From Closterium sp. NIES-65 (Eukaryota; Streptophyta; Zygnematophyceae; Desmidiales; Closteriaceae): 64,000 nt of DNA. Numbering within the stretch: position 1 is the stretch's first letter; every line of letters starts with the position of its first letter. This document shows positions 1 through 64,000 of this stretch, piece after piece. The notes beneath the pieces were generated by a model, which was not told the DNA's origin, made no database searches, and saw only the letters and a program-made list of their open reading frames with translations. Both the position numbers and the translations under genes were made by a program. The stretch is taken from assembly GCA_948144175.1 (NCBI GenBank), contig CANXME010002317.1, forward strand, positions 2,046,001 through 2,110,000. Reading direction: 5' to 3'.

Positions 1-270
1 TATGGATTGGAATCAAATTGAGTCTGGCTCAACAGTGAGGTTTGACTTTTGAGGCGCCTCAAAAGTCGTCTCATGTTTTGAGGCGCCTCAAAAGTAGTCT
101 GGCTCAACAGTGAGGTTTGTGATATCAGTTTCAACACTTCGTCGGTACAATGCACCCTCCTAACAGGCTTACACTGTGGAACAGTGTTCAGAACAACGTA
201 AAACCTCTCTCACATTTCTCTCACGCCTCTCACGTTACTAAGCTCTAAGTTCCTGCACTTGCTTGCAACC
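1..270. repeat. Left edge with paired 18-bp palindromes
   Basis: No gene is visible. The perfect palindrome ttttgaggcgcctcaaaa occurs at 47-64 and 76-93, and a direct repeat of about 23 bp beginning agtctggctcaacagtgagg occurs at 21-43 and 96-118. A shorter relative (taggcgcctcaaaa) is at about 11,291. The stretch probably belongs to the intron that also holds the satellite, but this is inference from the CPBP exons downstream. Confidence 0.6.
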
Positions 271-3200
271 CCTCTCTCTATCCTCCCTCATTGCGTTGAT
301 GGTATAAGCCTTCACATATATCGGCACACACAACCTGCTCTCTATTCCTCCCTCATTGCGTTGATGGTATAAGCCTTCACATATATCGGCACACACAACC
401 TGCTCTCTATTCCTCCCTCATTGCGTTGATGGTATAAGCCTTCACATATATCGGCACACACAACCTGCTCTCTATTCCTCCCTCATTGCGTTGATGGTAT
501 AAGCCTTCACATATATCGGCACACACAACCTGCTCTCTATTCCTCCCTCATTGCGTTGATGGTATAAGCCTTCACATATATCGGCACACACAACCTGCTC
601 TCTATTCCTCCCTCATTGCGTTCATGGTATAAGCCTTCACATATATCGGCACACACAACCTGCTCTCTATTCCTCCCTCATTGCGTTGATGGTATAAGCC
701 TTCACACATATCGGCACACACAACCTGCTCTCTATTCCTCCCTCATTGCGTTGATGGTATAAGCCTTCACATATATCGGCACACACAACCTGCTCTCTAT
801 TCCTCCCTCATTGCGTTGATGGTATAAGCCTTCACATATATCGGCACACACAACCTGCTCTCTATTCCTCCCTCATTGCGTTCATGGTATAAGCCTTCAC
901 TTATATCGGCACACACAACCTGCTCTCTATTCCTCCCTCGTTGCGTGCATGGTATAAGCCTTCACATATATCGGCACACACAACCTGCTCTCTATTCCTC
1001 CCTCATTGCGTTGATGGTATAAGCCTTCACACATATCGGCACACACAACCTGCTCTCTATTCCTCCCTCATTGCGTTGATGGTATAAGCCTTCACATATA
1101 TCGGCACACACAACCTGCTCTCTATTCCTCCCTCGTTTCGTTGATGGTATAAGCCTTCACATATATCGGCACACACAACCTGCTCTCTATTCCTCCCTCA
1201 TTGCGTTGATGGTATAAGCCTTCACACATATCGGCACACACAACCTGCTCTCTATTCCTCCCTCATTGCGTTGATGGTATAAGCCTTCACATATATCGGC
1301 ACACACAACCTGCTCTCTATTCCTCCCTCATTGCGTTCATGGTATAAGCCTTCACATATATCGGCACACACAACCTGCTCTCTATTCCTCCCTCATTGAG
1401 TTCATGGTATAAGCCTTCACATATATCGGCACACACAACCTCCTCTCTATTCCTCCCTCATTGCGTTCATGGTATAAGCCTTCACATATATCGGCACACA
1501 CAACCTGCTCTCTATTCCTCCCTCATTGCGTTGATGGTATAAGCCTTCGCATATATCAGCACACACAACCTGCTCTCTATTCCTCCCTCATTGCGTTGAT
1601 GGTATAAGCCTTCACATATATCGGCACACACAACCTGCTCTCTATTCCTCCCTCGTTGCGTTCATGGTATAAGCCTTCACATATATCGGCACACACAACC
1701 TGCTCTCTATTCCTCCCTCATTGCGTTGATGGTATAAGCCTTCACATATATCGGCACACACAACCTGCTCTCTATTCCTCCCTCATTGCGTTCATGGTAT
1801 AAGCCTTCACATATATCGGCACACATAACCTGCTCTCTATTCCTCCCTCATTGCGTTCATGGTATAAGCCTTCACATATATCGGCACACACAACCTGCTC
1901 TCTATTCCTCCCTCATTGCGTTCATGGTATAAGCCTTCACATATATCGGCACACACAACCTGCTCTCTATTCCTCCCTCATTGCGTTGATGGTATAAGCC
2001 TTCACATATATCGGCACACACAACCTGCTCTCTATTCCTCCCTTGTTGCGTTGATGGTATAAGCCTTCACATATTTCAGCACACACAACCTGCTCTCTAT
2101 TCCTCCCTCATTGCGTTCATGGTATAAGCCTTCTCATATATCGGCACACACAACCTGCTCTCTATTCCTCCCTCATTGCGTTCATGGTATAAGCCTTCAC
2201 ATATATCGGCACACACAGCCTGCTCTCTATTCCTCCCTCATTGCGTTCACGGTATAAGCCTTCACATATATTGGCACACACAACCTGCTCTCTATTCCTC
2301 CCTCATTGCGTTGATGGTATAAGCCTTCACACATATCGGCACACACAACCTGCTCTCTATTCCTCCCTCATTGCGTTGATGGTATAAGCCTTCACACATA
2401 TCGGCACACACAACCTGCTCTCTATTCCTCCCTCATTGCGTTCATGGTATAAGCCTTCACATATATCGGCACACACAACCTGCTCTCTATTCCTCCCTCA
2501 TTGCGTTCATGGTATAAGCCTTCACATATATCGGCACACACAACCTGCTCTCTATTCCTCCCTCATTGCGTTGATGGTATAAGCCTTCACATATATCGGC
2601 ACACACAACCTGCTCTCTATTCCTCCCTCGTTGCGTTGATGGTATAAGCCTTCACATATTTCAGCACACACAACCTGCTCTCTATTCCTCCCTCATTGCG
2701 TTCATGGTATAAGCCTTCACATATATCGGCACACACAACCTGCTCTCTATTCCTCCCTCATTGCGTTGATGGTATAAGCCTTCACACATATTGGCACACA
2801 CAACCTGCTCTCTATTCCTCCCTCATTACGTTCATGGTATAAGCCTTCACACATATCGGCACACACAACCTGCTCTCTATTCCTCCCTCATTGCGTTCAT
2901 GGTATAAGCCTTCACATATATCGGCACACACAACCTGCTCTCTATTCCTCCCTCATTGCGTTGATGGTATAAGCCTTCACATATATCGGCACACACAACC
3001 TGCTCTCTATTCCTCCCTCGTTGCGTTCATGGTATAAGCCTTCACATATTTCGGCACACACAACCTGCTCTCTATTCCTCCCTCGTTGCGTTGATGGTAT
3101 AAGCCTTCACACATATCGGCACACACAACCTGCTCTCTATTCCTCCCTCATTGCGTTGATGGTATAAGCCTTCACATATACCGGCACACACAACCTGCTC

Positions 3201-6200
3201 TCTATTCCTCCCTCATTGCGTTCATGGTATAAGCCTTCACATATATCGGCACACACAACCTGCTCTCTATTCCTCCCTCGTTGCGTTCATGGTATAAGCC
3301 TTCACATATATCGGCACACACAACCTGCTCTCTATTCCTCCCTCATTGCGTTGATGGTATAAGCCTTCACACATATCGCCACACACAACCTGCTCTCTAT
3401 TCCTCCCTCATTGCGTTGATGGTATAAGCCTTCACATATATCGGCACACACAACCTGCTCTCTATTCCTCCCTCATTGCGTTCATGGTATAAGCCTTCAC
3501 ATATATCGGCACACACAACCTGCTCTCTATTCCTCCCTCATTGCATTCATGGTATAAGCCTTCACATATATCGGCACACACAACCTGCTCTCTATTCCTC
3601 CCTCATTGCGTTGATGGTATAAGCCTTCACATATATCGGCACACACAACCTGCTCTCTATTCCTCCCTCATTGCGTTGATGGTATAAGCCTTCACACATA
3701 TCGGCACATACAACCTGCTCTCTATTCCTCCCTCATTGCGTTCATGGTATAAACCTTCACATATATCGGCACACACAACCTGCTCTCTATTCCTCCCTCA
3801 TTGCGTTGATGGTATAAGCCTTCACATATATCGGCACACACAACCTGCTCTCTATTCCTCCCTCATTGCGTTCATGGTATAAGCCTTCACATATATCGGC
3901 ACACACAACCTGGTCTCTATTCCTCCCTCATTGCGTTCATGGTATAAGCCTTCACATATATCGGCACACACAACCTGCTCTCTATTCCTCCCTCATTGCG
4001 TTCATGGTATAAGCCTTCACATATATCGGCACACACAACCTGCTCTCTATTCCTCCCTCATTGCGTTGATGGTATAAGCCTTCACATATATCGGCACACA
4101 CAACCTGCTCTCTATTCCTCCCTCATTGCGTTCATGGTATAAGCCTTCACATATATCGGCACACACAGCCTGCTCTCTATTCCTCCCTCATTGCGTTCAC
4201 GGTATAAGCCTTCACATATATTGGCACACACAACCTGCTCTCTATTCCTCCCTCATTGCGTTGATGGTATAAGCCATCACACATATTGGCACACACAACC
4301 TGCTCTCTATTCCTCCCTCATTGCGTTGATGGTATAAGCCTTCACATATATCGGCACACACAACCTGCTCTCTATTCCTCCCTCATTGCGTTGATGGTAT
4401 AAGCCTTCACATATATCGGCACACACAACCTGCTCTCTATTCCTCCCTCATTGCGTTGATGGTATAAGCCTTCACATATATCGGCACACACAACCTGCTC
4501 TCTATTCCTCCCTCATTGCGTTCATGGTATAAGCCTTCACATATATCGGCACACACAGCCTGCTCTCTATTCCTCCCTCATTGCGTTCACGGTATAAGCC
4601 TTCACATATATTGGCACACACAACCTGCTCTCTATTCCTCCCTCATTGCGTTGATGGTATAAGCCTTCACACATATTGGCACACACAACCTGCTCTCTAT
4701 TCCTCCCTCATTGCGTTCATGGTATAAGCCTTCACACATATCGGCACACACAACCTGCTCTCTATTCCTCCCTCATTGCGTTGATGGTATAAGCCTTCAC
4801 ATATATCGGCACACACAACCTGCTCTCTATTCCTCCCTCGTTGCGTTCATGGTATAAGCCTTCACATCTATCGGCACACACAACCTGCTCTCTATTCCTC
4901 CCTCGTTGCGTTGATGGTATAAGCCTTCACACATATCGGCACACACAACCTGCTCTCTATTCCTCCCTCATTGCGTTGATGGTATAAGCCTTCACATATA
5001 TCGGCACACACAACCTGCTCTCTATTCCTCCCTCATTGCGTTCATGGTATAAGCCTTCACATATATCGGCACACACAACCTGCTCTCTATTCCTCCCTCA
5101 TTGTGTTGATGGTATAAGCCTTCGCATATATCAGCACACACAACCTGCTCTCTATTCCTCCCTCATTGCGTTGATGGTATAAGCCTTCACATATATCGGC
5201 ACACACAACCTGCTCTCTATTCCTCCCTCGTTGCGTTCATGGTATAAGCCTTCACATATATCGGCACACACAACCTGCTCTCTATTCCTCCCTCATTGCG
5301 TTGATGGTATAAGCCTTCACATATATCGGCACACACAACCTGCTCTCTATTCCTCCCTCATTGCGTTGATGGTATAAGCCTTCACATATATCGGCACACA
5401 CAACCTGCTCTCTATTCCTCCCTCATTGCGTTCATGGTATAAGCCTTCACATATATCGGCACACACAACCTGCTCTCTATTCCTCCCTCATTGCGTTCAT
5501 GGTATAAGCCTTCACATATATCGGCACACACAACCTGCTCTCTATTCCTCCCTCATTGCGTTCATGGTATAAGCCTTCACATATATCGGCACACACAACC
5601 TGCTCTCTATTCCTCCCTCATTGCGTTGATGGTATAAGCCTTCACATATATCGGCACACACAACCTGCTCTCTATTCCTCCCTCGTTGCGTTGATGGTAT
5701 AAGCCTTCACATATTTCAGCACACACAACCTGCTCTCTATTCCTCCCTCATTGCGTTCATGGTATAAGCCTTCACATATATCGGCACACACAACCTGCTC
5801 TCTATTCCTCCCTCATTGCGTTCATGGTATAAGCCTTCACATATATCGGCACACACAGCCTGCTCTCTATTCCTCCCTCATTGCGTTCACGGTATAAGCC
5901 TTCACATATATTGGCACACACAACCTGCTCTCTATTCCTCCCTCATTGCGTTGATGGTATAAGCCTTCACACATATCGGCACACACAACCTGCTCTCTAT
6001 TCCTCCCTCATTGCGTTCATGGTATAAGCCTTCACACATATCGGCACACACAACCTGCTCTCTATTCCTCCCTCATTGCGTTCATGGTATAAGCCTTCAC
6101 ATATATCGGCACACACAACCTGCTCTCTATTCCTCCCTCGTTGCGTTCATGGTATAAGCCTTCACATCTATCGGCACACACAACCTGCTCTCTATTCCTC

Positions 6201-7960
6201 CCTCGTTGCGTTGATGGTATAAGCCTTCACACATATCGGCACACACAACCTGCTCTCTATTCCTCCCTCATTGCGTTGATGGTATAAGCCTTCACATATA
6301 TCGGCACACACAACCTGCTCTCTATTCCTCCCTCATTGCGTTCATGGTATAAGCCTTCACATATATCGGCACACACAACCTGCTCTCTATTCGTCCCTCA
6401 TTGCGTTGATGGTATAAGCCTTCGCATATATCAGCACACACAACCTGCTCTCTATTCCTCCCTCATTGCGTTGATGGTATAAGCCTTCACATATATCGGC
6501 ACACACAACCTGCTCTCTATTCCTCCCTCGTTGCGTTCATGGTATAAGCCTTCACATATATCGGCACACACAACCTGCTCTCTATTCCTCCCTCATTGCG
6601 TTGATGGTATAAGCCTTCACATATATCGGCACACACAACCTGCTCTCTATTCCTCCCTCATTGCGTTCATGGTATAAGCCTTCACATATATCGGCACACA
6701 CAACCTGCTCTCTATTCCTCCCTCATTGCGTTCATGGTATAAGCCTTCACATATATCGGCACACACAACCTGCTCTCTATTCCTCCCTCATTGCGTTCAT
6801 GGTATAAGCCTTCACATATATCGGCACACACAGCCTGCTCTCTATTCCTCCCTCATTGCGTTCACGGTATAAGCCTTCACATATATTGGCACACACAACT
6901 TGCTCTCTATTCCTCCCTCATTGCGTTGATGGTATACGCCTTCACACATATTGGCACACACAACCTGCTCTCTATTCCTCCCTCATTGCGTTCATGGTAT
7001 AAGCCTTCACACATATCGGCACACACAACCTGCTCTCTATTCCTCCCTCATTGCGTTGATGGTATAAGCCTTCACATATATCGGCACACACAACCTGCTC
7101 TCTATTCCTCCCTCGTTGCGTTCATGGTATAAGCCTTCACATATATCGGCACACACAACCTGCTCTCTATTCCTCCCTCTTTGCGTTCATGGTATAAGCC
7201 TTCACATCTATCGGCACACACAACCTGCTCTCTATTCCTCCCTCGTTGTGTTGATGGTATAAGCCTTCACACATATCGGCACACACAACCTGCTCTCTAT
7301 TCCTCCCTCATTGCGTTCATGGTATAAGCCTTCACATATATCGGCACACACAACCTGCTCTCTATTCCTCCCTCATTGCGTTCATGGTATAAGCCTTCGC
7401 ATATATCGGCACACACAACCTGCTCTCTATTCCTCCCTCATTGCGTTGATGGTATAAGCCTTCGCATATATCGGCACACACAACCTGCTTTCTATTCCTC
7501 CCTCATTGCGTTGATGGTATAAGCCTTCACATATATCGGCACACACAACCTGCTCTCTATTCCTCCCTCATTGCGTTCATGGTATAAGCCTTCACATACA
7601 TCGGCACACACAACCTGCTCTCTATTCCTCCCTCATTGCGTTCATGGTATAAGCCTTCACATATATCGGCACACACAGCCTGCTCTCTATTCCTCCCTCA
7701 TTGCGTTCATGGTATAAGCCTTCACATATATTGGCACACACAACCTGCTCTCTATTCCACCCTCATTGCGTTCATGGTATTAAGCCTTCACATATATCGG
7801 TACACACAACCTGCTCTCTATTCCTCCCTCATTGCGCTCATGGTATAAGCCTTCACATATATCGGCACACACAACCTGCTCTCTATTCCTCTCTCATTGC
7901 GTTCATGGTATAAGCCTTCACATATATCGGCACACACAACCTGCTCTATATTCCTCCCTT
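271..7960. repeat. 65-bp satellite array, about 118 units
   Basis: The unit contains ggtataagccttcacatata, a cggcacacacaacctgctct stretch and a pyrimidine tract ending cctcattgcg. The phase is kept exactly: the same landmark recurs at 301 and at 7,321, which is 108 units of exactly 65 bp with no net indel. The first length change I see is one added base near 7,780. Units differ only by base changes (gat/cat, atata/acata, cagcc, ttggc, ttcagc), and groups of variants recur together, so multi-unit blocks were copied. The last unit fades into C/T-rich DNA about 170 bp before a CPBP protease exon, so the array probably lies in that gene's intron. Short frames inside begin at non-ATG codons and follow the repeat; they are not genes. 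Confidence 0.97.
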
Positions 7961-8014
7961 TGTTCCTCCCTGTCCCTCTCTTCCGTTTTCTCTATCCCTC
8001 TACTTGTCACATGT

Positions 8015-8060
8015 TTAATGTTTGGATTCACCTATGTGCGCACGCGCAATCTCCCCTTCC
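8015..8060 (+). pseudogene. CPBP protease exon, partial upstream copy
   Basis: Codons 8,024-8,056 read GFTYVRTRNLP, matching the first half of the exon at 8,128-8,234. The bases before it (cttgtcaca, then atgtttgg) resemble the acceptor side of that exon, so intron end and exon were copied together. The second half is lost. Confidence 0.7.
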
Positions 8061-8127
8061 CAACAATTCTGTTGCTTCTAATTACGCTCACACACACTGT
8101 CTCTATCCCTCTCCCCCCTTGTCACAG

Positions 8128-8234
8128 GATTGGTGTTGGGATTCACTTATGTGCGCACGCGCAACCTCCTCACGCCCATCATCGTCCATTCGGTCTGGAA
8201 CTCAGGAGTCATCATCATTCTCACCTTGCTGCGG
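8128..8234 (+). CDS. CPBP intramembrane metalloprotease, penultimate exon
   Basis: The exon lies between a pyrimidine-rich acceptor (cttgtcacag) and a strong donor (gtaaga). After two phase bases it gives 35 codons without a stop: LVLGFTYVRTRNLLTP, then IIVHSVWNSG, then VIIILTLLR. From family knowledge this is the C-terminal membrane part of plant CAAX-protease/CPBP (Abi, PF02517) proteins, in which the HxxxN motif (here H-S-V-W-N) supplies metal-site residues. The proteins are multi-pass membrane proteases, in plants often plastid-located; location cannot be seen here. The exon ends in phase 0, matching the terminal exon at 8,802. Earlier exons, including the EExxR motif, are not in the window and may lie left of the satellite. 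Three degenerate copies surround it. Confidence 0.8.
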
Positions 8235-8289
8235 GTAAGACCTTGTCTGGCTTGACTGGTAAGGCGTTGACTGGCTTGATTGCCTTTCC

Positions 8290-8361
8290 AACCTCCTCAC
8301 TCCGATAATCATCCATTTGGTGCGGAACTCAGAGGTCATCATCATTCTCACCTTGCTGCGG
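8290..8361 (+). pseudogene. CPBP protease exon copy, donor retained
   Basis: Reads NLLTPIIIHLVRN, then SEVIIILTLLR, followed by the same gtaaga donor as 8,128-8,234. HxxxN is kept (H-L-V-R-N). The first 13 or so codons of the exon are missing and no clear acceptor is visible. It could serve as an alternative exon only if an upstream acceptor exists. Confidence 0.7.
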
Positions 8362-8412
8362 GTAAGACCTTGCTATTTGAAGTGGTGGTGTTCAGCAGTT
8401 CCTCAATTCTTT

Positions 8413-8475
8413 CTCACTCCGGTAATCATCCATTTCGTGCTGAACTCAGGGGTCATCATCATTCTCACCTTGCAT
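8413..8475 (+). pseudogene. CPBP protease exon, third downstream copy
   Basis: Reads LTPVIIHFVLNSG, then VIIILTLHQ. HxxxN is again intact (H-F-V-L-N), but the donor has decayed and the sequence drifts after about 8,475. Spacing to the previous copy is about 120 bp, as between the two before it, so these are tandem duplications. Confidence 0.7.
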
Positions 8476-8801
8476 CAGTTGGGATGCTGGCACCCGCAAA
8501 CTGCCTTCGTTGCATTCCCAACCCCCTCTCTGAAACTCTGTTTATTGTCGATTCAACTATATGGAAACGGGGGGGTGTCTTTTCTCACCTTGCTGTTGGT
8601 TTTTCTTTCCCAACTGCTTGTTTTCAGTCGTCTCAGCTCAATACACACTTAGGTCGGGTTGGGGGGTAATAGTGGTTCTTCCCTCACTGCTGCTCGGTGC
8701 ATGTTGCTCCCCATCATCACTGCCTGTTTCAAGTAGACTCAACAATACACACATTCTTTCCTTGCCATGTTTCCTCTTGTTCCCTTCTGTTCTTTATTCA
8801 G

Positions 8802-8834
8802 ATGGAAGGATATGATATACAGGAGCTTATATAA
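8802..8834 (+). CDS. CPBP metalloprotease, terminal exon
   Basis: After a pyrimidine-rich acceptor (ttctttattcag) ten codons, MEGYDIQELI, end at TAA. Plant CPBP homologues typically finish with a (Q/E)GYDI(Q/K)EL-like tail just after the LTLL segment, and the phase joins without change to the exon ending at 8,234. The roughly 570-bp intron between the two contains the extra exon copies. The exon is short, so the assignment rests on the match, the phase and the position together. Confidence 0.7.
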   Translation: MEGYDIQELI

Positions 8835-8888
8835 GCGCATGGAAGTGACTTTTGACTTTTGACTCGCTTATATAAGCGCATGGAAGTG
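8825..8888. repeat. Duplicated tail of the terminal exon
   Basis: A 23-bp perfect direct repeat starting gcttatataagcgcatgg lies at 8,825-8,847 and 8,866-8,888. It covers the last codons and the stop of the CPBP gene, so even the final exon is partly duplicated. The core gcttatataagc is palindromic. Confidence 0.75.
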
Positions 8889-9683
8889 GAAATAGAGTGG
8901 TTCAAGAAGACCTAGAGGTTAGATTCTTAACAGTTTTATGGAAGTGCAAGATTTTATCTAACATCAAGCATTGCCGGTGTGTGAAATGTGGTGAAGTTGG
9001 CCAACACGAATCCAGAGTGCCTGTTTCCACTCATTAGAGTTCCAATCTGTTCACATCGCTCAGCAACCCATCCAACTATACACTACCATCATGTTAGGTT
9101 CTGTGGTTTTGTAGCATTGTGGCAGTGTGGCAATGTGTCTGTGTGTGCATCTCGTGTTTTGCTCGTACTCAGCCCAGAAGAGGTACTGTACTACACTTCA
9201 ATGGGACTAGAACTAGTACAATAAAGAGTCCTGTAGTACAGAAGAAATAAAAGCCCCATGGCACAGAAGAAATAAAACCCCCGTAGTACAGAAGAAATGA
9301 AAGCATGCTGTACAAGTTATACTGCCTGCAGAACTAAACCCCTAGTCTTTCCAGCACTGGACATGTTGCATTGGTGGCATGTTCATGTGAACCGGCAGAT
9401 CATATCACAAAAAACGAACATGGACACATCAGTACACATTCTGTCTCCATGTTCATATTCATGTAACATGCATACTAAGATTTTCACGCATGCTTTGCTA
9501 CTGAAAACCCCAACCAGCCCCTATCTGCATCCTAAACCAAAACATTGCCTCTCAACTTCACTAACCCGTTCAAAGAATCACATCATGTGACGTCTTACCG
9601 TGTTCCCCTCGACGCCATTTTCAAGCCCTGTCGAAGTTCCTTCGCACTTCACCTGTTACATCTGTGGGTGTCGAATCTGCTTA
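8889..9683. other. Intergenic, with AATAAA-bearing triplet repeat
   Basis: No gene is seen. About 9,220-9,305 holds three imperfect copies of a roughly 32-bp unit built on gtacagaagaaataaaa, each with an AATAAA-like signal. It could be the shared 3' end of the CPBP gene on +, some 390 bp beyond its stop, but poly(A) signals in green algae are often different, so this is weak. Confidence 0.4.
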
Positions 9684-10472
9684 TTACGGGTACCACGGCC
9701 GCCCGCTCCCATACAGGCGGCGGCTGTACATCTTGGGGAAAGACCAGGGGCGCCCGCTTCCCCATAGGCGGCGGCTCATCTTGGTCTTTCCGCCCGCCAG
9801 TGCGCCGTTGCCGCGGGGAACAGTTGGCTGCGGCGGCTCTGCGCGGATCTTCTCCTCCGCCTGAGCGGCGGATTCCTCCCGCGGAAAGTTCTCGAATCCG
9901 CGCAGCTGCCCTCCGCTGCTGCTGCTGCGCGTGCGGGGCTCCATCGCGTGGAACCCCCTTTCGCGGGTATCAGGGCAGTAATCATAACTCTGCTTATAGG
10001 CATATTTATTTGACATGTCAGCAGTAATCCCGTCAAACCCACCCCCGTTACACTGCGGGTAACCAAAGTCAGCACAGCCGGAATTCCCCGGGCACTGCAG
10101 GGAACTAATCCCCCACTCGATATCATCCGTGCTGGCCTGGTCGTAGCCGCTTAACTCGTAACCGGAGAGGTCTATATCGCAGCAACGCGCGACCTTGCGT
10201 AGGGTCCCCTGGCAGTCCTCGCAGTACAGCGCGCCGCGTTGAACGAGCGTGCACTTTCCCGAGCCGTCCGTGGCATAGCCGCTGCCGTAGAGACACGTGT
10301 GACGCCATCCGTTGCCGTTACAGAAGCTCAGGACGGCAACGGTCTCGCTGGCCTCGTTTGCACAGTCGAAGTTGAATGCGCGAACCGGAGCGAGTGGAAG
10401 GAGGAGGCAGGAAAGGAGGAGAGTCGCGAGGATTGTTTGGAGAAACGCAGGAAGAGCGTTTCCGGCCGTCAT
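9684..10472 (-). CDS. Secreted 12-cysteine protein with duplicated basic C-terminus
   Basis: A single-exon frame of 262 codons. Residues 1-32 form a signal peptide (hydrophobic LLLSCLLLPLAPV, cleavage likely after A32). The mature part has 12 cysteines between residues 37 and 166, including a CC pair at 97-98 and a C-x2-C at 84-87, which suits six disulfides in an extracellular or wall protein. Residues 167-231 are acidic/basic and low in hydrophobics. The last 31 residues are a tandem repeat, MSRRLWGSGRPWSFPK (232-247) and MYSRRLYGSGRPWYP (248-262), each with an RR pair and GSGRPW. An LYGSG also occurs at 61-65. I recognise no family. Codon use is GC-rich compared with the DNA around it. The C-terminal part could instead be spliced away; the start is the first ATG and directly precedes the signal peptide. 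Confidence 0.75.
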   Translation of the reverse strand: MTAGNALPAFLQTILATLLLSCLLLPLAPVRAFNFDCANEASETVAVLSFCNGNGWRHTCLYGSGYATDGSGKCTLVQRGALYCEDCQGTLRKVARCCDIDLSGYELSGYDQASTDDIEWGISSLQCPGNSGCADFGYPQCNGGGFDGITADMSNKYAYKQSYDYCPDTRERGFHAMEPRTRSSSSGGQLRGFENFPREESAAQAEEKIRAEPPQPTVPRGNGALAGGKTKMSRRLWGSGRPWSFPKMYSRRLYGSGRPWYP

Positions 10473-11441
10473 CGGCGCTAGTGACGCGTCGTCAGTATCA
10501 ATTGACGAGAGAAACCGAAACGAAGGAAACTGCTATCCTAAGTACTTGAAAACAAGAAGGAACGTTGAGATTCTATTAACGAAAGACGAGGAGTTGCGCA
10601 GAGGCGTTTATGGTATAGATGAAAATTTCGTGCTTTGAAGGAACCGGCTAGCTTCATAGATGTGAAAGTAATCGAGCTGGGATCTGCTGAGAAAAGAGGC
10701 TAAAACGAAATAAATAGATGCTGGACCAATGACTGCTTGGCAAACTCAACACCAAGTGAAGGGGGGAGGAGAGAAATCGGTACGGGAAGGGTGAGTGAGA
10801 TGCAAGCCAAAGCCCCACTCAAAGGTGCTGACAAATTTCTTGGGAAGAAATGAGTGAGTCTGGACAGCGATGCACGGAATGCGAATCGCGCCGAGTCACC
10901 TAGTTCGCCGTGCGATGCCACGCACGCATTTCTGGAGTCATGCTGTGCGCGTGCTCTTCGCAAGCTCATTTCGCGCGTTTCTTACCGAGTTGTGCAGGGC
11001 TGGAGGCTGACGAGACTGGCCCTAGCTGCTGCTCTGTTACGGCGTGAATGGCTGACGAAGAACTTCGCGAAGAGTTTCTCTGCTGGCAGTATCGTAACTG
11101 ACGTTGACTTCTTTGAGAGATAATAGCTGCGCCCTTTACAACCGAATTCGCTAACTGTGAGTAGACACTACCATCATCCATCCACCTCTCTAAGCGTGGC
11201 TTGAATGAGCATTAGTGGGCATCCACTAGGTGTAGAACAATTCAAGTACACTCATGTTCTACCTCCTCGTTCTAGATGTGTGCTTTTTCTTAGGCGCCTC
11301 AAAAGAACTCCTCTTTGTGCAAGGCCCCTGATGATGGAATGCTCTTCCTTGTTTTATATGTCTGTGTGCGTACACTGCCATTTTTTAGATGTCTCCAAAC
11401 GGTTATTCCTTGTTCTCGATATGTGTGTGACTGCAGTGCAG
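10473..11441. other. No gene recognised between the secreted-protein gene and EF-G
   Basis: Short overlapping frames on both strands have no recognisable product. The part next to 10,473 is likely 5' region of the minus gene. From about 11,340 the DNA shows intron-like repeats (ccttgtt...atgtgtgtg) that precede EF-G exon copies, so the EF-G intron probably begins before this point. Confidence 0.5.
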
Positions 11442-11474
11442 GATCCTCGCCTTGTGCGCATGCATGAAGTGGAA
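11442..11474 (+). pseudogene. Mitochondrial EF-G exon A, copy 1 (degenerate)
   Basis: Acceptor tgcag, then DPRLVRMHEVE, then donor gtgagg. This matches the EF-G domain II signature (V)PRLVRMHxxxME, with the middle codons shortened. A sister copy with full codon number follows about 115 bp downstream. Confidence 0.7.
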
Positions 11475-11556
11475 GTGAGGGTTGTTGGCACTGTTCAGCA
11501 GGTAGTGGGCACTGGACACTGGGCACCGGGCAGGCGCTACCAGTGTGTGACTGCAG

Positions 11557-11595
11557 GTTCCTTGCCTTATGCGCATGTACGATGATGACATGGAG
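11557..11595 (+). CDS. Mitochondrial EF-G exon A, best copy
   Basis: Acceptor ctgcag, thirteen codons VPCLMRMYDDDME, donor gtgagg. In plant mitochondrial EF-G the domain II strand reads KVPRLVRMHSNDMED, so length and phase agree (ends in phase 0, as does the following exon DIQE...). EF-G is the GTPase that moves tRNA and mRNA through the ribosome, here predicted for the mitochondrion from the plant form of the sequence. Two substitutions (R to C, H to Y) sit at usually conserved positions, which fits a relaxed or dead copy. N-terminal G-domain exons are not found in the window. Confidence 0.75.
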
Positions 11596-11664
11596 GTGAG
11601 GGGTGGGACTGGTTGGAGGGCAGTGGGCATGGGCAGTGGGCGGTGGGCGTTATGCGTTTGCATG

Positions 11665-11702
11665 CTGTTGTGCTTCTACGCATGCATGCAAACGACATGG
11701 AG
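11665..11702 (+). pseudogene. Mitochondrial EF-G exon A, copy 3
   Basis: Reads VVLLRMHANDME directly before donor gtgagt. RMHANDME is the closest of the three copies to the plant consensus, but the bases before it lack an acceptor AG. The Copia insertion begins 62 bp further on. Confidence 0.65.
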
Positions 11703-11764
11703 GTGAGTGGTTGCTGCAGAGCTTTTCATCGGGGACCTTACTGGTGGGGCAGGTAGGCACTGCA

Positions 11765-11896
11765 TGTCAGAACATTATAGCTTATGCTTTTGTGTAGGCT
11801 GTAGTGGGGTAGCCCATATGGGGTACAACCCAATTAGGGTTAGTACTTGTACCCAACTCTTTCATAGTGCATTCATTTCTCGTTTCAGTCTTCTCA
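11765..11896 (+). repeat. P1 5' LTR
   Basis: 132 bp, TG...CA ends, identical to 26,466-26,597. The primer-binding site begins at the next base. Confidence 0.93.
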
Positions 11897-13262
11897 TGGT
11901 ATTGAGCAGGTTCCCTCGTGGGAACTGTTCCTTGGGCCCACCGATTCGATTTTTTTTTTCCTGCCCGGAGCGCGTTCAGCCCTTGCCCGAGTCGCGCTCC
12001 CCCCTTTCTCACTGTGTCGCGCCGCCCTAGCGGCTGTGTCGCGCGGCCCTTGACGGCCCCGATCCGCCGCCCTAGCGGCCCTGTCGCCTACCCCGCGGCC
12101 CTCGAGCCGCCTTTCCCGGCCCCGATTCGCCGCCCTTTCGGCCCCGTCGCCTACCCCGCGGCCCTCGCGCCCCCCTTCCCGACCCGGCCCCGCCCTTGCT
12201 GGCCCCGTCGCCTACCTGCGGCCCCGACGCCTACCTGCGGCCCCGTCGCCTACCCGCGGCCCCGTCACCTACCTGCGGACCCGACGCCTACTTGCGGCCC
12301 CGTCGCCTACCTGCGGCCCCGGCGCTGCCCTTCCTGGCCCCGACGCCGCCCTTCGCGACCCGGCCCCGCCCCTGCTGGCCCCGTTGCCTAGCCCTGCGGA
12401 CAGGCAGGAGGAGTTCCAGTAGCCCCGCCCCTGCTGGCCAGTAGTGTGCTCTTGGCACGGACGTCCTTGAGGACAGGCAGGAGGAGTTCCAGTGTTTGGC
12501 TGCTGCTTCACCTCATCTCGTGTCCGTACTGCTTACCCCTGAGGGAGACCCGGATGCACTTGACATCCCGACTACACGCTCTTACGCGGAGGCGATAGAG
12601 GGTCCCTACTCCTCTCGGTGGCAGGCAGATATGGACACAGAGATGGCTTCCTGGAAGTCCACAGGCACCTAAGTTGACGAGGTTCCCCTGCCTGGGGCGA
12701 ACATCGTCAGTGGCATGTGGATTTTCAGGGTGAAGCGGCCGCCGGGTTCTCCGCCTGTCTTCAAGGCGAGTTACGTGGCCCGTGGCTTCAGACAGCGGCA
12801 GGGAGTTGACAACTTTCAGACCTTCTCTCCCACCCCGAAGATGACCACTCTTCGGGTACTGCTGCACATAGCTGCTCACCGCGACTACGAGCTGCACTCT
12901 CTTGACTTCAGCACTGCTTTCTTGCAGGGCAACCTGCACGAGGAGATCTGGCTGCGTCGCCCACCTGGCTTCACTGGGTCTTTTCCTCCTGGCACCCAGT
13001 GGAGCCTCCGGCGGCCAGTCTGCGGTCTCCGCCAGGCACCGCGTGAGTGGCACGACACACTGAGGACTACACTTGCGGCTCTTGGGTTTTCTCCTTCTAC
13101 TGCCGACCCGTCGCTGTTTCTGCGCACCGACACTTCTTTGCCGCCGTTCTACAAACTCGTGTATGTCGACGACTTGGTCTTTGCCATAGCTGACACTGCT
13201 GGACTCGCCCACGTGAAGTCCGAGCTGCAGAAGAGACACACGTGCACAGACCTGGGTGAACT
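11897..13262 (+). pseudogene. P1 leader and reverse transcriptase N-part (fossil)
   Basis: 12,000-12,400 is a GC-rich repeat with a cctac(c/t)tgcggccccg unit, and 12,460-13,262 matches the copia RT region: GMWIFRVKR, LDFSTAFLQG, YGLRQ-like and YVDDLVFA motifs in order. The frame carries one or a few breaks. The RT is cut by element N1 right after the TCTDLGEL segment, and the remainder resumes at 25,363. Confidence 0.85.
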
Positions 13263-13393
13263 TGAGAGAACTGAAACGAGAATGGATGAACTATGAACGA
13301 ACCGAGTACAAGTACTAACCCTAATTGGGCTCTACCCCTTATGGGCTACCCCACTATAGCCTACACAATACGCACAAGCTATATGTTCTAACA
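13263..13393 (-). repeat. N1 3' LTR
   Basis: 131 bp in reverse orientation, followed by the reverse-complement polypurine tract cacccccataggc. It differs at 8 sites from 25,232-25,362. Confidence 0.9.
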
Positions 13394-13603
13394 CACCCCC
13401 ATAGGCAAAGTGGGGGAGAACAAGGGGTCACAAGACCAGTCAAGCAAAGCAAAGCAAAGCAAGCTCAAGGTGGATCACAAAGTCACCACACATTCTGAGC
13501 ACAAGTTCAAGGCCACAAGGCCAGTTCACATGCAGGAGTACATATATATAAAGGACTAGACAAGCATGAGCAGGTGTATATATATGCAATAGTACAAGCA
13601 AGG

Positions 13604-16600
13604 TCAAGAGGTGAGCAAGTGAGGCAAAACAGGCACAAGACCCAGATGCGTGCAGAAGCGCTGATGATCACGAGGCGCAAGTGCCTTGGTGAAGACATCA
13701 GCAGTGTTGGCCTCAGAGGCCACGTACGAAAGCCGCAACTGACCACGCTGCTGTAGCTCACGAGCAAGGAAGTAGCGGAGAGCAATGTGCTTCGTTCTGT
13801 GCTCCAGTCTCTGCTCTCGACACAAGGCCAGCATGGCCTTGTTGTCTACGTACAGGACTGGAGAAGAACGAGGCGACTCTCCAAGGTCGGTCAGCAGGTA
13901 GGTGAGCCAGCGAAGCTCCTGTGCAGCCATGGCCCCGGCGTAGATCTCAACCTCACAACTGGAGTCGAGAACTGAAGACGAGCGAGTAGCTCGCCACGAA
14001 ACAGAGCCGGAACCAAGGCTGAAGGTGTAACCCTGTGACGACCGCTGCGTAGCCTGGTCGTCAGCCCAAGAAGCGTCCGCGTGCCCAGTGAGGACCACTG
14101 GACTCCGCCCTCCAAGCACTAGCCCCATGCCCGACGTACTGCACAAGTAGCGCAACACCCTCTTCGCTGCAGCCATGTGCTCTGGTTGGTGTCTCCCAGG
14201 AGCAACATAGCGTGCGAGAATGCTAAGAGGGTATGCAAGGTCAGGTCGTGTGCAGGTCATCAGGTACATGAGGCAGCCAACAAGCTCTGGATACGGGCCA
14301 CTCGACTCTACGGACTCATCCGAAGGCAGAGCTGAGAGCGAGTGACGAGTAGGCAGAGGAGTGGCCTAAGGCGAGGAGTTCGTGAAGCCGAAGCGCTGAA
14401 GGACCTGCTGCACCATGTGTGACTGAGTCAGGGTAATGGTGCGGCGTGCTCTGTCACGGGTGATCAGCAAGCCAAGGTAGCTGCGCATTTCACCCAGGTC
14501 TGTGCACGTGTGTCTCTTCTGCAGCTCGGACTTCACGTAGGCGAGTCCAGCAGTGTCAGCTGTGGCAAAGACCAAGTCGTCGACGTACACGAGGATGTAG
14601 AACGGCGGCAGAGAGGTGTCGGTGCGCAGAAACAGCGACGGGTCGGCTGTAGAAGGAGCAAACCCAAGAGCCGCAAGCGTAGTCCTCAGTGTGTCGTGCC
14701 ACTCACGTGGCGCCTGGCGGAGACCGTAGACTGGACGCCGAAGACTCCATTGGGTACCAGGAGGGAAAGACCGAGTGAAGCCAGGTGGGCGGCGCAGCCA
14801 GATCTCCTCGTGCAGGCTGCCCTGCAAGAAAGCTGTGCTAAAGTCGAGAGAGTGCAGCTCGTAGTCACGGTGAGCAGCAACGTGCAGCAGTACCCGAAGA
14901 GTGGTCATCTTCGAGGTGGGAGAGAAGGTCTAAAAGTAGTCAACTCCCTGCCGCTGACTGAAGCCACGAGCCACGTAACGCGCCTTGAAGACAGGCGGAG
15001 AACTCGACGGCCGCTTCACCCTGAAGATCCACATGCCACTGACGATGTTCGCCCCACGAGGGGGGACAGCGTCAACGTAGGTGCCTGTGGACTTCCAAGA
15101 AGCCATCTCTGCATCCATAGCTGCCTGCCACTGAGAAGAGTAGGGACACTCTATCGCCTCCGCGTAAGAGCGCGGAGTTGGGATGTCAAGTGCATCCGGG
15201 TCTCCCTCAGGGGTAAGCAGTACGGACACGAGATGAGGTGAAGCAGCGGCCAAGCACTGGAACTCCTCCTGCGTGTCCTCAAGGACGTCCGTGCCAAGGG
15301 CACACTCACCCCCGACGGACGGAGGACAGACAGACTCAGAGTCAGCAACAAGACTGGCAGCGTAGTCTATACGACAGCGAGCAGCAAAGTCGACGAGCTC
15401 AGCAACTAGGGTAGACGCAGCAGTGGACTCAAAGGAAGGGTCAGTGACAACAGTAGCAAGGAGACGCGTGACAGTGGGACTGGCAGCACGAAGAGAGTCC
15501 GACTCCGGGTCGGCAAGAGCAGGAAGAGAAGACTCAGGAGGAGAAGGCAAAGGGGCACGCAGAGGAGCAGTGGACGGACGCAGAGACATCCGGTGCGTGC
15601 CAGGGATAGGAGGAGGACGCTGACGCGAACCACGACCACTAGCGCGAGCGGTACGGACAGGCAACGCAAGGCAAGACGCAGGCTCACGACGCTCAGCAAG
15701 ACCTCCAGTAGGACCAGTGTAGGGAGACGGAGCAGGCAGTGGGGAGGCCGGCTGTAACCGTAACTGTGACAGGACACGGTGTGGACACTTTAAGGGAGGA
15801 GGAGGACCAGTAGAAGGCGGGAGACCAAGAACCTGCTGAAGGAGCGGAACGAAGTACGGCCGAGGCCGCGCGGCAACTTTAGACACAGCAGGGACAGCAC
15901 CAGTACCCCCAGCGGCAGCACCAACACCAGCAGCACCTCCAACTCCAGTACCTCCAGCAGCACCAGTAGCACCCTCAGCAGGACCGCCTCCAGGACCGAC
16001 AGCAGTAGCCTCCGCGCCAACACCCGAAGCAGCTCCCGCTCCAGAAGTACCCGCAGGCCCAGCAGCTCCACTACTCCCAGTACGAGCACCTCCGGGACCC
16101 GCGACACCAGCACCCACAGCAGCAGCATAACCTCCAGTACCCGCAGCACCTCCAGCTCCAGCAGCTCGCCTCCAGCGCCGCGCAAACCACTCACGCAGCT
16201 CCTGTGGAGAGAGTGGCTCCCGGCGAGACGAAGCACCCGGAGAACCGCCAGGCTCATCACCGCCAAACGCCCCACGAGCAGGCCCAGCTCCCTCAGGCTC
16301 AGCACCTCCAGGCGTAGCACCCCCAGGCTTAGTACCCCCAGGCTCAGCACCCCCAGGCGTAGCACCCCCAGGCTCAGCACCCCCAAACTCAGTACCCCCA
16401 GGCTCAGCACCCCCAGTCGTAGTACCCTCAAGCTCAGCACCCCCAGGCGTAGCACCCACACTCTCACCACCCCCAGAGTCAGCACCCCCAGAGTCAGCAC
16501 CCCCAGGCTCAGCCCCCTCAGCAGCACCAGAGTCACCAGCGACCTAGACAGACTCGACAGCATCTACCTGGGACACACGTGAAGGGGCAGGACCCTGAGG

Positions 16601-18430
16601 GGGGAGGGGGTCTACCGGGGGGGGACCTGGCACAAGGAAGAGCGGTGGCGAGGGGGGGGGGGGACGGAGTGCGGTAGGGGAAGAGACGGTAGTAGGGGAC
16701 CGACTCGTCGAAGGTGACGTCCTGGGAGGACAGAACACGGCGAGAGGTGGGGTGGTGGAACTGCCACCCTGGCGCGTAAGGGGGGAAACCCAGGAAGACG
16801 CAAGGAGCAGCACGAGGGGACAGCTTGTCCGCAGACAAGTCGCGAACAAACGCCCGAGATCCCCAGACACGGAACGCAAACGCATCGCCAACCTTCCCCG
16901 TCCACAGCAAGGCTGGGGAGGTCTCCGGCATGGAGACCCTGGGCTGAAGGTTGATCTGATGCGCCGCGTACCGGACCGCAAACGGCCACAGAAAATGGGG
17001 GGCAGCCGCATGCATCATGGACGTACGGGCGACGTCCATGACCATGCCAATGCGGCGCTAAGCAATCCCATTTTGCTGTGGAGAGTCCGGAAGCGTGAAG
17101 GTCTGGCGGATGCCTCGTGCACGACAGTAGGCTCGCAGAAGGCCAGAGGAGAACTCTGTCAGAGTGCAGACGCAGAACAGGAAAGTCCGAGCCGAAGCTC
17201 TGCGTGAGCTGGAGACGAGCTGCGCGGATCCAGTCGATCAACACCTCAGTGACATCACCCTTGCTGCGCAAGGGGAAGATTGTGGTGTAACGCGAGTAGT
17301 CGTCAACCACCAGCAGGAAGTAGCGCTCGTGACCCTGTCCACGGACGCGGGCCGGGCCCCACATGCCATGTGAAGCGTCTGCAGCGGGGCCTCTGTCGGA
17401 GGAAACTGGGAGGAGTGAGGGGCAGCCCGCTGCCGCCCCTCGACACAGGGGACGCAGGTAGGGCCAGGCCCCGGAGGAAGGGGAGGGAGGGACCGGGGAA
17501 GACCAGAGACAAGGACACGGGAGGCCATGCTTCGGAGACGAAGCAGGGAGGGGTGACCAAGGCGGTGGTGCCAGAGGAGAGTCTCGTGAGACAGGAGGCG
17601 ACACGAGCAGGGGACAGACTCAGGACCAGACCTGGACGCTGCAGCAAACACCTGACCCGATGCAGCTACCTGACCAGACGCAGGGACTGGAGGAGACGTA
17701 GTGGTAATTGTGTACAGGCTCGACCCCGGCCGACGAGTAAACGTGGCCAGGTGTCGGCCTGTCCGAGCGTCCGTGCAGTGGGTCACCCGCTGACTCGCAG
17801 GAGTGAACAGGTGAACCCCCGCATCCTGCAGGTTAGCACCACTCACCAAGTTCGTAGAGAACGAGGGGAGGTAAAGACCAGACAGGGTGCCAGAGGGGGC
17901 CGCCGGACACGGGAGGACAGTGGAGAAGTGAGCAAAGACAGGGCCCCCAGAGGGGTCTGCCAGAGAGACTGCAACTGGCCGACCAAGCGGCGTGAGTGTG
18001 GTGCGGTCTCGAAAGAAGGAGCGGGAAGCCCTCGAGTCAAGGGTGAAGGTGTGAGAGGCCGGAGCCGACGCGGTACCTGAGAGAGCAGACTCACTCGCAC
18101 CTGAGGAAGCAGACTCACTAGCACCTAGAGCAGCAGCCGCACCCGTACCTGGAGCAGGAGACACACTAGCACCCAGAGCAGCAGCCTCACCAGCAGCTAG
18201 AGCAGCCAGCTCTATACCCGGGTCAGGCGGTAGGCACAGGTGACCGGCACGGTCAGCACTAGTAGGCAATGCATACATGGCAGTGAGAAGAGCATCATAG
18301 TCAAGAGCAAATATATATACCCTCTGCCTAAGCAACTCCACCCAGTCGGGGAGCTCAGCCTCGTCGCCAAACTCGGTACGCCAGGCGTCGCTCAAACGGG
18401 CGAAGCAGCGGGACTGTGTGTGACTAGGCG
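13604..18430 (-). pseudogene. N1 gag end, protease, integrase, RT and RNase H (fossil)
   Basis: Reading right to left: end of gag with a cysteine/histidine knuckle, retropepsin (LDSRAS-type site), GAG-pre-integrase HHCC (LLWHHRLGHPS), integrase (VVDD, RTSMMHAAAPHFLWPF), a PGGAE-repeat linker with LSPQELREWFARRW, RT (YVDDLVFA) and RNase H (HADASWADD, DNKAMLALC). It spans about 4.8 kb in several frames and is broken in at least five places. Confidence 0.85.
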
Positions 18431-21132
18431 TGTGAGTAACCCTGAGACGACCTCTGAGTAGCCTGGTCGTCAGCCCAAGAAGCGTCTGAGTGCCTGGTGA
18501 GCACAGGCCGCTCACGCCCTCCAAGCACTAGCCCCATGCCCGACGTACTGCACAAGTAGCGCAACACCCTCTTAGCTGCATCCATGTGCTCCTTCCGGTG
18601 ACGGCCGGGAGCAACATAGCGTGCTAAGATGCTGAGAGGGTATGCGAGGTCAGGTCGAGTGCAAGTCATCAGGTACATGAGGCAGCCCACAAGCTCTGGA
18701 TACGGACCACTCGACTCTACGGACTCATCCAAAGGCAGAGCTGAGAGCGAGTGTCCCGTAGGCAGAGGAGTGGACTGAGGCGAGGAGTACGTGAAGCCGA
18801 AGCGCTGAAGGACCTGCTGCACCATGTGTGACTGAGTCAGGGTAATGGTGCGGCGTGCTCTGTCCCGGGTGATCCGCAAGCCAAGATAGCTTGTCAGTTC
18901 ACCCAGGTCTGTGCACGTGTGTCTCTTCTGCAGCTCGGACTTCACGTGGGCGAGTGCGGCAGTGTCCGAAGTGGCAAAGACCAAGTCGTCGACGTACACG
19001 AGGATGTAGAACGGCGGCAGCGAGGTGTCGGTGCGCAGAAACAGCGACGGGTCAGCAGTAGAAGGAGCAAACCCAAGAGCAGCAAGTGTAGTCCTCAGTG
19101 TGTCGTGCCACTCACGCGGCGCCTGGCGGAGACCGTAGACTGGCCGCCGGAGGCTCCACTGGGTACCAGGAGGGAACGACCCAGTGAAGCCAGGAGGGGG
19201 GCGCAGCCAGATCTCCTCGTGCAGGCGGCCCTGCAGGAAAGCAGTGCTGAAGTCAAGAGAGTGTAGCTCGTAGTCACGCTGAGCAGCGACGTGCAGTAGA
19301 ACCCGAAGAGTGGTCATCTTCGGGGTCGGGGAGAAGGTCTGAAAGAAGTCAACTCCCTGTCGCTGACTGAAGCCACGAGCCACGTAGCGCGCCTTGAAGA
19401 CAGGCGGAGAACCCAGCGGCCGCTTCACCCTGAAGATCCACATGCCACTGACGATGTTCGCCCCAGGAGGGGGGACAGCGTCAACGTAGGTGCCTGTGGA
19501 CTTCCAGGAAGCCATCTCTGCGTCCATGGCTGACTGCCACTGAGAGGAGTAGGGACCGGCCATCGCCTCTGCGTAAGAGCGTGGGGTCGGGATGTCTAGA
19601 GCATCCGGGTCTCCCTCAGGGGCAACAAGCATGGACACGAGATGGGGCAAAGCGGCGGCAAAGCACTGGAACTCCTCCTGCCTGTCCTCAAGGACGTCCG
19701 TGCCAAAAGCACAGTCACCCCCGACGGACGGAGGACAGGCAGACGCAGACCCAGCAGACGCAGACTCAGCAGACTCAGCAGACTCAGCAATAAGACTGGC
19801 AGCGTAGTCCAGACGACACGCAGCAGCAAAGTCGACCAGCTCAGCAACTAGGGCAGACGCAGCAGCGGACTCAAAGGAAGGGTCAGTGACAAGAGTAGCA
19901 AGAAGACGCGTGACAGTAGGACTGGCAGCACGGTGAGAGTCCGACTCCGGGTCGACAAGAGTAGGAAGAGAAGACTGAGGAGGAGAAGGCAAAGGGGCAC
20001 GCAGAGGAGCAGTAGACGGACGCACAGACATCTGGTGCGTGCCAGGGACAGGAGGAGGACGCTGACGCGAAGCGCGACCACTAGTGCGAGCAGCTTGGAC
20101 TGGCGACACAGGGCGGGACGTAAGCTCATGACGCTCAGCAAGACCTCCAGTAGGACCAGCGTAGGGAGAAGGAGAAGGCAGAGGAGAGGCGGGCTGTAAC
20201 TGTGACCATGACTGGACAGGCTGCGGACACTCTACGGGAGGAGAAGGACCAGTGGAAGGCGGGAGCCCAAGAACCTGCTGAAGGAGCGGAACGAAGTACG
20301 GCCGAGGCCGCGCAGCAACGCCAGAGACAGCAGGGACAGCACCAACACCTCCAGAGGCAGCACCAGCACTAGTAGCAGCTCCAACTCCAGCACCACCAGC
20401 AGCTGCAGAAGTACCCGCAGTAGGACCGACAGTCGTAGCCTCAGCGCCAGCACCCGCAGCAGCTCCAGCTCCAGAGGCACCCCCGGGCCCGGCAGCTCCA
20501 GTACCCTCTGTACGAGCACCTCCGGGACCCGTGGTACCAACTCCCTCGGCAGCAACGGAACCTCCAGCACCCGCAGTACCCCCGGCTCCAGCAGCTCGCC
20601 TCCAGCGCCGAGCAAACCACTCACGCAGCTCCAGAGGAGAGAGCAGCTCGCGGCGCGAAGAACAGTCTGAAGAACCACCAGGAGCAGAAGAAGCAGGCGC
20701 AGCACTCCCAGACGTAGAGCCCCCAGGCTCAGCACCCCCAGGCACAGCACCCCCAGGCTCAGCACCCCCAGGCTCAGCACCCCCAGTCTCAGCACCCCTA
20801 GGTTCAGTACCCCCAGGCTCAGCACCCCAAGGCTCAGCACCCCCAGTCTCAGCACCCCCAGTCTCAGCACCCCCAGGCTCAGCACCCGCAGCAGCACCAG
20901 AGTCACCAGTGACCTCGACAGGCTTGACCGCGTCTACCTGAGACACACCTGACGGGGCAGGACCCTGAGGGGGGAGGGGGTCTACCGGGGGGGACCTGGG
21001 ACCAGGAAGAGGGGCGGGGGGGGGAGGGACGGAGTGCGGTAGGGGAAGAGCCGGTAGAAGGGAACCGACTCGTCGAAGGTGACGTCCTGGGAGGACAGAA
21101 CACGACGAGAGGTGGGGTGGTAGAACTGCCAC
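18430..21132 (-). pseudogene. N2 integrase end, linker, RT and partial RNase H (fossil)
   Basis: Contains the PGGAE/TGGAE repeat linker, LSPLELREWFARRWRRAAG, a proline/serine-rich spacer, then RT (GMWIFRVKR, LDFSTAFLQG, YVDDLVFA) and the first RNase H motif (HSDASWADD), after which the N1 junction is met. Confidence 0.85.
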
Positions 21133-23990
21133 CCAGGTGCGTCAGGGGGGAAACCCAGGAAGACGCAAGGAGCAGCACGAGGGGACAGCTTGTCCGCAGA
21201 CAAGTCGCGGACAAACGCCCGAGATCCCCAGATACGGAACGCCGACGCATCGCCAACCTTCCCCGTCCACAGCAAAGCTGGGGAGGTCTCCGGTCTGGAG
21301 ACCCTGGGCTTAAGGTTGATCTGATGTGCGGCGTACCTCACCGCAAACGGCCACAGAAAATGGGGGGCAGCCGCATGCACCATGGACGTACGGGCGACGT
21401 CCATGACAATGCCGATGCAGCGCTCAGCAATCCCATTCTGCTGTGGAGAGTCCGGAAGGGTGAAGGTCTGGCGGATGCCTCGTGCCTGACAGTAGGCTCG
21501 CAGAACGTCGGAGGAGAACTCTCCGCCTCTGTCTGAGTGCAGACGCAAAACAGGAAAGTCCGAGCCGAAGCTCCGCCTGAGCTGGAGACGAGCTGCGCGG
21601 ATCCAGTCGATCAACACCTCAGTGACCTCACCCTTGCTACGCAAGGGGAAGAGTGTGGTGTAACGTGAGTAGTCGTCAACCACCAGCAGGAAGTAGCGCT
21701 CGTGACCCTGTCCATGGACGCGGGCTGGGCCCCACACGTCCATGTGAAGCGTCTGCATCGGGGCCTCCGTCAGAGGAAACGGGGAGGAGTGAGGGGTAGC
21801 CCGCAGTCGACCCTCGACACAGGGGACACAGGGAGGGCCAGGCCCCGGAGGAAGGGGAGGGAGGGACCGGGGAAGGCCAGAGACAAGAAGGCGAGAGGCC
21901 ATGCCCCGGAGACGAGGCAGGGAGGGGTGACCCATCCTGTGGTGCCACAGGAGGGTCTCGTGGGACAGGAGGCGACACGAGCAGGGGGCAGACTCAGGAC
22001 CAGACCTGGACGCTGCAGCAAACACCTGACCCGACGCAGCTACCTGACCAGACGCAGGAGGAGGAGACGGAACAGTGAGTGTGTACAGGCTCGACCCCGG
22101 CCGACGTGTGAACGTGGTCAAGTGTCGACCTGTGTCCGCGTCCGTGCAGTGGGTGTCCCGTCGGCGTGCAGGGGTGAACTGGTCGACCCCTGCATCCTGT
22201 AGGTCAGCACCCGCCACCAAGTTCGTAGAGAACGAGGGGAGGTAGAGACCGGACAGGGCGCCAGACGGGACCGCAGGGCACGGCAGGACAGTGGAGTAGC
22301 GAGCCAGAACAGGACCCCCAGAGGGGTCCGCCAGGGAGACCACCACTGGCCGACTAAGAGGCGTGAGTGTGGTGCGGTCTCGAAAGAAGGAGCGAGACGC
22401 CCCTGAGTCAAGAGTTAAGGTGAGAGAGGGCGGAGCCGACGCAGTACCTGAGAGAGCAGACTCACCAGCACCTGAGGACCCAGACTCACTGGCACCTAGA
22501 GCGACAGCCTCACCAGCACCTGGAGCAGCAGCCTCAACAGCACCTAGAGCCGCAGTACCAATGCCCGGGCCGGGCGGGAAACACCGGTAACAGTCACCCT
22601 CCTCACTAATAGTTACAGCATACATGGCAGCAAGAATAGCATCAAAGTCAAGATCAAAGATAGCTACTCCTGCCCTAGACAGCTGGTCCCAGCGAGGGAT
22701 CTCAGAGGCGTCAGGAAACTGGCGGCGCCAAGCGACAGTCAGGCGGCCGAAGCAGCGCTGGGCGGGGTGTGGACCACCACACGGCTCACCCGCACGGTCG
22801 CCCGTGCGCAAGACGTAGGTGCACGGACCAGTACCCCCACCCCTCTGACGTGCAGCGTACCACTCACGGAGCTGCTGCGGGGAGAGGGTCTCCTGACCAC
22901 GCTGCTGCCGCTGCTGTTGGCGCTGACCGCCACCGGAGCCACTCCTCTGCGACGAGCCACGACCTCCTCCGCCGCCTCCTCCGCCACCACCGCCACCACC
23001 TCCGCTGCCACCGCCACTCCCACCGTCGCTGCCGCCACCGCCGCCTCCGCCTCCACTCCCACCACCACCGCCGCTGCCACCCCCGCCTCCACTGCCGCCG
23101 CTGACACCTCCACTCCCGACACCACTCCCGCTACCACCCCCACCTCCTCCGCTGCCTCCACCGCCGCTCCCACCGCCCCCGCCGCCTCCACCACCGCTCC
23201 TGCCCCCTTTGCCCTTGCCAGAGCGACGTCTCCCACTGGGGGCAGACGCCGCACCGACCGACTCAAAACCAACTAGGTTGGCCGTAGCAGCAGAGGCGAC
23301 AGAGGGCAGGAGGGGGGAGGGGGAACACCCCTCAAAGATGGGGGTGCGCGGGTCACCACGAGAGGCCCCTACAGCGAGAATGCTCTTCTCGGCTGCTAGG
23401 AGGGACTTCTCGAGGATGTTAACAGTGAGAGTGGTGGGGTAGACTGAGAGTAAGTCGTCCCTGACTCCGCGGAGGGAGTCAGGGAGGCGGGTGACAATGT
23501 AGTAGAGAGTGAAGTACTGGGGGGGGGGGTTCTTGGCGCAGAACTCAGCGGGAAGCGCAGCGCGGAAGCGAGCGTCACTAGTGCGCAGGTGGGTAATGAG
23601 GTCGGCGACTGTGGCAAAAGAAGCAAGGTCGGGAAAGAGGTACGGTAGCATGAGGCGGCTTAGTGCAGCAGTGGCAGGGGTGGAGTAGCGTGCAATAACG
23701 GCGTCGTACAAGGTCTGAGCACTCTTGTACGACCCAAAGTGTGCACGCTCAGAGGGAGGGAGGTGGCGACGCACAGCAAGACGTGCAGCAGCATCGCGTG
23801 TGGCCCACTGTGAGCGAACAGTGGCATCCTCAGTAGCAGCAAGGGCGGGAGAGGCACCGGAAGTGAGATCAAAGAGAGAGAGGCCGTCAGCTCTGTCGCA
23901 CTGTAGGAAAAGCAGCAGGTCGTCTACCCACGCGTCAAAGTCGATGGCTCTGCCCTCAGCGTCGAAGGTGAGGACACTGGGGGTAGCCAT
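20982..23990 (-). CDS. N2 gag-protease-integrase frame (fossil)
   Basis: Starts at MATPSVLTFDAEGR. Domains in order: gag (FDAWVDDLLLFLQCDRADG), a glycine-rich stretch of about 100 residues, LSPQQLREWYAARQ, an atypical knuckle C-x13-C-x3-H-x4-C (about 22,740-22,830), retropepsin LDSGAS (about 22,400), HHCC motif and integrase with VVDDYSRY, LHSDRGGEF and NGIAER. About 1,000 codons are open. The frame is also open upstream through the leader, but conserved gag begins at 23,990. Confidence 0.85.
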   Translation of the reverse strand: MATPSVLTFDAEGRAIDFDAWVDDLLLFLQCDRADGLSLFDLTSGASPALAATEDATVRSQWATRDAAARLAVRRHLPPSERAHFGSYKSAQTLYDAVIARYSTPATAALSRLMLPYLFPDLASFATVADLITHLRTSDARFRAALPAEFCAKNPPPQYFTLYYIVTRLPDSLRGVRDDLLSVYPTTLTVNILEKSLLAAEKSILAVGASRGDPRTPIFEGCSPSPLLPSVASAATANLVGFESVGAASAPSGRRRSGKGKGGRSGGGGGGGGGSGGGGSGGGGGGSGSGVGSGGVSGGSGGGGGSGGGGGSGGGGGGGGSDGGSGGGSGGGGGGGGGGGGGGRGSSQRSGSGGGQRQQQRQQRGQETLSPQQLREWYAARQRGGGTGPCTYVLRTGDRAGEPCGGPHPAQRCFGRLTVAWRRQFPDASEIPRWDQLSRAGVAIFDLDFDAILAAMYAVTISEEGDCYRCFPPGPGIGTAALGAVEAAAPGAGEAVALGASESGSSGAGESALSGTASAPPSLTLTLDSGASRSFFRDRTTLTPLSRPVVVSLADPSGGPVLARYSTVLPCPAVPSGALSGLYLPSFSTNLVAGADLQDAGVDQFTPARRRDTHCTDADTGRHLTTFTRRPGSSLYTLTVPSPPPASGQVAASGQVFAAASRSGPESAPCSCRLLSHETLLWHHRMGHPSLPRLRGMASRLLVSGLPRSLPPLPPGPGPPCVPCVEGRLRATPHSSPFPLTEAPMQTLHMDVWGPARVHGQGHERYFLLVVDDYSRYTTLFPLRSKGEVTEVLIDWIRAARLQLRRSFGSDFPVLRLHSDRGGEFSSDVLRAYCQARGIRQTFTLPDSPQQNGIAERCIGIVMDVARTSMVHAAAPHFLWPFAVRYAAHQINLKPRVSRPETSPALLWTGKVGDASAFRIWGSRAFVRDLSADKLSPRAAPCVFLGFPPDAPGWQFYHPTSRRVLSSQDVTFDESVPFYRLFPYRTPSLPPPPLFLVPGPPR

Positions 23991-23999
23991 GACAGCAGT

Positions 24000-24800
24000 A
24001 GGGTGAGGGCAGTGCGCAGAGTAAAGCTCAGTGCTCACCAGACAGGGCAGTGCAGGCGGCTCGGGCGGCTCAGGCGGCTCGTGCGGCTCGGGCGGCTTGG
24101 GCGGCTCGGCGTCTCGGCTGCTGGGCGGCTCGGGCGGCTCGGCGGCTCGGGCGGCTCGGGCGGCTCGGCCGCTGGGGCGGCTTGGCTGCTGGGGCGGCTC
24201 GGCTGCTGGGGCGGCTCGGCTGCTGGGGCGGCTCGGCTGCTGGGGCGGCGGGGCCGGGAGATGCAGTGGCGGGGCCGCCAGGGATAGCGGCGGGGCCGGT
24301 AGGTGCAGTGGCGGGGCCGTCAGAGGGGACGGCGGGGCCATCAGGTGCAGCGGCGGGGCCGTCGGAGGGGACGGCGGGGCCGTCAGGTGCAGCGGCGGGG
24401 CCGTCTGAAGCAGCGGCGGGGCCGGCAGGTGCAGCGGCGGGGCCGTCAGGTGCAGCGGTGGGGCCGGAAGGTGCAGCGGCGGGGCCGTCAGGTGCAGCGG
24501 CGGGGCCGTCAGGTGCAGCGGCGGTGCTGTCTGAAGCAGCGGCGGGGCCGGCAGAGGGGACAGCGGGGCCGTCGGGTGCAGCGGCGGGGCCGGCAGAGGG
24601 GACGGCGGGGCCGTCAAGTGCAGCGGCGGGGCCGACAGAGGGGACGGCGGGGCCGTTAAGCGTAGCGGAGGGGCCGGTAGAGGGGATGGCGGGGCCGTCG
24701 CAGGCGATCGCGGGGCCGTCAGAGGGGACGGCGGGGTCGCGAGGGTCAGAGGGGGGCGGCACACGACGCGGCGCGGCCGTCTAGGGGCGGCGCGACGAGG
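24000..24800 (-). repeat. N2 leader, GC-rich minisatellite
   Basis: Between primer site and gag start lie two repeat blocks: gcggctcgg(g)cggct units (about 24,060-24,250) and cagcggcggggccgtcaggtg units (about 24,280-24,760). It occupies the place of the untranslated leader. Long frames on both strands arise from the absence of AT-rich stops and are not genes. Confidence 0.85.
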
Positions 24801-24968
24801 CCGCGGAAGTGGCGCGCCAAAAAAAAGCGGGCGGCTCGACCCGATCGGGCCGCCAAAGGAAAAAAAAGGCCCAGCGCGACTCGGGCTAGGGCAGAGTGCG
24901 CTCCGGGCTGGACGAAATAGTGGGTGGGCCCTAGGAACAGTTCCCACTAGGGAACCTGCTCGATACCA

Positions 24969-25103
24969 TGTTGAGATAGAGGCGAGGAATGAGTGCACTA
25001 TGAAATGAAACAAGTACAAGTACCAACCCTAATTGGGTTGTACCCCCTATGGGCTACCCCACTACAGCCTAAATATATGCATCAGTAATATAATCATCTG
25101 ACA
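24969..25103 (-). repeat. N2 5' LTR
   Basis: 135 bp (TGTTGAG...CTGACA), adjoining primer site ctcgatacca. It resembles the LTR of N4 more than that of N1 (shared atgcatcag...ataatcatctgaca end). Confidence 0.88.
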
Positions 25104-25231
25104 CCGCGCACCTCGGGGCGCGCGCCAGAAAGAAAATCGCCACGCCACGGGGCGTGCAACAGATCGAGTAGCAGCGGAAGCAGTAGTAGGGCCCTAGGAA
25201 CAGTTCCCACGAGGGAACCTGCTCGATACCA

Positions 25232-25362
25232 TGAGAAAACTGAAACGAGAATGGATGAACTATGAACGAACTGAGTACAAGTACTAACCCTAATTGGGTT
25301 GTACCCCTTATGGGCTACCCCACTATAGCCTACACAATAAGCACAAGCTATATGTTGTGATA
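25232..25362 (-). repeat. N1 5' LTR
   Basis: 131 bp, adjoining the primer site on its left and the GAACT target duplication on its right. Confidence 0.9.
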
Positions 25363-26249
25363 GAACTGCGCAGCTACCTTGGCTTGCAGATCACCCGGGA
25401 AAGAGCATGCCGCACCATTACCCTGACTCAGTCACACATGGTGCAGCAGGTCCTTCAGCGCTTCGGCTTCACGTACTCCTCGCCTCAGGCCACTCCTCTG
25501 CCTACTCGCCACTCGCTCTCAGCTCTGCCTCCGGATGAGTCCGTAGAGTCGAGTGGCCCGTATCCAGAGCTTGTTGGCTGCCTCATGTACCTGATGACCT
25601 GCACTCGACCTGACCTTGCATACCCTCTTAGCATTCTCGCACGCTATGTTGCTCCTGGGAGACACAGACCGGAGCATATGGCTGCAGCGAAGAGGGTGTT
25701 GCGCTACTTGTGCAGTACGTCGGGCATGGGGCTTGTGCTTTGAGGGCAGAGTCCAGTGGTCCTCACTGGGCACGCAGACGCTTCTTGGGCTGACGACCAG
25801 GCTACGCAGCGGTCGTCAGAGGGTTACACCTTTAGTCTGGGTTCAGCTCTGTTTCGTGGCGGGCTACCCGCTCGTCTTCTGTTCTCGGCTCCAGTTGTGA
25901 GGCTGAGATCTACGCCGGGGCCATGGCTGCACAGGAGCTTCGCTGGCTCACCTACCTGCTGTCTGACCTCAGAGAGCCGCCTCGTTCTCCTCCAGTCCTG
26001 TACGTAGACAACAAGGCCATGCTGGCCTTGTGTCGAGAGCAGAGACTGGAGCACAGAACGAAGCACATTGCTCTCCGCTACTTCCTTGCTCGTGAGCTGC
26101 AGCAGCGTGGTCAGCTGCGTCTTGCGTACGTGGCCTCTGAGGCCAACACTGCTGATATCTTCACCAAGGCGCTTGCGCCTTGTGATCATCAGCGCTTCTG
26201 TACTCAGCTGGGTCTTGTGCCTGCCTTGCCTCACTTGCTCACCTCTTGA
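25363..26249 (+). pseudogene. P1 RT end and RNase H (fossil)
   Basis: Continues the copia RT/RNase H region of P1 after the nested insertion: YLGLQITRERA, LMYLMTCTRPDLAYPLSILA, HADASWADD and DNKAMLALCREQRLEH, ending at ...LPHLLTS. The coding sequence carries about one or two breaks. A 216-bp non-coding tail with tatata runs leads to the polypurine tract. Confidence 0.87.
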
Positions 26250-26465
26250 CCTTGCTTGTACTGTTACATATATATATATACACCTGCTCTTGCTTGTCTA
26301 GCCTTTTATATATATATGTACTCCTGCATGTGAACTGGCCTTGTGGCCTTGACCTTGTGCTCGGAATGTGTGGTGACTTTGTGATCCACCCTGAGCTTGC
26401 TTTGCTTTGCTTTGCTTGACTGGTCTTGTGACCCCTTGTACTCCCCCACTTTGCCTATGGGGGTG

Positions 26466-26597
26466 TGTCAGAACATTATAGCTTATGCTTTTGTGTAGGC
26501 TGTAGTGGGGTAGCCCATATGGGGTACAACCCAATTAGGGTTAGTACTTGTACCCAACTCTTTCATAGTGCATTCATTTCTCGTTTCAGTCTTCTCA
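26466..26597 (+). repeat. P1 3' LTR
   Basis: 132 bp, no difference from 11,765-11,896, preceded by ttgcctatgggggtg. Confidence 0.93.
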
Positions 26598-26712
26598 TTG
26601 CACGTCCGCGTTGCATGCACAGTTCCACCATGCATGTGTGTGCATGCACTGCATGTTGCTGGCGTAGAGGTGGAAAGATAAATAACCAAGCCATCTCTTA
26701 GTACCCGCATAT

Positions 26713-26745
26713 TAGGCGCCGGGAGATTGTGGCTATGCAGCGTCT
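26713..26745 (+). pseudogene. EF-G exon B, fragment copy
   Basis: The bases ccgggagattgtggctatgc encode (G)REIVAM, a remnant of the AGEIVAMFGV strand of EF-G domain II. It is short, so its identity rests on the two clearer copies that follow. Confidence 0.45.
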
Positions 26746-26845
26746 GCCCCAGCGCAAGCCTCTTACATTTCTTTCCCATCTATCTGGGAATTCTGGCGCT
26801 GGGGAGAACTCTTTACCTGCGTGATGACTCTCCCACACAGCTCAG

Positions 26846-26900
26846 GACATACAAGAGGCTGGAGAAGGTGAGATCGTAGCCATGTTTAGAGTGGTCCTTT
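26846..26900 (+). pseudogene. EF-G exon B, copy with intact start
   Basis: After acceptor agctcag it reads DIQEAGEGEIVAMFRV. Plant EF-G has MEDIQEAHAGQIVAVFGVDC, so this copy joins exon A in phase 0 but decays after FRV and lacks the VDCATG end and a donor. Confidence 0.75.
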
Positions 26901-26975
26901 TTCAAGGCGTCTCAGAACCTACCATCTCATACACCCTCATCGTCCATCCGTCCCACATTTTTGTCTCCCTTGAAG

Positions 26976-27036
26976 GACAGTCAAGAGAATGATGCCGGTG
27001 AGATTGTGGACATGTTCGGAGTGGACTGCGCCACTG
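26976..27036 (+). CDS. Mitochondrial EF-G exon B, best copy
   Basis: Between cccttgaag and donor gtatgt it reads DSQENDAGEIVDMFGVDCAT plus one base. Domain II of EF-G at this point is DIQEAHAGQIVAVFGVDCASG. The left-over G joins GC-GAC at the start of exon C to give G-D-T, so the splice phase (1) agrees across the intron. This is the best evidence that these are true exons of one gene and not chance similarity. Confidence 0.82.
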
Positions 27037-27290
27037 GTATGTGGGTCAATATGGGACTTGCAATGTTCATTGTTTGCTTGCGTGAGGTGGGCACTGTTTC
27101 ATTGTTAACTTTCCTTTCTGCCACCTCTACCATGACTTTACATGCATGAACGTGCTCAATCCAGGCATACCATCTATGCTTGTTGCGACACCACATTTAC
27201 CTAATTCTTTACTCTCCCTTGCTCTCCCTCTCTTTTCCTGACACCCTCTCATTTCTCCCTTCTACCTCACTCACCCAACCACCAGCATGT

Positions 27291-27475
27291 GGCACCTTTA
27301 CGTATGGCTAGGTGTGCTTCACAATGACCGGCACGATGAACGTGGCCTCTCATCATGCTATGTCTGGTTTCTTTAGCACCATGCTTAGTCGCTCTTACTC
27401 TTGTGTATGTCCTTCATCCACCCACCTGGCGACACCTTTACAGATGGCTCAGTGCACTTCACCATGACTGTGTAT
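27291..27475 (+). pseudogene. EF-G exon C, first two degenerate copies
   Basis: Copy 1 (27,291-27,350) after accag reads GTFTYG, a stop, then VCFTMTGTMNV. Copy 2 (27,428-27,472) reads GDTFTDGSVHFTMT and then diverges. Both match the EF-G sequence SGDTFTDGSVKYTMTSMNVP. Confidence 0.75.
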
Positions 27476-28031
27476 GACTTCTTATGCACTGCTTGTGCAT
27501 GCTTACCTGAAACCGCACCCACCAGGCGGCACCTTCACAGATGGCTCGGTGTGCTTCACCATGACCAGCATAAACGTGCCCGCCCATCTTGCTATGTGTG
27601 GTTGCTTGCTATGGCACCACACTTACCTACCGTCTCTTGTACTCTCCTCTAATTCACACCCACCAGGCGATACCTTCACAGATGGCTTGGTGTGCTTCAC
27701 CATGACCAGCATAAACGTGCTCGCCCATCTTGCTATGTGTGGTTGCTTGCTATGGCACCACACTTACCTACCGTCTCTTGTACTCTCCTCTAATTCACAC
27801 CCACCAGGCGATACCTTCACAGATGGCTCGGTGTGCTTCACCATGACCAGCATAAACGTGCCCGCCCATCTTGCTATGTGTGGTTGCTTGCTATGGCACC
27901 ACACTTACCTATCGTCTCTTGTACTCTCCTCTAATTCACACCCACCAGGCGATACCTTCACAGATGGCTCGGTGCGCTTCACCATGACCAGCATGAACGT
28001 GTGCCTGAGCCCCGGGCTTGTTGCCTGCTAG
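27474..28031 (+). repeat. EF-G exon C tandem array, 141-bp units open in frame
   Basis: Four successive copies of exon C (about 27,524, 27,665, 27,806 and 27,947) with the intron piece between them. The unit is 141 bp = 47 codons, and one frame of 185 codons runs through all of them, exon part GDTFTDGSVCFTMTSINV and spacer HLAMCGCLLWHHTYLPSL. The exon part is in the EF-G frame each time, and each copy keeps the acceptor-like caccag. It ends in ...NVCLSPGLVAC. The open spacer could be chance or could mean the array is retained in a transcript. Confidence 0.8.
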
Positions 28032-28281
28032 TTACAGCACTGCACTAATCCTCTCCGCTACTCTCCTTGTGCTCGATTTGCTCCTCACCCATCATCTACC
28101 AGGCAAGACCTTCACAGACGGATTGGTGCGCTTCACCATGACCAGCATGAATGTGTGCCTGAGTCCCGGGCTTGTTGCCTGCTAGTTACAGTACCGCACT
28201 AATCCTCTCCGCTACTCTCCTTGTGCTCCATTTCGCTCCTCACCCATCATCTACCAGGCAAGGACCTTCATAGACGGATCA
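27946..28281 (+). repeat. EF-G exon C array, second unit type of about 155 bp
   Basis: From 27,946 the copies change to a longer unit: exon part GDTFTDGSVRFTMTSMNV, then tgcctgagccccgggcttg and a different intron piece ending catcatctaccag. Copies begin near 27,947, 28,102 and 28,257. The last is interrupted after tagacggat by the small LTR element, and its remainder is at 29,610. Confidence 0.8.
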
Positions 28282-28423
28282 TGTCAGAATGATGTAATTG
28301 TCTAGCCTGCAGTGGGGTACTCTATAGCGAGTACAACCCAACTAGGATTTCCTATATGTATCTCAACTGCTGCTAGTGCAAACCCCTTTTTCTTGTTCTA
28401 AACTTTCTCCTCGTTATTTCACA
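28282..28423 (+). repeat. Small element, 5' LTR
   Basis: 142 bp, TG...CA, adjoining the primer site at 28,424. Confidence 0.85.
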
Positions 28424-29467
28424 TGCTATCAGAGCCTGTCCTTCCTCGGCCTGTGGGCCCACCAACCTGCTTCCGCTGCTACTCGATCTGTCGCACGCCC
28501 CGTGGCGTGCGACGTATTGCGCGCGGCGATTTGCTCTCTGGCGCGCGCCCCGAGGCGCGCGGCCCCTTCTCTTCCTGGCGCGCCGGCCCTGCTGGACCTG
28601 CACGCCCACCCCGTCGACCCTCGCGTTGCCTCAGGGGACCCGCGCGCCACCCTTCTCGACCCTCGCGTCGCCCCCGGGGACCCGCGCGCCACCCCTGGAG
28701 CCGTACGCGACCCCCCCGCTGCCTCGTCGCGGCGCCCTAGGGAGCCGCGCGCGGCCCCTCGCTGCCCCGTGGTGGCGCCCTGGGGGCCGCGCGCCACCCC
28801 TGGAGCCGTGCGCGACCCCCCTTGCTGCCCCGTGGTGGCGCCCTGGGGGCCGCGCGCCGTCCCCCTCGCCGTCCCCCGCGCTCCTGCCCCGTGCCACCCA
28901 TTTTAGGGTTTGGGGGTGGGGAGTGTGGGGGTGGCGGTTGTGGGGGTGCCCGTTGTGTGCGCCGTCCCCTACTCCTCCTCCTCCTCCGTCTCCCGCTGCT
29001 GCAGCTGCAGCTCAGGGGGGGGTGGGTGTGTGGGAGCCGAAGGAGTGGTGCTAGGGGGGTGACGTGGGAGTGGAGCTACGGGTGCAGTAGGGGGTGTGTG
29101 CTAGGGGCGTGGGGCAGTTGGCGGAGGTTGAGCGGAGGTCGCAGTCGTGTCGCCAGCAGCACCAGTAGTCCGGAGGCTGCAATCTCCGGTAGTCGCCAGT
29201 CGCCTGTGGGTCAGTTGCTCCAGTCAGGAGGCTACAATCTCCGCGGAGCCAGTTACTCTTGTAGTCCGGGCCATTGCTTCGGTAGCCACTGAGCCAGCAG
29301 CTCCTGTGTGTCTGCAGCTTCCGCCGTCGCCTCCCATCTCCTCTCCTCTCACAGTCCCTCCTCCTCCTCACATGCCCTCTGTGACTACCTCTAGCTTTAC
29401 TTGGGCTTGTGAACTATTTTATGACTGCTTGTTCTGTTGATTACACCCCACTTTGGCTATGGGGGTG

Positions 29468-29609
29468 TGACAAAATGATGTAATTGTCTAGCCTGCAGTG
29501 GGGTACTCTATAGCGAGTACAACCCAACTAGGGTTTCCTATATGTATCTCAATTGCTGCTAGTGCAAACCCCTCTTTCTGCTTCTAAACTTTTCCTCGTA
29601 ATTGTGACA
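29468..29609 (+). repeat. Small element, 3' LTR
   Basis: 142 bp, preceded by the polypurine tract and followed directly by exon C sequence (gattggtgcgcttcacc). Confidence 0.85.
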
Positions 29610-29701
29610 GATTGGTGCGCTTCACCATGACCATCATGAACGTGTGCAAGCCCGTCATGCCTCTCTCCATCACCCCAGCTGCAAAAGACGGCGTAGCTGA
29701 G
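29610..29701 (+). CDS. Mitochondrial EF-G exon C, 3' part of last copy
   Basis: Reads LVRFTMTIMNVCKPV, then MPLSITPAAKDGVAE, then donor gtgagg. It is the only exon C copy that extends past TSMNV into the domain III start (plant EF-G: NVPEPVMSLAVQPVSKD), so it is presumably the original right end of the exon. Its left end is at 28,257-28,281, on the far side of the small LTR element. Confidence 0.78.
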
Positions 29702-29840
29702 GTGAGGAGGACTAGAAAGCTACCTTGTTAGTCAATATGTGCAAATGGCTTCTCGATTTCTAGGCACAAATTGACGCATATTATTTTTTTTGATGTCTCA
29801 ACTGGTGAACGGCATTTAGACTTGAGCCGAAGTGGTGCAG

Positions 29841-29935
29841 AGTGACATGTATGCAATCATTCTGGAGCACGTGATGGGAGTGGAAGTGAAGGCAGTGTTG
29901 GAGTTTCAAGGAACGATAATTTGCAATATTAATAG
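29841..29935 (+). CDS. Mitochondrial EF-G exon X (domain V start)
   Basis: After gtggtgcag and before gtgaga the exon reads AIILEHVMGVEVKAVLEFQG, then TIICNIN plus two bases. Plant EF-G domain V begins PVILEPVMLVELKVPTEFQG, then TVAGDINKRKG. The protein between exon C (end AAKDGVAE) and this point, the rest of domain III and all of domain IV, well over 200 residues, is not found in the 140 bp between them. This is the main reason to regard the locus as a partial gene. Confidence 0.82.
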
Positions 29936-30015
29936 GTGAGAGCCGGGAATTCGTTCTGGGGGAACAATATCTATGTATGTTGAGATTTCACCCACAGAGT
30001 CTTGAGGCACATGAA

Positions 30016-30055
30016 ACGCCTCTCAACGACATGTTTAGTTACTCAACAAGCATTT
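30016..30055 (+). pseudogene. EF-G exon Z, displaced copy
   Basis: Reads PLNDMFSYSTSI, matching the domain V segment VPLNNMFGYSTSLRSMTQ, but lies upstream of exon Y, out of protein order, and has no adjoining acceptor. It shows that exon copies are not confined to the immediate neighbourhood of the parent. Confidence 0.65.
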
Positions 30056-30174
30056 GAAACGTCTCATTTATGGTTTGGGGGATTTTCTTTTAAAATCTTT
30101 CAACAACAAAATTCTGGGCTGTTGACATTGATGTGATGGAAATGTGATGTTGCTTCAATTGGCTAAGTGGATGT

Positions 30175-30307
30175 TGTCAAGATAGCAAGCAGGGATGATT
30201 GCATTGAATGTATTGTGGGTACAAGTACTAACCCTAATATTGGGCTGTACCCCACATGGGCTACCCCACTATAGCCTACACATAACTAGCACAGATATGG
30301 TTTGACA
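30175..30307 (-). repeat. Element E 3' LTR
   Basis: 133 bp, reverse orientation; polypurine tract complement cacctctatagac follows. Confidence 0.9.
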
Positions 30308-30545
30308 CACCTCTATAGACAGAGTGGGGGAGAACAAGGGGTCACAAGACCAGTCAAGAAAAGCAAAGCAAGCTCAGGGTGGATCACAACGTCACCACAG
30401 ACTCCGAACACAAGCAAAGGGGCCACAAGGCCAGTTCATATGCAGAGGTATATATGCAACAACAACAGTACAGTGATCACTACTTAGCAAGAGTAAACAT
30501 GTAGGTATGTATTTATACATATATAGATCAAAGTACAACCAGAGT

Positions 30546-33500
30546 CTACAACAAGTGAAGAAATGTAGGCACCAGGCCTAGAGCAGTGCAGAAGCACTGA
30601 TGATCACCAACCAGAAGGGCCTTGGTGAACACATTAGCCGTGTTGGCCTGGGTGGGCACGTGAGCGACACGAAGCTGACCACGCTGCTGCAACTCTCGAG
30701 CAAGGAAGTAATGCAGAGCGATGTGCTTCGTTTTGTGCTCCAATCTGTGGTCCTAACACAAGGCAATGGCAGCCTTGTTTTCGACGTACAGAACTGGAGG
30801 AGAACGAGGCCTCTCTCCCAAGTCGGTCACCATGTAGGTGAGCCATGGCTGTGGCGTAGATCTCAGCCTCAAAACTAGAGCTGAGAACAGAAGACGAGCG
30901 TGTAGACCTCCAAGAAACAGAGCTAGAGCCAAGGCCGAACGTGTAACCCTGTGACGACCGCTGCGTAGCCAAGTCGTCAACCCAAGAAACGTCTGAGTGC
31001 CCAGTGCGGACAACTAAGCTCCGCCCTCCAAGAACGAGCCCCATGCCCGATGTACTGCACAAGTAGCGCAGTACTCTCTTCGCAGCATCCCAGTGTACCT
31101 TTCGGTGCCTACCAGGAGCCACGTAGCGTGCAAGAAGGCCAAGAGGTAATGCAAGGTCAGGACGAGTGCAGGTAATCAGGTACATGAGGCAGCCCACTAG
31201 CTCTGGGTACGGACCACTCGGCTCTACGGATTCGTCCGAAGGTGGAACTGAGAGCGAGTGGCCTGTAGCCAGGGGAGTGGACTATGGCGAGGACCAAGTG
31301 AAGCCGAAGCGCTGAAGGACCTGCATCACCATGTGTGACTGAGTCAGTGTGATGGTGCGCCGTGCTCTGTCCTGGGTGATCTGCAAGCCAAGGTAACTGC
31401 GCAGCTCACCCAGGTCTGTGCACGTGTGTCTCTTCTGCAGCTCCGAATTCACAAGGGTGAGAGCCTCAGTGTCATGAGTGGCAAAGACCAAGTCGTCAAC
31501 GTACACGTGGATGTAGAACGGTGGCAACGAGGTGTCGGTGCGCAGAAACAGCGACGGGTCAGCAGTAGAAGGTGCAAACCCAAGAGCCGCAAGTGTCGTC
31601 CTCAGTGTGTCGTGCCACTCACGAGGCGCCTGACAAAGACCGTAGACTGGCCGGCGGAGGCTCCACTGGGTACCAGGAGCGAACGACCCAGTGAAGCCAG
31701 ATGGGCGGCGCAGCTAGATCTCCTCGTGCAGACTAGCCTGTGAGAACGCTGTGCTGAAGTCCAGAGAGTGAAGCTCGTAGTCACGCTGAGCGGCAACGTG
31801 CAGCAGGACCCAAAGAGTGGTCATGTTCGGGGTGGGGGAGAAGTTCTGGAAGAAGTCAACTCCCTGTCGCTGACTGAAGCCTCGTGGAACATAACGAGCC
31901 TTGAAGACAGGCGGAGAACTCGGCGGCCGCTTCACCCTGAAAATCCACATGCCATCGACTACGTTCGCCCCAGGAGGGGGAACTGCGTCGACGTAAGTGT
32001 CTGTGGACTTCCAGGAAGCCATCTCTGCGTCCATGGCTGTCTGCCACTCAGAGGAGTACTCACCCACGATCGCTTCAGCGTAAGAGTGTGGGGTCGGGAT
32101 GTCTGGAGCATCCGGGTCTCCCTCAGGGGCAATCAGCGTGGACACAAGATGAGGCAAAGCAGCATGGCCACGAGATGAGGCGCAGTGGCTGCAAGACACT
32201 CAAAGTCCTCCCGCCGGTCCTCAAGGACGTCCGTGCCAAGAGCACACTCACCCCCGATGGACGGAGGACAGACAGATTCAGACTCAGCAACAAGACTAGC
32301 AGCAAGGTCGAGACGACAGGCAGCAGCAAAGTCAACAAGCTCAGAGACTAAGGCAGACGAAGCTGTAGACTCAAACGACGGGTCAGTGACAACAGTAGCT
32401 AGAGGACGCGTGACAGTAGGGTGAGTAGCACGAAACAGGTCAGATTCAGGGTCCAGAACGTTAGGCAAAGAAGACGTAGGAGGAGACGGTAGGGGAACAC
32501 GCTGTGGAACAGAGGAAGGACGAAGTGCCATAGCTTGCATGCCAGGGATAGGAGGCGGACGCTCACGAGGAACACGACTACTAGTGCGACGCGCGTGAAT
32601 AGGCGAGGCAGGACGAGACGCAGGCTCACGACTCTTTGTAAGTGAGTCTGTCTGCTCAATGTAAGGAGAAGGAGCAGGCAGTGGTGCGCCGGGCTGTAAC
32701 GGGAGGCTAAGAACCTGGTGAAGCACGGTGTCAGGCGGTGGCAGAGACGACGGTGATGGCGGAGTGAAAAATAGTCGCGGTGGAGCAGTGCCACCAGTAC
32801 CAGTAGCTCCAGCGCCTCCAGCAGCTCCAGAACCACCAACCCCAGGGCCTCCAGCAGCAGCACCTCCTCCTCCAGTGACTCCAGCAGCAGCACCTCCAGC
32901 TCCAGCGCCTCCTGCATTTCCAGAACCTCCAGCTCCAGCGCCTCCAGCAGCAGCACCTCCAGCTCCAGTGACTCCAGCGGCAACACCTCCAGCTCCAGCT
33001 CCTCCAGCAGCTCCAGGGCCTCCATCTCCCGCGCCACCAGTAGCAGCACCCCTAGAACCGGCACCTCCAGCCCCAGGGTCCCCAACTCCAGAGTCGACCG
33101 TACCAGCTATAGGGCCTCCAGCAGCAGCACCCCCAGGATCGGCACCTCCAGCTCCAGGGTCTCCAACGCCAGGGTCAATAGCACCAGCTCCAGGGCCTCC
33201 AGCCCTAGTACCTCCAGCAGCAGCACCCCCAGAGCCGACACCTCCAGCTCCAGGAGCAGTTTTAGTCCCGGCAGCTCCAGTACCTCCAGTACGAGCACCT
33301 CCAGAACCAGAGACACCAACACTCCCAGCGCCTCCACGACAAGCAGCTCCAGCAGCACGACTCCTCAGGCGGGTACGCGACGCAAGCCACTCTCGTGACT
33401 GCTGTGGTGAGATAGGCCCGCGTCGTGAAACGAGACCCAGAGGAACGCCAGCAGACTCAGCACCTCTCGACCCGGCACCCTCCGGCTCAGCACCCCCAGA

Positions 33501-35390
33501 CTCCGCAGCCGCAGGCTCAGCACCCCCAGGTTCCGCACTCCCCAGCACCTCACGCGCAGGCTCAGCACCCCCAGACGCAGACCCCCAACAGCACCTCCCG
33601 CAGCAGCACCTGAGTCGCTAGTGACCTCTACAGGCTCAGCCACGGGGGGCAAGTCTACTTGAGACAAACCTGAAGGAGCAGGACCCTGAGGAGGGAGGGG
33701 GTCTACCGGAAGGGGACCTGGAGCAAGGAATAGCGGCGGGGGAGGGAGAGGGGCAGTGCGGTAGGGGAAGAGATGGTAGAAAGGAACCGACTCGTCAAAG
33801 GTGACGTCTTGAGAGGGGAAGACATGGCACGAGGTGCGGCGGTAAAACTGCCAGCCAGGCGCGTCAGGGACAAAGCCAAGGAAGACACAGGGAATGGTGC
33901 GGGAGGAAAGCTTGTCCGCGGACGTATCGCGGACAAGGGCACGAGCACCCCAGACTTGGAAACACAATGCATCGCCAACCTCCCCCGTCCAACGCAGTGT
34001 GGGCGAGGTCTCCGGCAAGGAGACACGGGGCCAAAGGCTGAGCTGCCGCGCGGTGTACCGGACCGCAAACGGCCATAGAAAATGGGGAGCCGCCGCATGG
34101 ATCAAGGAGGTACAAGCGACCTCCATGACTAAGCCAATGCAGGCGCTCAGCAACCCCATTTTGCTGTGGTGAGCCCGGAAGCGTGAACGACTGCTCGGTG
34201 CCCTCCCCCTGACAGAAGGACCGCAAGAGGTCGTAGGTGAACTCACCACCTCTGTCAGAGTGCAGACGCAGGAAAGGAAGGTCCTGGCGAAACCTCCGGC
34301 AGAGCTGAAGACGATCTGCTCAGATCCAAGGGATCAGGACAGCAAGGACCTCACCCTTGGTGTGCAAGGGGAAGACCGTGGTGTAACGCGAGTAGTCGTC
34401 GACAACCAGCAGAAAGTACCGCTCACCGCCCTGACCACAAACGCGGGCTGGGCCCCACACGTCCAGTTGGAGGGCCTGCAGAGGAGCCTCTGTCGGGGGA
34501 AACGAGGAGGAGTGAGGAGCGGCGCGCTGCCGCCCCTTGACACAAGGAAGGCAGGGCGGTGCAGGGGAGGCAGGGAGGGGAGGGAGAGGCCTAGGAAAAC
34601 TAGACACTAGGAGGCGACGGTGCATGCCACGGAGATGTGAGAAGGAGAGGTGACCCAGGCGGTGGTGCCAGAGAAGAGTCTGGTGCGACAGGGAGCGACA
34701 CGAACAAGGGGAGGCTACGTGACCTGACGCAGAGACGTGACCAGAAGCAGCTACCTGAGGGGACGCAGTAGTCAGTGTGTAAAGACTCGACCCGGGCCGA
34801 CGGGTGAACGTGGCCAGATGATGGCCAGTCCGGGAGCACGTACAGATCGCCACACGCTGTCCTCCAGGGGTAAAGGTATCAACCCATGCATCCTGGAGGA
34901 CTGTGTTGCTCACCGGGTTCGTAGAGAACGAGGGGAGGTGAAGACCTGACAGTGAGCCGGACGGAACCGCCGGGCACGGAAGCACAGTGGAGGACTGTGC
35001 AAGAACTGGGCCCCCTTAGGGGTCAGCTAGAGACACTGCAACAGGTGCAGGGAGTGGCCTGAGTGCAGTACTGTCGCGAAAGAAACAGCGAGAAGCACCT
35101 GAGTCAAGCGAGAAGGTGTGCAAGGCGTCAGTAGGCGCAGTACCTTAGAGAGCAGACTCGCTAGCACCTAAGGCAGCAGCCTCAGTAGCACCTAGAGCAG
35201 CAACCTCTATACCGGGGTCGTACTGCACACACAAGTAACAGTCACCCTCAGCACCACCAGGCAAAGCATACATAGCAGTAAGGATGGTGTCATAGTCCAA
35301 AGCAAAGACATCAACACTCGACCTAAGCAGCTCAAGCCAGTGGGGGAGCTCAGCCTCGTCGCCAAAATCTGCGTGCCAGGCGTCACTCAA
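30546..35390 (-). pseudogene. Element E gag end, protease, integrase, RT and RNase H (fossil)
   Basis: Right to left: gag remnant (SDAWHADFGDEAELPHWLELL), HHCC motif (LLWHHRLGHLSFSHLRGM) and integrase (VVDDYSRYTTVFPL) at 34,320-34,985, integrase end at 33,365-34,249, a long GAGGAGA-type linker at 32,133-33,548, RT (YVDDLVFA) at 31,282-32,199, and RNase H (HSDVSWVDD) at 30,546-31,197. Overall about 80% or less like the other Copias by eye. It is heavily broken. Confidence 0.82.
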
Positions 35391-36548
35391 ATAGGCGAAG
35401 CAGCGGGACTATGCATGACCACGTGTCCCACAGGTCTGACCAGCTCGACGACCCGTGCGAATGACGTACGAGCAGCGACTAGGACTCGAAGACGTCCCAC
35501 GCTGGTAAAGCCACTTACGAAGCTGCTAGGACGTAAGATTCGGACGCTGCCGTAGCTGCATCTAGCCACCGCCAGAAACTCCGCACCAAACAGCGCCATA
35601 GTGACTGCTACTACGACCGCCACCACTCCCACTACTGCCACCACCGCCGTCACCACTCCCACCGCTACTACAGAGTGAAGTCATGGCGGGCAAGCTAGGA
35701 GGAGCGCGACCTCTAGGGCAGTACGTAGTAAAGGCAGTAGCACGAGGAGTAGCAGCAGAAGTAAGAGGAGCAGAGCGGCTAGGTGAAGCAATGCTGCATC
35801 CCCTCAAGCACTCCTAGCAGTACCTCCATCAGCAGCACCAGTAGCACGAGCAGCATGGCGGATCGGATCGGGTAGGGCGGCTTGGCTCGGCCTGGGCGGC
35901 GCGGGCAGCAGGGCGCGCGCTGTGCAAGGAAGCAGGGCACGACGCGCGTGCTGCAGCAGGGCACGACGCGTAGGGCAGCAGGGCGCGATGCGCGGGCTGC
36001 AGCAGAGCGCGACGCGTGGGGCAGCAGTGCTCGACTTGCGGGCTGCCGTAGGGCGCGACACGCGGGGCAGCAGGGCGCGACGCGCGGGCTGCAGCGCGGA
36101 GCAGCAGCGCGCAACGCGTGGGTTGCCGTAAGGCGCGACGCGCAGGGCAGCAGCGCGGGCGTAGGGGAGGGCGCAGGCGCAGGGCAGGGTGCTGGCGCAG
36201 GGCAGGGCGCCGGCGTAGGGTAGGGCGCTGGCGCAGGGCAGGGCGCCGGCGCAGGGCAGGGCGCTAGCGCGGGGCAGGGTGCTGGCGCAGGGCAGGGCAC
36301 TGGCGCAGGGCAGGGCGCTGGCGCAAGGTGACGCGAGGCACGGCAGGGCAGGGCAGGGCGTGCGCTAGGCAGCCCGACGCGGGGCAAGGCAGGGCGTGCG
36401 CAGAGCAGCGCGACGCGGGGCAGGGCAGGGCGTGCGCTGGGCAGCGCGACGCAGGGTAGTGGGGTAACGTGGTAACTGCAGTCGGTCGCTAAGTATGGTG
36501 GGCCCGGAAAAAAAAACACGGTCCTACGGACCTACTGCTCTGAAACCA
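35391..36548 (-). repeat. Element E 5' gag and leader, GC-rich repeats
   Basis: 35,390-35,830 holds glycine/serine-coding gag remnants, and 35,870-36,470 is a repeat of cagcagggcgcgacgcg and gcagggcagggcg(c/t)tggcg units. This is the leader position, as in the sister elements, but with a different unit. Confidence 0.75.
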
Positions 36549-36681
36549 TGTTAAGATAGCAAGCAGGGATGATTGCACTGAATGAATTGTGGGTACAAAT
36601 TCTAACCCTAATATTGGGTTCTACCCCACATGGGCTACCCTTCTATAGCCTACACACAACTAGCACAGATATGGTTTGACA
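36549..36681 (-). repeat. Element E 5' LTR
   Basis: 133 bp, adjoining primer site on the left and GATGT duplication on the right. Confidence 0.9.
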
Positions 36682-36773
36682 GATGTTTCATGTTTCCTTT
36701 TTTATGTGGTGTGCTTATCCTATATGTGTGTATGTGATCGCATGTGTGTGTTGCTCTGCTTGTGTCCACGATT

Positions 36774-36842
36774 GTGGTCAAGCGCAAGGGCATTATAGAG
36801 GGCAGTAAGCAAGATGGGTGTGACATCACCATCAACGCTCAA
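36774..36842 (+). CDS. Mitochondrial EF-G exon Y
   Basis: Reads VVKRKGIIEGSKQDGCDITI, then NAQ, before donor gtatgt. Plant EF-G: INKRKGIIVGNDQEGDDSVI, then TANV. It ends in phase 0, as exon Z requires. The left boundary is uncertain: no AG lies directly before the match. Confidence 0.78.
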
Positions 36843-36984
36843 GTATGTTACTAGTAATGTGTATCTGCGCGCGTCTGTGCATGAGCAACTGCGTGCACGT
36901 CTGTGCATGTTCATATGCCTTTCCTCAGTTCTCCCCCTTCATGCACTTCTGTGCTTTCCTTTTCCCCTACTTTCCCCACTTCAG

Positions 36985-37044
36985 GTGCCTCTCAACAACA
37001 CTCTTGGCTACTCCATAAACCTTCCTCTGCTCCAGGACACATAG
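36985..37044 (+). pseudogene. EF-G exon Z, degenerate copy with stop
   Basis: After a good acceptor (cccacttcag) it reads VPLNNTLGYSINLPLLQDT and then TAG. The first ten codons match VPLNNMFGYS; the rest does not. A cleaner copy lies about 215 bp downstream. Confidence 0.75.
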
Positions 37045-37201
37045 CACACCATTCTTCCTTCGTATTTCTCTCTCCAATTGTCTTCCCTATTTTTTCGTAG
37101 TTCTCTCTCCGATTTTCTTCCCTACTTTTTCCGCATTTCTCTCTCCAATTTTCCGTTCTTGCACCCTGTCCCTTAAACTTCCCCTCTTCTCTGCACTACA
37201 G

Positions 37202-37255
37202 GTCCCTCTCAATAACATGTTTGGTTACTCCAATTACCTTCGCTCCATGACACAG
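37202..37255 (+). CDS. Mitochondrial EF-G exon Z, best copy
   Basis: After ctgcactacag it reads VPLNNMFGYSNYLRSMTQ, nearly identical to plant EF-G VPLNNMFGYSTSLRSMTQ in domain V. The bases after CAG are gcgcgg, not a normal GT donor, so splicing at this copy would need a GC-type donor or is dead. A minisatellite starts a few bases later and may have replaced the donor. Confidence 0.8.
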
Positions 37256-37261
37256 GCGCGG

Positions 37262-37470
37262 GCATGAATGGGTGGAGTAGCATTCGGATGGGTGAAATGA
37301 CGTTAAGATGGGTAAAGTGGCATGTAGATGGGTGAGATGGCATTGAAATGGGTGAGATGGCATTGAGATGGGTGAGATGGCATGGAGAGATGGGTGAGAT
37401 GGCATTGAGATGGGTGAGATAACATCGAGATGGGTGAGAGATAGCATTGAGATGGGTATGTGAGAGGCTA
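37262..37470. repeat. 20-bp minisatellite in the EF-G last intron
   Basis: About ten copies of gatgggtgagatggcattga with small length changes, starting directly at the exon Z donor site. There is no coding role. Confidence 0.9.
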
Positions 37471-37664
37471 GCATCTAAAGCATGTGATGTGGGATAACAT
37501 TCGTGAACATCACATTTGTGCATTCACATGAGACCTACAAATCTGGCACGGATGCAGCAATGAGAGGCACGGACAAATGTTAGCAAGTTTGTATGGGCAT
37601 GCGTTGTTTTTTATGGAGTCTCAAAAACTAACATAGGTCTATCACCACAGGTGCCTAAACTTCC

Positions 37665-37723
<59 letters not shown>

Positions 37724-37774
37724 TGTTACATCTAGTCATGCATACTTCTCTTGAATTGCCCATATGCATTATAG
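37471..37774. other. EF-G last intron with 56-T run
   Basis: No gene. A possible third acceptor-plus-start of exon Z (caccacag followed by gtgcct) is at about 37,643-37,656, and an uninterrupted run of 56 T is at 37,666-37,721. The run could be the tail of a minus-strand retroposed sequence, but no body is recognisable. Confidence 0.7.
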
Positions 37775-37833
37775 GTAAAAGGGAGTTCACTATGGAGTAC
37801 TGGCAGCACAGTGTTGTGCTTCAGGATATGTAG
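37775..37833 (+). CDS. Mitochondrial EF-G terminal exon
   Basis: After gcattatag the exon gives (G)KREFTMEYWQHSVVLQDM and TAG. Plant mitochondrial EF-G has SMTQGKGEFTMEYKEHSAV near its end, so GK(G)EFTMEY is diagnostic and the protein here would stop about 20 residues earlier than the Arabidopsis form. A single base must come from the previous exon for this frame, which exon Z copy 2 supplies only with an irregular donor. Confidence 0.8.
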
Positions 37834-38209
37834 CCTCAACTGGTCTCATAACACAAAAGAGGATGGCACTAACATGGAGCTAAATGTAGCAAGAAAACAT
37901 TGATGATGTTTGTGTATGGGTAATAGGGAGCTCGGTATGGAGTACTGCAAGTAAAGCATAGTGCTGCACCTTGGTCTGGATGTGCGGCTATAGCTGGTGT
38001 TTGAACCAGAACAGAAGGCACTGGAATGGTACTAGATTGAGTGATCAAACAGTTCAGCTGTGGATATATGGTTAATACGGCATGGAGCTCTTTAAGAATC
38101 ATAAAAAAATGCATTGTTGTACCCCATCATGTGGAGCTGCAGCTAGCGCTGGAGCACAAGTTGCGAATCGGAACACAATTATTGTAGGAAACAGCTATAA
38201 AGCATAGAT
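37834..38209 (+). pseudogene. Degenerate copies of the EF-G terminal exon region
   Basis: 37,915-37,990 (gggtaatagggagctc...atggagtactgc...agtgctgcacc) aligns to the terminal exon over about 70 bp with many changes. A shorter match (ggttaatacggcatggagctc) is at about 38,068, and the stretch after it (gtggagctgcagctagcgctgg) repeats that after the first copy. These are therefore two decayed tandem copies of exon plus 3' flank. Confidence 0.6.
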
Positions 38210-38214
38210 GCACA

Positions 38215-38336
38215 TGAGGAAATTAGAACGAGAATGGAATGACTATGGAATGAAAGTGATACAAATATGCAACCCTAGAAATGTGTACCCCATATGGGCT
38301 ACCCCACTAAAGCCTAGACAACATTATAATTTGACA
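38215..38336 (-). repeat. N3 3' LTR
   Basis: 122 bp, followed by polypurine-tract complement cacccccataggc. Confidence 0.92.
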
Positions 38337-38582
38337 CACCCCCATAGGCAAAGTGGGGGAGAACAAGGGGTCACAAGACCAGTCAAGCAAAGCAAAGCAA
38401 AGCTCAGGGTGGATCACAAAGTCCCCACACATTCCGAGCACAAGTTCAAGGCCAGAAGGCCAGTTCACATGCAGGAGCACATATATATATATATAAGAGG
38501 CTAAGCAAGCAAGAGCAGGAGTATATATATGTGACAGTACAAGCAAGGTCAAGAAGTGAGCAAGTGAGGCAAGACAGGCACA

Positions 38583-41015
38583 AGACCAAGCTGAGTACAG
38601 AAGCGCTGATGATCACAAGGCGCAAGTGCCTTGGTGAAAACATCAGCAGTGTTGGCCTCAGAGGCCACGTACGCAAGCCGCAACTGACCACGCTGCTGTA
38701 GCTCACGAGCAAGGAAGTAGCGAAGAGCAATGTGCTTTGTTCTGTGCTCCAGTCTCTACTCTCGACACAAGGCCAGCATGGCCTTGTTGTCTACGTACAG
38801 CACTGGAGGAGAACGAGGCGGCTCTCCAAGGTCGGTCAGCAGGTAGGTGAGCCAGCAAAGCTCCTGTGCAGCCATGGCCCCGGCGTAGATCTCGGCCTCA
38901 CAACTGGAGCCGAGAACAGAAGACGAGCGAGTAGCCCGCCACGAAACAGAGCCGGAACCAAGGCTGAAGGTGTAACCCTGTGACGACCGCTGCGAAGCCT
39001 GGTCGTCAGCCCAAGAAGCGTCCGCGTGCCCAGTGAGGACCACTGGACTATGCCCTCCAAGCACTAGCCCCATGCCCGACGTACTGCACAAGTAGCGCAA
39101 CACCCTCTTTGCTGCAGCCATGTGCTCTGGTCGGTGTCTCCCAGGAGCAACATAGCGTGCGAGAATGCTAAGAGGGTATGCAAGGTCAGGTCGTGTGCAG
39201 GTCATCAGGTACATGAGGCAGCCAACAAGCTCTGGATACGGGCCACTCGACTCTACGGACTCATCCGAAGGCAGAGCTGAGAGCGAGTGGCGGGTAGGCA
39301 GAGGAGTGGCCTGAGGCGAGGAGTACGTGAAGCCGAAGCGCTGAAGGACCTGCTGCACCATGTGTGACTGAGTCAGGGTAATGGTGCGACGTGCTCTGTC
39401 CCGGGTGATCTGCAAGCCAAGGTAGCTGTGCAGTTCACCCAGGTCTGTGCACGTGTGTCTCTTTTGCAGCTTGGACTTCATGTGGACGAGTCCAGCAGTG
39501 TCAGCAGTGGCAAAGACCAAGTCGTCGACGTACACGAGGATGTAGAACGGCGGCAAAGAGGTGTCGGTGCGTAGAAACAGCGACGGGTCAGCAGTAGAGG
39601 GAGCAAACCCAAGAGCCGCAAGCGTAGTCCTCAGTGTGTCGTGCCACTCGCGTGGTGCCTGGCGGAGACCGTAGACTGGCCGTCGGAGGCTCCACTGGGT
39701 GCCAGGAGGGAAAGTCCAAGTGAAGCTAGGTGGACGGCGCAGCCAGATCTCCTCGTGCAGGCTATCCTGCAGGAAAGCAGTGCTGAAGTCAAGGGAGTGA
39801 AGCTCGTAGTCACGCTGAGCGGCTATGTGTAGCAGCACCCGAAGAGTGGTGATCTTCGGGGTGGGGGAGAAGGTCTGAAAGTAGTCAACTCCCTACCGCT
39901 GACTGAAGCCACGAGCCACGTACCATGCCTTGAAGACAGGCGGAGAGCCCGGCGGCCGCTTCACCCTGAAGATCCACATGCCACTGACGATGTTCGCCCC
40001 AGGTGGGGGAACCGCGTCAACGTAGGTGCCTGTGGACTTCCAGGAAGCCATCTCTGCATCCATAGCTGCCTGCCACTGAGAGGAGTAGGGACCCTCTACG
40101 GCCTCCGCGTAAGAGCGCGGAGTCGGGATGTCAAGTGCATCCGGGTCTCCCTCAGGGGTAAGCAGTACGGACACGAGATGAGGTGAAGCAGCAGCCAGAC
40201 ACTGGAACTCCTCCTGCCTGTCCTCAAGGACGTTCGTGCCAAGAGCACACTCACCCCCGACGGACGGAGGACAGACAGACGCAGACTCAGCAACAAGACT
40301 AGCAGCGTAGTCTAGACGACAGCGAGCAGCAAAGTCGACGAGCTCAACAACAAGAGCAGACGCAGCAGTGGACTCAAAAGAGGGGTCAGTGACGACAGTT
40401 GCAAGGAGACGCGTGACAGTAGGACTGGCAGCACGAAGAGAGTCCGACTCCAGGTCGGCAAGGGCAGGAAGAGAGGAATCAGGAGGAGAAGGCAAAGGGG
40501 CACGCAGAGGAGCAGTGGACGGACACAGAGACATCCGGTGCGTGCCAGGGACAGGAGGAGGACGCTGACGCGAACCGCGACCACTAGCGCGAGCAGCACG
40601 AACAGGCGACGCAGGACAAGACGCAGGCTCACGACGCTCAGCAAGACCTCCAGTAGGACCAGTGTAGGGAGAAGGAGCAGGCATTGGGGAGGCCGGCACT
40701 AACTGTGACTGTGACTGGACAGGCGGTGGACACTCTAAGGGAGGAGGAAGACCAAGAACCTGCTGAAGGAGCGGAACAAAGTACGGCCGAGGCCGCGCAG
40801 CGACTCCAGACACAGCAGGGACAGCACCAGCACCCCCAGTGGCAGCACCAGCGCCAACAACACCTCCAGCTCCAGTACCTCCAGCAGCACCAGCAGCACC
40901 CGCAGCAGGACCGCCGCTAGGACTGACAGCAGTAGCCTCAGCGCCAACACCCTCAGCAGCTCCGACTCCAGTCGCACTCGCAGGCCCAGCAGCTCAGCAC
41001 TCCCAGGGCTAGCAC
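38583..41015 (-). pseudogene. N3 linker end, RT and RNase H (fossil)
   Basis: Right to left: proline/serine spacer and RT N-part at 39,893-40,813 (GMWIFRVKR), RT and RNase H at 38,756-39,838 (LDFSTAFLQD, YVDDLVFA, HADASWADD, DNKAMLALC), and the RNase H end down to about 38,583. A few breaks are present. Confidence 0.85.
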
Positions 41016-41272
41016 TGTTGAAATGAGCGAGAGTTAGGTAAGTTTTAACTAGGGCCTAGGCTTAGGAGCCTAGGCCCAACTTAGGATGTCGAGCGGGTTT
41101 CACCTAGGGGAGGAGATCGAGAAAGTTGGAAAGATGAAAAGTTATGTTCACTATAGGTTCAAGGAACATATAGTATAGAAAACAAAAGGGTGCACCACCT
41201 AACAAAGTTTGCAATAACTACACTAACTACAGCTACAGGCAGTTACAAATATAAATAATATAAAGTCTGACA
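41016..41272. mobile_element. Solo LTR of another family, inside N3
   Basis: A 257-bp AT-rich block (TGTTGAAATG...GTCTGACA) lies between perfect 5-bp duplications AGCAC (41,011-41,015; 41,273-41,277). It has TG...CA ends, no coding capacity and no resemblance to the Copia LTRs here. This fits a solo LTR left by recombination of a different LTR family, inserted in the N3 linker repeats. Confidence 0.85.
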
Positions 41273-44200
41273 AGCACCTCCGAGACCGGCGGCACCAGCA
41301 CCCTCAGCAGCCGAAGAAGCACCAGCTCCAGCAGTACGCCTCCAGCGCCGGGCAAACCACTCGTGTAGCTCCTGTGGAGAGAGTGGCTCCCGCCGAGACA
41401 AAGCACCCGGAGAACCACCAGGCCTAGCATCGCCAGACACCACACGAGCAAGTCCAGCGGCCGCGGGCTCCGCACCCCCAGGCTCAGCAGCTCCAGACTC
41501 AGTACCCCCAGGCTCAGCAGCTCCACATGCAGCACCCCCAGGCTCAGCAACTCCAGACACAGCACCCCCAGGCGAAGGACCCCCAGGCTCAGCACCCCCA
41601 GTCGTAGCACCCCCAGGCTCAGTACCCCCAGGCTCAGCACCCACTCGCGCAGCACCCCCAGAGTCAGCACCCCCAGGCTCAGCACCCGCAGCATTACCAG
41701 AGTCACCAGCAACCTCGACCGGCTCGACTGCGTCTACCTGGGACACACCTGAAGGGGCAGGACCCTGAGGGGGGAGGGGGTCTACCTGGGGGGGACCTGG
41801 CACAAGGAAGTGCGGCGGCGGGGGGAGGGAAGGAGTGCGGAAGGGGAAGAGACGGTAGTAGGGGACCGACTCGTCAAACGTGACGTCCTGGGAGGACAGA
41901 ACACGACGAGAGGAGGGGTGGTAGAACTGCCACCCTGGTGCGTCAGGGGGGAAGCCAAGGAAGACACAAGGAGCAGCACGAGGGGACAGCTTGTCCGCAG
42001 ACAAGTCGCGGACAAACGCCCGAGATCCCCAGACCCGGAACGCAGACGCATCGCCTACCTTCCCCGTCCACAGCAGAGCTGGGGAGGTCTCCGGCATGGA
42101 GACCCTGGGGTGAAGGTTGATCTGATGCGCCGCGTACCGAACCGCAAACGGCCACAGAAAATGGGGGGCAGCCGCATGCATCATGGACGTACGAGCAACG
42201 TCCATGACCATGCCAATGCGGCGCTCAGCAATCCCATTTTGCTGTGGAGAGTCCGGAAGCGTAAAGGTCCGGTGGATGCCTCGCGCACGGCAGTAGGCTC
42301 GCAGAAGGCCAGAGGAGAACTCTCCGCCTCGGTTTAGAGTGCAGACGCAGAACAGGAAAGTCCGAGCCGAAGCTCCTCCTAAGCTGGAGACGAGCTGCGC
42401 GGATCCAGTCGATCAACACCTCAGTGACATCACCCTTGCTGCGCAAGGGGAAGACTGTGGTGTAACGCGAGTAGTCGTCAACTACAAGCAGGAAGTAGCG
42501 CTCGTGACCCTGTCCACGGACGCGGGCCGGGCCCCACACGTCCATGTGAAGCGTCTGCAGTGGGGCCTCTGTCGGGGGAAACTGAGAGGAGTGAGGGGCA
42601 GCCCGGAGCCGCCCCTCGACACAGGGAACGCAGGAAGGACCAGGCCCTGGAGGAAGGGGAGGGAGGGACCGGGGAGACCAGAGACAAGGACACGGGAAGC
42701 CATGCCTCGGAGACGAGGCAGGGAGGGGTGACCAAGACGGTGGTGCCACAGGAGAGTCTCGTGAGACAGGAGGCGACACGAGCAGGGGGCAGACTCAGGA
42801 CCAGACCTGGACGCTGCGGCAAACACCTTACCCGACGCAGCTACCTGGCTAGACGCAGGGACAGGAGGAGACCCAGTGGTCAGGGTGTAGAGGCTCGACC
42901 CCGGCCGACGCGTAAACTTGGCCAGGTGCCGGCCTGTGCGAGCGTCCGAGCAGTGGGTCACCTGCTGACTCGCAGGAGTAAACTGGTGAACCCCCGCATC
43001 CTGCAGGTCAGCACCACTCACCAAGTTCGTAGAGAACGAGGGGAGGTAAAGACCAGACAAGGTGCCAGAGGGGGCAGCCGGACACGGGAGGACAGTGGAG
43101 AAGTGAGAGAGGACAGGACCCCCAGAGGGGTCTGCTAGGGAGACTGCAACCGGCCGACCAAGCGGCGTGAGTGTGGTGCGGTCTCGAAAGAAGGAGCGAG
43201 AAGCCCCTGAGTCAAGTGTGAAGGTGAGGGAGGCCGAAGCCGATGTGGTACCTGAGAGCGCAGACTCACCAGCACCTGAGGGCGCAGACGCACTGGCACC
43301 AAGAGCAGCAGCCTCACCAGCACCTAGAGCAGCAGTACCAATGCCCGGGTCGGGCGTAAAACACCGGTAACAGTCACCCTCACCACTAATAGTCATAGCA
43401 TACATGGCAGCAAGGATAGCATCAAAGTCAAGATCATAGATCGCTACGCCTGCCCTAGAAAGCTCTCCCCAGCGGGGGATCTCACTGGCCTCCGGGAACT
43501 GGTGACGCCAAGCGTCCGTCAGGCGGCCAAAGCAGCGTTGGTTGGGGTGGGCACCCCCACACTGCTCACCCGCGCGGTCGCCGGAGCGAAGGACGTAGGT
43601 GCACGGACCAAAACCCCCACCACGCTGACGCTGCGCGTACCACTCACGGAGCTGCTGAGGGGGGGGAATGTCCCGAGAACGCTCCTGCTGCTGCTGCTGC
43701 TGGCGCTGACCACCACCAGGGCTGCTCCGCTGCGAAGCGCCACCCCGACCACCTCCACCTCCTCCACCACCTCCTCCTCCACCTCCGCCACCACCGCCGC
43801 CTCCGCTAGCACCGCCGGCCGCCTCCGCCGCCTCCACCTCCACTGCTGCCTCTGACACCTCCACCCTCGCCACCACTCCCACCGCCACCCCCACTCCCTC
43901 CGCCGCCTCCACCCCCACCTCCACCGCCCCCGCTAGCTCCACCCGCGCCCTTGCCCCCCTTGCCCTTGCTAGAGCGGCGTCTCTCGCTAGGGGTAGACGC
44001 CGCACCGACCGACTCAAGACCAACGAGGTCGGCCGCAGCGGCAGAGGCGACAGAGGGCAAAAGGGGGGAAGGAGAACACCCCTCAAAGATGGGGGTGCGA
44101 GGGTCACCACGAGAGGCTCCTATAGCGACTATGCTCTTCTCTGCAGCTAGGAGGGCTTTCTCTAAGGGGTCAACAACGTGAGTGGTGGGACAGACTGAGA

Positions 44201-44733
44201 GGAAGTGGTCCCTGACTACACGAAGGGAGTGAGGGAGGCAGGTGACTATAAAATAGAGAGTGATGTACATGGGGGGGGGTTCTTGGCGCAGATTTCACCA
44301 GGAAGCGCGGCGCGGTAGCGAGTGTCACTAGTGCGGAGGTGCGTAATGAGGTCAGCGACTGTGGGAAAGGCAGCAAGGTCAGGGAAGAGGTACGGTAGCA
44401 TGAGGCGGCTCAGTGCAGCAGTGGCAGGGGAAGAGTAGCGCGCAACTACAGCGTCGTACAAGGTCTGAGCACTCTTGTACTGACTAAAGTGCGCGCGCTC
44501 AATGGTAGGCAGGTGGCGACGCACAGCAAGACGTGCAGCAGCATCGCACGTGGCCCACTGGGAGCGAACAATGGCGTCAACATCAGCAGCAGGGGCAGGA
44601 GAGACGCGAGAGGAGAGGTCAATGAGAGAGAGACCGTCTGCCCTATCGCACTGTAAGAACAGCTGCAGGTCGTCGACCCAGACCTCAAAGTCAATGGCTC
44701 GACCCTCAGCGTCAAACGCGAGGACACTAGGGG
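41273..44733 (-). pseudogene. N3 gag, protease, integrase and linker (fossil)
   Basis: Right to left: gag (44,246-44,727), glycine-rich block and PQQLREWYAQRQRGG, knuckle C-x13-C-x3-H-x4-C, retropepsin LDSGAS and HHCC motif (42,482-44,110), integrase core (41,900-42,480), then LSPQELHEWFARRWRR in the PGGAE linker (41,280-41,720). A few breaks. Confidence 0.85.
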
Positions 44734-44865
44734 TGTGAGAATAAGCGAACAGGAATGAAAATGACTAAGTCAGAGCTGGGTACAAATACAACCCTAGAAA
44801 GCTGTACCCCATATGTGCTACCCCACTATAGCCTACAAACATGCATCAGCTATAATAATCTGACA
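44734..44865 (-). repeat. N4 3' LTR
   Basis: 132 bp, followed by the polypurine-tract complement. Confidence 0.9.
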
Positions 44866-45074
44866 CACCCCCATAGGCAAAGTGGGGGAGAACAAGGGGT
44901 CACAAGACCAGTCAAGCAAAGCAAAGCAAAGCAAGCTCAGGGTGGATCACAAAGTCACCACAAAGTCCGAGCACAAGAGCAGGGCCAGAGGCCAGTTCAC
45001 ATGCAAGAGTACAGGCATATATATAAAACTAGACAAGCAGGAGCAGGTATATATATGCCACAGTACAAGTAAAG

Positions 45075-48000
45075 TCAAGAGGAAAGCAAGTGAGGCAAGA
45101 CAGGCACAAGACCCAACTGGCTGCAAAAGCGCTGATGGTCACAAGGCGCGAGTGCCTTGGTGAACACATCAGCAGTGTTGGCCTCAGAGGCCACGTACGC
45201 AAGTCGCAACTGACCACGCTGCTGCAGCTCACGAGCAAGGAAGTAGCGGAGAGCAATGTGCTTCGTTCTGTGCTCCAAGCGCTGCTCTCGACACAAGGCC
45301 AGCATGGCCTTGTTGTCTACGTACAGCACTGGAGGAGAACGAGGCGGCTCTCCAAGGTCAGTCAGCAGGTAGGTGAGCCAGCGAAGCTCCTGTGCAGCCA
45401 TGGCCCCGGCGTAGATCTCAGCCTCACAACTGGAGCCGAGAACCGAAGACGAACGAGTAGACCGCCACGAGACAGAGCCGGAACCAAGACTGAAGGTGTA
45501 ACCTTGTGACGACCGCTGCGTAGCCTGGTCGTCACCCCAAGAAGCGTCCGCGTGGCCTGTAAGGACCACTGGACTCCGCCCTCCAAGCACTAGCCCCATG
45601 CCCGACGTACTGCACAGGTAGCGCAATACCCTCTTCGCTGCAGCCATGTGCTCTGGTCGGTGTCTCCCAGGAGCAACATAGCGTGCAAGAATGCTCAGAG
45701 GGTGTGCAAGGTCAGGTCGAGTGCAGGTCATCAGGTACATGAGGCAGCCAACAAGCTCTGGGTACGGGCCACTCGGCTCTACGGACTCATCCGAAGGCAG
45801 AGCTGAGAGCGAGTGGCGAGTAGACAGAGGAGTGGCCTGAGGCGAGGAGTACGTGAAGCCGAAGCGCTGAAGGACCTGCTGCACCATGTGTGACTGAGTC
45901 AAGGTGATGGTGCGGCGTGCTCTGTCCCGAGTGATCTGCAAGCCAAGGTAGCTGCGCAGTTCACCCAGGTCTGTGCACGTGTGTCTCTTCAGCAGCTCGG
46001 ACTTCACGTAGGCGAGTCCAGCAGTGTCTGCTGTGGCAAAGACCAAGTCGTCGACGTACACGAGGATGTAGAACGGCGGCAGTGAAGTGTTGGTGCGCAG
46101 AAACAGCGACGGGTCAGCAGTAGAGGGAGCAAACCCAAGAGCCGCAAGCGTAGTCCTCAGTGTGTCGTGCCACTCACGCGGTGCCTGGCGGAGACCGTAG
46201 ACTGGCCGTCGGAGGCTCCACCGGGTGCCAGGAGGGAAAGTCCCAGTGAAGCCAGGCGGACGGCGCAGCCAGATCTCCTCGTGCAGGCTACCCTGCAAGA
46301 ACGCAGTGCTGAAGTCGAGAGAGTGAAGCTCGTAGTCGCGCTGAGCGGCTATGTGCAGCAGCACCCGAAGAGTGGTCATCTTCGGGGTGGGAGAGAAGGT
46401 CTGAAAGTAGTCAACTCCCTGCCGCTGACTGAAGCCACGAGCAACGTACCGCGCCTTGAAGACAGGTGGAGAGCCCGGCGGCCGCTTCACCCTGAAGATC
46501 CACATGCCACTGACGATGTTCGCCCCAGGAGGGGGAACTGCGTCAACGTAGGTGCCTGTGGACTTCCAGGAAGCCATCTCTGCATCCATAGCTGCCTGCC
46601 ACTGAGAGGAGTAGGGACCCTCTACGGCCTCCGCGTAAGAGCGCGGAGTCGGGATGTCTAGTGCATCTAGGTCTCCCTCAGGAGCAAGCAGTACAGACGC
46701 GAGATGAGGTGAAGCAGCAGCCAGACACTGTAACTCCTCCTGCCTGTCCTCTAGGACGTCCGTGCCAAGAGCACACTCACCCCCGACGGACGGAGGACAG
46801 ACAGACGCAGACTCAGCAACAAGACTAGCAGCGTAGTCTAGACGGCAGCGAGCAGCAAAGTCGACGAGCTCAGCGACAAGAGCAGACGCAGCAGTGGACT
46901 CAAAAGAGGGGTCACTGACGACAGTAGCAAGCAGACGCGTGACAGTAGGACTGGCAGCACGAAGAGAGTCCGACTCAGGGTCGGCAAGCGCAGGAAGAGA
47001 GGACTCAGGAGGAGAAGGCAAAGGGGCACGCAGAGGAGCAGTGGACGGACGCAAAGACATCCGGTGCGTGCCAGGGACAGGAGGAGGACGCTGACGCGAA
47101 CCGCGACCACTAGCGCGAGCAGCACGAACCGGCGACGCGGGACGAGACGCAGGCTCACGACGCTCAGCAAGACCTCGAGTAGGACCAGTGTAAGGGGAGG
47201 GAGCAGGCAGAGGAGAGGAAGGCTCCAACAGTGACTGCGACTGGACAGGCTGTGGACACTCTACCGAAGGAGAAAGACCAAGAACCTGCTGTAGGAGCGG
47301 AACGAAGTACTGCCGAGGCCGCGCGGCAGCTCCAGACTCAGCAGGGACAGCACCAGCACCCTCAGCGACAGCACCAGCGCCACCAACACCTCCAGCGGCA
47401 GGACCTCCAGCAGCACCAGCAGCAGAGCCACCGCCAGGACAGACAGCAGTAGTCTCAGCACCAACACCCTCAGCAGCTCCAGCTCCAGTAGGACCCGCAG
47501 GCCCAGCAGCTCCGGGACCGGCAGCACCAGCACCCTCGACGGTCGACGAAGCTCCAGCTCCAGCAGCACTCCTCCAGCGGCGAGCAAACCACTCGCGCAG
47601 CTCCTGTGGAGAGAGGGGCTCCCGGCGAGACGCAGCAGCAGGAGAAACCCCAGGCTCAGCAGCTCCAGACTCAGCACCCCCAGGCACAGCAGCTCCAGAC
47701 GTAGCACCCCCAGGCTCAGCAGCTCCAGACTCAGCACCTCCAGGCTCAGCAGCTCCAGACTCAGCACCCCCAGGCTCAGTAGCTCCAGCTCCAGTAGGAC
47801 CCGCAGGCCCAGCAGCTCCGGGACCGGCAGCACCAGCACCCTCAGCAGGCGAAGAAGCTCCAGCTCCAGCAGCACGCCTCCAGCGGCGAGCAAACCACTC
47901 GCGCAGCTCCTGTGGAGAGAGTGGCTCCCGCCGAGACGGAAGAACCGGAGAGCCCCCAGGTCCAGCAGGCGCAGGCTCCGGACCTCCAGGCCCAGCACCC

Positions 48001-50270
48001 CCAGACTCAGCACCCCCCGGCCTCGCACCCCCAGGCTCAGCACCCCCAGCAGCAGCACCCCCAGGCTCAGAACCCGCAGCAGGACCAGACTCAGCAGCAA
48101 CTTCGACTGGCTCGACTGTGTCTACCTGGGACACACCTGAAGGGGCAGGAACCTGAGGGGGGAGGGGGTCTACCGGGGGGGGAACCGGTACCAGGAAGTC
48201 CGGTGGGGGGGGGAGGGAAGGAGTACGGTAGGGGAAGAGGCGGTAGAAGGGGACTGACTCGTCGAACGTGACGTCATGGGAGGACAGAACACGACGAGAG
48301 GAGGGGTGGTAGAACCGCCACCCTGGAGCGTCAGGGGGGAAGCCAAGGAAGACACAGGGAGCAGCACGGGAGGACAGCTTGTCCGCAGACAAGTTGCGGA
48401 CAAACGCCCGAGATCCCCAGACACGGAACGCAGACGCATCGCCGACCTTCCCCGTCCACAGTAACACTGGGGACATCGCGGGCCGAGAGACCCTGGGGTG
48501 AAGGTTGAGCTGATGCGCCGCGTACCGAACCGCAAACGGCCACAGAAAATGGGGGGCAGCCGCATGCATCATGGACGTACGAGCGACATCCATGACCATG
48601 CCAATGCGGCGCTCAGCAATCCCATTTTGCTGTGGAGAGTCCGGAAGCGTAAAGGTCTGGCGGATCCCCTGTGCACGACAGTAGTCTCGCAGAAGGCGAG
48701 AGGAGAACTCTCCACCTCGGTCAGAGTGCAGACGCAGAACAGGAAAGTCCGAGCCGAAGCTCCTCCTCAGCTGGAGACGAGCCTCGCGGATCCAGTCGAT
48801 CAGCACCTCAGTGACAGCACCCTTGCTACGCAAGGGGAAGACTGAGGTGTAACGCGAGTAGTCGTCAACCACCAACAGGAAGTAGCGCTCGTGACCCTGC
48901 CCACGGACGGGGGCCGGGCCCCACACGTCCATGTGAAGCGTCTGCAGAGGAGCCTCTGTCGGGGGAAACTGGGAGGAGAGAGGAGCAGCCTTGAGGCGCC
49001 CCTCGACACAGGGGACACAGGAAGGTCCTGGTCCCGAAGGAAGGGGAGGGAGAGACTGGGGAAGACCAGAGACAAGGACACGGGAAGCCATGCCCCGAAG
49101 ACGGGGCAAGGAGGGGTGGCCTAGACGGTGGTGCCACAGGAGAGTCTCGTGAGACAGGAGGCGACACGAGCAGGGGGCAAACTCAGGACCAGACCTGGAC
49201 GCAGCAGCAAACACCTGACCCGACGCTGCTACCTGACCGGACGCGGGGATAGGAGGAGACTCAGTGGTCAGGGTGTAGAGGCTCGACCCCGGCCGACGCG
49301 AGAACGTGGCCAGGTGCCGGCCTGTGCGTGCGTCCGTGCAGTGGGTCACCCGTTGACTCGCAGGAGTGAACTGGTGAACCCCCGCATCCTGTAGGTCTGC
49401 ACCACTCACCAAGTTCGTCGAGAACGAGGGGAGGTACAGGCCAGACAGGGTGCCCGAGGGGGCAGCCGGACACGGGAGGACAGTGGAAAAGTGAGCGAGG
49501 ACAGGACCCTTAGAGGGGTCAGCCAGGGAGACTGCAACCGGCCGACCAAGCGGCGTGAGTGTGGTGCGGTCCCGAAAGAAGGAGCGAGAAGCCCCAGAGT
49601 TAAGTGTAAAGGTGAGGGAGGCCGAAGCCAACGCGGTACCTGAGAGCGCAGCCTCACCCGCACCTGAGGAAGCAGACTCACTAGCACCTAGAGCAGCAGC
49701 CGCATCTGTACCTGGAGCAGGAGACTCACTAGCACCCAGAGCAGCAGCCTCACCAGTAGTTAGAGCAGCAGGTCCTATACCTGGGTCAGGCGGGACGCAC
49801 AGGTGACCGGCACGGTCAGCACTAGTAGGCAATGCATACATGGCAGTGAGAATAGCATCATAGTCAAGAGCAAATATATCTACCCTCTGCCTAAGCAACT
49901 CCACCCTGTCGGGAAGCTCAGCCTCGTCGCCAAACACGGTACGCGAGGTGTCGCTCAGACGGGCGAAGCAGCGGGACTGTGTATGACTAGGTGTCCCACA
50001 AGGCTGACCAGTCCGAGTACCAGTGCGAATCACGTAAGAGCAGCGAACAGCACTGAGAGACCCTCCACTCTGAGCGTACCACTCACGAAGCTGGCGAGGC
50101 GTGAGAGACACGTGAGAGGGTCCCGGGAGCTGCATCTGGCCGCCACCACGAGTAGAAGCAGCAGGAGTGGTAGTAGGAGTAGTGCCGCCACCCCTACAGC
50201 CCCAACCAGCGTACCACTCACGCAGCTGCTGGGGCGTGAGGGACTCACGCAGGCATCGGTGGGGCTGCAT
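45075..50270 (-). CDS. N4 gag-pol polyprotein frame, 1,731 codons (fossil)
   Basis: One uninterrupted frame. In order: two LTP(Q/R)QLREWYA modules, knuckle C-x13-C-x4-H-x4-C (CSYVIRTGTRTGQPC, then GTPSHTQSRC), retropepsin (TLNSGASRSFF), HHCC motif, integrase (VVDDYSRYTSVF, LHSDRGGEFSS, NGIAERR), a linker carrying two copies of LSPQELREWFARRW within an in-frame 306-bp tandem duplication (about 47,510 and 47,816), RT (LDFSTAFLQG, YVDDLVFA) and RNase H (HADASWGDD, DNKAMLALC), ending LPHLLSS. The gag N-terminal domain found in N2 is absent. Confidence 0.88.
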   Translation of the reverse strand: MQPHRCLRESLTPQQLREWYAGWGCRGGGTTPTTTPAASTRGGGQMQLPGPSHVSLTPRQLREWYAQSGGSLSAVRCSYVIRTGTRTGQPCGTPSHTQSRCFARLSDTSRTVFGDEAELPDRVELLRQRVDIFALDYDAILTAMYALPTSADRAGHLCVPPDPGIGPAALTTGEAAALGASESPAPGTDAAAALGASESASSGAGEAALSGTALASASLTFTLNSGASRSFFRDRTTLTPLGRPVAVSLADPSKGPVLAHFSTVLPCPAAPSGTLSGLYLPSFSTNLVSGADLQDAGVHQFTPASQRVTHCTDARTGRHLATFSRRPGSSLYTLTTESPPIPASGQVAASGQVFAAASRSGPEFAPCSCRLLSHETLLWHHRLGHPSLPRLRGMASRVLVSGLPQSLPPLPSGPGPSCVPCVEGRLKAAPLSSQFPPTEAPLQTLHMDVWGPAPVRGQGHERYFLLVVDDYSRYTSVFPLRSKGAVTEVLIDWIREARLQLRRSFGSDFPVLRLHSDRGGEFSSRLLRDYCRAQGIRQTFTLPDSPQQNGIAERRIGMVMDVARTSMMHAAAPHFLWPFAVRYAAHQLNLHPRVSRPAMSPVLLWTGKVGDASAFRVWGSRAFVRNLSADKLSSRAAPCVFLGFPPDAPGWRFYHPSSRRVLSSHDVTFDESVPFYRLFPYRTPSLPPPPDFLVPVPPPVDPLPPQVPAPSGVSQVDTVEPVEVAAESGPAAGSEPGGAAAGGAEPGGARPGGAESGGAGPGGPEPAPAGPGGSPVLPSRREPLSPQELREWFARRWRRAAGAGASSPAEGAGAAGPGAAGPAGPTGAGATEPGGAESGAAEPGGAESGAAEPGGATSGAAVPGGAESGAAEPGVSPAAASRREPLSPQELREWFARRWRSAAGAGASSTVEGAGAAGPGAAGPAGPTGAGAAEGVGAETTAVCPGGGSAAGAAGGPAAGGVGGAGAVAEGAGAVPAESGAAARPRQYFVPLLQQVLGLSPSVECPQPVQSQSLLEPSSPLPAPSPYTGPTRGLAERREPASRPASPVRAARASGRGSRQRPPPVPGTHRMSLRPSTAPLRAPLPSPPESSLPALADPESDSLRAASPTVTRLLATVVSDPSFESTAASALVAELVDFAARCRLDYAASLVAESASVCPPSVGGECALGTDVLEDRQEELQCLAAASPHLASVLLAPEGDLDALDIPTPRSYAEAVEGPYSSQWQAAMDAEMASWKSTGTYVDAVPPPGANIVSGMWIFRVKRPPGSPPVFKARYVARGFSQRQGVDYFQTFSPTPKMTTLRVLLHIAAQRDYELHSLDFSTAFLQGSLHEEIWLRRPPGFTGTFPPGTRWSLRRPVYGLRQAPREWHDTLRTTLAALGFAPSTADPSLFLRTNTSLPPFYILVYVDDLVFATADTAGLAYVKSELLKRHTCTDLGELRSYLGLQITRDRARRTITLTQSHMVQQVLQRFGFTYSSPQATPLSTRHSLSALPSDESVEPSGPYPELVGCLMYLMTCTRPDLAHPLSILARYVAPGRHRPEHMAAAKRVLRYLCSTSGMGLVLGGRSPVVLTGHADASWGDDQATQRSSQGYTFSLGSGSVSWRSTRSSSVLGSSCEAEIYAGAMAAQELRWLTYLLTDLGEPPRSPPVLYVDNKAMLALCREQRLEHRTKHIALRYFLARELQQRGQLRLAYVASEANTADVFTKALAPCDHQRFCSQLGLVPVLPHLLSS

Positions 50271-50389
50271 CTGGCTCCGCTAGTAGAAGCAGGAGCAGGA
50301 CTAGCAGCAGGAAGGCAGGCAGCCAGGTAAGCCAAAAGGCAGGCAGGCAGGCAAGCAGGCGACGCGCAGCGTGCTAGTAGGGCAAGAGC

Positions 50390-51598
50390 TCACCAGTGGT
50401 GGGAAGAGTAGGCTCGGCGACTCAGCGGCTCGGCAGCTCGGCGGCTCTGCGGCTCGGGCGACGCGGGCGGCTCGGCGGCAAGGCGGCTCGGCAGCAACTG
50501 CAGCTCAGTAGTTTGGCGACTCGGTGGCTCGGCGGCAGGGCGGCTCGGCAGCAACTGCAGCTCAGCAGCTCAGCGACCCGGCGGCTCGGCGGCAGGGCGG
50601 CTCGGCTGCTGGGCGGCTCGGGTGCAGGGCGGCTCGGCGGTGGGGCGGCTCGGCTGCTGCAGGTGAGCGGCTCGGCTGCTGCAGCGGGAGATGAAGGAGG
50701 AGGAGAAGCAGGGGAGGCCACACACCTGCCACCCCTCTGCTGACAGGAAAAGGGGGGGGGGGGGGGTGGTGGGGGCCGGTAGGTGCAGCGGCGGGGCCAG
50801 CAGGTGCAGTTGCGGGGCCGGTAGAAGGGGACGGCAGGAGCCGTCAGGAGGGGACGGCGGGGCTGTCAGGAGTGGACGGCGGGGCCGTCAGGAAGGGACG
50901 GCGGGGTCGTCACGAAGGGACGGCGGGGCCGTCAGGAGGCGACCGGGCCGCGACGGGGCGGCTGGGCCGGGATGGGGCGGGGCCGCGACGGGGCGGCTGG
51001 GCCGCGACGGGGCTGGGCCGTGACGGGGCGACGGGGCCGTAAGAGAGCCGGCGGCGGGGCCTGGAGAGGGCCGACGGCGGGGCCACGTGAGAGCCGGGGC
51101 GGGGCCGCAAGAGAGCCGGCGGCAGTGCCGCGCAAGAGCCGAGGCAGGGGCCGCGTAAGAGCCGGGACGGGGCCACGGAAGAGCCGGGGCGGGGCCGCGA
51201 GAGAGTCGTCGGCGGGGCCTGCGTGAAAGCCGGGGCGGGGCCGCGCTAGAGTAGGCGGCGGGGCCGCGTAAGAGCCTGGGCGGGGCCGCGACAGAGCCGT
51301 CGGCGGGGCCGCGTGAAGGCCGGGGCGGGGCCGCGTAGGAGCCGGGGCGGGGCCGCGTGAGAGCAGGCAGCGGGGCCGCGTAAAGGCCGGGGCGGGGCCG
51401 CGACAGAGTCGGCGGCGGGGCCGCGTGAGAGCCGGCGACGGGGCCGCGTAAGGGAGGGCGGCGGGGCCGCGTCAGTGGAGGCGGCTGAGCCGCAGGGGAA
51501 AAGGCGACCCGAGGGGTCGCTAAAAAAAAAATCGCGCCTCGGGGCGCGCTTCGGTGGGCCCAAAAAAAACGGTCCTTAGAAGGACCCGCTCTATACCA
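50390..51598 (-). repeat. N4 leader, GC-rich minisatellites
   Basis: Two repeat types: gcggctcggcggcagggcgg units at 50,400-50,690 and gccgcgtaagagccggggcg units at 50,770-51,480, with an 11-G run at about 50,750. No gene; frames on either strand are by-products of composition. Confidence 0.85.
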
Positions 51599-51730
51599 TG
51601 TGAGAATAAGCGAACAGGAATGAAAATGACTAAGTCAGAGTTGGGTACAAATACAACCCTAGAAAGCTGTACCCCATATATGCTACCCCACTATAGCCTA
51701 CAAACATGCATCAGCTATAATAATCTTACA
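51599..51730 (-). repeat. N4 5' LTR
   Basis: 132 bp, adjoining primer site to the left and AGGGG to the right. Confidence 0.9.
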
Positions 51731-51735
51731 AGGGG

Positions 51736-52915
51736 TAGCCATGACAACAGTAGACTAGCAGTACCAACTGTAGGACAGGGTCAGTGCAGTGACAGAAGTG
51801 CTGCTCTCACCAGACAGGGCGGTTTGGGCAGCTCAGTAGCACAGCAACACGGCAACACGGCAACACGGCTGCTCGGACGGCTCAGCAGCAACTGCGGCTC
51901 CGCGGCACCAGCGGCTCGGCTCCTCAGGCGGCTCGGGCGGCTCGGGCGGCTCGGCTCCTCAGCGGCTCTGGTGGCTCGGGCGGCTCGGCTCCTCAGCGGC
52001 TCTGGCGGCTCGGGCGGCTCGGGCAGGTCGGGCGGCTCAGGCGGCGCGGGCGGCTCGGCTCCTCAGCGGCTCAGGCGGCTCGGGCGGCTCGGGCGGCTCG
52101 GGCGGCGCGGGCGGTGTAGGGCGGTAGGGCTGTTGGTAGGGCGGCGGGGCCGCAAGGTAGGTGGCGGGGCCGCAGTGGGAGGGGCGGCGAGGCCGGAGTG
52201 AAGGGCGGCGGGGCCGCCGTGAAGGGCGGCGGGGCCGCTGAGAAGGGCGGCGGGGCCGCAGTGAGAGAGGCGGCGGGGCCGCAGAGAAGGGCGGCGAGGC
52301 CGCTGAGAAGGGCGGCGGGGCTGCAGCGAGAGAGGCGGCGGGGCCGCAGCGAAGGGCGGCGGGGCCGCTGAGACGGGCGGCGGGGCTGCAGCGAAGGGCG
52401 GCGGGGCCTCAGTGTGAGGTGGCGGGGCCGCAAGGAAGGGCGGCGGGGCTGTAATGTGAGGCGGCGGGGCCGCAGCGAAGGGAGGCGGGGCCGCAGCGAA
52501 GGGCGGCGGGGCTGCTGAGACGGGCGGCGGGGCCGCAGCGAAGGGCGGCGGGGCCGCTGAGAAGGGCGGCGGGGCCGCAACGAGAGAGGCGGCGGGGCCG
52601 CAGCAAAGGGCGGCGGGGCCGCTGAGACGGGCGGCGGGGCCGTAGTGAAGGGCGGCGGGGCCGCAGTGAAGGGCTGCGGGGCCGCAGCGAAGGGCGGCGG
52701 AGCCGCAGCGAAGGGCGGCGGGGCCGCAGCGAAGGGCGGCGGGGCTGAATCGACGGGCTGCGGGGCCGCTAGGGCGTTGGGGGCGCTAGGGCGGCTCGAC
52801 GAAGTGAGAGCGCGGAGCGCGACTCGGGCTGAGCGCGCTTCGGGCAGGAAAAAAAAAAAAACTCGATGTGGTGGGCCCTAGGCACAGTTCCCATGGGGGA
52901 ACCTGCTCGATACCA
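51736..52915 (-). repeat. N3 gag start and leader minisatellites
   Basis: The N3 gag start codon lies next to the N4 target site (near 51,742). Beyond it are gcggctcgggcggctcgg repeats (51,830-52,110) and gcggcggggccgcagcgaag repeats (52,190-52,760). The same two-block order as in N2 and N4 is kept, with different units. Confidence 0.82.
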
Positions 52916-53037
52916 TGAGGAAATTAGAACGAGAATGGAATGACTATGGAATGAAAGTGATACAAATATGCAACCCTAGAAATGTGTACCCCATATGGGC
53001 TACCCCACTAAAGCCTAGATAACATTATATTTTGACA
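52916..53037 (-). repeat. N3 5' LTR
   Basis: 122 bp, two differences from the partner at 38,215-38,336. Confidence 0.92.
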
Positions 53038-53470
53038 GCACAGTCCGTGTGTCCCATGGGATGGAAATTTCGTTTTGAACACCAACAGCGCAATGCAGTT
53101 ATGCCAGGGTTTGTTGCGGTTGCAGCTAGTTTCTTCAGAGCAAACCACCACATGTAGCATGCAACTTGATACATCGCGCAATTAATGATTGGTGGTGTTC
53201 GTGTTATGCCAATGTATATGTTAAAATACTTTCTATCGAGTTTCCATTGCAACTGAAAACACATGGATGACCCATGCGGGGGGTGCTGTAAGATAGCAAA
53301 GCGATTTCGTTCAAACTTAGAGAAGGGCTATGAATAAAGGACTAGATTTTATTTGATGAATCATATAGCATACGTTCAACCAAAGACCTTATGTCTTGGT
53401 GAAGAAAACAGTCTGGTGTGGTTGGATTGTGTGGGAGTGGAGGCGGGGTGGTGTTGCATCCCACATTTAC
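53038..53470. other. Non-repetitive flank, no gene seen
   Basis: About 430 bp of ordinary AT-rich sequence between N3 and the LINE tail. Short frames only and no recognisable product. It is the continuation of the DNA left of 38,214 (GCACA duplication). Confidence 0.6.
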
Positions 53471-54938
53471 TTTTTTTTTTTTTTTTTTTGATACGGAAAA
53501 GTACACCAAAAGGATAATGTACAAAACGCATCAGGCAGTCGTAACTGTATCTGGAGGGAAGTGCCACAGTAGCATGTACCGTAGATTCCCTATATCGAGC
53601 CTATGGTGGCCGAGTAATCATCTTCGGATTGTTCCAGACGGAACTGAAGCTGCTCCTCCACGTTAGCGGTGCCCCCTTGCTGCATATGCGTCTCATCACC
53701 TCCGTCTTGTCTGCTGCTAGGTAACCCCAGTTGTCAACACCGACCACCACGCCTTGCTTCCGTCCTGCCACTTGCCTTGCCAGGCAATACACCCTGGCGT
53801 GCGCGACAAACTTTACCACCGCCAGGCGAATCACCTTCTTCGGCTGGAGCTTTACATCACGACGGCTTGCGACACACCTTGCCAGCCACATCTGGTAGAG
53901 TGTGCTCCCCTGCATGAAGAGAAGGTCCTCCAAATTCTGCCAGTTCAGCTGCGGGTTCATCTCAGCCAACCCTTTCTACAAGAACCAGACCACCCTTTGA
54001 ATCGCCGAGCAGCTGAGCAGGCATTACTCCGGTGTCTCCTCTACTTTGCAGTGTGGGCAGACCACTCCGTCCTTCATAAAGAAAAGCCGCTCCCCCACTT
54101 GTAGGTTTCTACAGTGCAGCCTCAATAGGATTTCTCGTGCCCGGGCAGGGGTGGCGAGAGAGTCCCTCTGCCTAATGACCCTCTCCCACTCAATAACCCT
54201 ACCATCGCTGATCCACCTCCGCTGCTCCTTTACGACGCCTGCTTAAGTGACCAGCCCCTTCCTGATTTCTTTCAGCGGTCGTAATTCTCCTTCCTTGGCT
54301 AGCTTAGACTGTAGAAGCTTCGTTCGTGCCTCGCCCATAAACCCCAGCACCTTATCTCCTTGAGCTGCTACCGGCTCCCCGCTGTGCAGCCCGAAATTTA
54401 CAGGGTATTTCTCGTCCCCGACTGTGAAGGTACCGTCAGCGCCTTCCCGACACACCACCCCCGTCACTCTTCCACTGTCGGCGCCGCCGACCTTCCAAAG
54501 CGTAGGGCGCGCAAAGATACTCCTCTGGTACCGCAGCAGCGGGACCTTAGCTGCTATCTCCTCGCTTGTCATCGTTTCCCGCAACATGTCTCTCCATTCG
54601 ACCGGCGCCGCCATGAAAGCCTTCAGCGCCAATTTCGCCACTGCTACACTGCCAAGCTCGCTCGCCAGAGTTTCCTCACTTTTTAGCTCCCGTGTGCCGT
54701 CCGCCCAGTGCCAGATCAGATCGCCCATTGTTAACCCCAGTAGCCGTGTCGAACCTTTTTTATTCCCGAACGGACTAGCCCCCCTCAAAAGGTATGCGCC
54801 TGTTAAACGCCAACTGCTCCCGCTCCACCTCCCAGCGATTACTTAGCTCCGGGCTGACGCAGAAGGGTGACTTCCAGAAAGCTTGCATCATATCCTTCCA
54901 GCGCTTAGGGCGCATTTCTTTTGAAAAACTGGGCCAGC
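53471..54938 (-). mobile_element. LINE 3' part, 5'-truncated
   Basis: A 19-T run (53,471-53,489) is the tail seen in reverse. Upstream on the minus strand the frame 53,601-53,969 (LNWQNLEDLLFMQG, YCLARQVAGRKQ) and the frame 54,243-54,788 (LLGLTMGDLIWHW, RDMLRETMTSEE) flank a zf-RVT-type zinc motif near 54,030-54,110 (VGERLFFMKDGVVCPHC, then CLLSC), typical of the C-terminus of plant and algal L1-like reverse transcriptase proteins. The zinc motif has an in-frame TAA at 54,024-54,026 and at least one frame change follows, so it is dead. The RT core and endonuclease are missing; the copy ends at the N5 border. Confidence 0.75.
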
Positions 54939-55063
54939 TGTGAAAAAATGAGGAATGATTGACTAAAGAATGAGTGTGATACAAATATGAAACCCTAGAA
55001 TTGTATACCCCTTAGTATCTAACCCGCTACAGCCTACACAGGCTAGATCATATAAGTCTGACA
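54939..55063 (-). repeat. N5 3' LTR
   Basis: 125 bp, TGTGAAAAAA...TCTGACA. Confidence 0.9.
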
Positions 55064-55265
55064 CACCCCCCTAGGCAAAGTGGGGGAGAACAAGGGGTCA
55101 CAAGACTAGTCAATCAAAGCAAAGCAAAGCAAGCTCAGGGTGGATCACAACGTCACCACACATTCCGAGCACAAGTTCAAGGCCATAAGGCCAGTTCACA
55201 TGCAAGATCATATATAAAGGTAAACAAGCAAGTGCAGGTATAGAAAGATCACAGTACAAGCAAGG

Positions 55266-58200
55266 TCAAGAAGTGAGCAAGTGAGGCCAAGTAGGCACAA
55301 GACCTAGCATCGTACAGAAGCGCTGATGATCACAAGGCGGAAGTGCCTTGGTAAAGATATCAGCAGTGTTGGCCTCAGAGGCCACGTAAGCAAGGCGCAG
55401 CTGACCACGTTGTTGTAGCTCACGAGCAAGGAAGTAACGAAGAGCAATGTGCTTCGATCTATGCTCCAGTCTGTGCTCCCGACACAAGGCCAGCATGGCC
55501 TTGTTGTCTACGTACAGCACAGGAGGAGAATGAGGCGGCTCTCCTAGGTCAGTCAGCAGGTAGGTGAGCCAGCGTAGCTCCTGTGCAGCCATGGCCCCCG
55601 CGTAGATCTCAGCCTCACAACTTGAGCCGAGAACAGAAGACGAGCGGATAGACCGCCATGAAACAGAGCCGGAGCCAAGGCTGAAGGTGTAACCTGTGAC
55701 GACCGCTACGTAGCCTGGTCGTCAGCCCAAGAAGCGTCTGCGTGACCTACGAGGACCACTCGACGTCGCCCTCCAAGCACTAGCCCCATGCCCGACGTAC
55801 TGCACACGTAGCGCAACACCCTCTTTGCTGCAGCCATGTGCTCTGGTCGGTGTCTCCCAGGAGCAACATAGCGTGCCAAGATGCTAAGAGGGTATGCAAG
55901 GTCAGGTCGTGTGCAAGTCATCAGGTACATGAGGCAGCCAACAAGCTCTGGGTACGGGCCACTCGGCTCTACGGACTCATCCGAAGGCAGAGCTGAGAGC
56001 GAGTGGCGAGTAGATAGAGGAGTGGCCTGAGGCAAGGAGTACGTGAAGTCGAAGCGCTGAAGGACCTGCTGCACCATGTGTGACTGAGTCAAGGTAATGG
56101 TGCGCTGTGCTCTGTTCCGGGTGATCTGCAAGCCAAGGTAGCTACGCAGTTCACCCAGGTCTGTGCACGTGTGTCTCTTCTGCAGCTCGGACTTCACGTG
56201 GGCGAGTCCAGCAGTGTCAGCAGTGGCAAAGACCAAGTCGTCGACGTACACGAGGATGTAGAACGGCGGCAGAGAGGTGTCGGTGCGCAGAAACAGCGAC
56301 GGGCCGGCTGTAGAAGGAGCAAACCCAAGAGCCGCAAGTGTAGTCCTCAGTGTGTCATGCCACTCACGGGGCGCCTGGCGGAGACCGTAGACTGGCCGCC
56401 GGAGGCTCCACTAGGTACCAGGAGGAAACGACCCAGTGAAGCCAGGTGGGCGGCGCAACCAGATCTCCTCGTGCAGGCTGCCTTACAGGAAAGCTGTGCT
56501 GAAGTCAAGAGAGTGGAGCTCGTAGTCGCGCTAAGCGGCTATGTGCAGCAGCACCCGAAGAGTGGTCATCTTCGGGGTGGGAGAGAAGGTCTGAAAGTAG
56601 TCAACTCCCTGCCGCTGACTGAAGCCTCGAGCCACGTAACGCGCCTTGAAGACAGGCGGAGAACCCGGCGGCCGCTTCACCCTGAAAATCCACATGCCAC
56701 TAACGATGTTCGCCCCAGGTGGGGGAACCTCGTCGACGTAGGTGCCTGTGGACTTCCAGGAAGCCATCTCTGCGTCCATGGGTGACTGCCACTGAGAGGA
56801 GTAGGGACCCTTGATCGCCTCAGCGTACGATCGAGGAGTCGGGATGTCTGGTGCATCCGGGTCTCCCTCAGGGGCAATCAGCGTGGACACGAGATGATGC
56901 AAAGCAGCAGCAAAACACTGGAACTCCTCCTGCGTGTCCTCAAGGACGTCCGTGCTAAGAGCACACTCACCCCCGACGGACGGAGGACAGACAGACTCAG
57001 ACTCAGGAACAAGACTAGCGGCGTAGTCTAGACGACAGCGAGCTGCAAAGTCGACAAGCTCAGCAACCAAGGCAAACGCAGCAGTGGTCTCAAAGGAAGG
57101 GTTAGTGACAGCAGTAGCCAGGAGACGCGTAACAGTAGGACTGGCAGCACGAAGAGAGTCAGACTCCGGGTCAGCAAGAACAGGAAGAGAGGACTGTGGA
57201 GGAGATGGCAACGGGACACGCAAAGGAGAAGTGGAAGGACGCAGTGCCATCTGGTGTGTGCCGGGGACTGCAGGAGGACGCGGACGCGGAGCACGACTAC
57301 TAGTGCGAGCAGCACGAACAAGCGACGCAGGACGAGACGCAGGCTCACGACGCTCAGCAAGACCTCCAGTAGGACCAGTGTAGGGAGAAGGAGCAGGCAG
57401 GGGGGAGGCGGGCAGTAACGGTGACCGCCACTGGACAGGCTGTGGACACTCTAAGGGAGGAGCAGGATTAGTAGAGGGCGGGAGACCAAGAACCTGCTTA
57501 AGGAGCGGAACGAAGTACGGCCGTGGCCGCGCAGCGCCTCCAGAACCAGCAGGGACAGCACGAGTACCCCAGGCGGCAGCACCTGCGCCAGCAGCACCTC
57601 CAGCTCCAACAGCGCCAACTCCAGCACCCTCAGACGCACCAGCGCCAGCAGAACCACCAGTGCCAACACCCGCAGCGGCTCCAGCTCCAGCAGCTCCAGC
57701 AGCACCAACTCCAGCAGGACCAGCAGCTCCAGTACCACCAGCAGCTCCAGCAGTACCTCCAGCAGGACTAACTCCAGCAGCCCTAGCAGCACCCCCAGCC
57801 CCAGCATCTCCAGTACCGCCAGTACGAGCACCTCCGGGACCAACAGCAACAGTAGTACCTCCAGCTCCAGCAGCACGGCTCCGGCGCCGGGCAAACCACT
57901 CGCGCAGCTCCTGCGGAGAGAGTAGCTCCCGCCTCGACGAAGCTTCGCAAGAGGCCACACGAGCAGACCCAGCACCCCCAGGCTCCACAACCCTAGGCTC
58001 AGCGCCCCCAGGCTCAGCACCCCCAGACTCAGCACCCCCAGGCTCAGCACCCCTAGACTCAGCACCCCCAGGCTCAGCACCCCTAGACTCAGCACCCCCA
58101 GGCTCCGCACCCCCAGGCTCAGCACCTCCAGACCCGGCACCCGTAGGCTCAGCACCTCTAGCAGCACCAGAGTCAACAGCTACCTCGACAGGCTCGACTG

Positions 58201-60446
58201 CGTCTACCTGGGATACACCTGACGGGGCAGGACCCTGAGGGGGGAGGGGCTCTACCGGGGGGGGACGTGGCGCAAGGAAGAGCGGCGGCGGGGGGAGGGG
58301 CGTAGTGCGGTAGGGGAAGAGACGGTAGTAAGGCACCGACTCGTCAAAGGTGACGTCCTGGGAGGACAGAACACGGCACGAGGTGGGGTGGAAAAACTGC
58401 CACCCAGGCGCGTCAGGGGGGAAGCCAAGGAAGACGCAGGGAACAGCACGGGGGGACAGCTTGTCCGCAGACAAGTTGCGGAAAAACGCCCGAGATCCCC
58501 AGACCTGAAACGCAGATGCATCGCCAACCTTCCCCGTGCACAGCAAGGTGGGGGAGGTCTCTGGCAAGGAGACCCGAGGCTGAAGGTTGAGCTAATGCGC
58601 TGCGTACTGAAGCCGCAAACGGCCACAGAAAGTGGGGAGCAACCGCATGGATCATGGACGTACGAGCGACGTCCATGACCATGCCAATGCGGCGCTCAGC
58701 AATCCCATTTCGCTGTGGAGAGGCCGGAAGCGTGAAGGTCTGGCGGATGCCCTGTGCACGACAGAAGGCTCCCAGACGGGCAGAGGAAAACTCCCCGCCT
58801 CTGTTACAGTGCAGACGCAGAACAGGAAAGTCCGAGCCGAAACTCTCTCTGAGCTGGAGACGAGCTGCGCGGATCCAGTCGATCAACACCTCACTGACGT
58901 CACTCTTGCTGCGCAAGGGGAACACCGTGGTGTAATGCGAGTAGTCGTCAACCACCAACAGGAAGTAACGCTCGTGACCTAGGCCACGTACGCGGGCCGG
59001 GCCCCACACGTCCATGTGAAGAGTCTGCAGGGGAGCCTCTGTCGGAGGAAACTCGGAGGAGTGAGGGGCGGCGCGCTGCCGCCCCTTGACACAGGGAACG
59101 CCGGTAGGGGCAGGCCCCAGAGGGAGGGGAGGGAGGGACCGGGGGAGACCAGAGACAAGGACACGGGAGGCCATGCCTCGGAGACGAGGCAGGGAGGGGT
59201 GACCAAGGCGGTGGTGATAAAGGAGAGTCTGGTGGGACAGGAGACGACACGAGCAGGGAGCAAACTCAGGACCAGACCTGGACGCTGCAGCAAACACCTG
59301 ACTCGACGCAGCTACCTGACCAGGCTCAGCAACCGGAGGAGACTCAGTAGTCAATGTGTACAGGCTCGACCCCGGCCGACGGGTAAACATGGCCAAGTGT
59401 CGGCCCGTCCGAGCACACGTACAGTGGGTCACCCGCTGACTCGCAGGAGTGAACTGGTCAACCCCCCCATCCTGTGGATCAGCACCTTTCACCAAGTTCG
59501 TAGAGAACGAGGGGAGGTAGAGACCTGACAGGGTGCCAGAGGGGGCTGCCAGACACGGTAAGACAGTGGAGAAGCGAGCAAGGACAGGACCCCCAGAGGA
59601 GTCCGCCAGGGAGACCGCAACTGGCCGACTGAGCGGCGTAAGCGTGGTGCGGTCTCAAAAGAAGGAGCGGGAAGCACCCGAGTCAAGAGTGAAGGTGTGT
59701 AAGGCCTGAGCCAACGTGGTACCTGAGAGAGCAGACTCACCAGCACCTGGGGCAGCAGACGCACTAGCACCTAGAGCGGCAGCCTCACCAGCACCTGGAG
59801 CAGCAGACTGGATACCGAGGTCAGGCGGCACACACAGGTGACAGGCTCCCTCGGCACTAGTAGAAAATGCATACATTGCAGTGAGAATAGCATCATAGTC
59901 AAGAGCAAAGATATCTACCCTCTGCCTAAGTAGCTCCACCCAGTCGTAGAGCTCAGCGTCGTCGCCAAACTCTGTACGCCAAGCGTCGCTCAGACGGGCG
60001 AAGCAGCAGGACTCTGTTTGACCACGCGTCCCGCAAGGCTGACTAGTCCGGACACCCGAGCTAATAACGTACTAGCAGCGAGAACCACTCAGCGACCCTC
60101 TACTCTGAGCGTACCACTCACGAAGCTGCTGGGGCGAGAGGACCGCGGACGGACGACGCTGCAGCTGCACCTGGCCACTACAAGCAGCTGCGGAACTACT
60201 CACTCCAGAACGACTCCCACTACGGCCACCCCGACAACCCCAACTAGCGTACCACTCACGAAGCTGTTGGGGGGTGAAAGACTGACGCGGGCAACGCTGG
60301 AGCTGCATCTGGCCACTACAAGCAGCTGCGGAACTACTCACTCCAGGACGACTCCCACTACGGCTACCCCGACAACCCCAACTAGCGTACCACTCACGAA
60401 GCTGTTGGGGGGTGAGGGACTCACGCGGGCGACGCTGGAGCTGCAT
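55266..60446 (-). pseudogene. N5 gag, protease, integrase, RT and RNase H (fossil)
   Basis: Right to left: three imperfect tandem copies of a 41-residue gag unit containing (T/S)PQQLREWYAS (60,072-60,446), protease LDSGASRSFF (59,655-59,939), HHCC motif and integrase (58,413-59,495; VVDDYSHYTTVFPL), linker with PGGAE repeats and LSPQELREWFARR (56,531-58,567), RT (55,706-56,251 and right of it; YVDDLVFA), RNase H (55,266-55,592; DNKAMLALC). Several breaks. Confidence 0.85.
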
Positions 60447-60539
60447 CTGGCCACGCCAGGAGCAGCATTAGCAGTAGAAAGAGCAGTAGCAGCAAGAGCA
60501 GCAGTAACAGCAGTACGGGCAGGGCAGTGCTTACCACTG

Positions 60540-61750
60540 GCGAGAAGGGCAGGCGTACGACGGCGGCAACGGCGAGGCCGCTACCACTGTAGGGCGAGAG
60601 CTCCGCGGCAGCTGCAGGGGTGGCTGCTCCAGGGGCGGCAGTTGTAGGGGCGGCTGCTCCAGGGGCGGCTGCTCCAGGGGCGGCTGCTGCATGGGCGGTT
60701 GCTGCAGGGGCGGCTGTTGCAGGGGCGGCTGCTGCAGGGGCGGCTGCTGCAGGGGCGGCTGCTCCAAGGGCGGCTGCTGCAATGGCGGCTGCTCCAGGGG
60801 CGGCTCGGATGCTGGGCGACTCGGCTGCTGGGCGGCTCGGCGGCTCGGCTGCTGGGCGGTTCGGCGGCTCAGCTGCTCGCTAGGGGCGGCGACGGGGCCG
60901 GGTAGGGGCGGCGACGGGGCCGCTAGGGGCGGCGACGGGGCCGCGTAGGGAGGAGAGCGGCGACGGGGCCGCTAGGGGCGGCGACGGGGCCGCGTAGGGG
61001 CAGCGACGGGGCCGCGTAGGGGCGACGACGAGGCCGCGTAGGGGCGGCGATGGGGCCGCGTAGGGAGGGAGGCGGCGACGGGGCCGCTAGGGGCGGCGAC
61101 GCGGCCGCTTGGGGCGGCAACGGGGCCGCGTAGGGGCGGCGACGGGGCCGCGTAGGGAGGGAGGAGGCGACGGGTCCGCTAGGGGCGGCGACGGGGCCGC
61201 GTAGGGGCGGTGACGGGGCCGCTAGGGGCGGCGACGGGGCCGCGTAGGGGCGGCGACGGGGCCGCGTAGGGAGGGGAGCGGCGACGGGGTCGCTAGGGGC
61301 GGCGACGGGGCTGTGTAGGGGCGGCAATGGGGCCGCGTAGGGGCCGCGACGGGGCCGCGTAGGGAGGGGAGCGGCGACGGGGCCGCTAGGGGCGGCGACG
61401 GGGCCGCGTAGGGGCGGCGACGAGGCCGCATAGGGAGAGAGGCGGCGTCGGGGCCGCTAGGGGCGGTGACGTGGCCGCTAGGGGCGGCGACGAGGCCGCG
61501 TAGGGGCGGCGACGGGGCCGCTAGGGGCCGCGAGGGGCCTGGAAGGGCGGCGACGGGGCCGCTAGGGGCGGCGATGGGGCTGCTAAGGGTGGCGTGAGGG
61601 GCCGTGAGAGGGGCCTCTAAGAGAGCTCGACAGAAGGGCGGCCCACAAGGCGCGCCTCGGGCAGGAGCGACTGGCGTTCCGGTCAGAAAAAAAAAAAAAA
61701 ATCAGTGGTGGGCCCAAGGAAGCGTTCCCACTAGGGAACCTGCTCTATAC
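60540..61750 (-). repeat. N5 leader, GC-rich minisatellites
   Basis: A ggggcggctgctgca 15-bp unit at 60,600-60,800 and a ggggccgcgtaggggcggcg-type unit at 60,880-61,600. These are again two successive blocks between gag and primer site. No gene. Confidence 0.88.
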
Positions 61751-61752
61751 CG

Positions 61753-61877
61753 TGTGAAAAAATCAGGAATGATTGACTAAAGAATGAGTGTGATACAAAT
61801 ATGAAACCCTAGAATTGTGTACCCCTTAGCATCTAACCCGCTACAGCCTACACAGGCTAGATCATATAAGTCTGACA
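61753..61877 (-). repeat. N5 5' LTR
   Basis: 125 bp, three differences from the partner at 54,939-55,063. Confidence 0.9.
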
Positions 61878-62600
61878 CCAAGTTCATGTTTTTTTTTCAA
61901 ACATTCACATTTGAGTTTTGGTCGACCTAGACTCGACCATCTCGACTTTTGGTGGTCGAGGAGCACCATTAACAAGCCCGAGTCGCGCAAGGAACAACAA
62001 GGTTCGACGATCAGAGTTCAACTTTAAGCAGTTAATCCGGAATTCAGGTGTACAATCACTGAGCCAAACTCCATCCAGCCACACCCTTCAAACCTCGGTA
62101 CAGTACTTCCTAGCCACCTTCAACCGTGGTTGGAATCAAGTGGATTCAGGACGGGCTTGTCGAAGAGAAAGGCCCCACCCTCATTTGGGCGCAGCTGATC
62201 TTGCGGTCGACAAGAAGTCCGCGACGGGTTGGTCGAAGAAATGGGCTTCTACAGGCCGACGGAAGTTGCAGTCAAGCAGGCTCTGCTCGCTAGAATTTGG
62301 TCGACGAGCTCGGGTCGACGATCTCTGCGCGACGTTCTCCTGTAAAAAAGCGCTGGTCGAAGAGCTCCGGTCGAAGAGTTCTGGTCGAGAAGCTTTGCTC
62401 GGCGAATGCTGCTCAACCGAGCAGAGCCGAGTTGATCGACCGAAGTTGCAGAGTTGTGCGAAACTCTGCAAAGGCGTGCGAACTTTCGCCCAGGTGGTTT
62501 TGGCGAAGTTCTACCTGCGGAACGGCATCACATGGTCAACGGTGCGCACTTGGCGAAACCGACGCCACGTTCTCTACCCGGCACCTGCGCAATGTGCCTG
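61878..62600. other. TCGA-rich unassigned DNA
   Basis: Many ggtcga(c/a)ga words, strongest at 62,210-62,400 (ggtcgaagagctcc, ggtcgaagagttct, ggtcgagaagc). The frames on both strands lack recognisable domains. It may be part of an unknown repeat family; I cannot place it. Confidence 0.4.
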
Positions 62601-62810
62601 ACGATGAAACCGTCAACCTGCACCTACTTGATAGGTGCGCACATCTGCACAGATAGAGAACCTGCGACTGCAGATAGTTACCTGCGACTGCAGATAGTCA
62701 AATGCGACTACAGTGCTGGCAGACCGCGCGCAGTGCAATGCTAGCAGACAACTCTGCTGCAGCATTGGCAAGCCGCTCTTCTGCTGCGCTGGCAGAGTTC
62801 GCCCTTGCTG
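62601..62810. repeat. Short tandem repeats
   Basis: Three copies of a 19-bp unit cctgcgactgcagatagtt (about 62,660-62,715), then about three loose copies of a gctggcaga...ctctgctgc unit (62,715-62,800). There is no coding evidence. Confidence 0.6.
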
Positions 62811-64000
62811 GGTGTTGCATGCCATTCTAGTTCTCTTGTTCTGCATGCCTCAATTTTACTCTAATGAATCTATCAACTTTTCATTGCGAGTTGTTCTTTC
62901 AATTCCTTAGTGAAAACTATTGTCAACCTTCAATGTTCTTTTGCAAGTAGAAGAACTCTAGCAAAACGCTACGATCACTCGCACGAACCCATGCCCTCCA
63001 CCGTAGTCCACTCCCGTTGTGTAGTGACTCCCCGCAGGGCTTACCGGGTGTGCGAGCACTGAGGTTTACTGGGTGTTGGAACGCCCAGGTTTACTGTACC
63101 AGGGCCCTGTTCGGCAGCACTTCTGTTGCCATGCACTTCTCACCAGCAATAGAACAAACCTGAACGAGAAGACAACCACGGTCTGAAGCTAGGCTTACTA
63201 CAAAACAAACTCAACATGGGGTATTGTTCTACTCTTCCATCTGTACAACCAGCCACGCAAAACGTGGGGTTGCTCTTGCATGTTGCACAAAAGAGACAGC
63301 CGATTTCCAAACCCAGCAACCACAAGCAAACGGTTCCTTGCTTCGAGGAACTGGGACACAAAATTCTAGGAAAGAGCACATTTTGGTGGTGTTCTGGTGA
63401 CTCCTGCGGGGGGGGAGGTTGGGGGGTGAATGTAAATGAAGATGGTTCCGAGGGTGTTTCGGGGCTCGATTTCTCCACCTCCCGCTACAGCAGAAGACGG
63501 GAAATTTCGTGCGCGAGGTGGGGAAGGCTCCAACGGTAAATGAAGAACCGGTGGGTACATTTTCCTGGTCTAGAAACGGGGGTATCGCATTTGGCGCAAA
63601 CATGCAAGAAGGGTTACAAACAAAATCCTGGGTGACTCCTGCTTGAAAAAAACACCTCACCTGGAACAAACACCTCACCTGGAACAAACACTTCACTAGG
63701 GTTTGCAATAAGAACGGGACGTGCTTTTTTTTTTTTTCTGGTTCTTGCGCGTGTGTGTGGGGCGTGCAATCACGCAGTCTTTAGTTTCACGGGCATAACG
63801 TCGTTTTCCCTCCCCCAGCTCCTCCTTTACATGGCTGTCCCACTTCCCCGCGAAGAGTGGTTGCCGGAATGGGGGGCGAGGGAGGCAAAATTTGCCCGAG
63901 GAGGAAGGTGGGGAGGGTAAATGTGCAGCTTCCAAGGGGTGCACATCCCTGAGGGTAAATGAGCATTCTATTGGCATTTACCTTTGGAGGGCAAATAGGA
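62811..64000. other. Right edge, no gene recognised
   Basis: Frames up to 159 codons overlap on both strands and look like chance. Three copies of acacctcacctggaacaa lie at about 63,648-63,700, and a T run lies at about 63,727. Genes may begin beyond the window. Confidence 0.45.

What the first reader, a model, noticed from the sequence alone, without database searches (positions are those of the whole stretch)
8015..38209. Exon arrays: single exons of two unrelated host genes amplified in place as degenerating copies
In both host genes visible here, individual exons occur as small tandem arrays together with their intron ends. The CPBP HxxxN exon is present 4 times and its stop region twice. 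EF-G exon A is present 3 times, B 3 times, C about 8 times, Z 3 times and the last exon about 3 times. Usually one copy in each array keeps splice sites and phase while the others drift. Copies include the acceptor and pyrimidine tract, so duplication happened at DNA level and not by retroposition. Array order follows protein order, so the process acts exon by exon. Two genes with the same pathology in one window suggests a genome-wide habit, not a local accident. Possible meanings are a mechanism that duplicates splice-site-bearing segments, a reservoir of alternative exons, or decay of a gene under repeated slippage.
Basis: partly seen in the sequence, partly recalled or inferred. Interest (0 to 1): 0.88.

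Follow-up and report, generated by a model that had tools for sequence, protein, structure and literature searches.

The report
Stuttering exons grow a satellite
In two genes of an unidentified transposon-rich eukaryote, the edges of exons together with their splice sites were copied in tandem into the neighbouring introns, and one such exon edge appears to have grown into a 118-copy satellite DNA.

Summary
The exon copies are real. Six of nine recognised exons in two genes (a CPBP/Rce1-like protease end and a mitochondrial EF-G relic) have tandem DNA-level copies in adjacent introns, mostly partial (spacing about 97-217 bp, identity 62-98%). Corrections: HxxxN occurs 3 times, not 4; the third "last" copy is unsupported; the third B copy is weak; one Z piece breaks protein order.

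The main new result lies outside the given coordinates: the 65-bp, 118-copy satellite at 274-7959 resembles the acceptor tract plus 5' half of the adjoining CPBP exon (none of 6000 shuffles or 4416 other window pieces reaches the score; 1 of 2000).

Best reading: "exon stuttering", named in 2026 for chicken dot chromosomes (PMC12954441), here in a retroelement-rich genome without GC-rich exons. Exons are not targeted (P 0.20). EF-G is broken; the CPBP end looks intact. Third-codon-position excess (P 0.003) suggests selection on source exons while arrays grew. A genome-wide habit is untestable here.

The parts
274..7959 (+). 65-bp satellite, about 118 copies, resembling the acceptor tract plus 5' half of the CPBP exon
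   Evidence: TRF 118.2 copies, 96% matches; satellite HMM best two hits in the other 56 kb are 8086-8167 (E 0.0042) and 8101-8171 (E 0.031); alignment score 24 reached by 0/3000 and 0/3000 shuffles and 0/4416 other window pieces
7990..8060 (+). CPBP copy0: pyrimidine tract plus exon 5' half, acceptor AG lost (ACATG)
   Evidence: nhmmer E 1.2e-8; 59 of 67 identical to the exon edge
8128..8234 (+). CPBP/Rce1-like HxxxN exon, complete, acceptor CAG and donor GTAAGA
   Evidence: PF02517 E 9e-6; borders
8288..8372 (+). CPBP copy2: exon 3' half plus donor
   Evidence: nhmmer E 1.5e-16; 73 bp, 88%
8410..8485 (+). CPBP copy3: exon 3' half, donor lost
   Evidence: nhmmer E 6.3e-8
8802..8834 (+). CPBP last exon (MEGYDIQELI stop), by reading
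   Evidence: reading frame and acceptor
8825..8888 (+). 23-bp exact repeat of the stop region, spacing 41
   Evidence: p 0.0005
11421..11711 (+). EF-G exon A array: A1 11421-11482, A2 11557-11595, A3 11654-11711
   Evidence: nhmmer E 1.9e-5 (A1) and 9.5e-4 (A3) with A2 as query
26718..26751 (+). weak third copy of EF-G exon B
   Evidence: shuffle p 0.004; not found by nhmmer at E 1
26844..27036 (+). EF-G exon B array: B1 26844-26896 (donor lost), B2 26976-27036 (both splice sites)
   Evidence: nhmmer E 2.2e-4; borders of B2
27279..28163 (+). EF-G exon C array, seven 5'-half copies; 141-bp units 97-98% identical, then a unit at spacing 154, 91.5%
   Evidence: nhmmer E 1.5e-7 to 7.5e-22 for the six copies other than the query's own source; unit identities
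28258..29701 (+). eighth C copy, the only one that runs on into the 3' half (D, 29610-29701), split by an LTR element
28282..29609 (+). 1.3-kb LTR element inside exon C/D, TGTCA...TGACA, LTRs 131 of 140 identical
29841..29935 (+). EF-G exon E, single copy
30019..30044 (+). Z1, a piece of exon Z lying before exon K
   Evidence: 88% over 26 bp, 28.2 bits vs shuffled maximum 26.3; p 0.0005; nhmmer E only 0.16
36777..36842 (+). EF-G exon K, single copy; 5' border not resolved
36985..37255 (+). EF-G exon Z copies Z2 36985-37038 and Z3 37202-37255; acceptors kept, no GT donor
   Evidence: nhmmer E 2.5e-6; alignment; sequence
37268..37457 (+). 20-bp tandem array next to Z3, no exon recognised in it
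37775..37968 (+). EF-G last exon 37775-37831 and second copy 37920-37968
   Evidence: nhmmer E 1.2e-5; p 0.0005

Best explanation
This is local 'sequence stuttering'. Short DNA segments (about 20-220 bp) in and around introns are repeatedly duplicated in tandem, with breakpoints placed without regard to exon borders. When a segment overlaps an exon edge, the neighbouring intron receives a partial exon copy with its acceptor or donor. The source exon usually survives while the copies drift. At the CPBP exon an acceptor-side unit of about 65 bp kept multiplying, lost its AG and became a homogenised satellite of 118 copies. The EF-G gene was under selection while at least part of its arrays formed; it is now a relic broken by a retroelement, an early stop, a lost donor and missing domains. 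Shown: tandem copies, their borders, the likeness of satellite and exon edge, the relic state. Inferred: that the satellite descends from the exon, the order of events, replication slippage or error-prone break repair as the cause, unequal exchange or conversion as the homogeniser.
For: Self-matches at tandem offsets, absent from shuffles. Copies are exon edges with intron sequence attached. Exon overlap is not above a circular shift (P 0.20). A series of likeness: exon to copy0 59/67 identical, copy0 to satellite 45/59, satellite to exon 46/62; copy0 and satellite both lack the CAG acceptor (sequence; the acceptor columns of the satellite are not firmly aligned). The satellite's best two hits in 56 kb are the exon edge. 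C units 97-98% identical against 93.6% for the LTR pair in the same exon hint that amplification went on after the insertion (Fisher P 0.058). Mismatches by codon position 26/21/46, P 0.003, synonymous codons 22 of 68 against 22% expected, P 0.03: partial constraint, as expected from a constrained source and free copies. The anatomy agrees with exon stuttering as defined in PMC12954441.
Against: Only one window and two genes; segments are not independent. The satellite HMM match is weak by itself (E 0.0042), and copy0 alone does not stand out against shuffles (62 of 2000). Exon parts of eight copy pairs are a little more alike than intron parts (356/445 against 292/396), which could mean constraint on some copies. 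Exons E and K show no copies, and the D/E segment has no near-duplication. Length polymorphism within the species, a main feature of stuttering, cannot be tested. The LTR-versus-array age order misses the 5% level and gene conversion could fake it.
Confidence: 0.7

Rival explanations
1. A mechanism that recognises splice-site-bearing segments multiplies exons one by one, making a reservoir of alternative exons.
For: Six of nine exons have copies; A1 and A2 both keep splice sites; a third-position excess (P 0.003) would also arise if some copies were used.
Against: Breakpoints lie inside exons; 1 of 4 CPBP copies has both splice sites; no exon excess over circular shift (P 0.20); an array without a recognised exon exists (37268-37457); EF-G is not a whole gene.
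Confidence: 0.08
2. Ordinary minisatellite growth in dead pseudogenes, with no special link to introns or genes.
For: EF-G is a relic (human residues 410-462 and 644-721, plus exon A); retroelement tracts also have 21-34% near-duplication; short arrays occur in 8917-11199, 61701-64000 and 1-273.
Against: The CPBP end looks intact with both splice sites; the coding signal in copy differences points to live genes during array growth; three stretches without these genes have 0-12% against 36-60% in four of five gene segments.
Confidence: 0.17
3. The copies are assembly errors.
For: The 141-bp C units (97-98%) and the satellite copy number could be mis-assembled.
Against: Other copies differ by roughly 10-38% and lie in order with their own intron sequence.
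Confidence: 0.03
4. The satellite is unrelated to the CPBP exon; the likeness is chance.
For: Per-copy match E 0.09-0.99; satellite HMM E only 0.0042; copy0 alone reached by 62 of 2000 shuffles.
Against: 0 of 3000 shuffled monomers, 0 of 3000 shuffled targets and 0 of 4416 other window pieces reach the score of the exon edge (1 of 2000); the match lies directly beside the array.
Confidence: 0.12

Closest known systems
Sequence stuttering / exon stuttering of chicken dot-chromosome genes (Hron et al. 2026, PMC12954441; abstract, sections 7, 9 and 16 and passages read)
   Same: Tandem imperfect partial exon copies with the adjacent splice site in the neighbouring intron, units of tens to hundreds of bp, intron-only arrays beside them, local origin; paper: exon parts 20-187 bp (median 36), 1-44 copies, spans 112-23,555 bp.
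   Different: Probably not a bird (many Ty1-copia-like elements; plant- or alga-like by recalled resemblance only); exon GC 0.30-0.57; interspersed repeats abundant; one gene is a relic with broken exons, where the paper reports coding regions intact and no pseudogenes; one array has 118 copies and is homogenised.
Satellite DNA born from other sequence
   Same: Tandem array, about 118 copies, 96% matches.
   Different: The likely parent is a protein-coding exon edge still present beside the array. The review read in passages (PMC5615363) names rDNA spacers and transposable elements as seeds; the passages seen name no exon as a seed.
Tandem exon duplication with mutually exclusive splicing
   Same: Repeated copies of one exon in one gene (titles and abstract beginnings in the listing; details recalled).
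   Different: Copies are mostly partial, often without both splice sites, and the CPBP exon is not a multiple of 3.

Membership tests
[quoted passage not shown]
   CPBP and C/D at up to 74 bits vs shuffled maximum 26.3 (that screen missed A, B, Z2 and last); A, B, Z, last by nhmmer
Exon stuttering (PMC12954441) | Copied part is lateral and spans the exon-intron border with its splice site | tested here: met
   CPBP copy0 acceptor side, copy2 donor side; A and Z with acceptor-side intron; C units carry the acceptor
Exon stuttering (PMC12954441) | Copies proximal only | tested here: inconclusive
   Copies lie next to their source except Z1, which lies beyond exon K
Exon stuttering (PMC12954441) | Source exon left intact | tested here: inconclusive
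   Met for CPBP; EF-G C/D is split by an LTR element and Z has no GT donor
Exon stuttering (PMC12954441) | Intron length varies among individuals | not testable with these tools
   One sequence only
Exon stuttering (PMC12954441) | GC-rich genes in regions devoid of interspersed repeats (reported setting, not a strict criterion) | tested here: not met
   Exon GC 0.30-0.57; retroelements between exons
Satellite DNA | Long homogenised tandem array | tested here: met
   118.2 copies of 65 bp, 96% matches
Satellite DNA | Present at other sites or as heterochromatin | not testable with these tools
   No genome held; a 36-base pattern was absent from the prokaryote and viral collections, which says nothing about eukaryotes
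Mutually exclusive exons | Each copy has both splice sites and the same phase | tested here: not met
   1 of 4 CPBP copies has both; exon 107 nt
CPBP / Rce1-like (PF02517) | Family profile with HxxxN | tested here: met
   26.3 bits, cut-off 22.4, profile positions 61-92 of 93; the rest of the protein is not in the window
Mitochondrial EF-G | All domains present | tested here: not met
   Human residues about 396-462 and 644-721 of 751 only; no GTPase-domain hit in the frames scanned, which leave out the retroelement tracts

The most novel reading that the evidence does not exclude
Exon stuttering is not a bird-chromosome oddity but a general mode of intron growth and gene decay that also runs in transposon-rich eukaryotes without GC-rich exons. 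It can go all the way to a new satellite: the 65-bp array is a splice-acceptor/exon edge caught beside its apparently living parent, with an intermediate copy still in place.
Probability: 0.43. Interest if true: 0.75.

Novelty: new variant of a known kind. Interest (0 to 1): 0.58.

Why it matters
If right, it carries a phenomenon that the one paper found (PMC12954441) describes in birds and, data not shown, in GC-rich gerbil genes into a distant eukaryote without GC-rich exons. That would count against high GC and dot chromosomes as necessary causes. It also offers a readable series from unique exon to partial copies to satellite, so the origin of satellites and of large introns can be studied at one locus. 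Gene annotators would otherwise call such copies extra exons.

Tried and rejected
Exon-targeted duplication was tested by circular shift and not supported. One search included the satellite and was redone without it; the ten exon stretches of both used preliminary borders, counted C7 and D apart, and took 8801-8916 for the CPBP end. BLAST misses self-matches of short period, so an offset scan was added (one search is the BLAST version by segment). The comparison stretches 52801-55199 and 61701-64000 have rough bounds and include a few hundred bases of retroelement ends. The first codon-position count (29/25/39, P 0.16) had the wrong frame for the three C rows; the corrected count is (26/21/46, P 0.003). 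Both used 11 copy pairs that I chose because their frame was known, so they are not a random sample. Pfam and NCBIfam on stop-masked frames gave PF02517 above its cut-off, EFG_C and EF-G below theirs, and a few weak unrelated matches; short exons are below their reach. Other regions gave no family above cut-off in the frames scanned. Rfam gave nothing at gathering scores. The CPBP exon against solved structures gave nothing useful. Paper searches for exon-derived satellites showed no exon case in their titles and abstract beginnings; searches for partial exon duplication or intronic exon repeats in green algae returned no paper; the library lacks most subscription papers. One search returned one paper holding at least two of its three terms. 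Listings gave nothing direct. The Drosophila Y paper (PMC8794474) was read in passages only. The organism was not identified; green lineage is a recalled impression. One search aligned three of its seven ranges onto themselves; those rows were dropped.
Full report
WHAT IS THERE. The window is eukaryotic, with several Ty1-copia-type retroelements (polyprotein frames; family by recall) and little host DNA. Two host genes can be recognised on the plus strand. One is the end of a CPBP/Rce1-like protease: exon 8128-8234 matches PF02517 above its cut-off, and a last exon 8802-8834 reads in phase with it. The other is a mitochondrial EF-G. Exons E+K+Z3+last match the human protein at E 2.6e-19 (residues 644-721) and B2+C6+D tail at E 9.5e-8 (residues 410-462); exon A adds the stretch from about residue 396.

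EF-G IS A RELIC. About 395 N-terminal residues have no match in the frames scanned (retroelement tracts were not scanned). About 180 residues between D and E are missing where only 139 bp separate the two exons. An LTR element (28282-29609, LTRs 131 of 140 identical) splits exon C/D. Neither of the two clear Z copies has a GT donor. The last exon stops soon after TMEY, where the human chain runs on for some 30 residues. The CPBP end shows no such damage.

THE ARRAYS. Self-BLAST, nhmmer with each exon and an offset scan against dinucleotide shuffles agree. Of nine recognised exons, six have copies: the CPBP HxxxN exon (4 stretches, three with HxxxN), A (3), B (2 plus 1 weak), C/D (8), Z (2 plus a 26-bp piece) and last (2). 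The end of a seventh, the CPBP last exon, lies in a 23-bp repeat. Exons E and K are single. A third "last" copy is not supported (p 0.40). Z1 at 30019 lies before exon K, so order is broken once. Copies carry intron sequence and acceptor or donor. Most are partial. CPBP copies upstream of the exon are acceptor-side halves and those downstream are donor-side halves, just as tandem duplications with breakpoints inside the exon would give. A screen built like that of PMC12954441, but with a shuffle threshold of my own (100 shuffles, maximum 26.3 bits), finds CPBP, C/D and Z1 only; it misses the A, B, Z2 and last copies.

IS IT ABOUT EXONS? Near-duplications cover 41% of 7,676 bp of host DNA once tandem-repeat rows are added; BLAST alone gives 37.6%, and 0 in each of 20 shuffled versions. 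Six of ten listed exon stretches lie in them, against a mean of 4.16 under circular shift (P 0.20). So exons are not singled out. What stands out is the gene segments: 47, 36, 60, 0 and 47% by the offset scan, against 7, 0 and 12% in 8917-11199, 52801-55199 and 61701-64000. A fourth comparison stretch, 1-273, has 37%; it lies beyond the satellite and may be CPBP intron. The sample is small and the bounds are rough. Retroelement tracts also show 21-34%, partly from low-complexity coding repeats.

SELECTION OR DRIFT? In eight copy pairs exon parts are 356/445 identical and intron parts 292/396 (sums). In 11 chosen pairs mismatches fall 26/21/46 on codon positions (P 0.003), and 22 of 68 changed codons are synonymous against 22% expected (P 0.03). 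This fits a constrained source exon and freely drifting copies, so the arrays probably began in live genes. The 141-bp C units (137/141 and 138/141) look younger than the LTR insertion in the same exon (131/140), Fisher P 0.058. Amplification may therefore have gone on after the gene broke.

THE SATELLITE. A search of the window with the CPBP exon picked up dozens of weak matches in the 65-bp satellite at 274-7959 (E 0.09-0.99). In reverse, a satellite HMM searched against the remaining 56 kb has its two best hits at the CPBP exon edge (8086-8167 E 0.0042; 8101-8171 E 0.031); of four hits in all, one (27317, E 4.2) is elsewhere. An alignment score of 24 was reached by 0 of 3000 shuffled monomers, 0 of 3000 shuffled targets and 0 of 4416 other pieces of the window (maximum 18). 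An earlier test gave 1 of 2000 shuffles for the exon copy and 62 of 2000 for copy0 alone. The unit corresponds to the pyrimidine tract plus about 45 nt of exon. Identities run exon-copy0 59/67, copy0-satellite 45/59, exon-satellite 46/62. Copy0 and the satellite both lack the CAG acceptor, though the alignment around it is not firm. The simplest history is exon edge to degenerate copies to a homogenised satellite, right beside its parent and probably inside the CPBP intron (upstream exons lie outside the window). This descent is inferred, not shown.

COMPARISON. Hron et al. 2026 (PMC12954441; abstract, sections 7, 9, 16 and passages read) describe the same anatomy as "exon stuttering" in chicken dot chromosomes. 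[quoted passage not shown] The present genome differs: exon GC is 0.30-0.57, retroelements abound, one gene is a relic and one array has become a satellite. One search returned no other paper with at least two of its three terms.

MECHANISM. Shown: tandem copies, borders inside exons, a broken EF-G, the likeness of satellite and exon edge. Inferred: slippage or break repair with template switching makes the first duplications, and unequal exchange or gene conversion expands and homogenises them. The cause cannot be told from one sequence.

VERDICT. The exon-directed and reservoir readings are not supported. The genome-wide claim is untested. The satellite link is new to this finding and is its most interesting part.

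Noticed in passing
9684-10532 (-): Open frame of 282 aa (stop to stop) with a signal-peptide-like start and many cysteines (impression from the sequence), no Pfam family above cut-off; in a stretch with little duplication, though a 34-bp repeat at spacing 51 sits near its 3' end.
   Followed up: partly
28282-29609: 1.3-kb LTR element with about 140-bp LTRs, too short for a full polyprotein, TRIM-like by recall, inserted in an EF-G exon.
   Followed up: partly
45075-50279 (-): Ty1-copia-like frame of 1734 aa without a stop, containing two copies of a 306-bp unit (84% matches) at 47454-48080.
   Followed up: no
37666-37721: Uninterrupted run of 56 T between EF-G exons Z and last.
   Followed up: no
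13-119: Duplication of about 30 bp at spacing 75 upstream of the satellite, possibly in the same CPBP intron.
   Followed up: no
274-7959: Satellite monomers vary mainly at one base (C or G at position 26, about half each), mixed along the array rather than in blocks.
   Followed up: partly
11760-11769 and 26590-26605: Flanks of the large element in EF-G carry near-identical five bases (CTGCA and TTGCA), a likely target-site duplication, read by eye.
   Followed up: no
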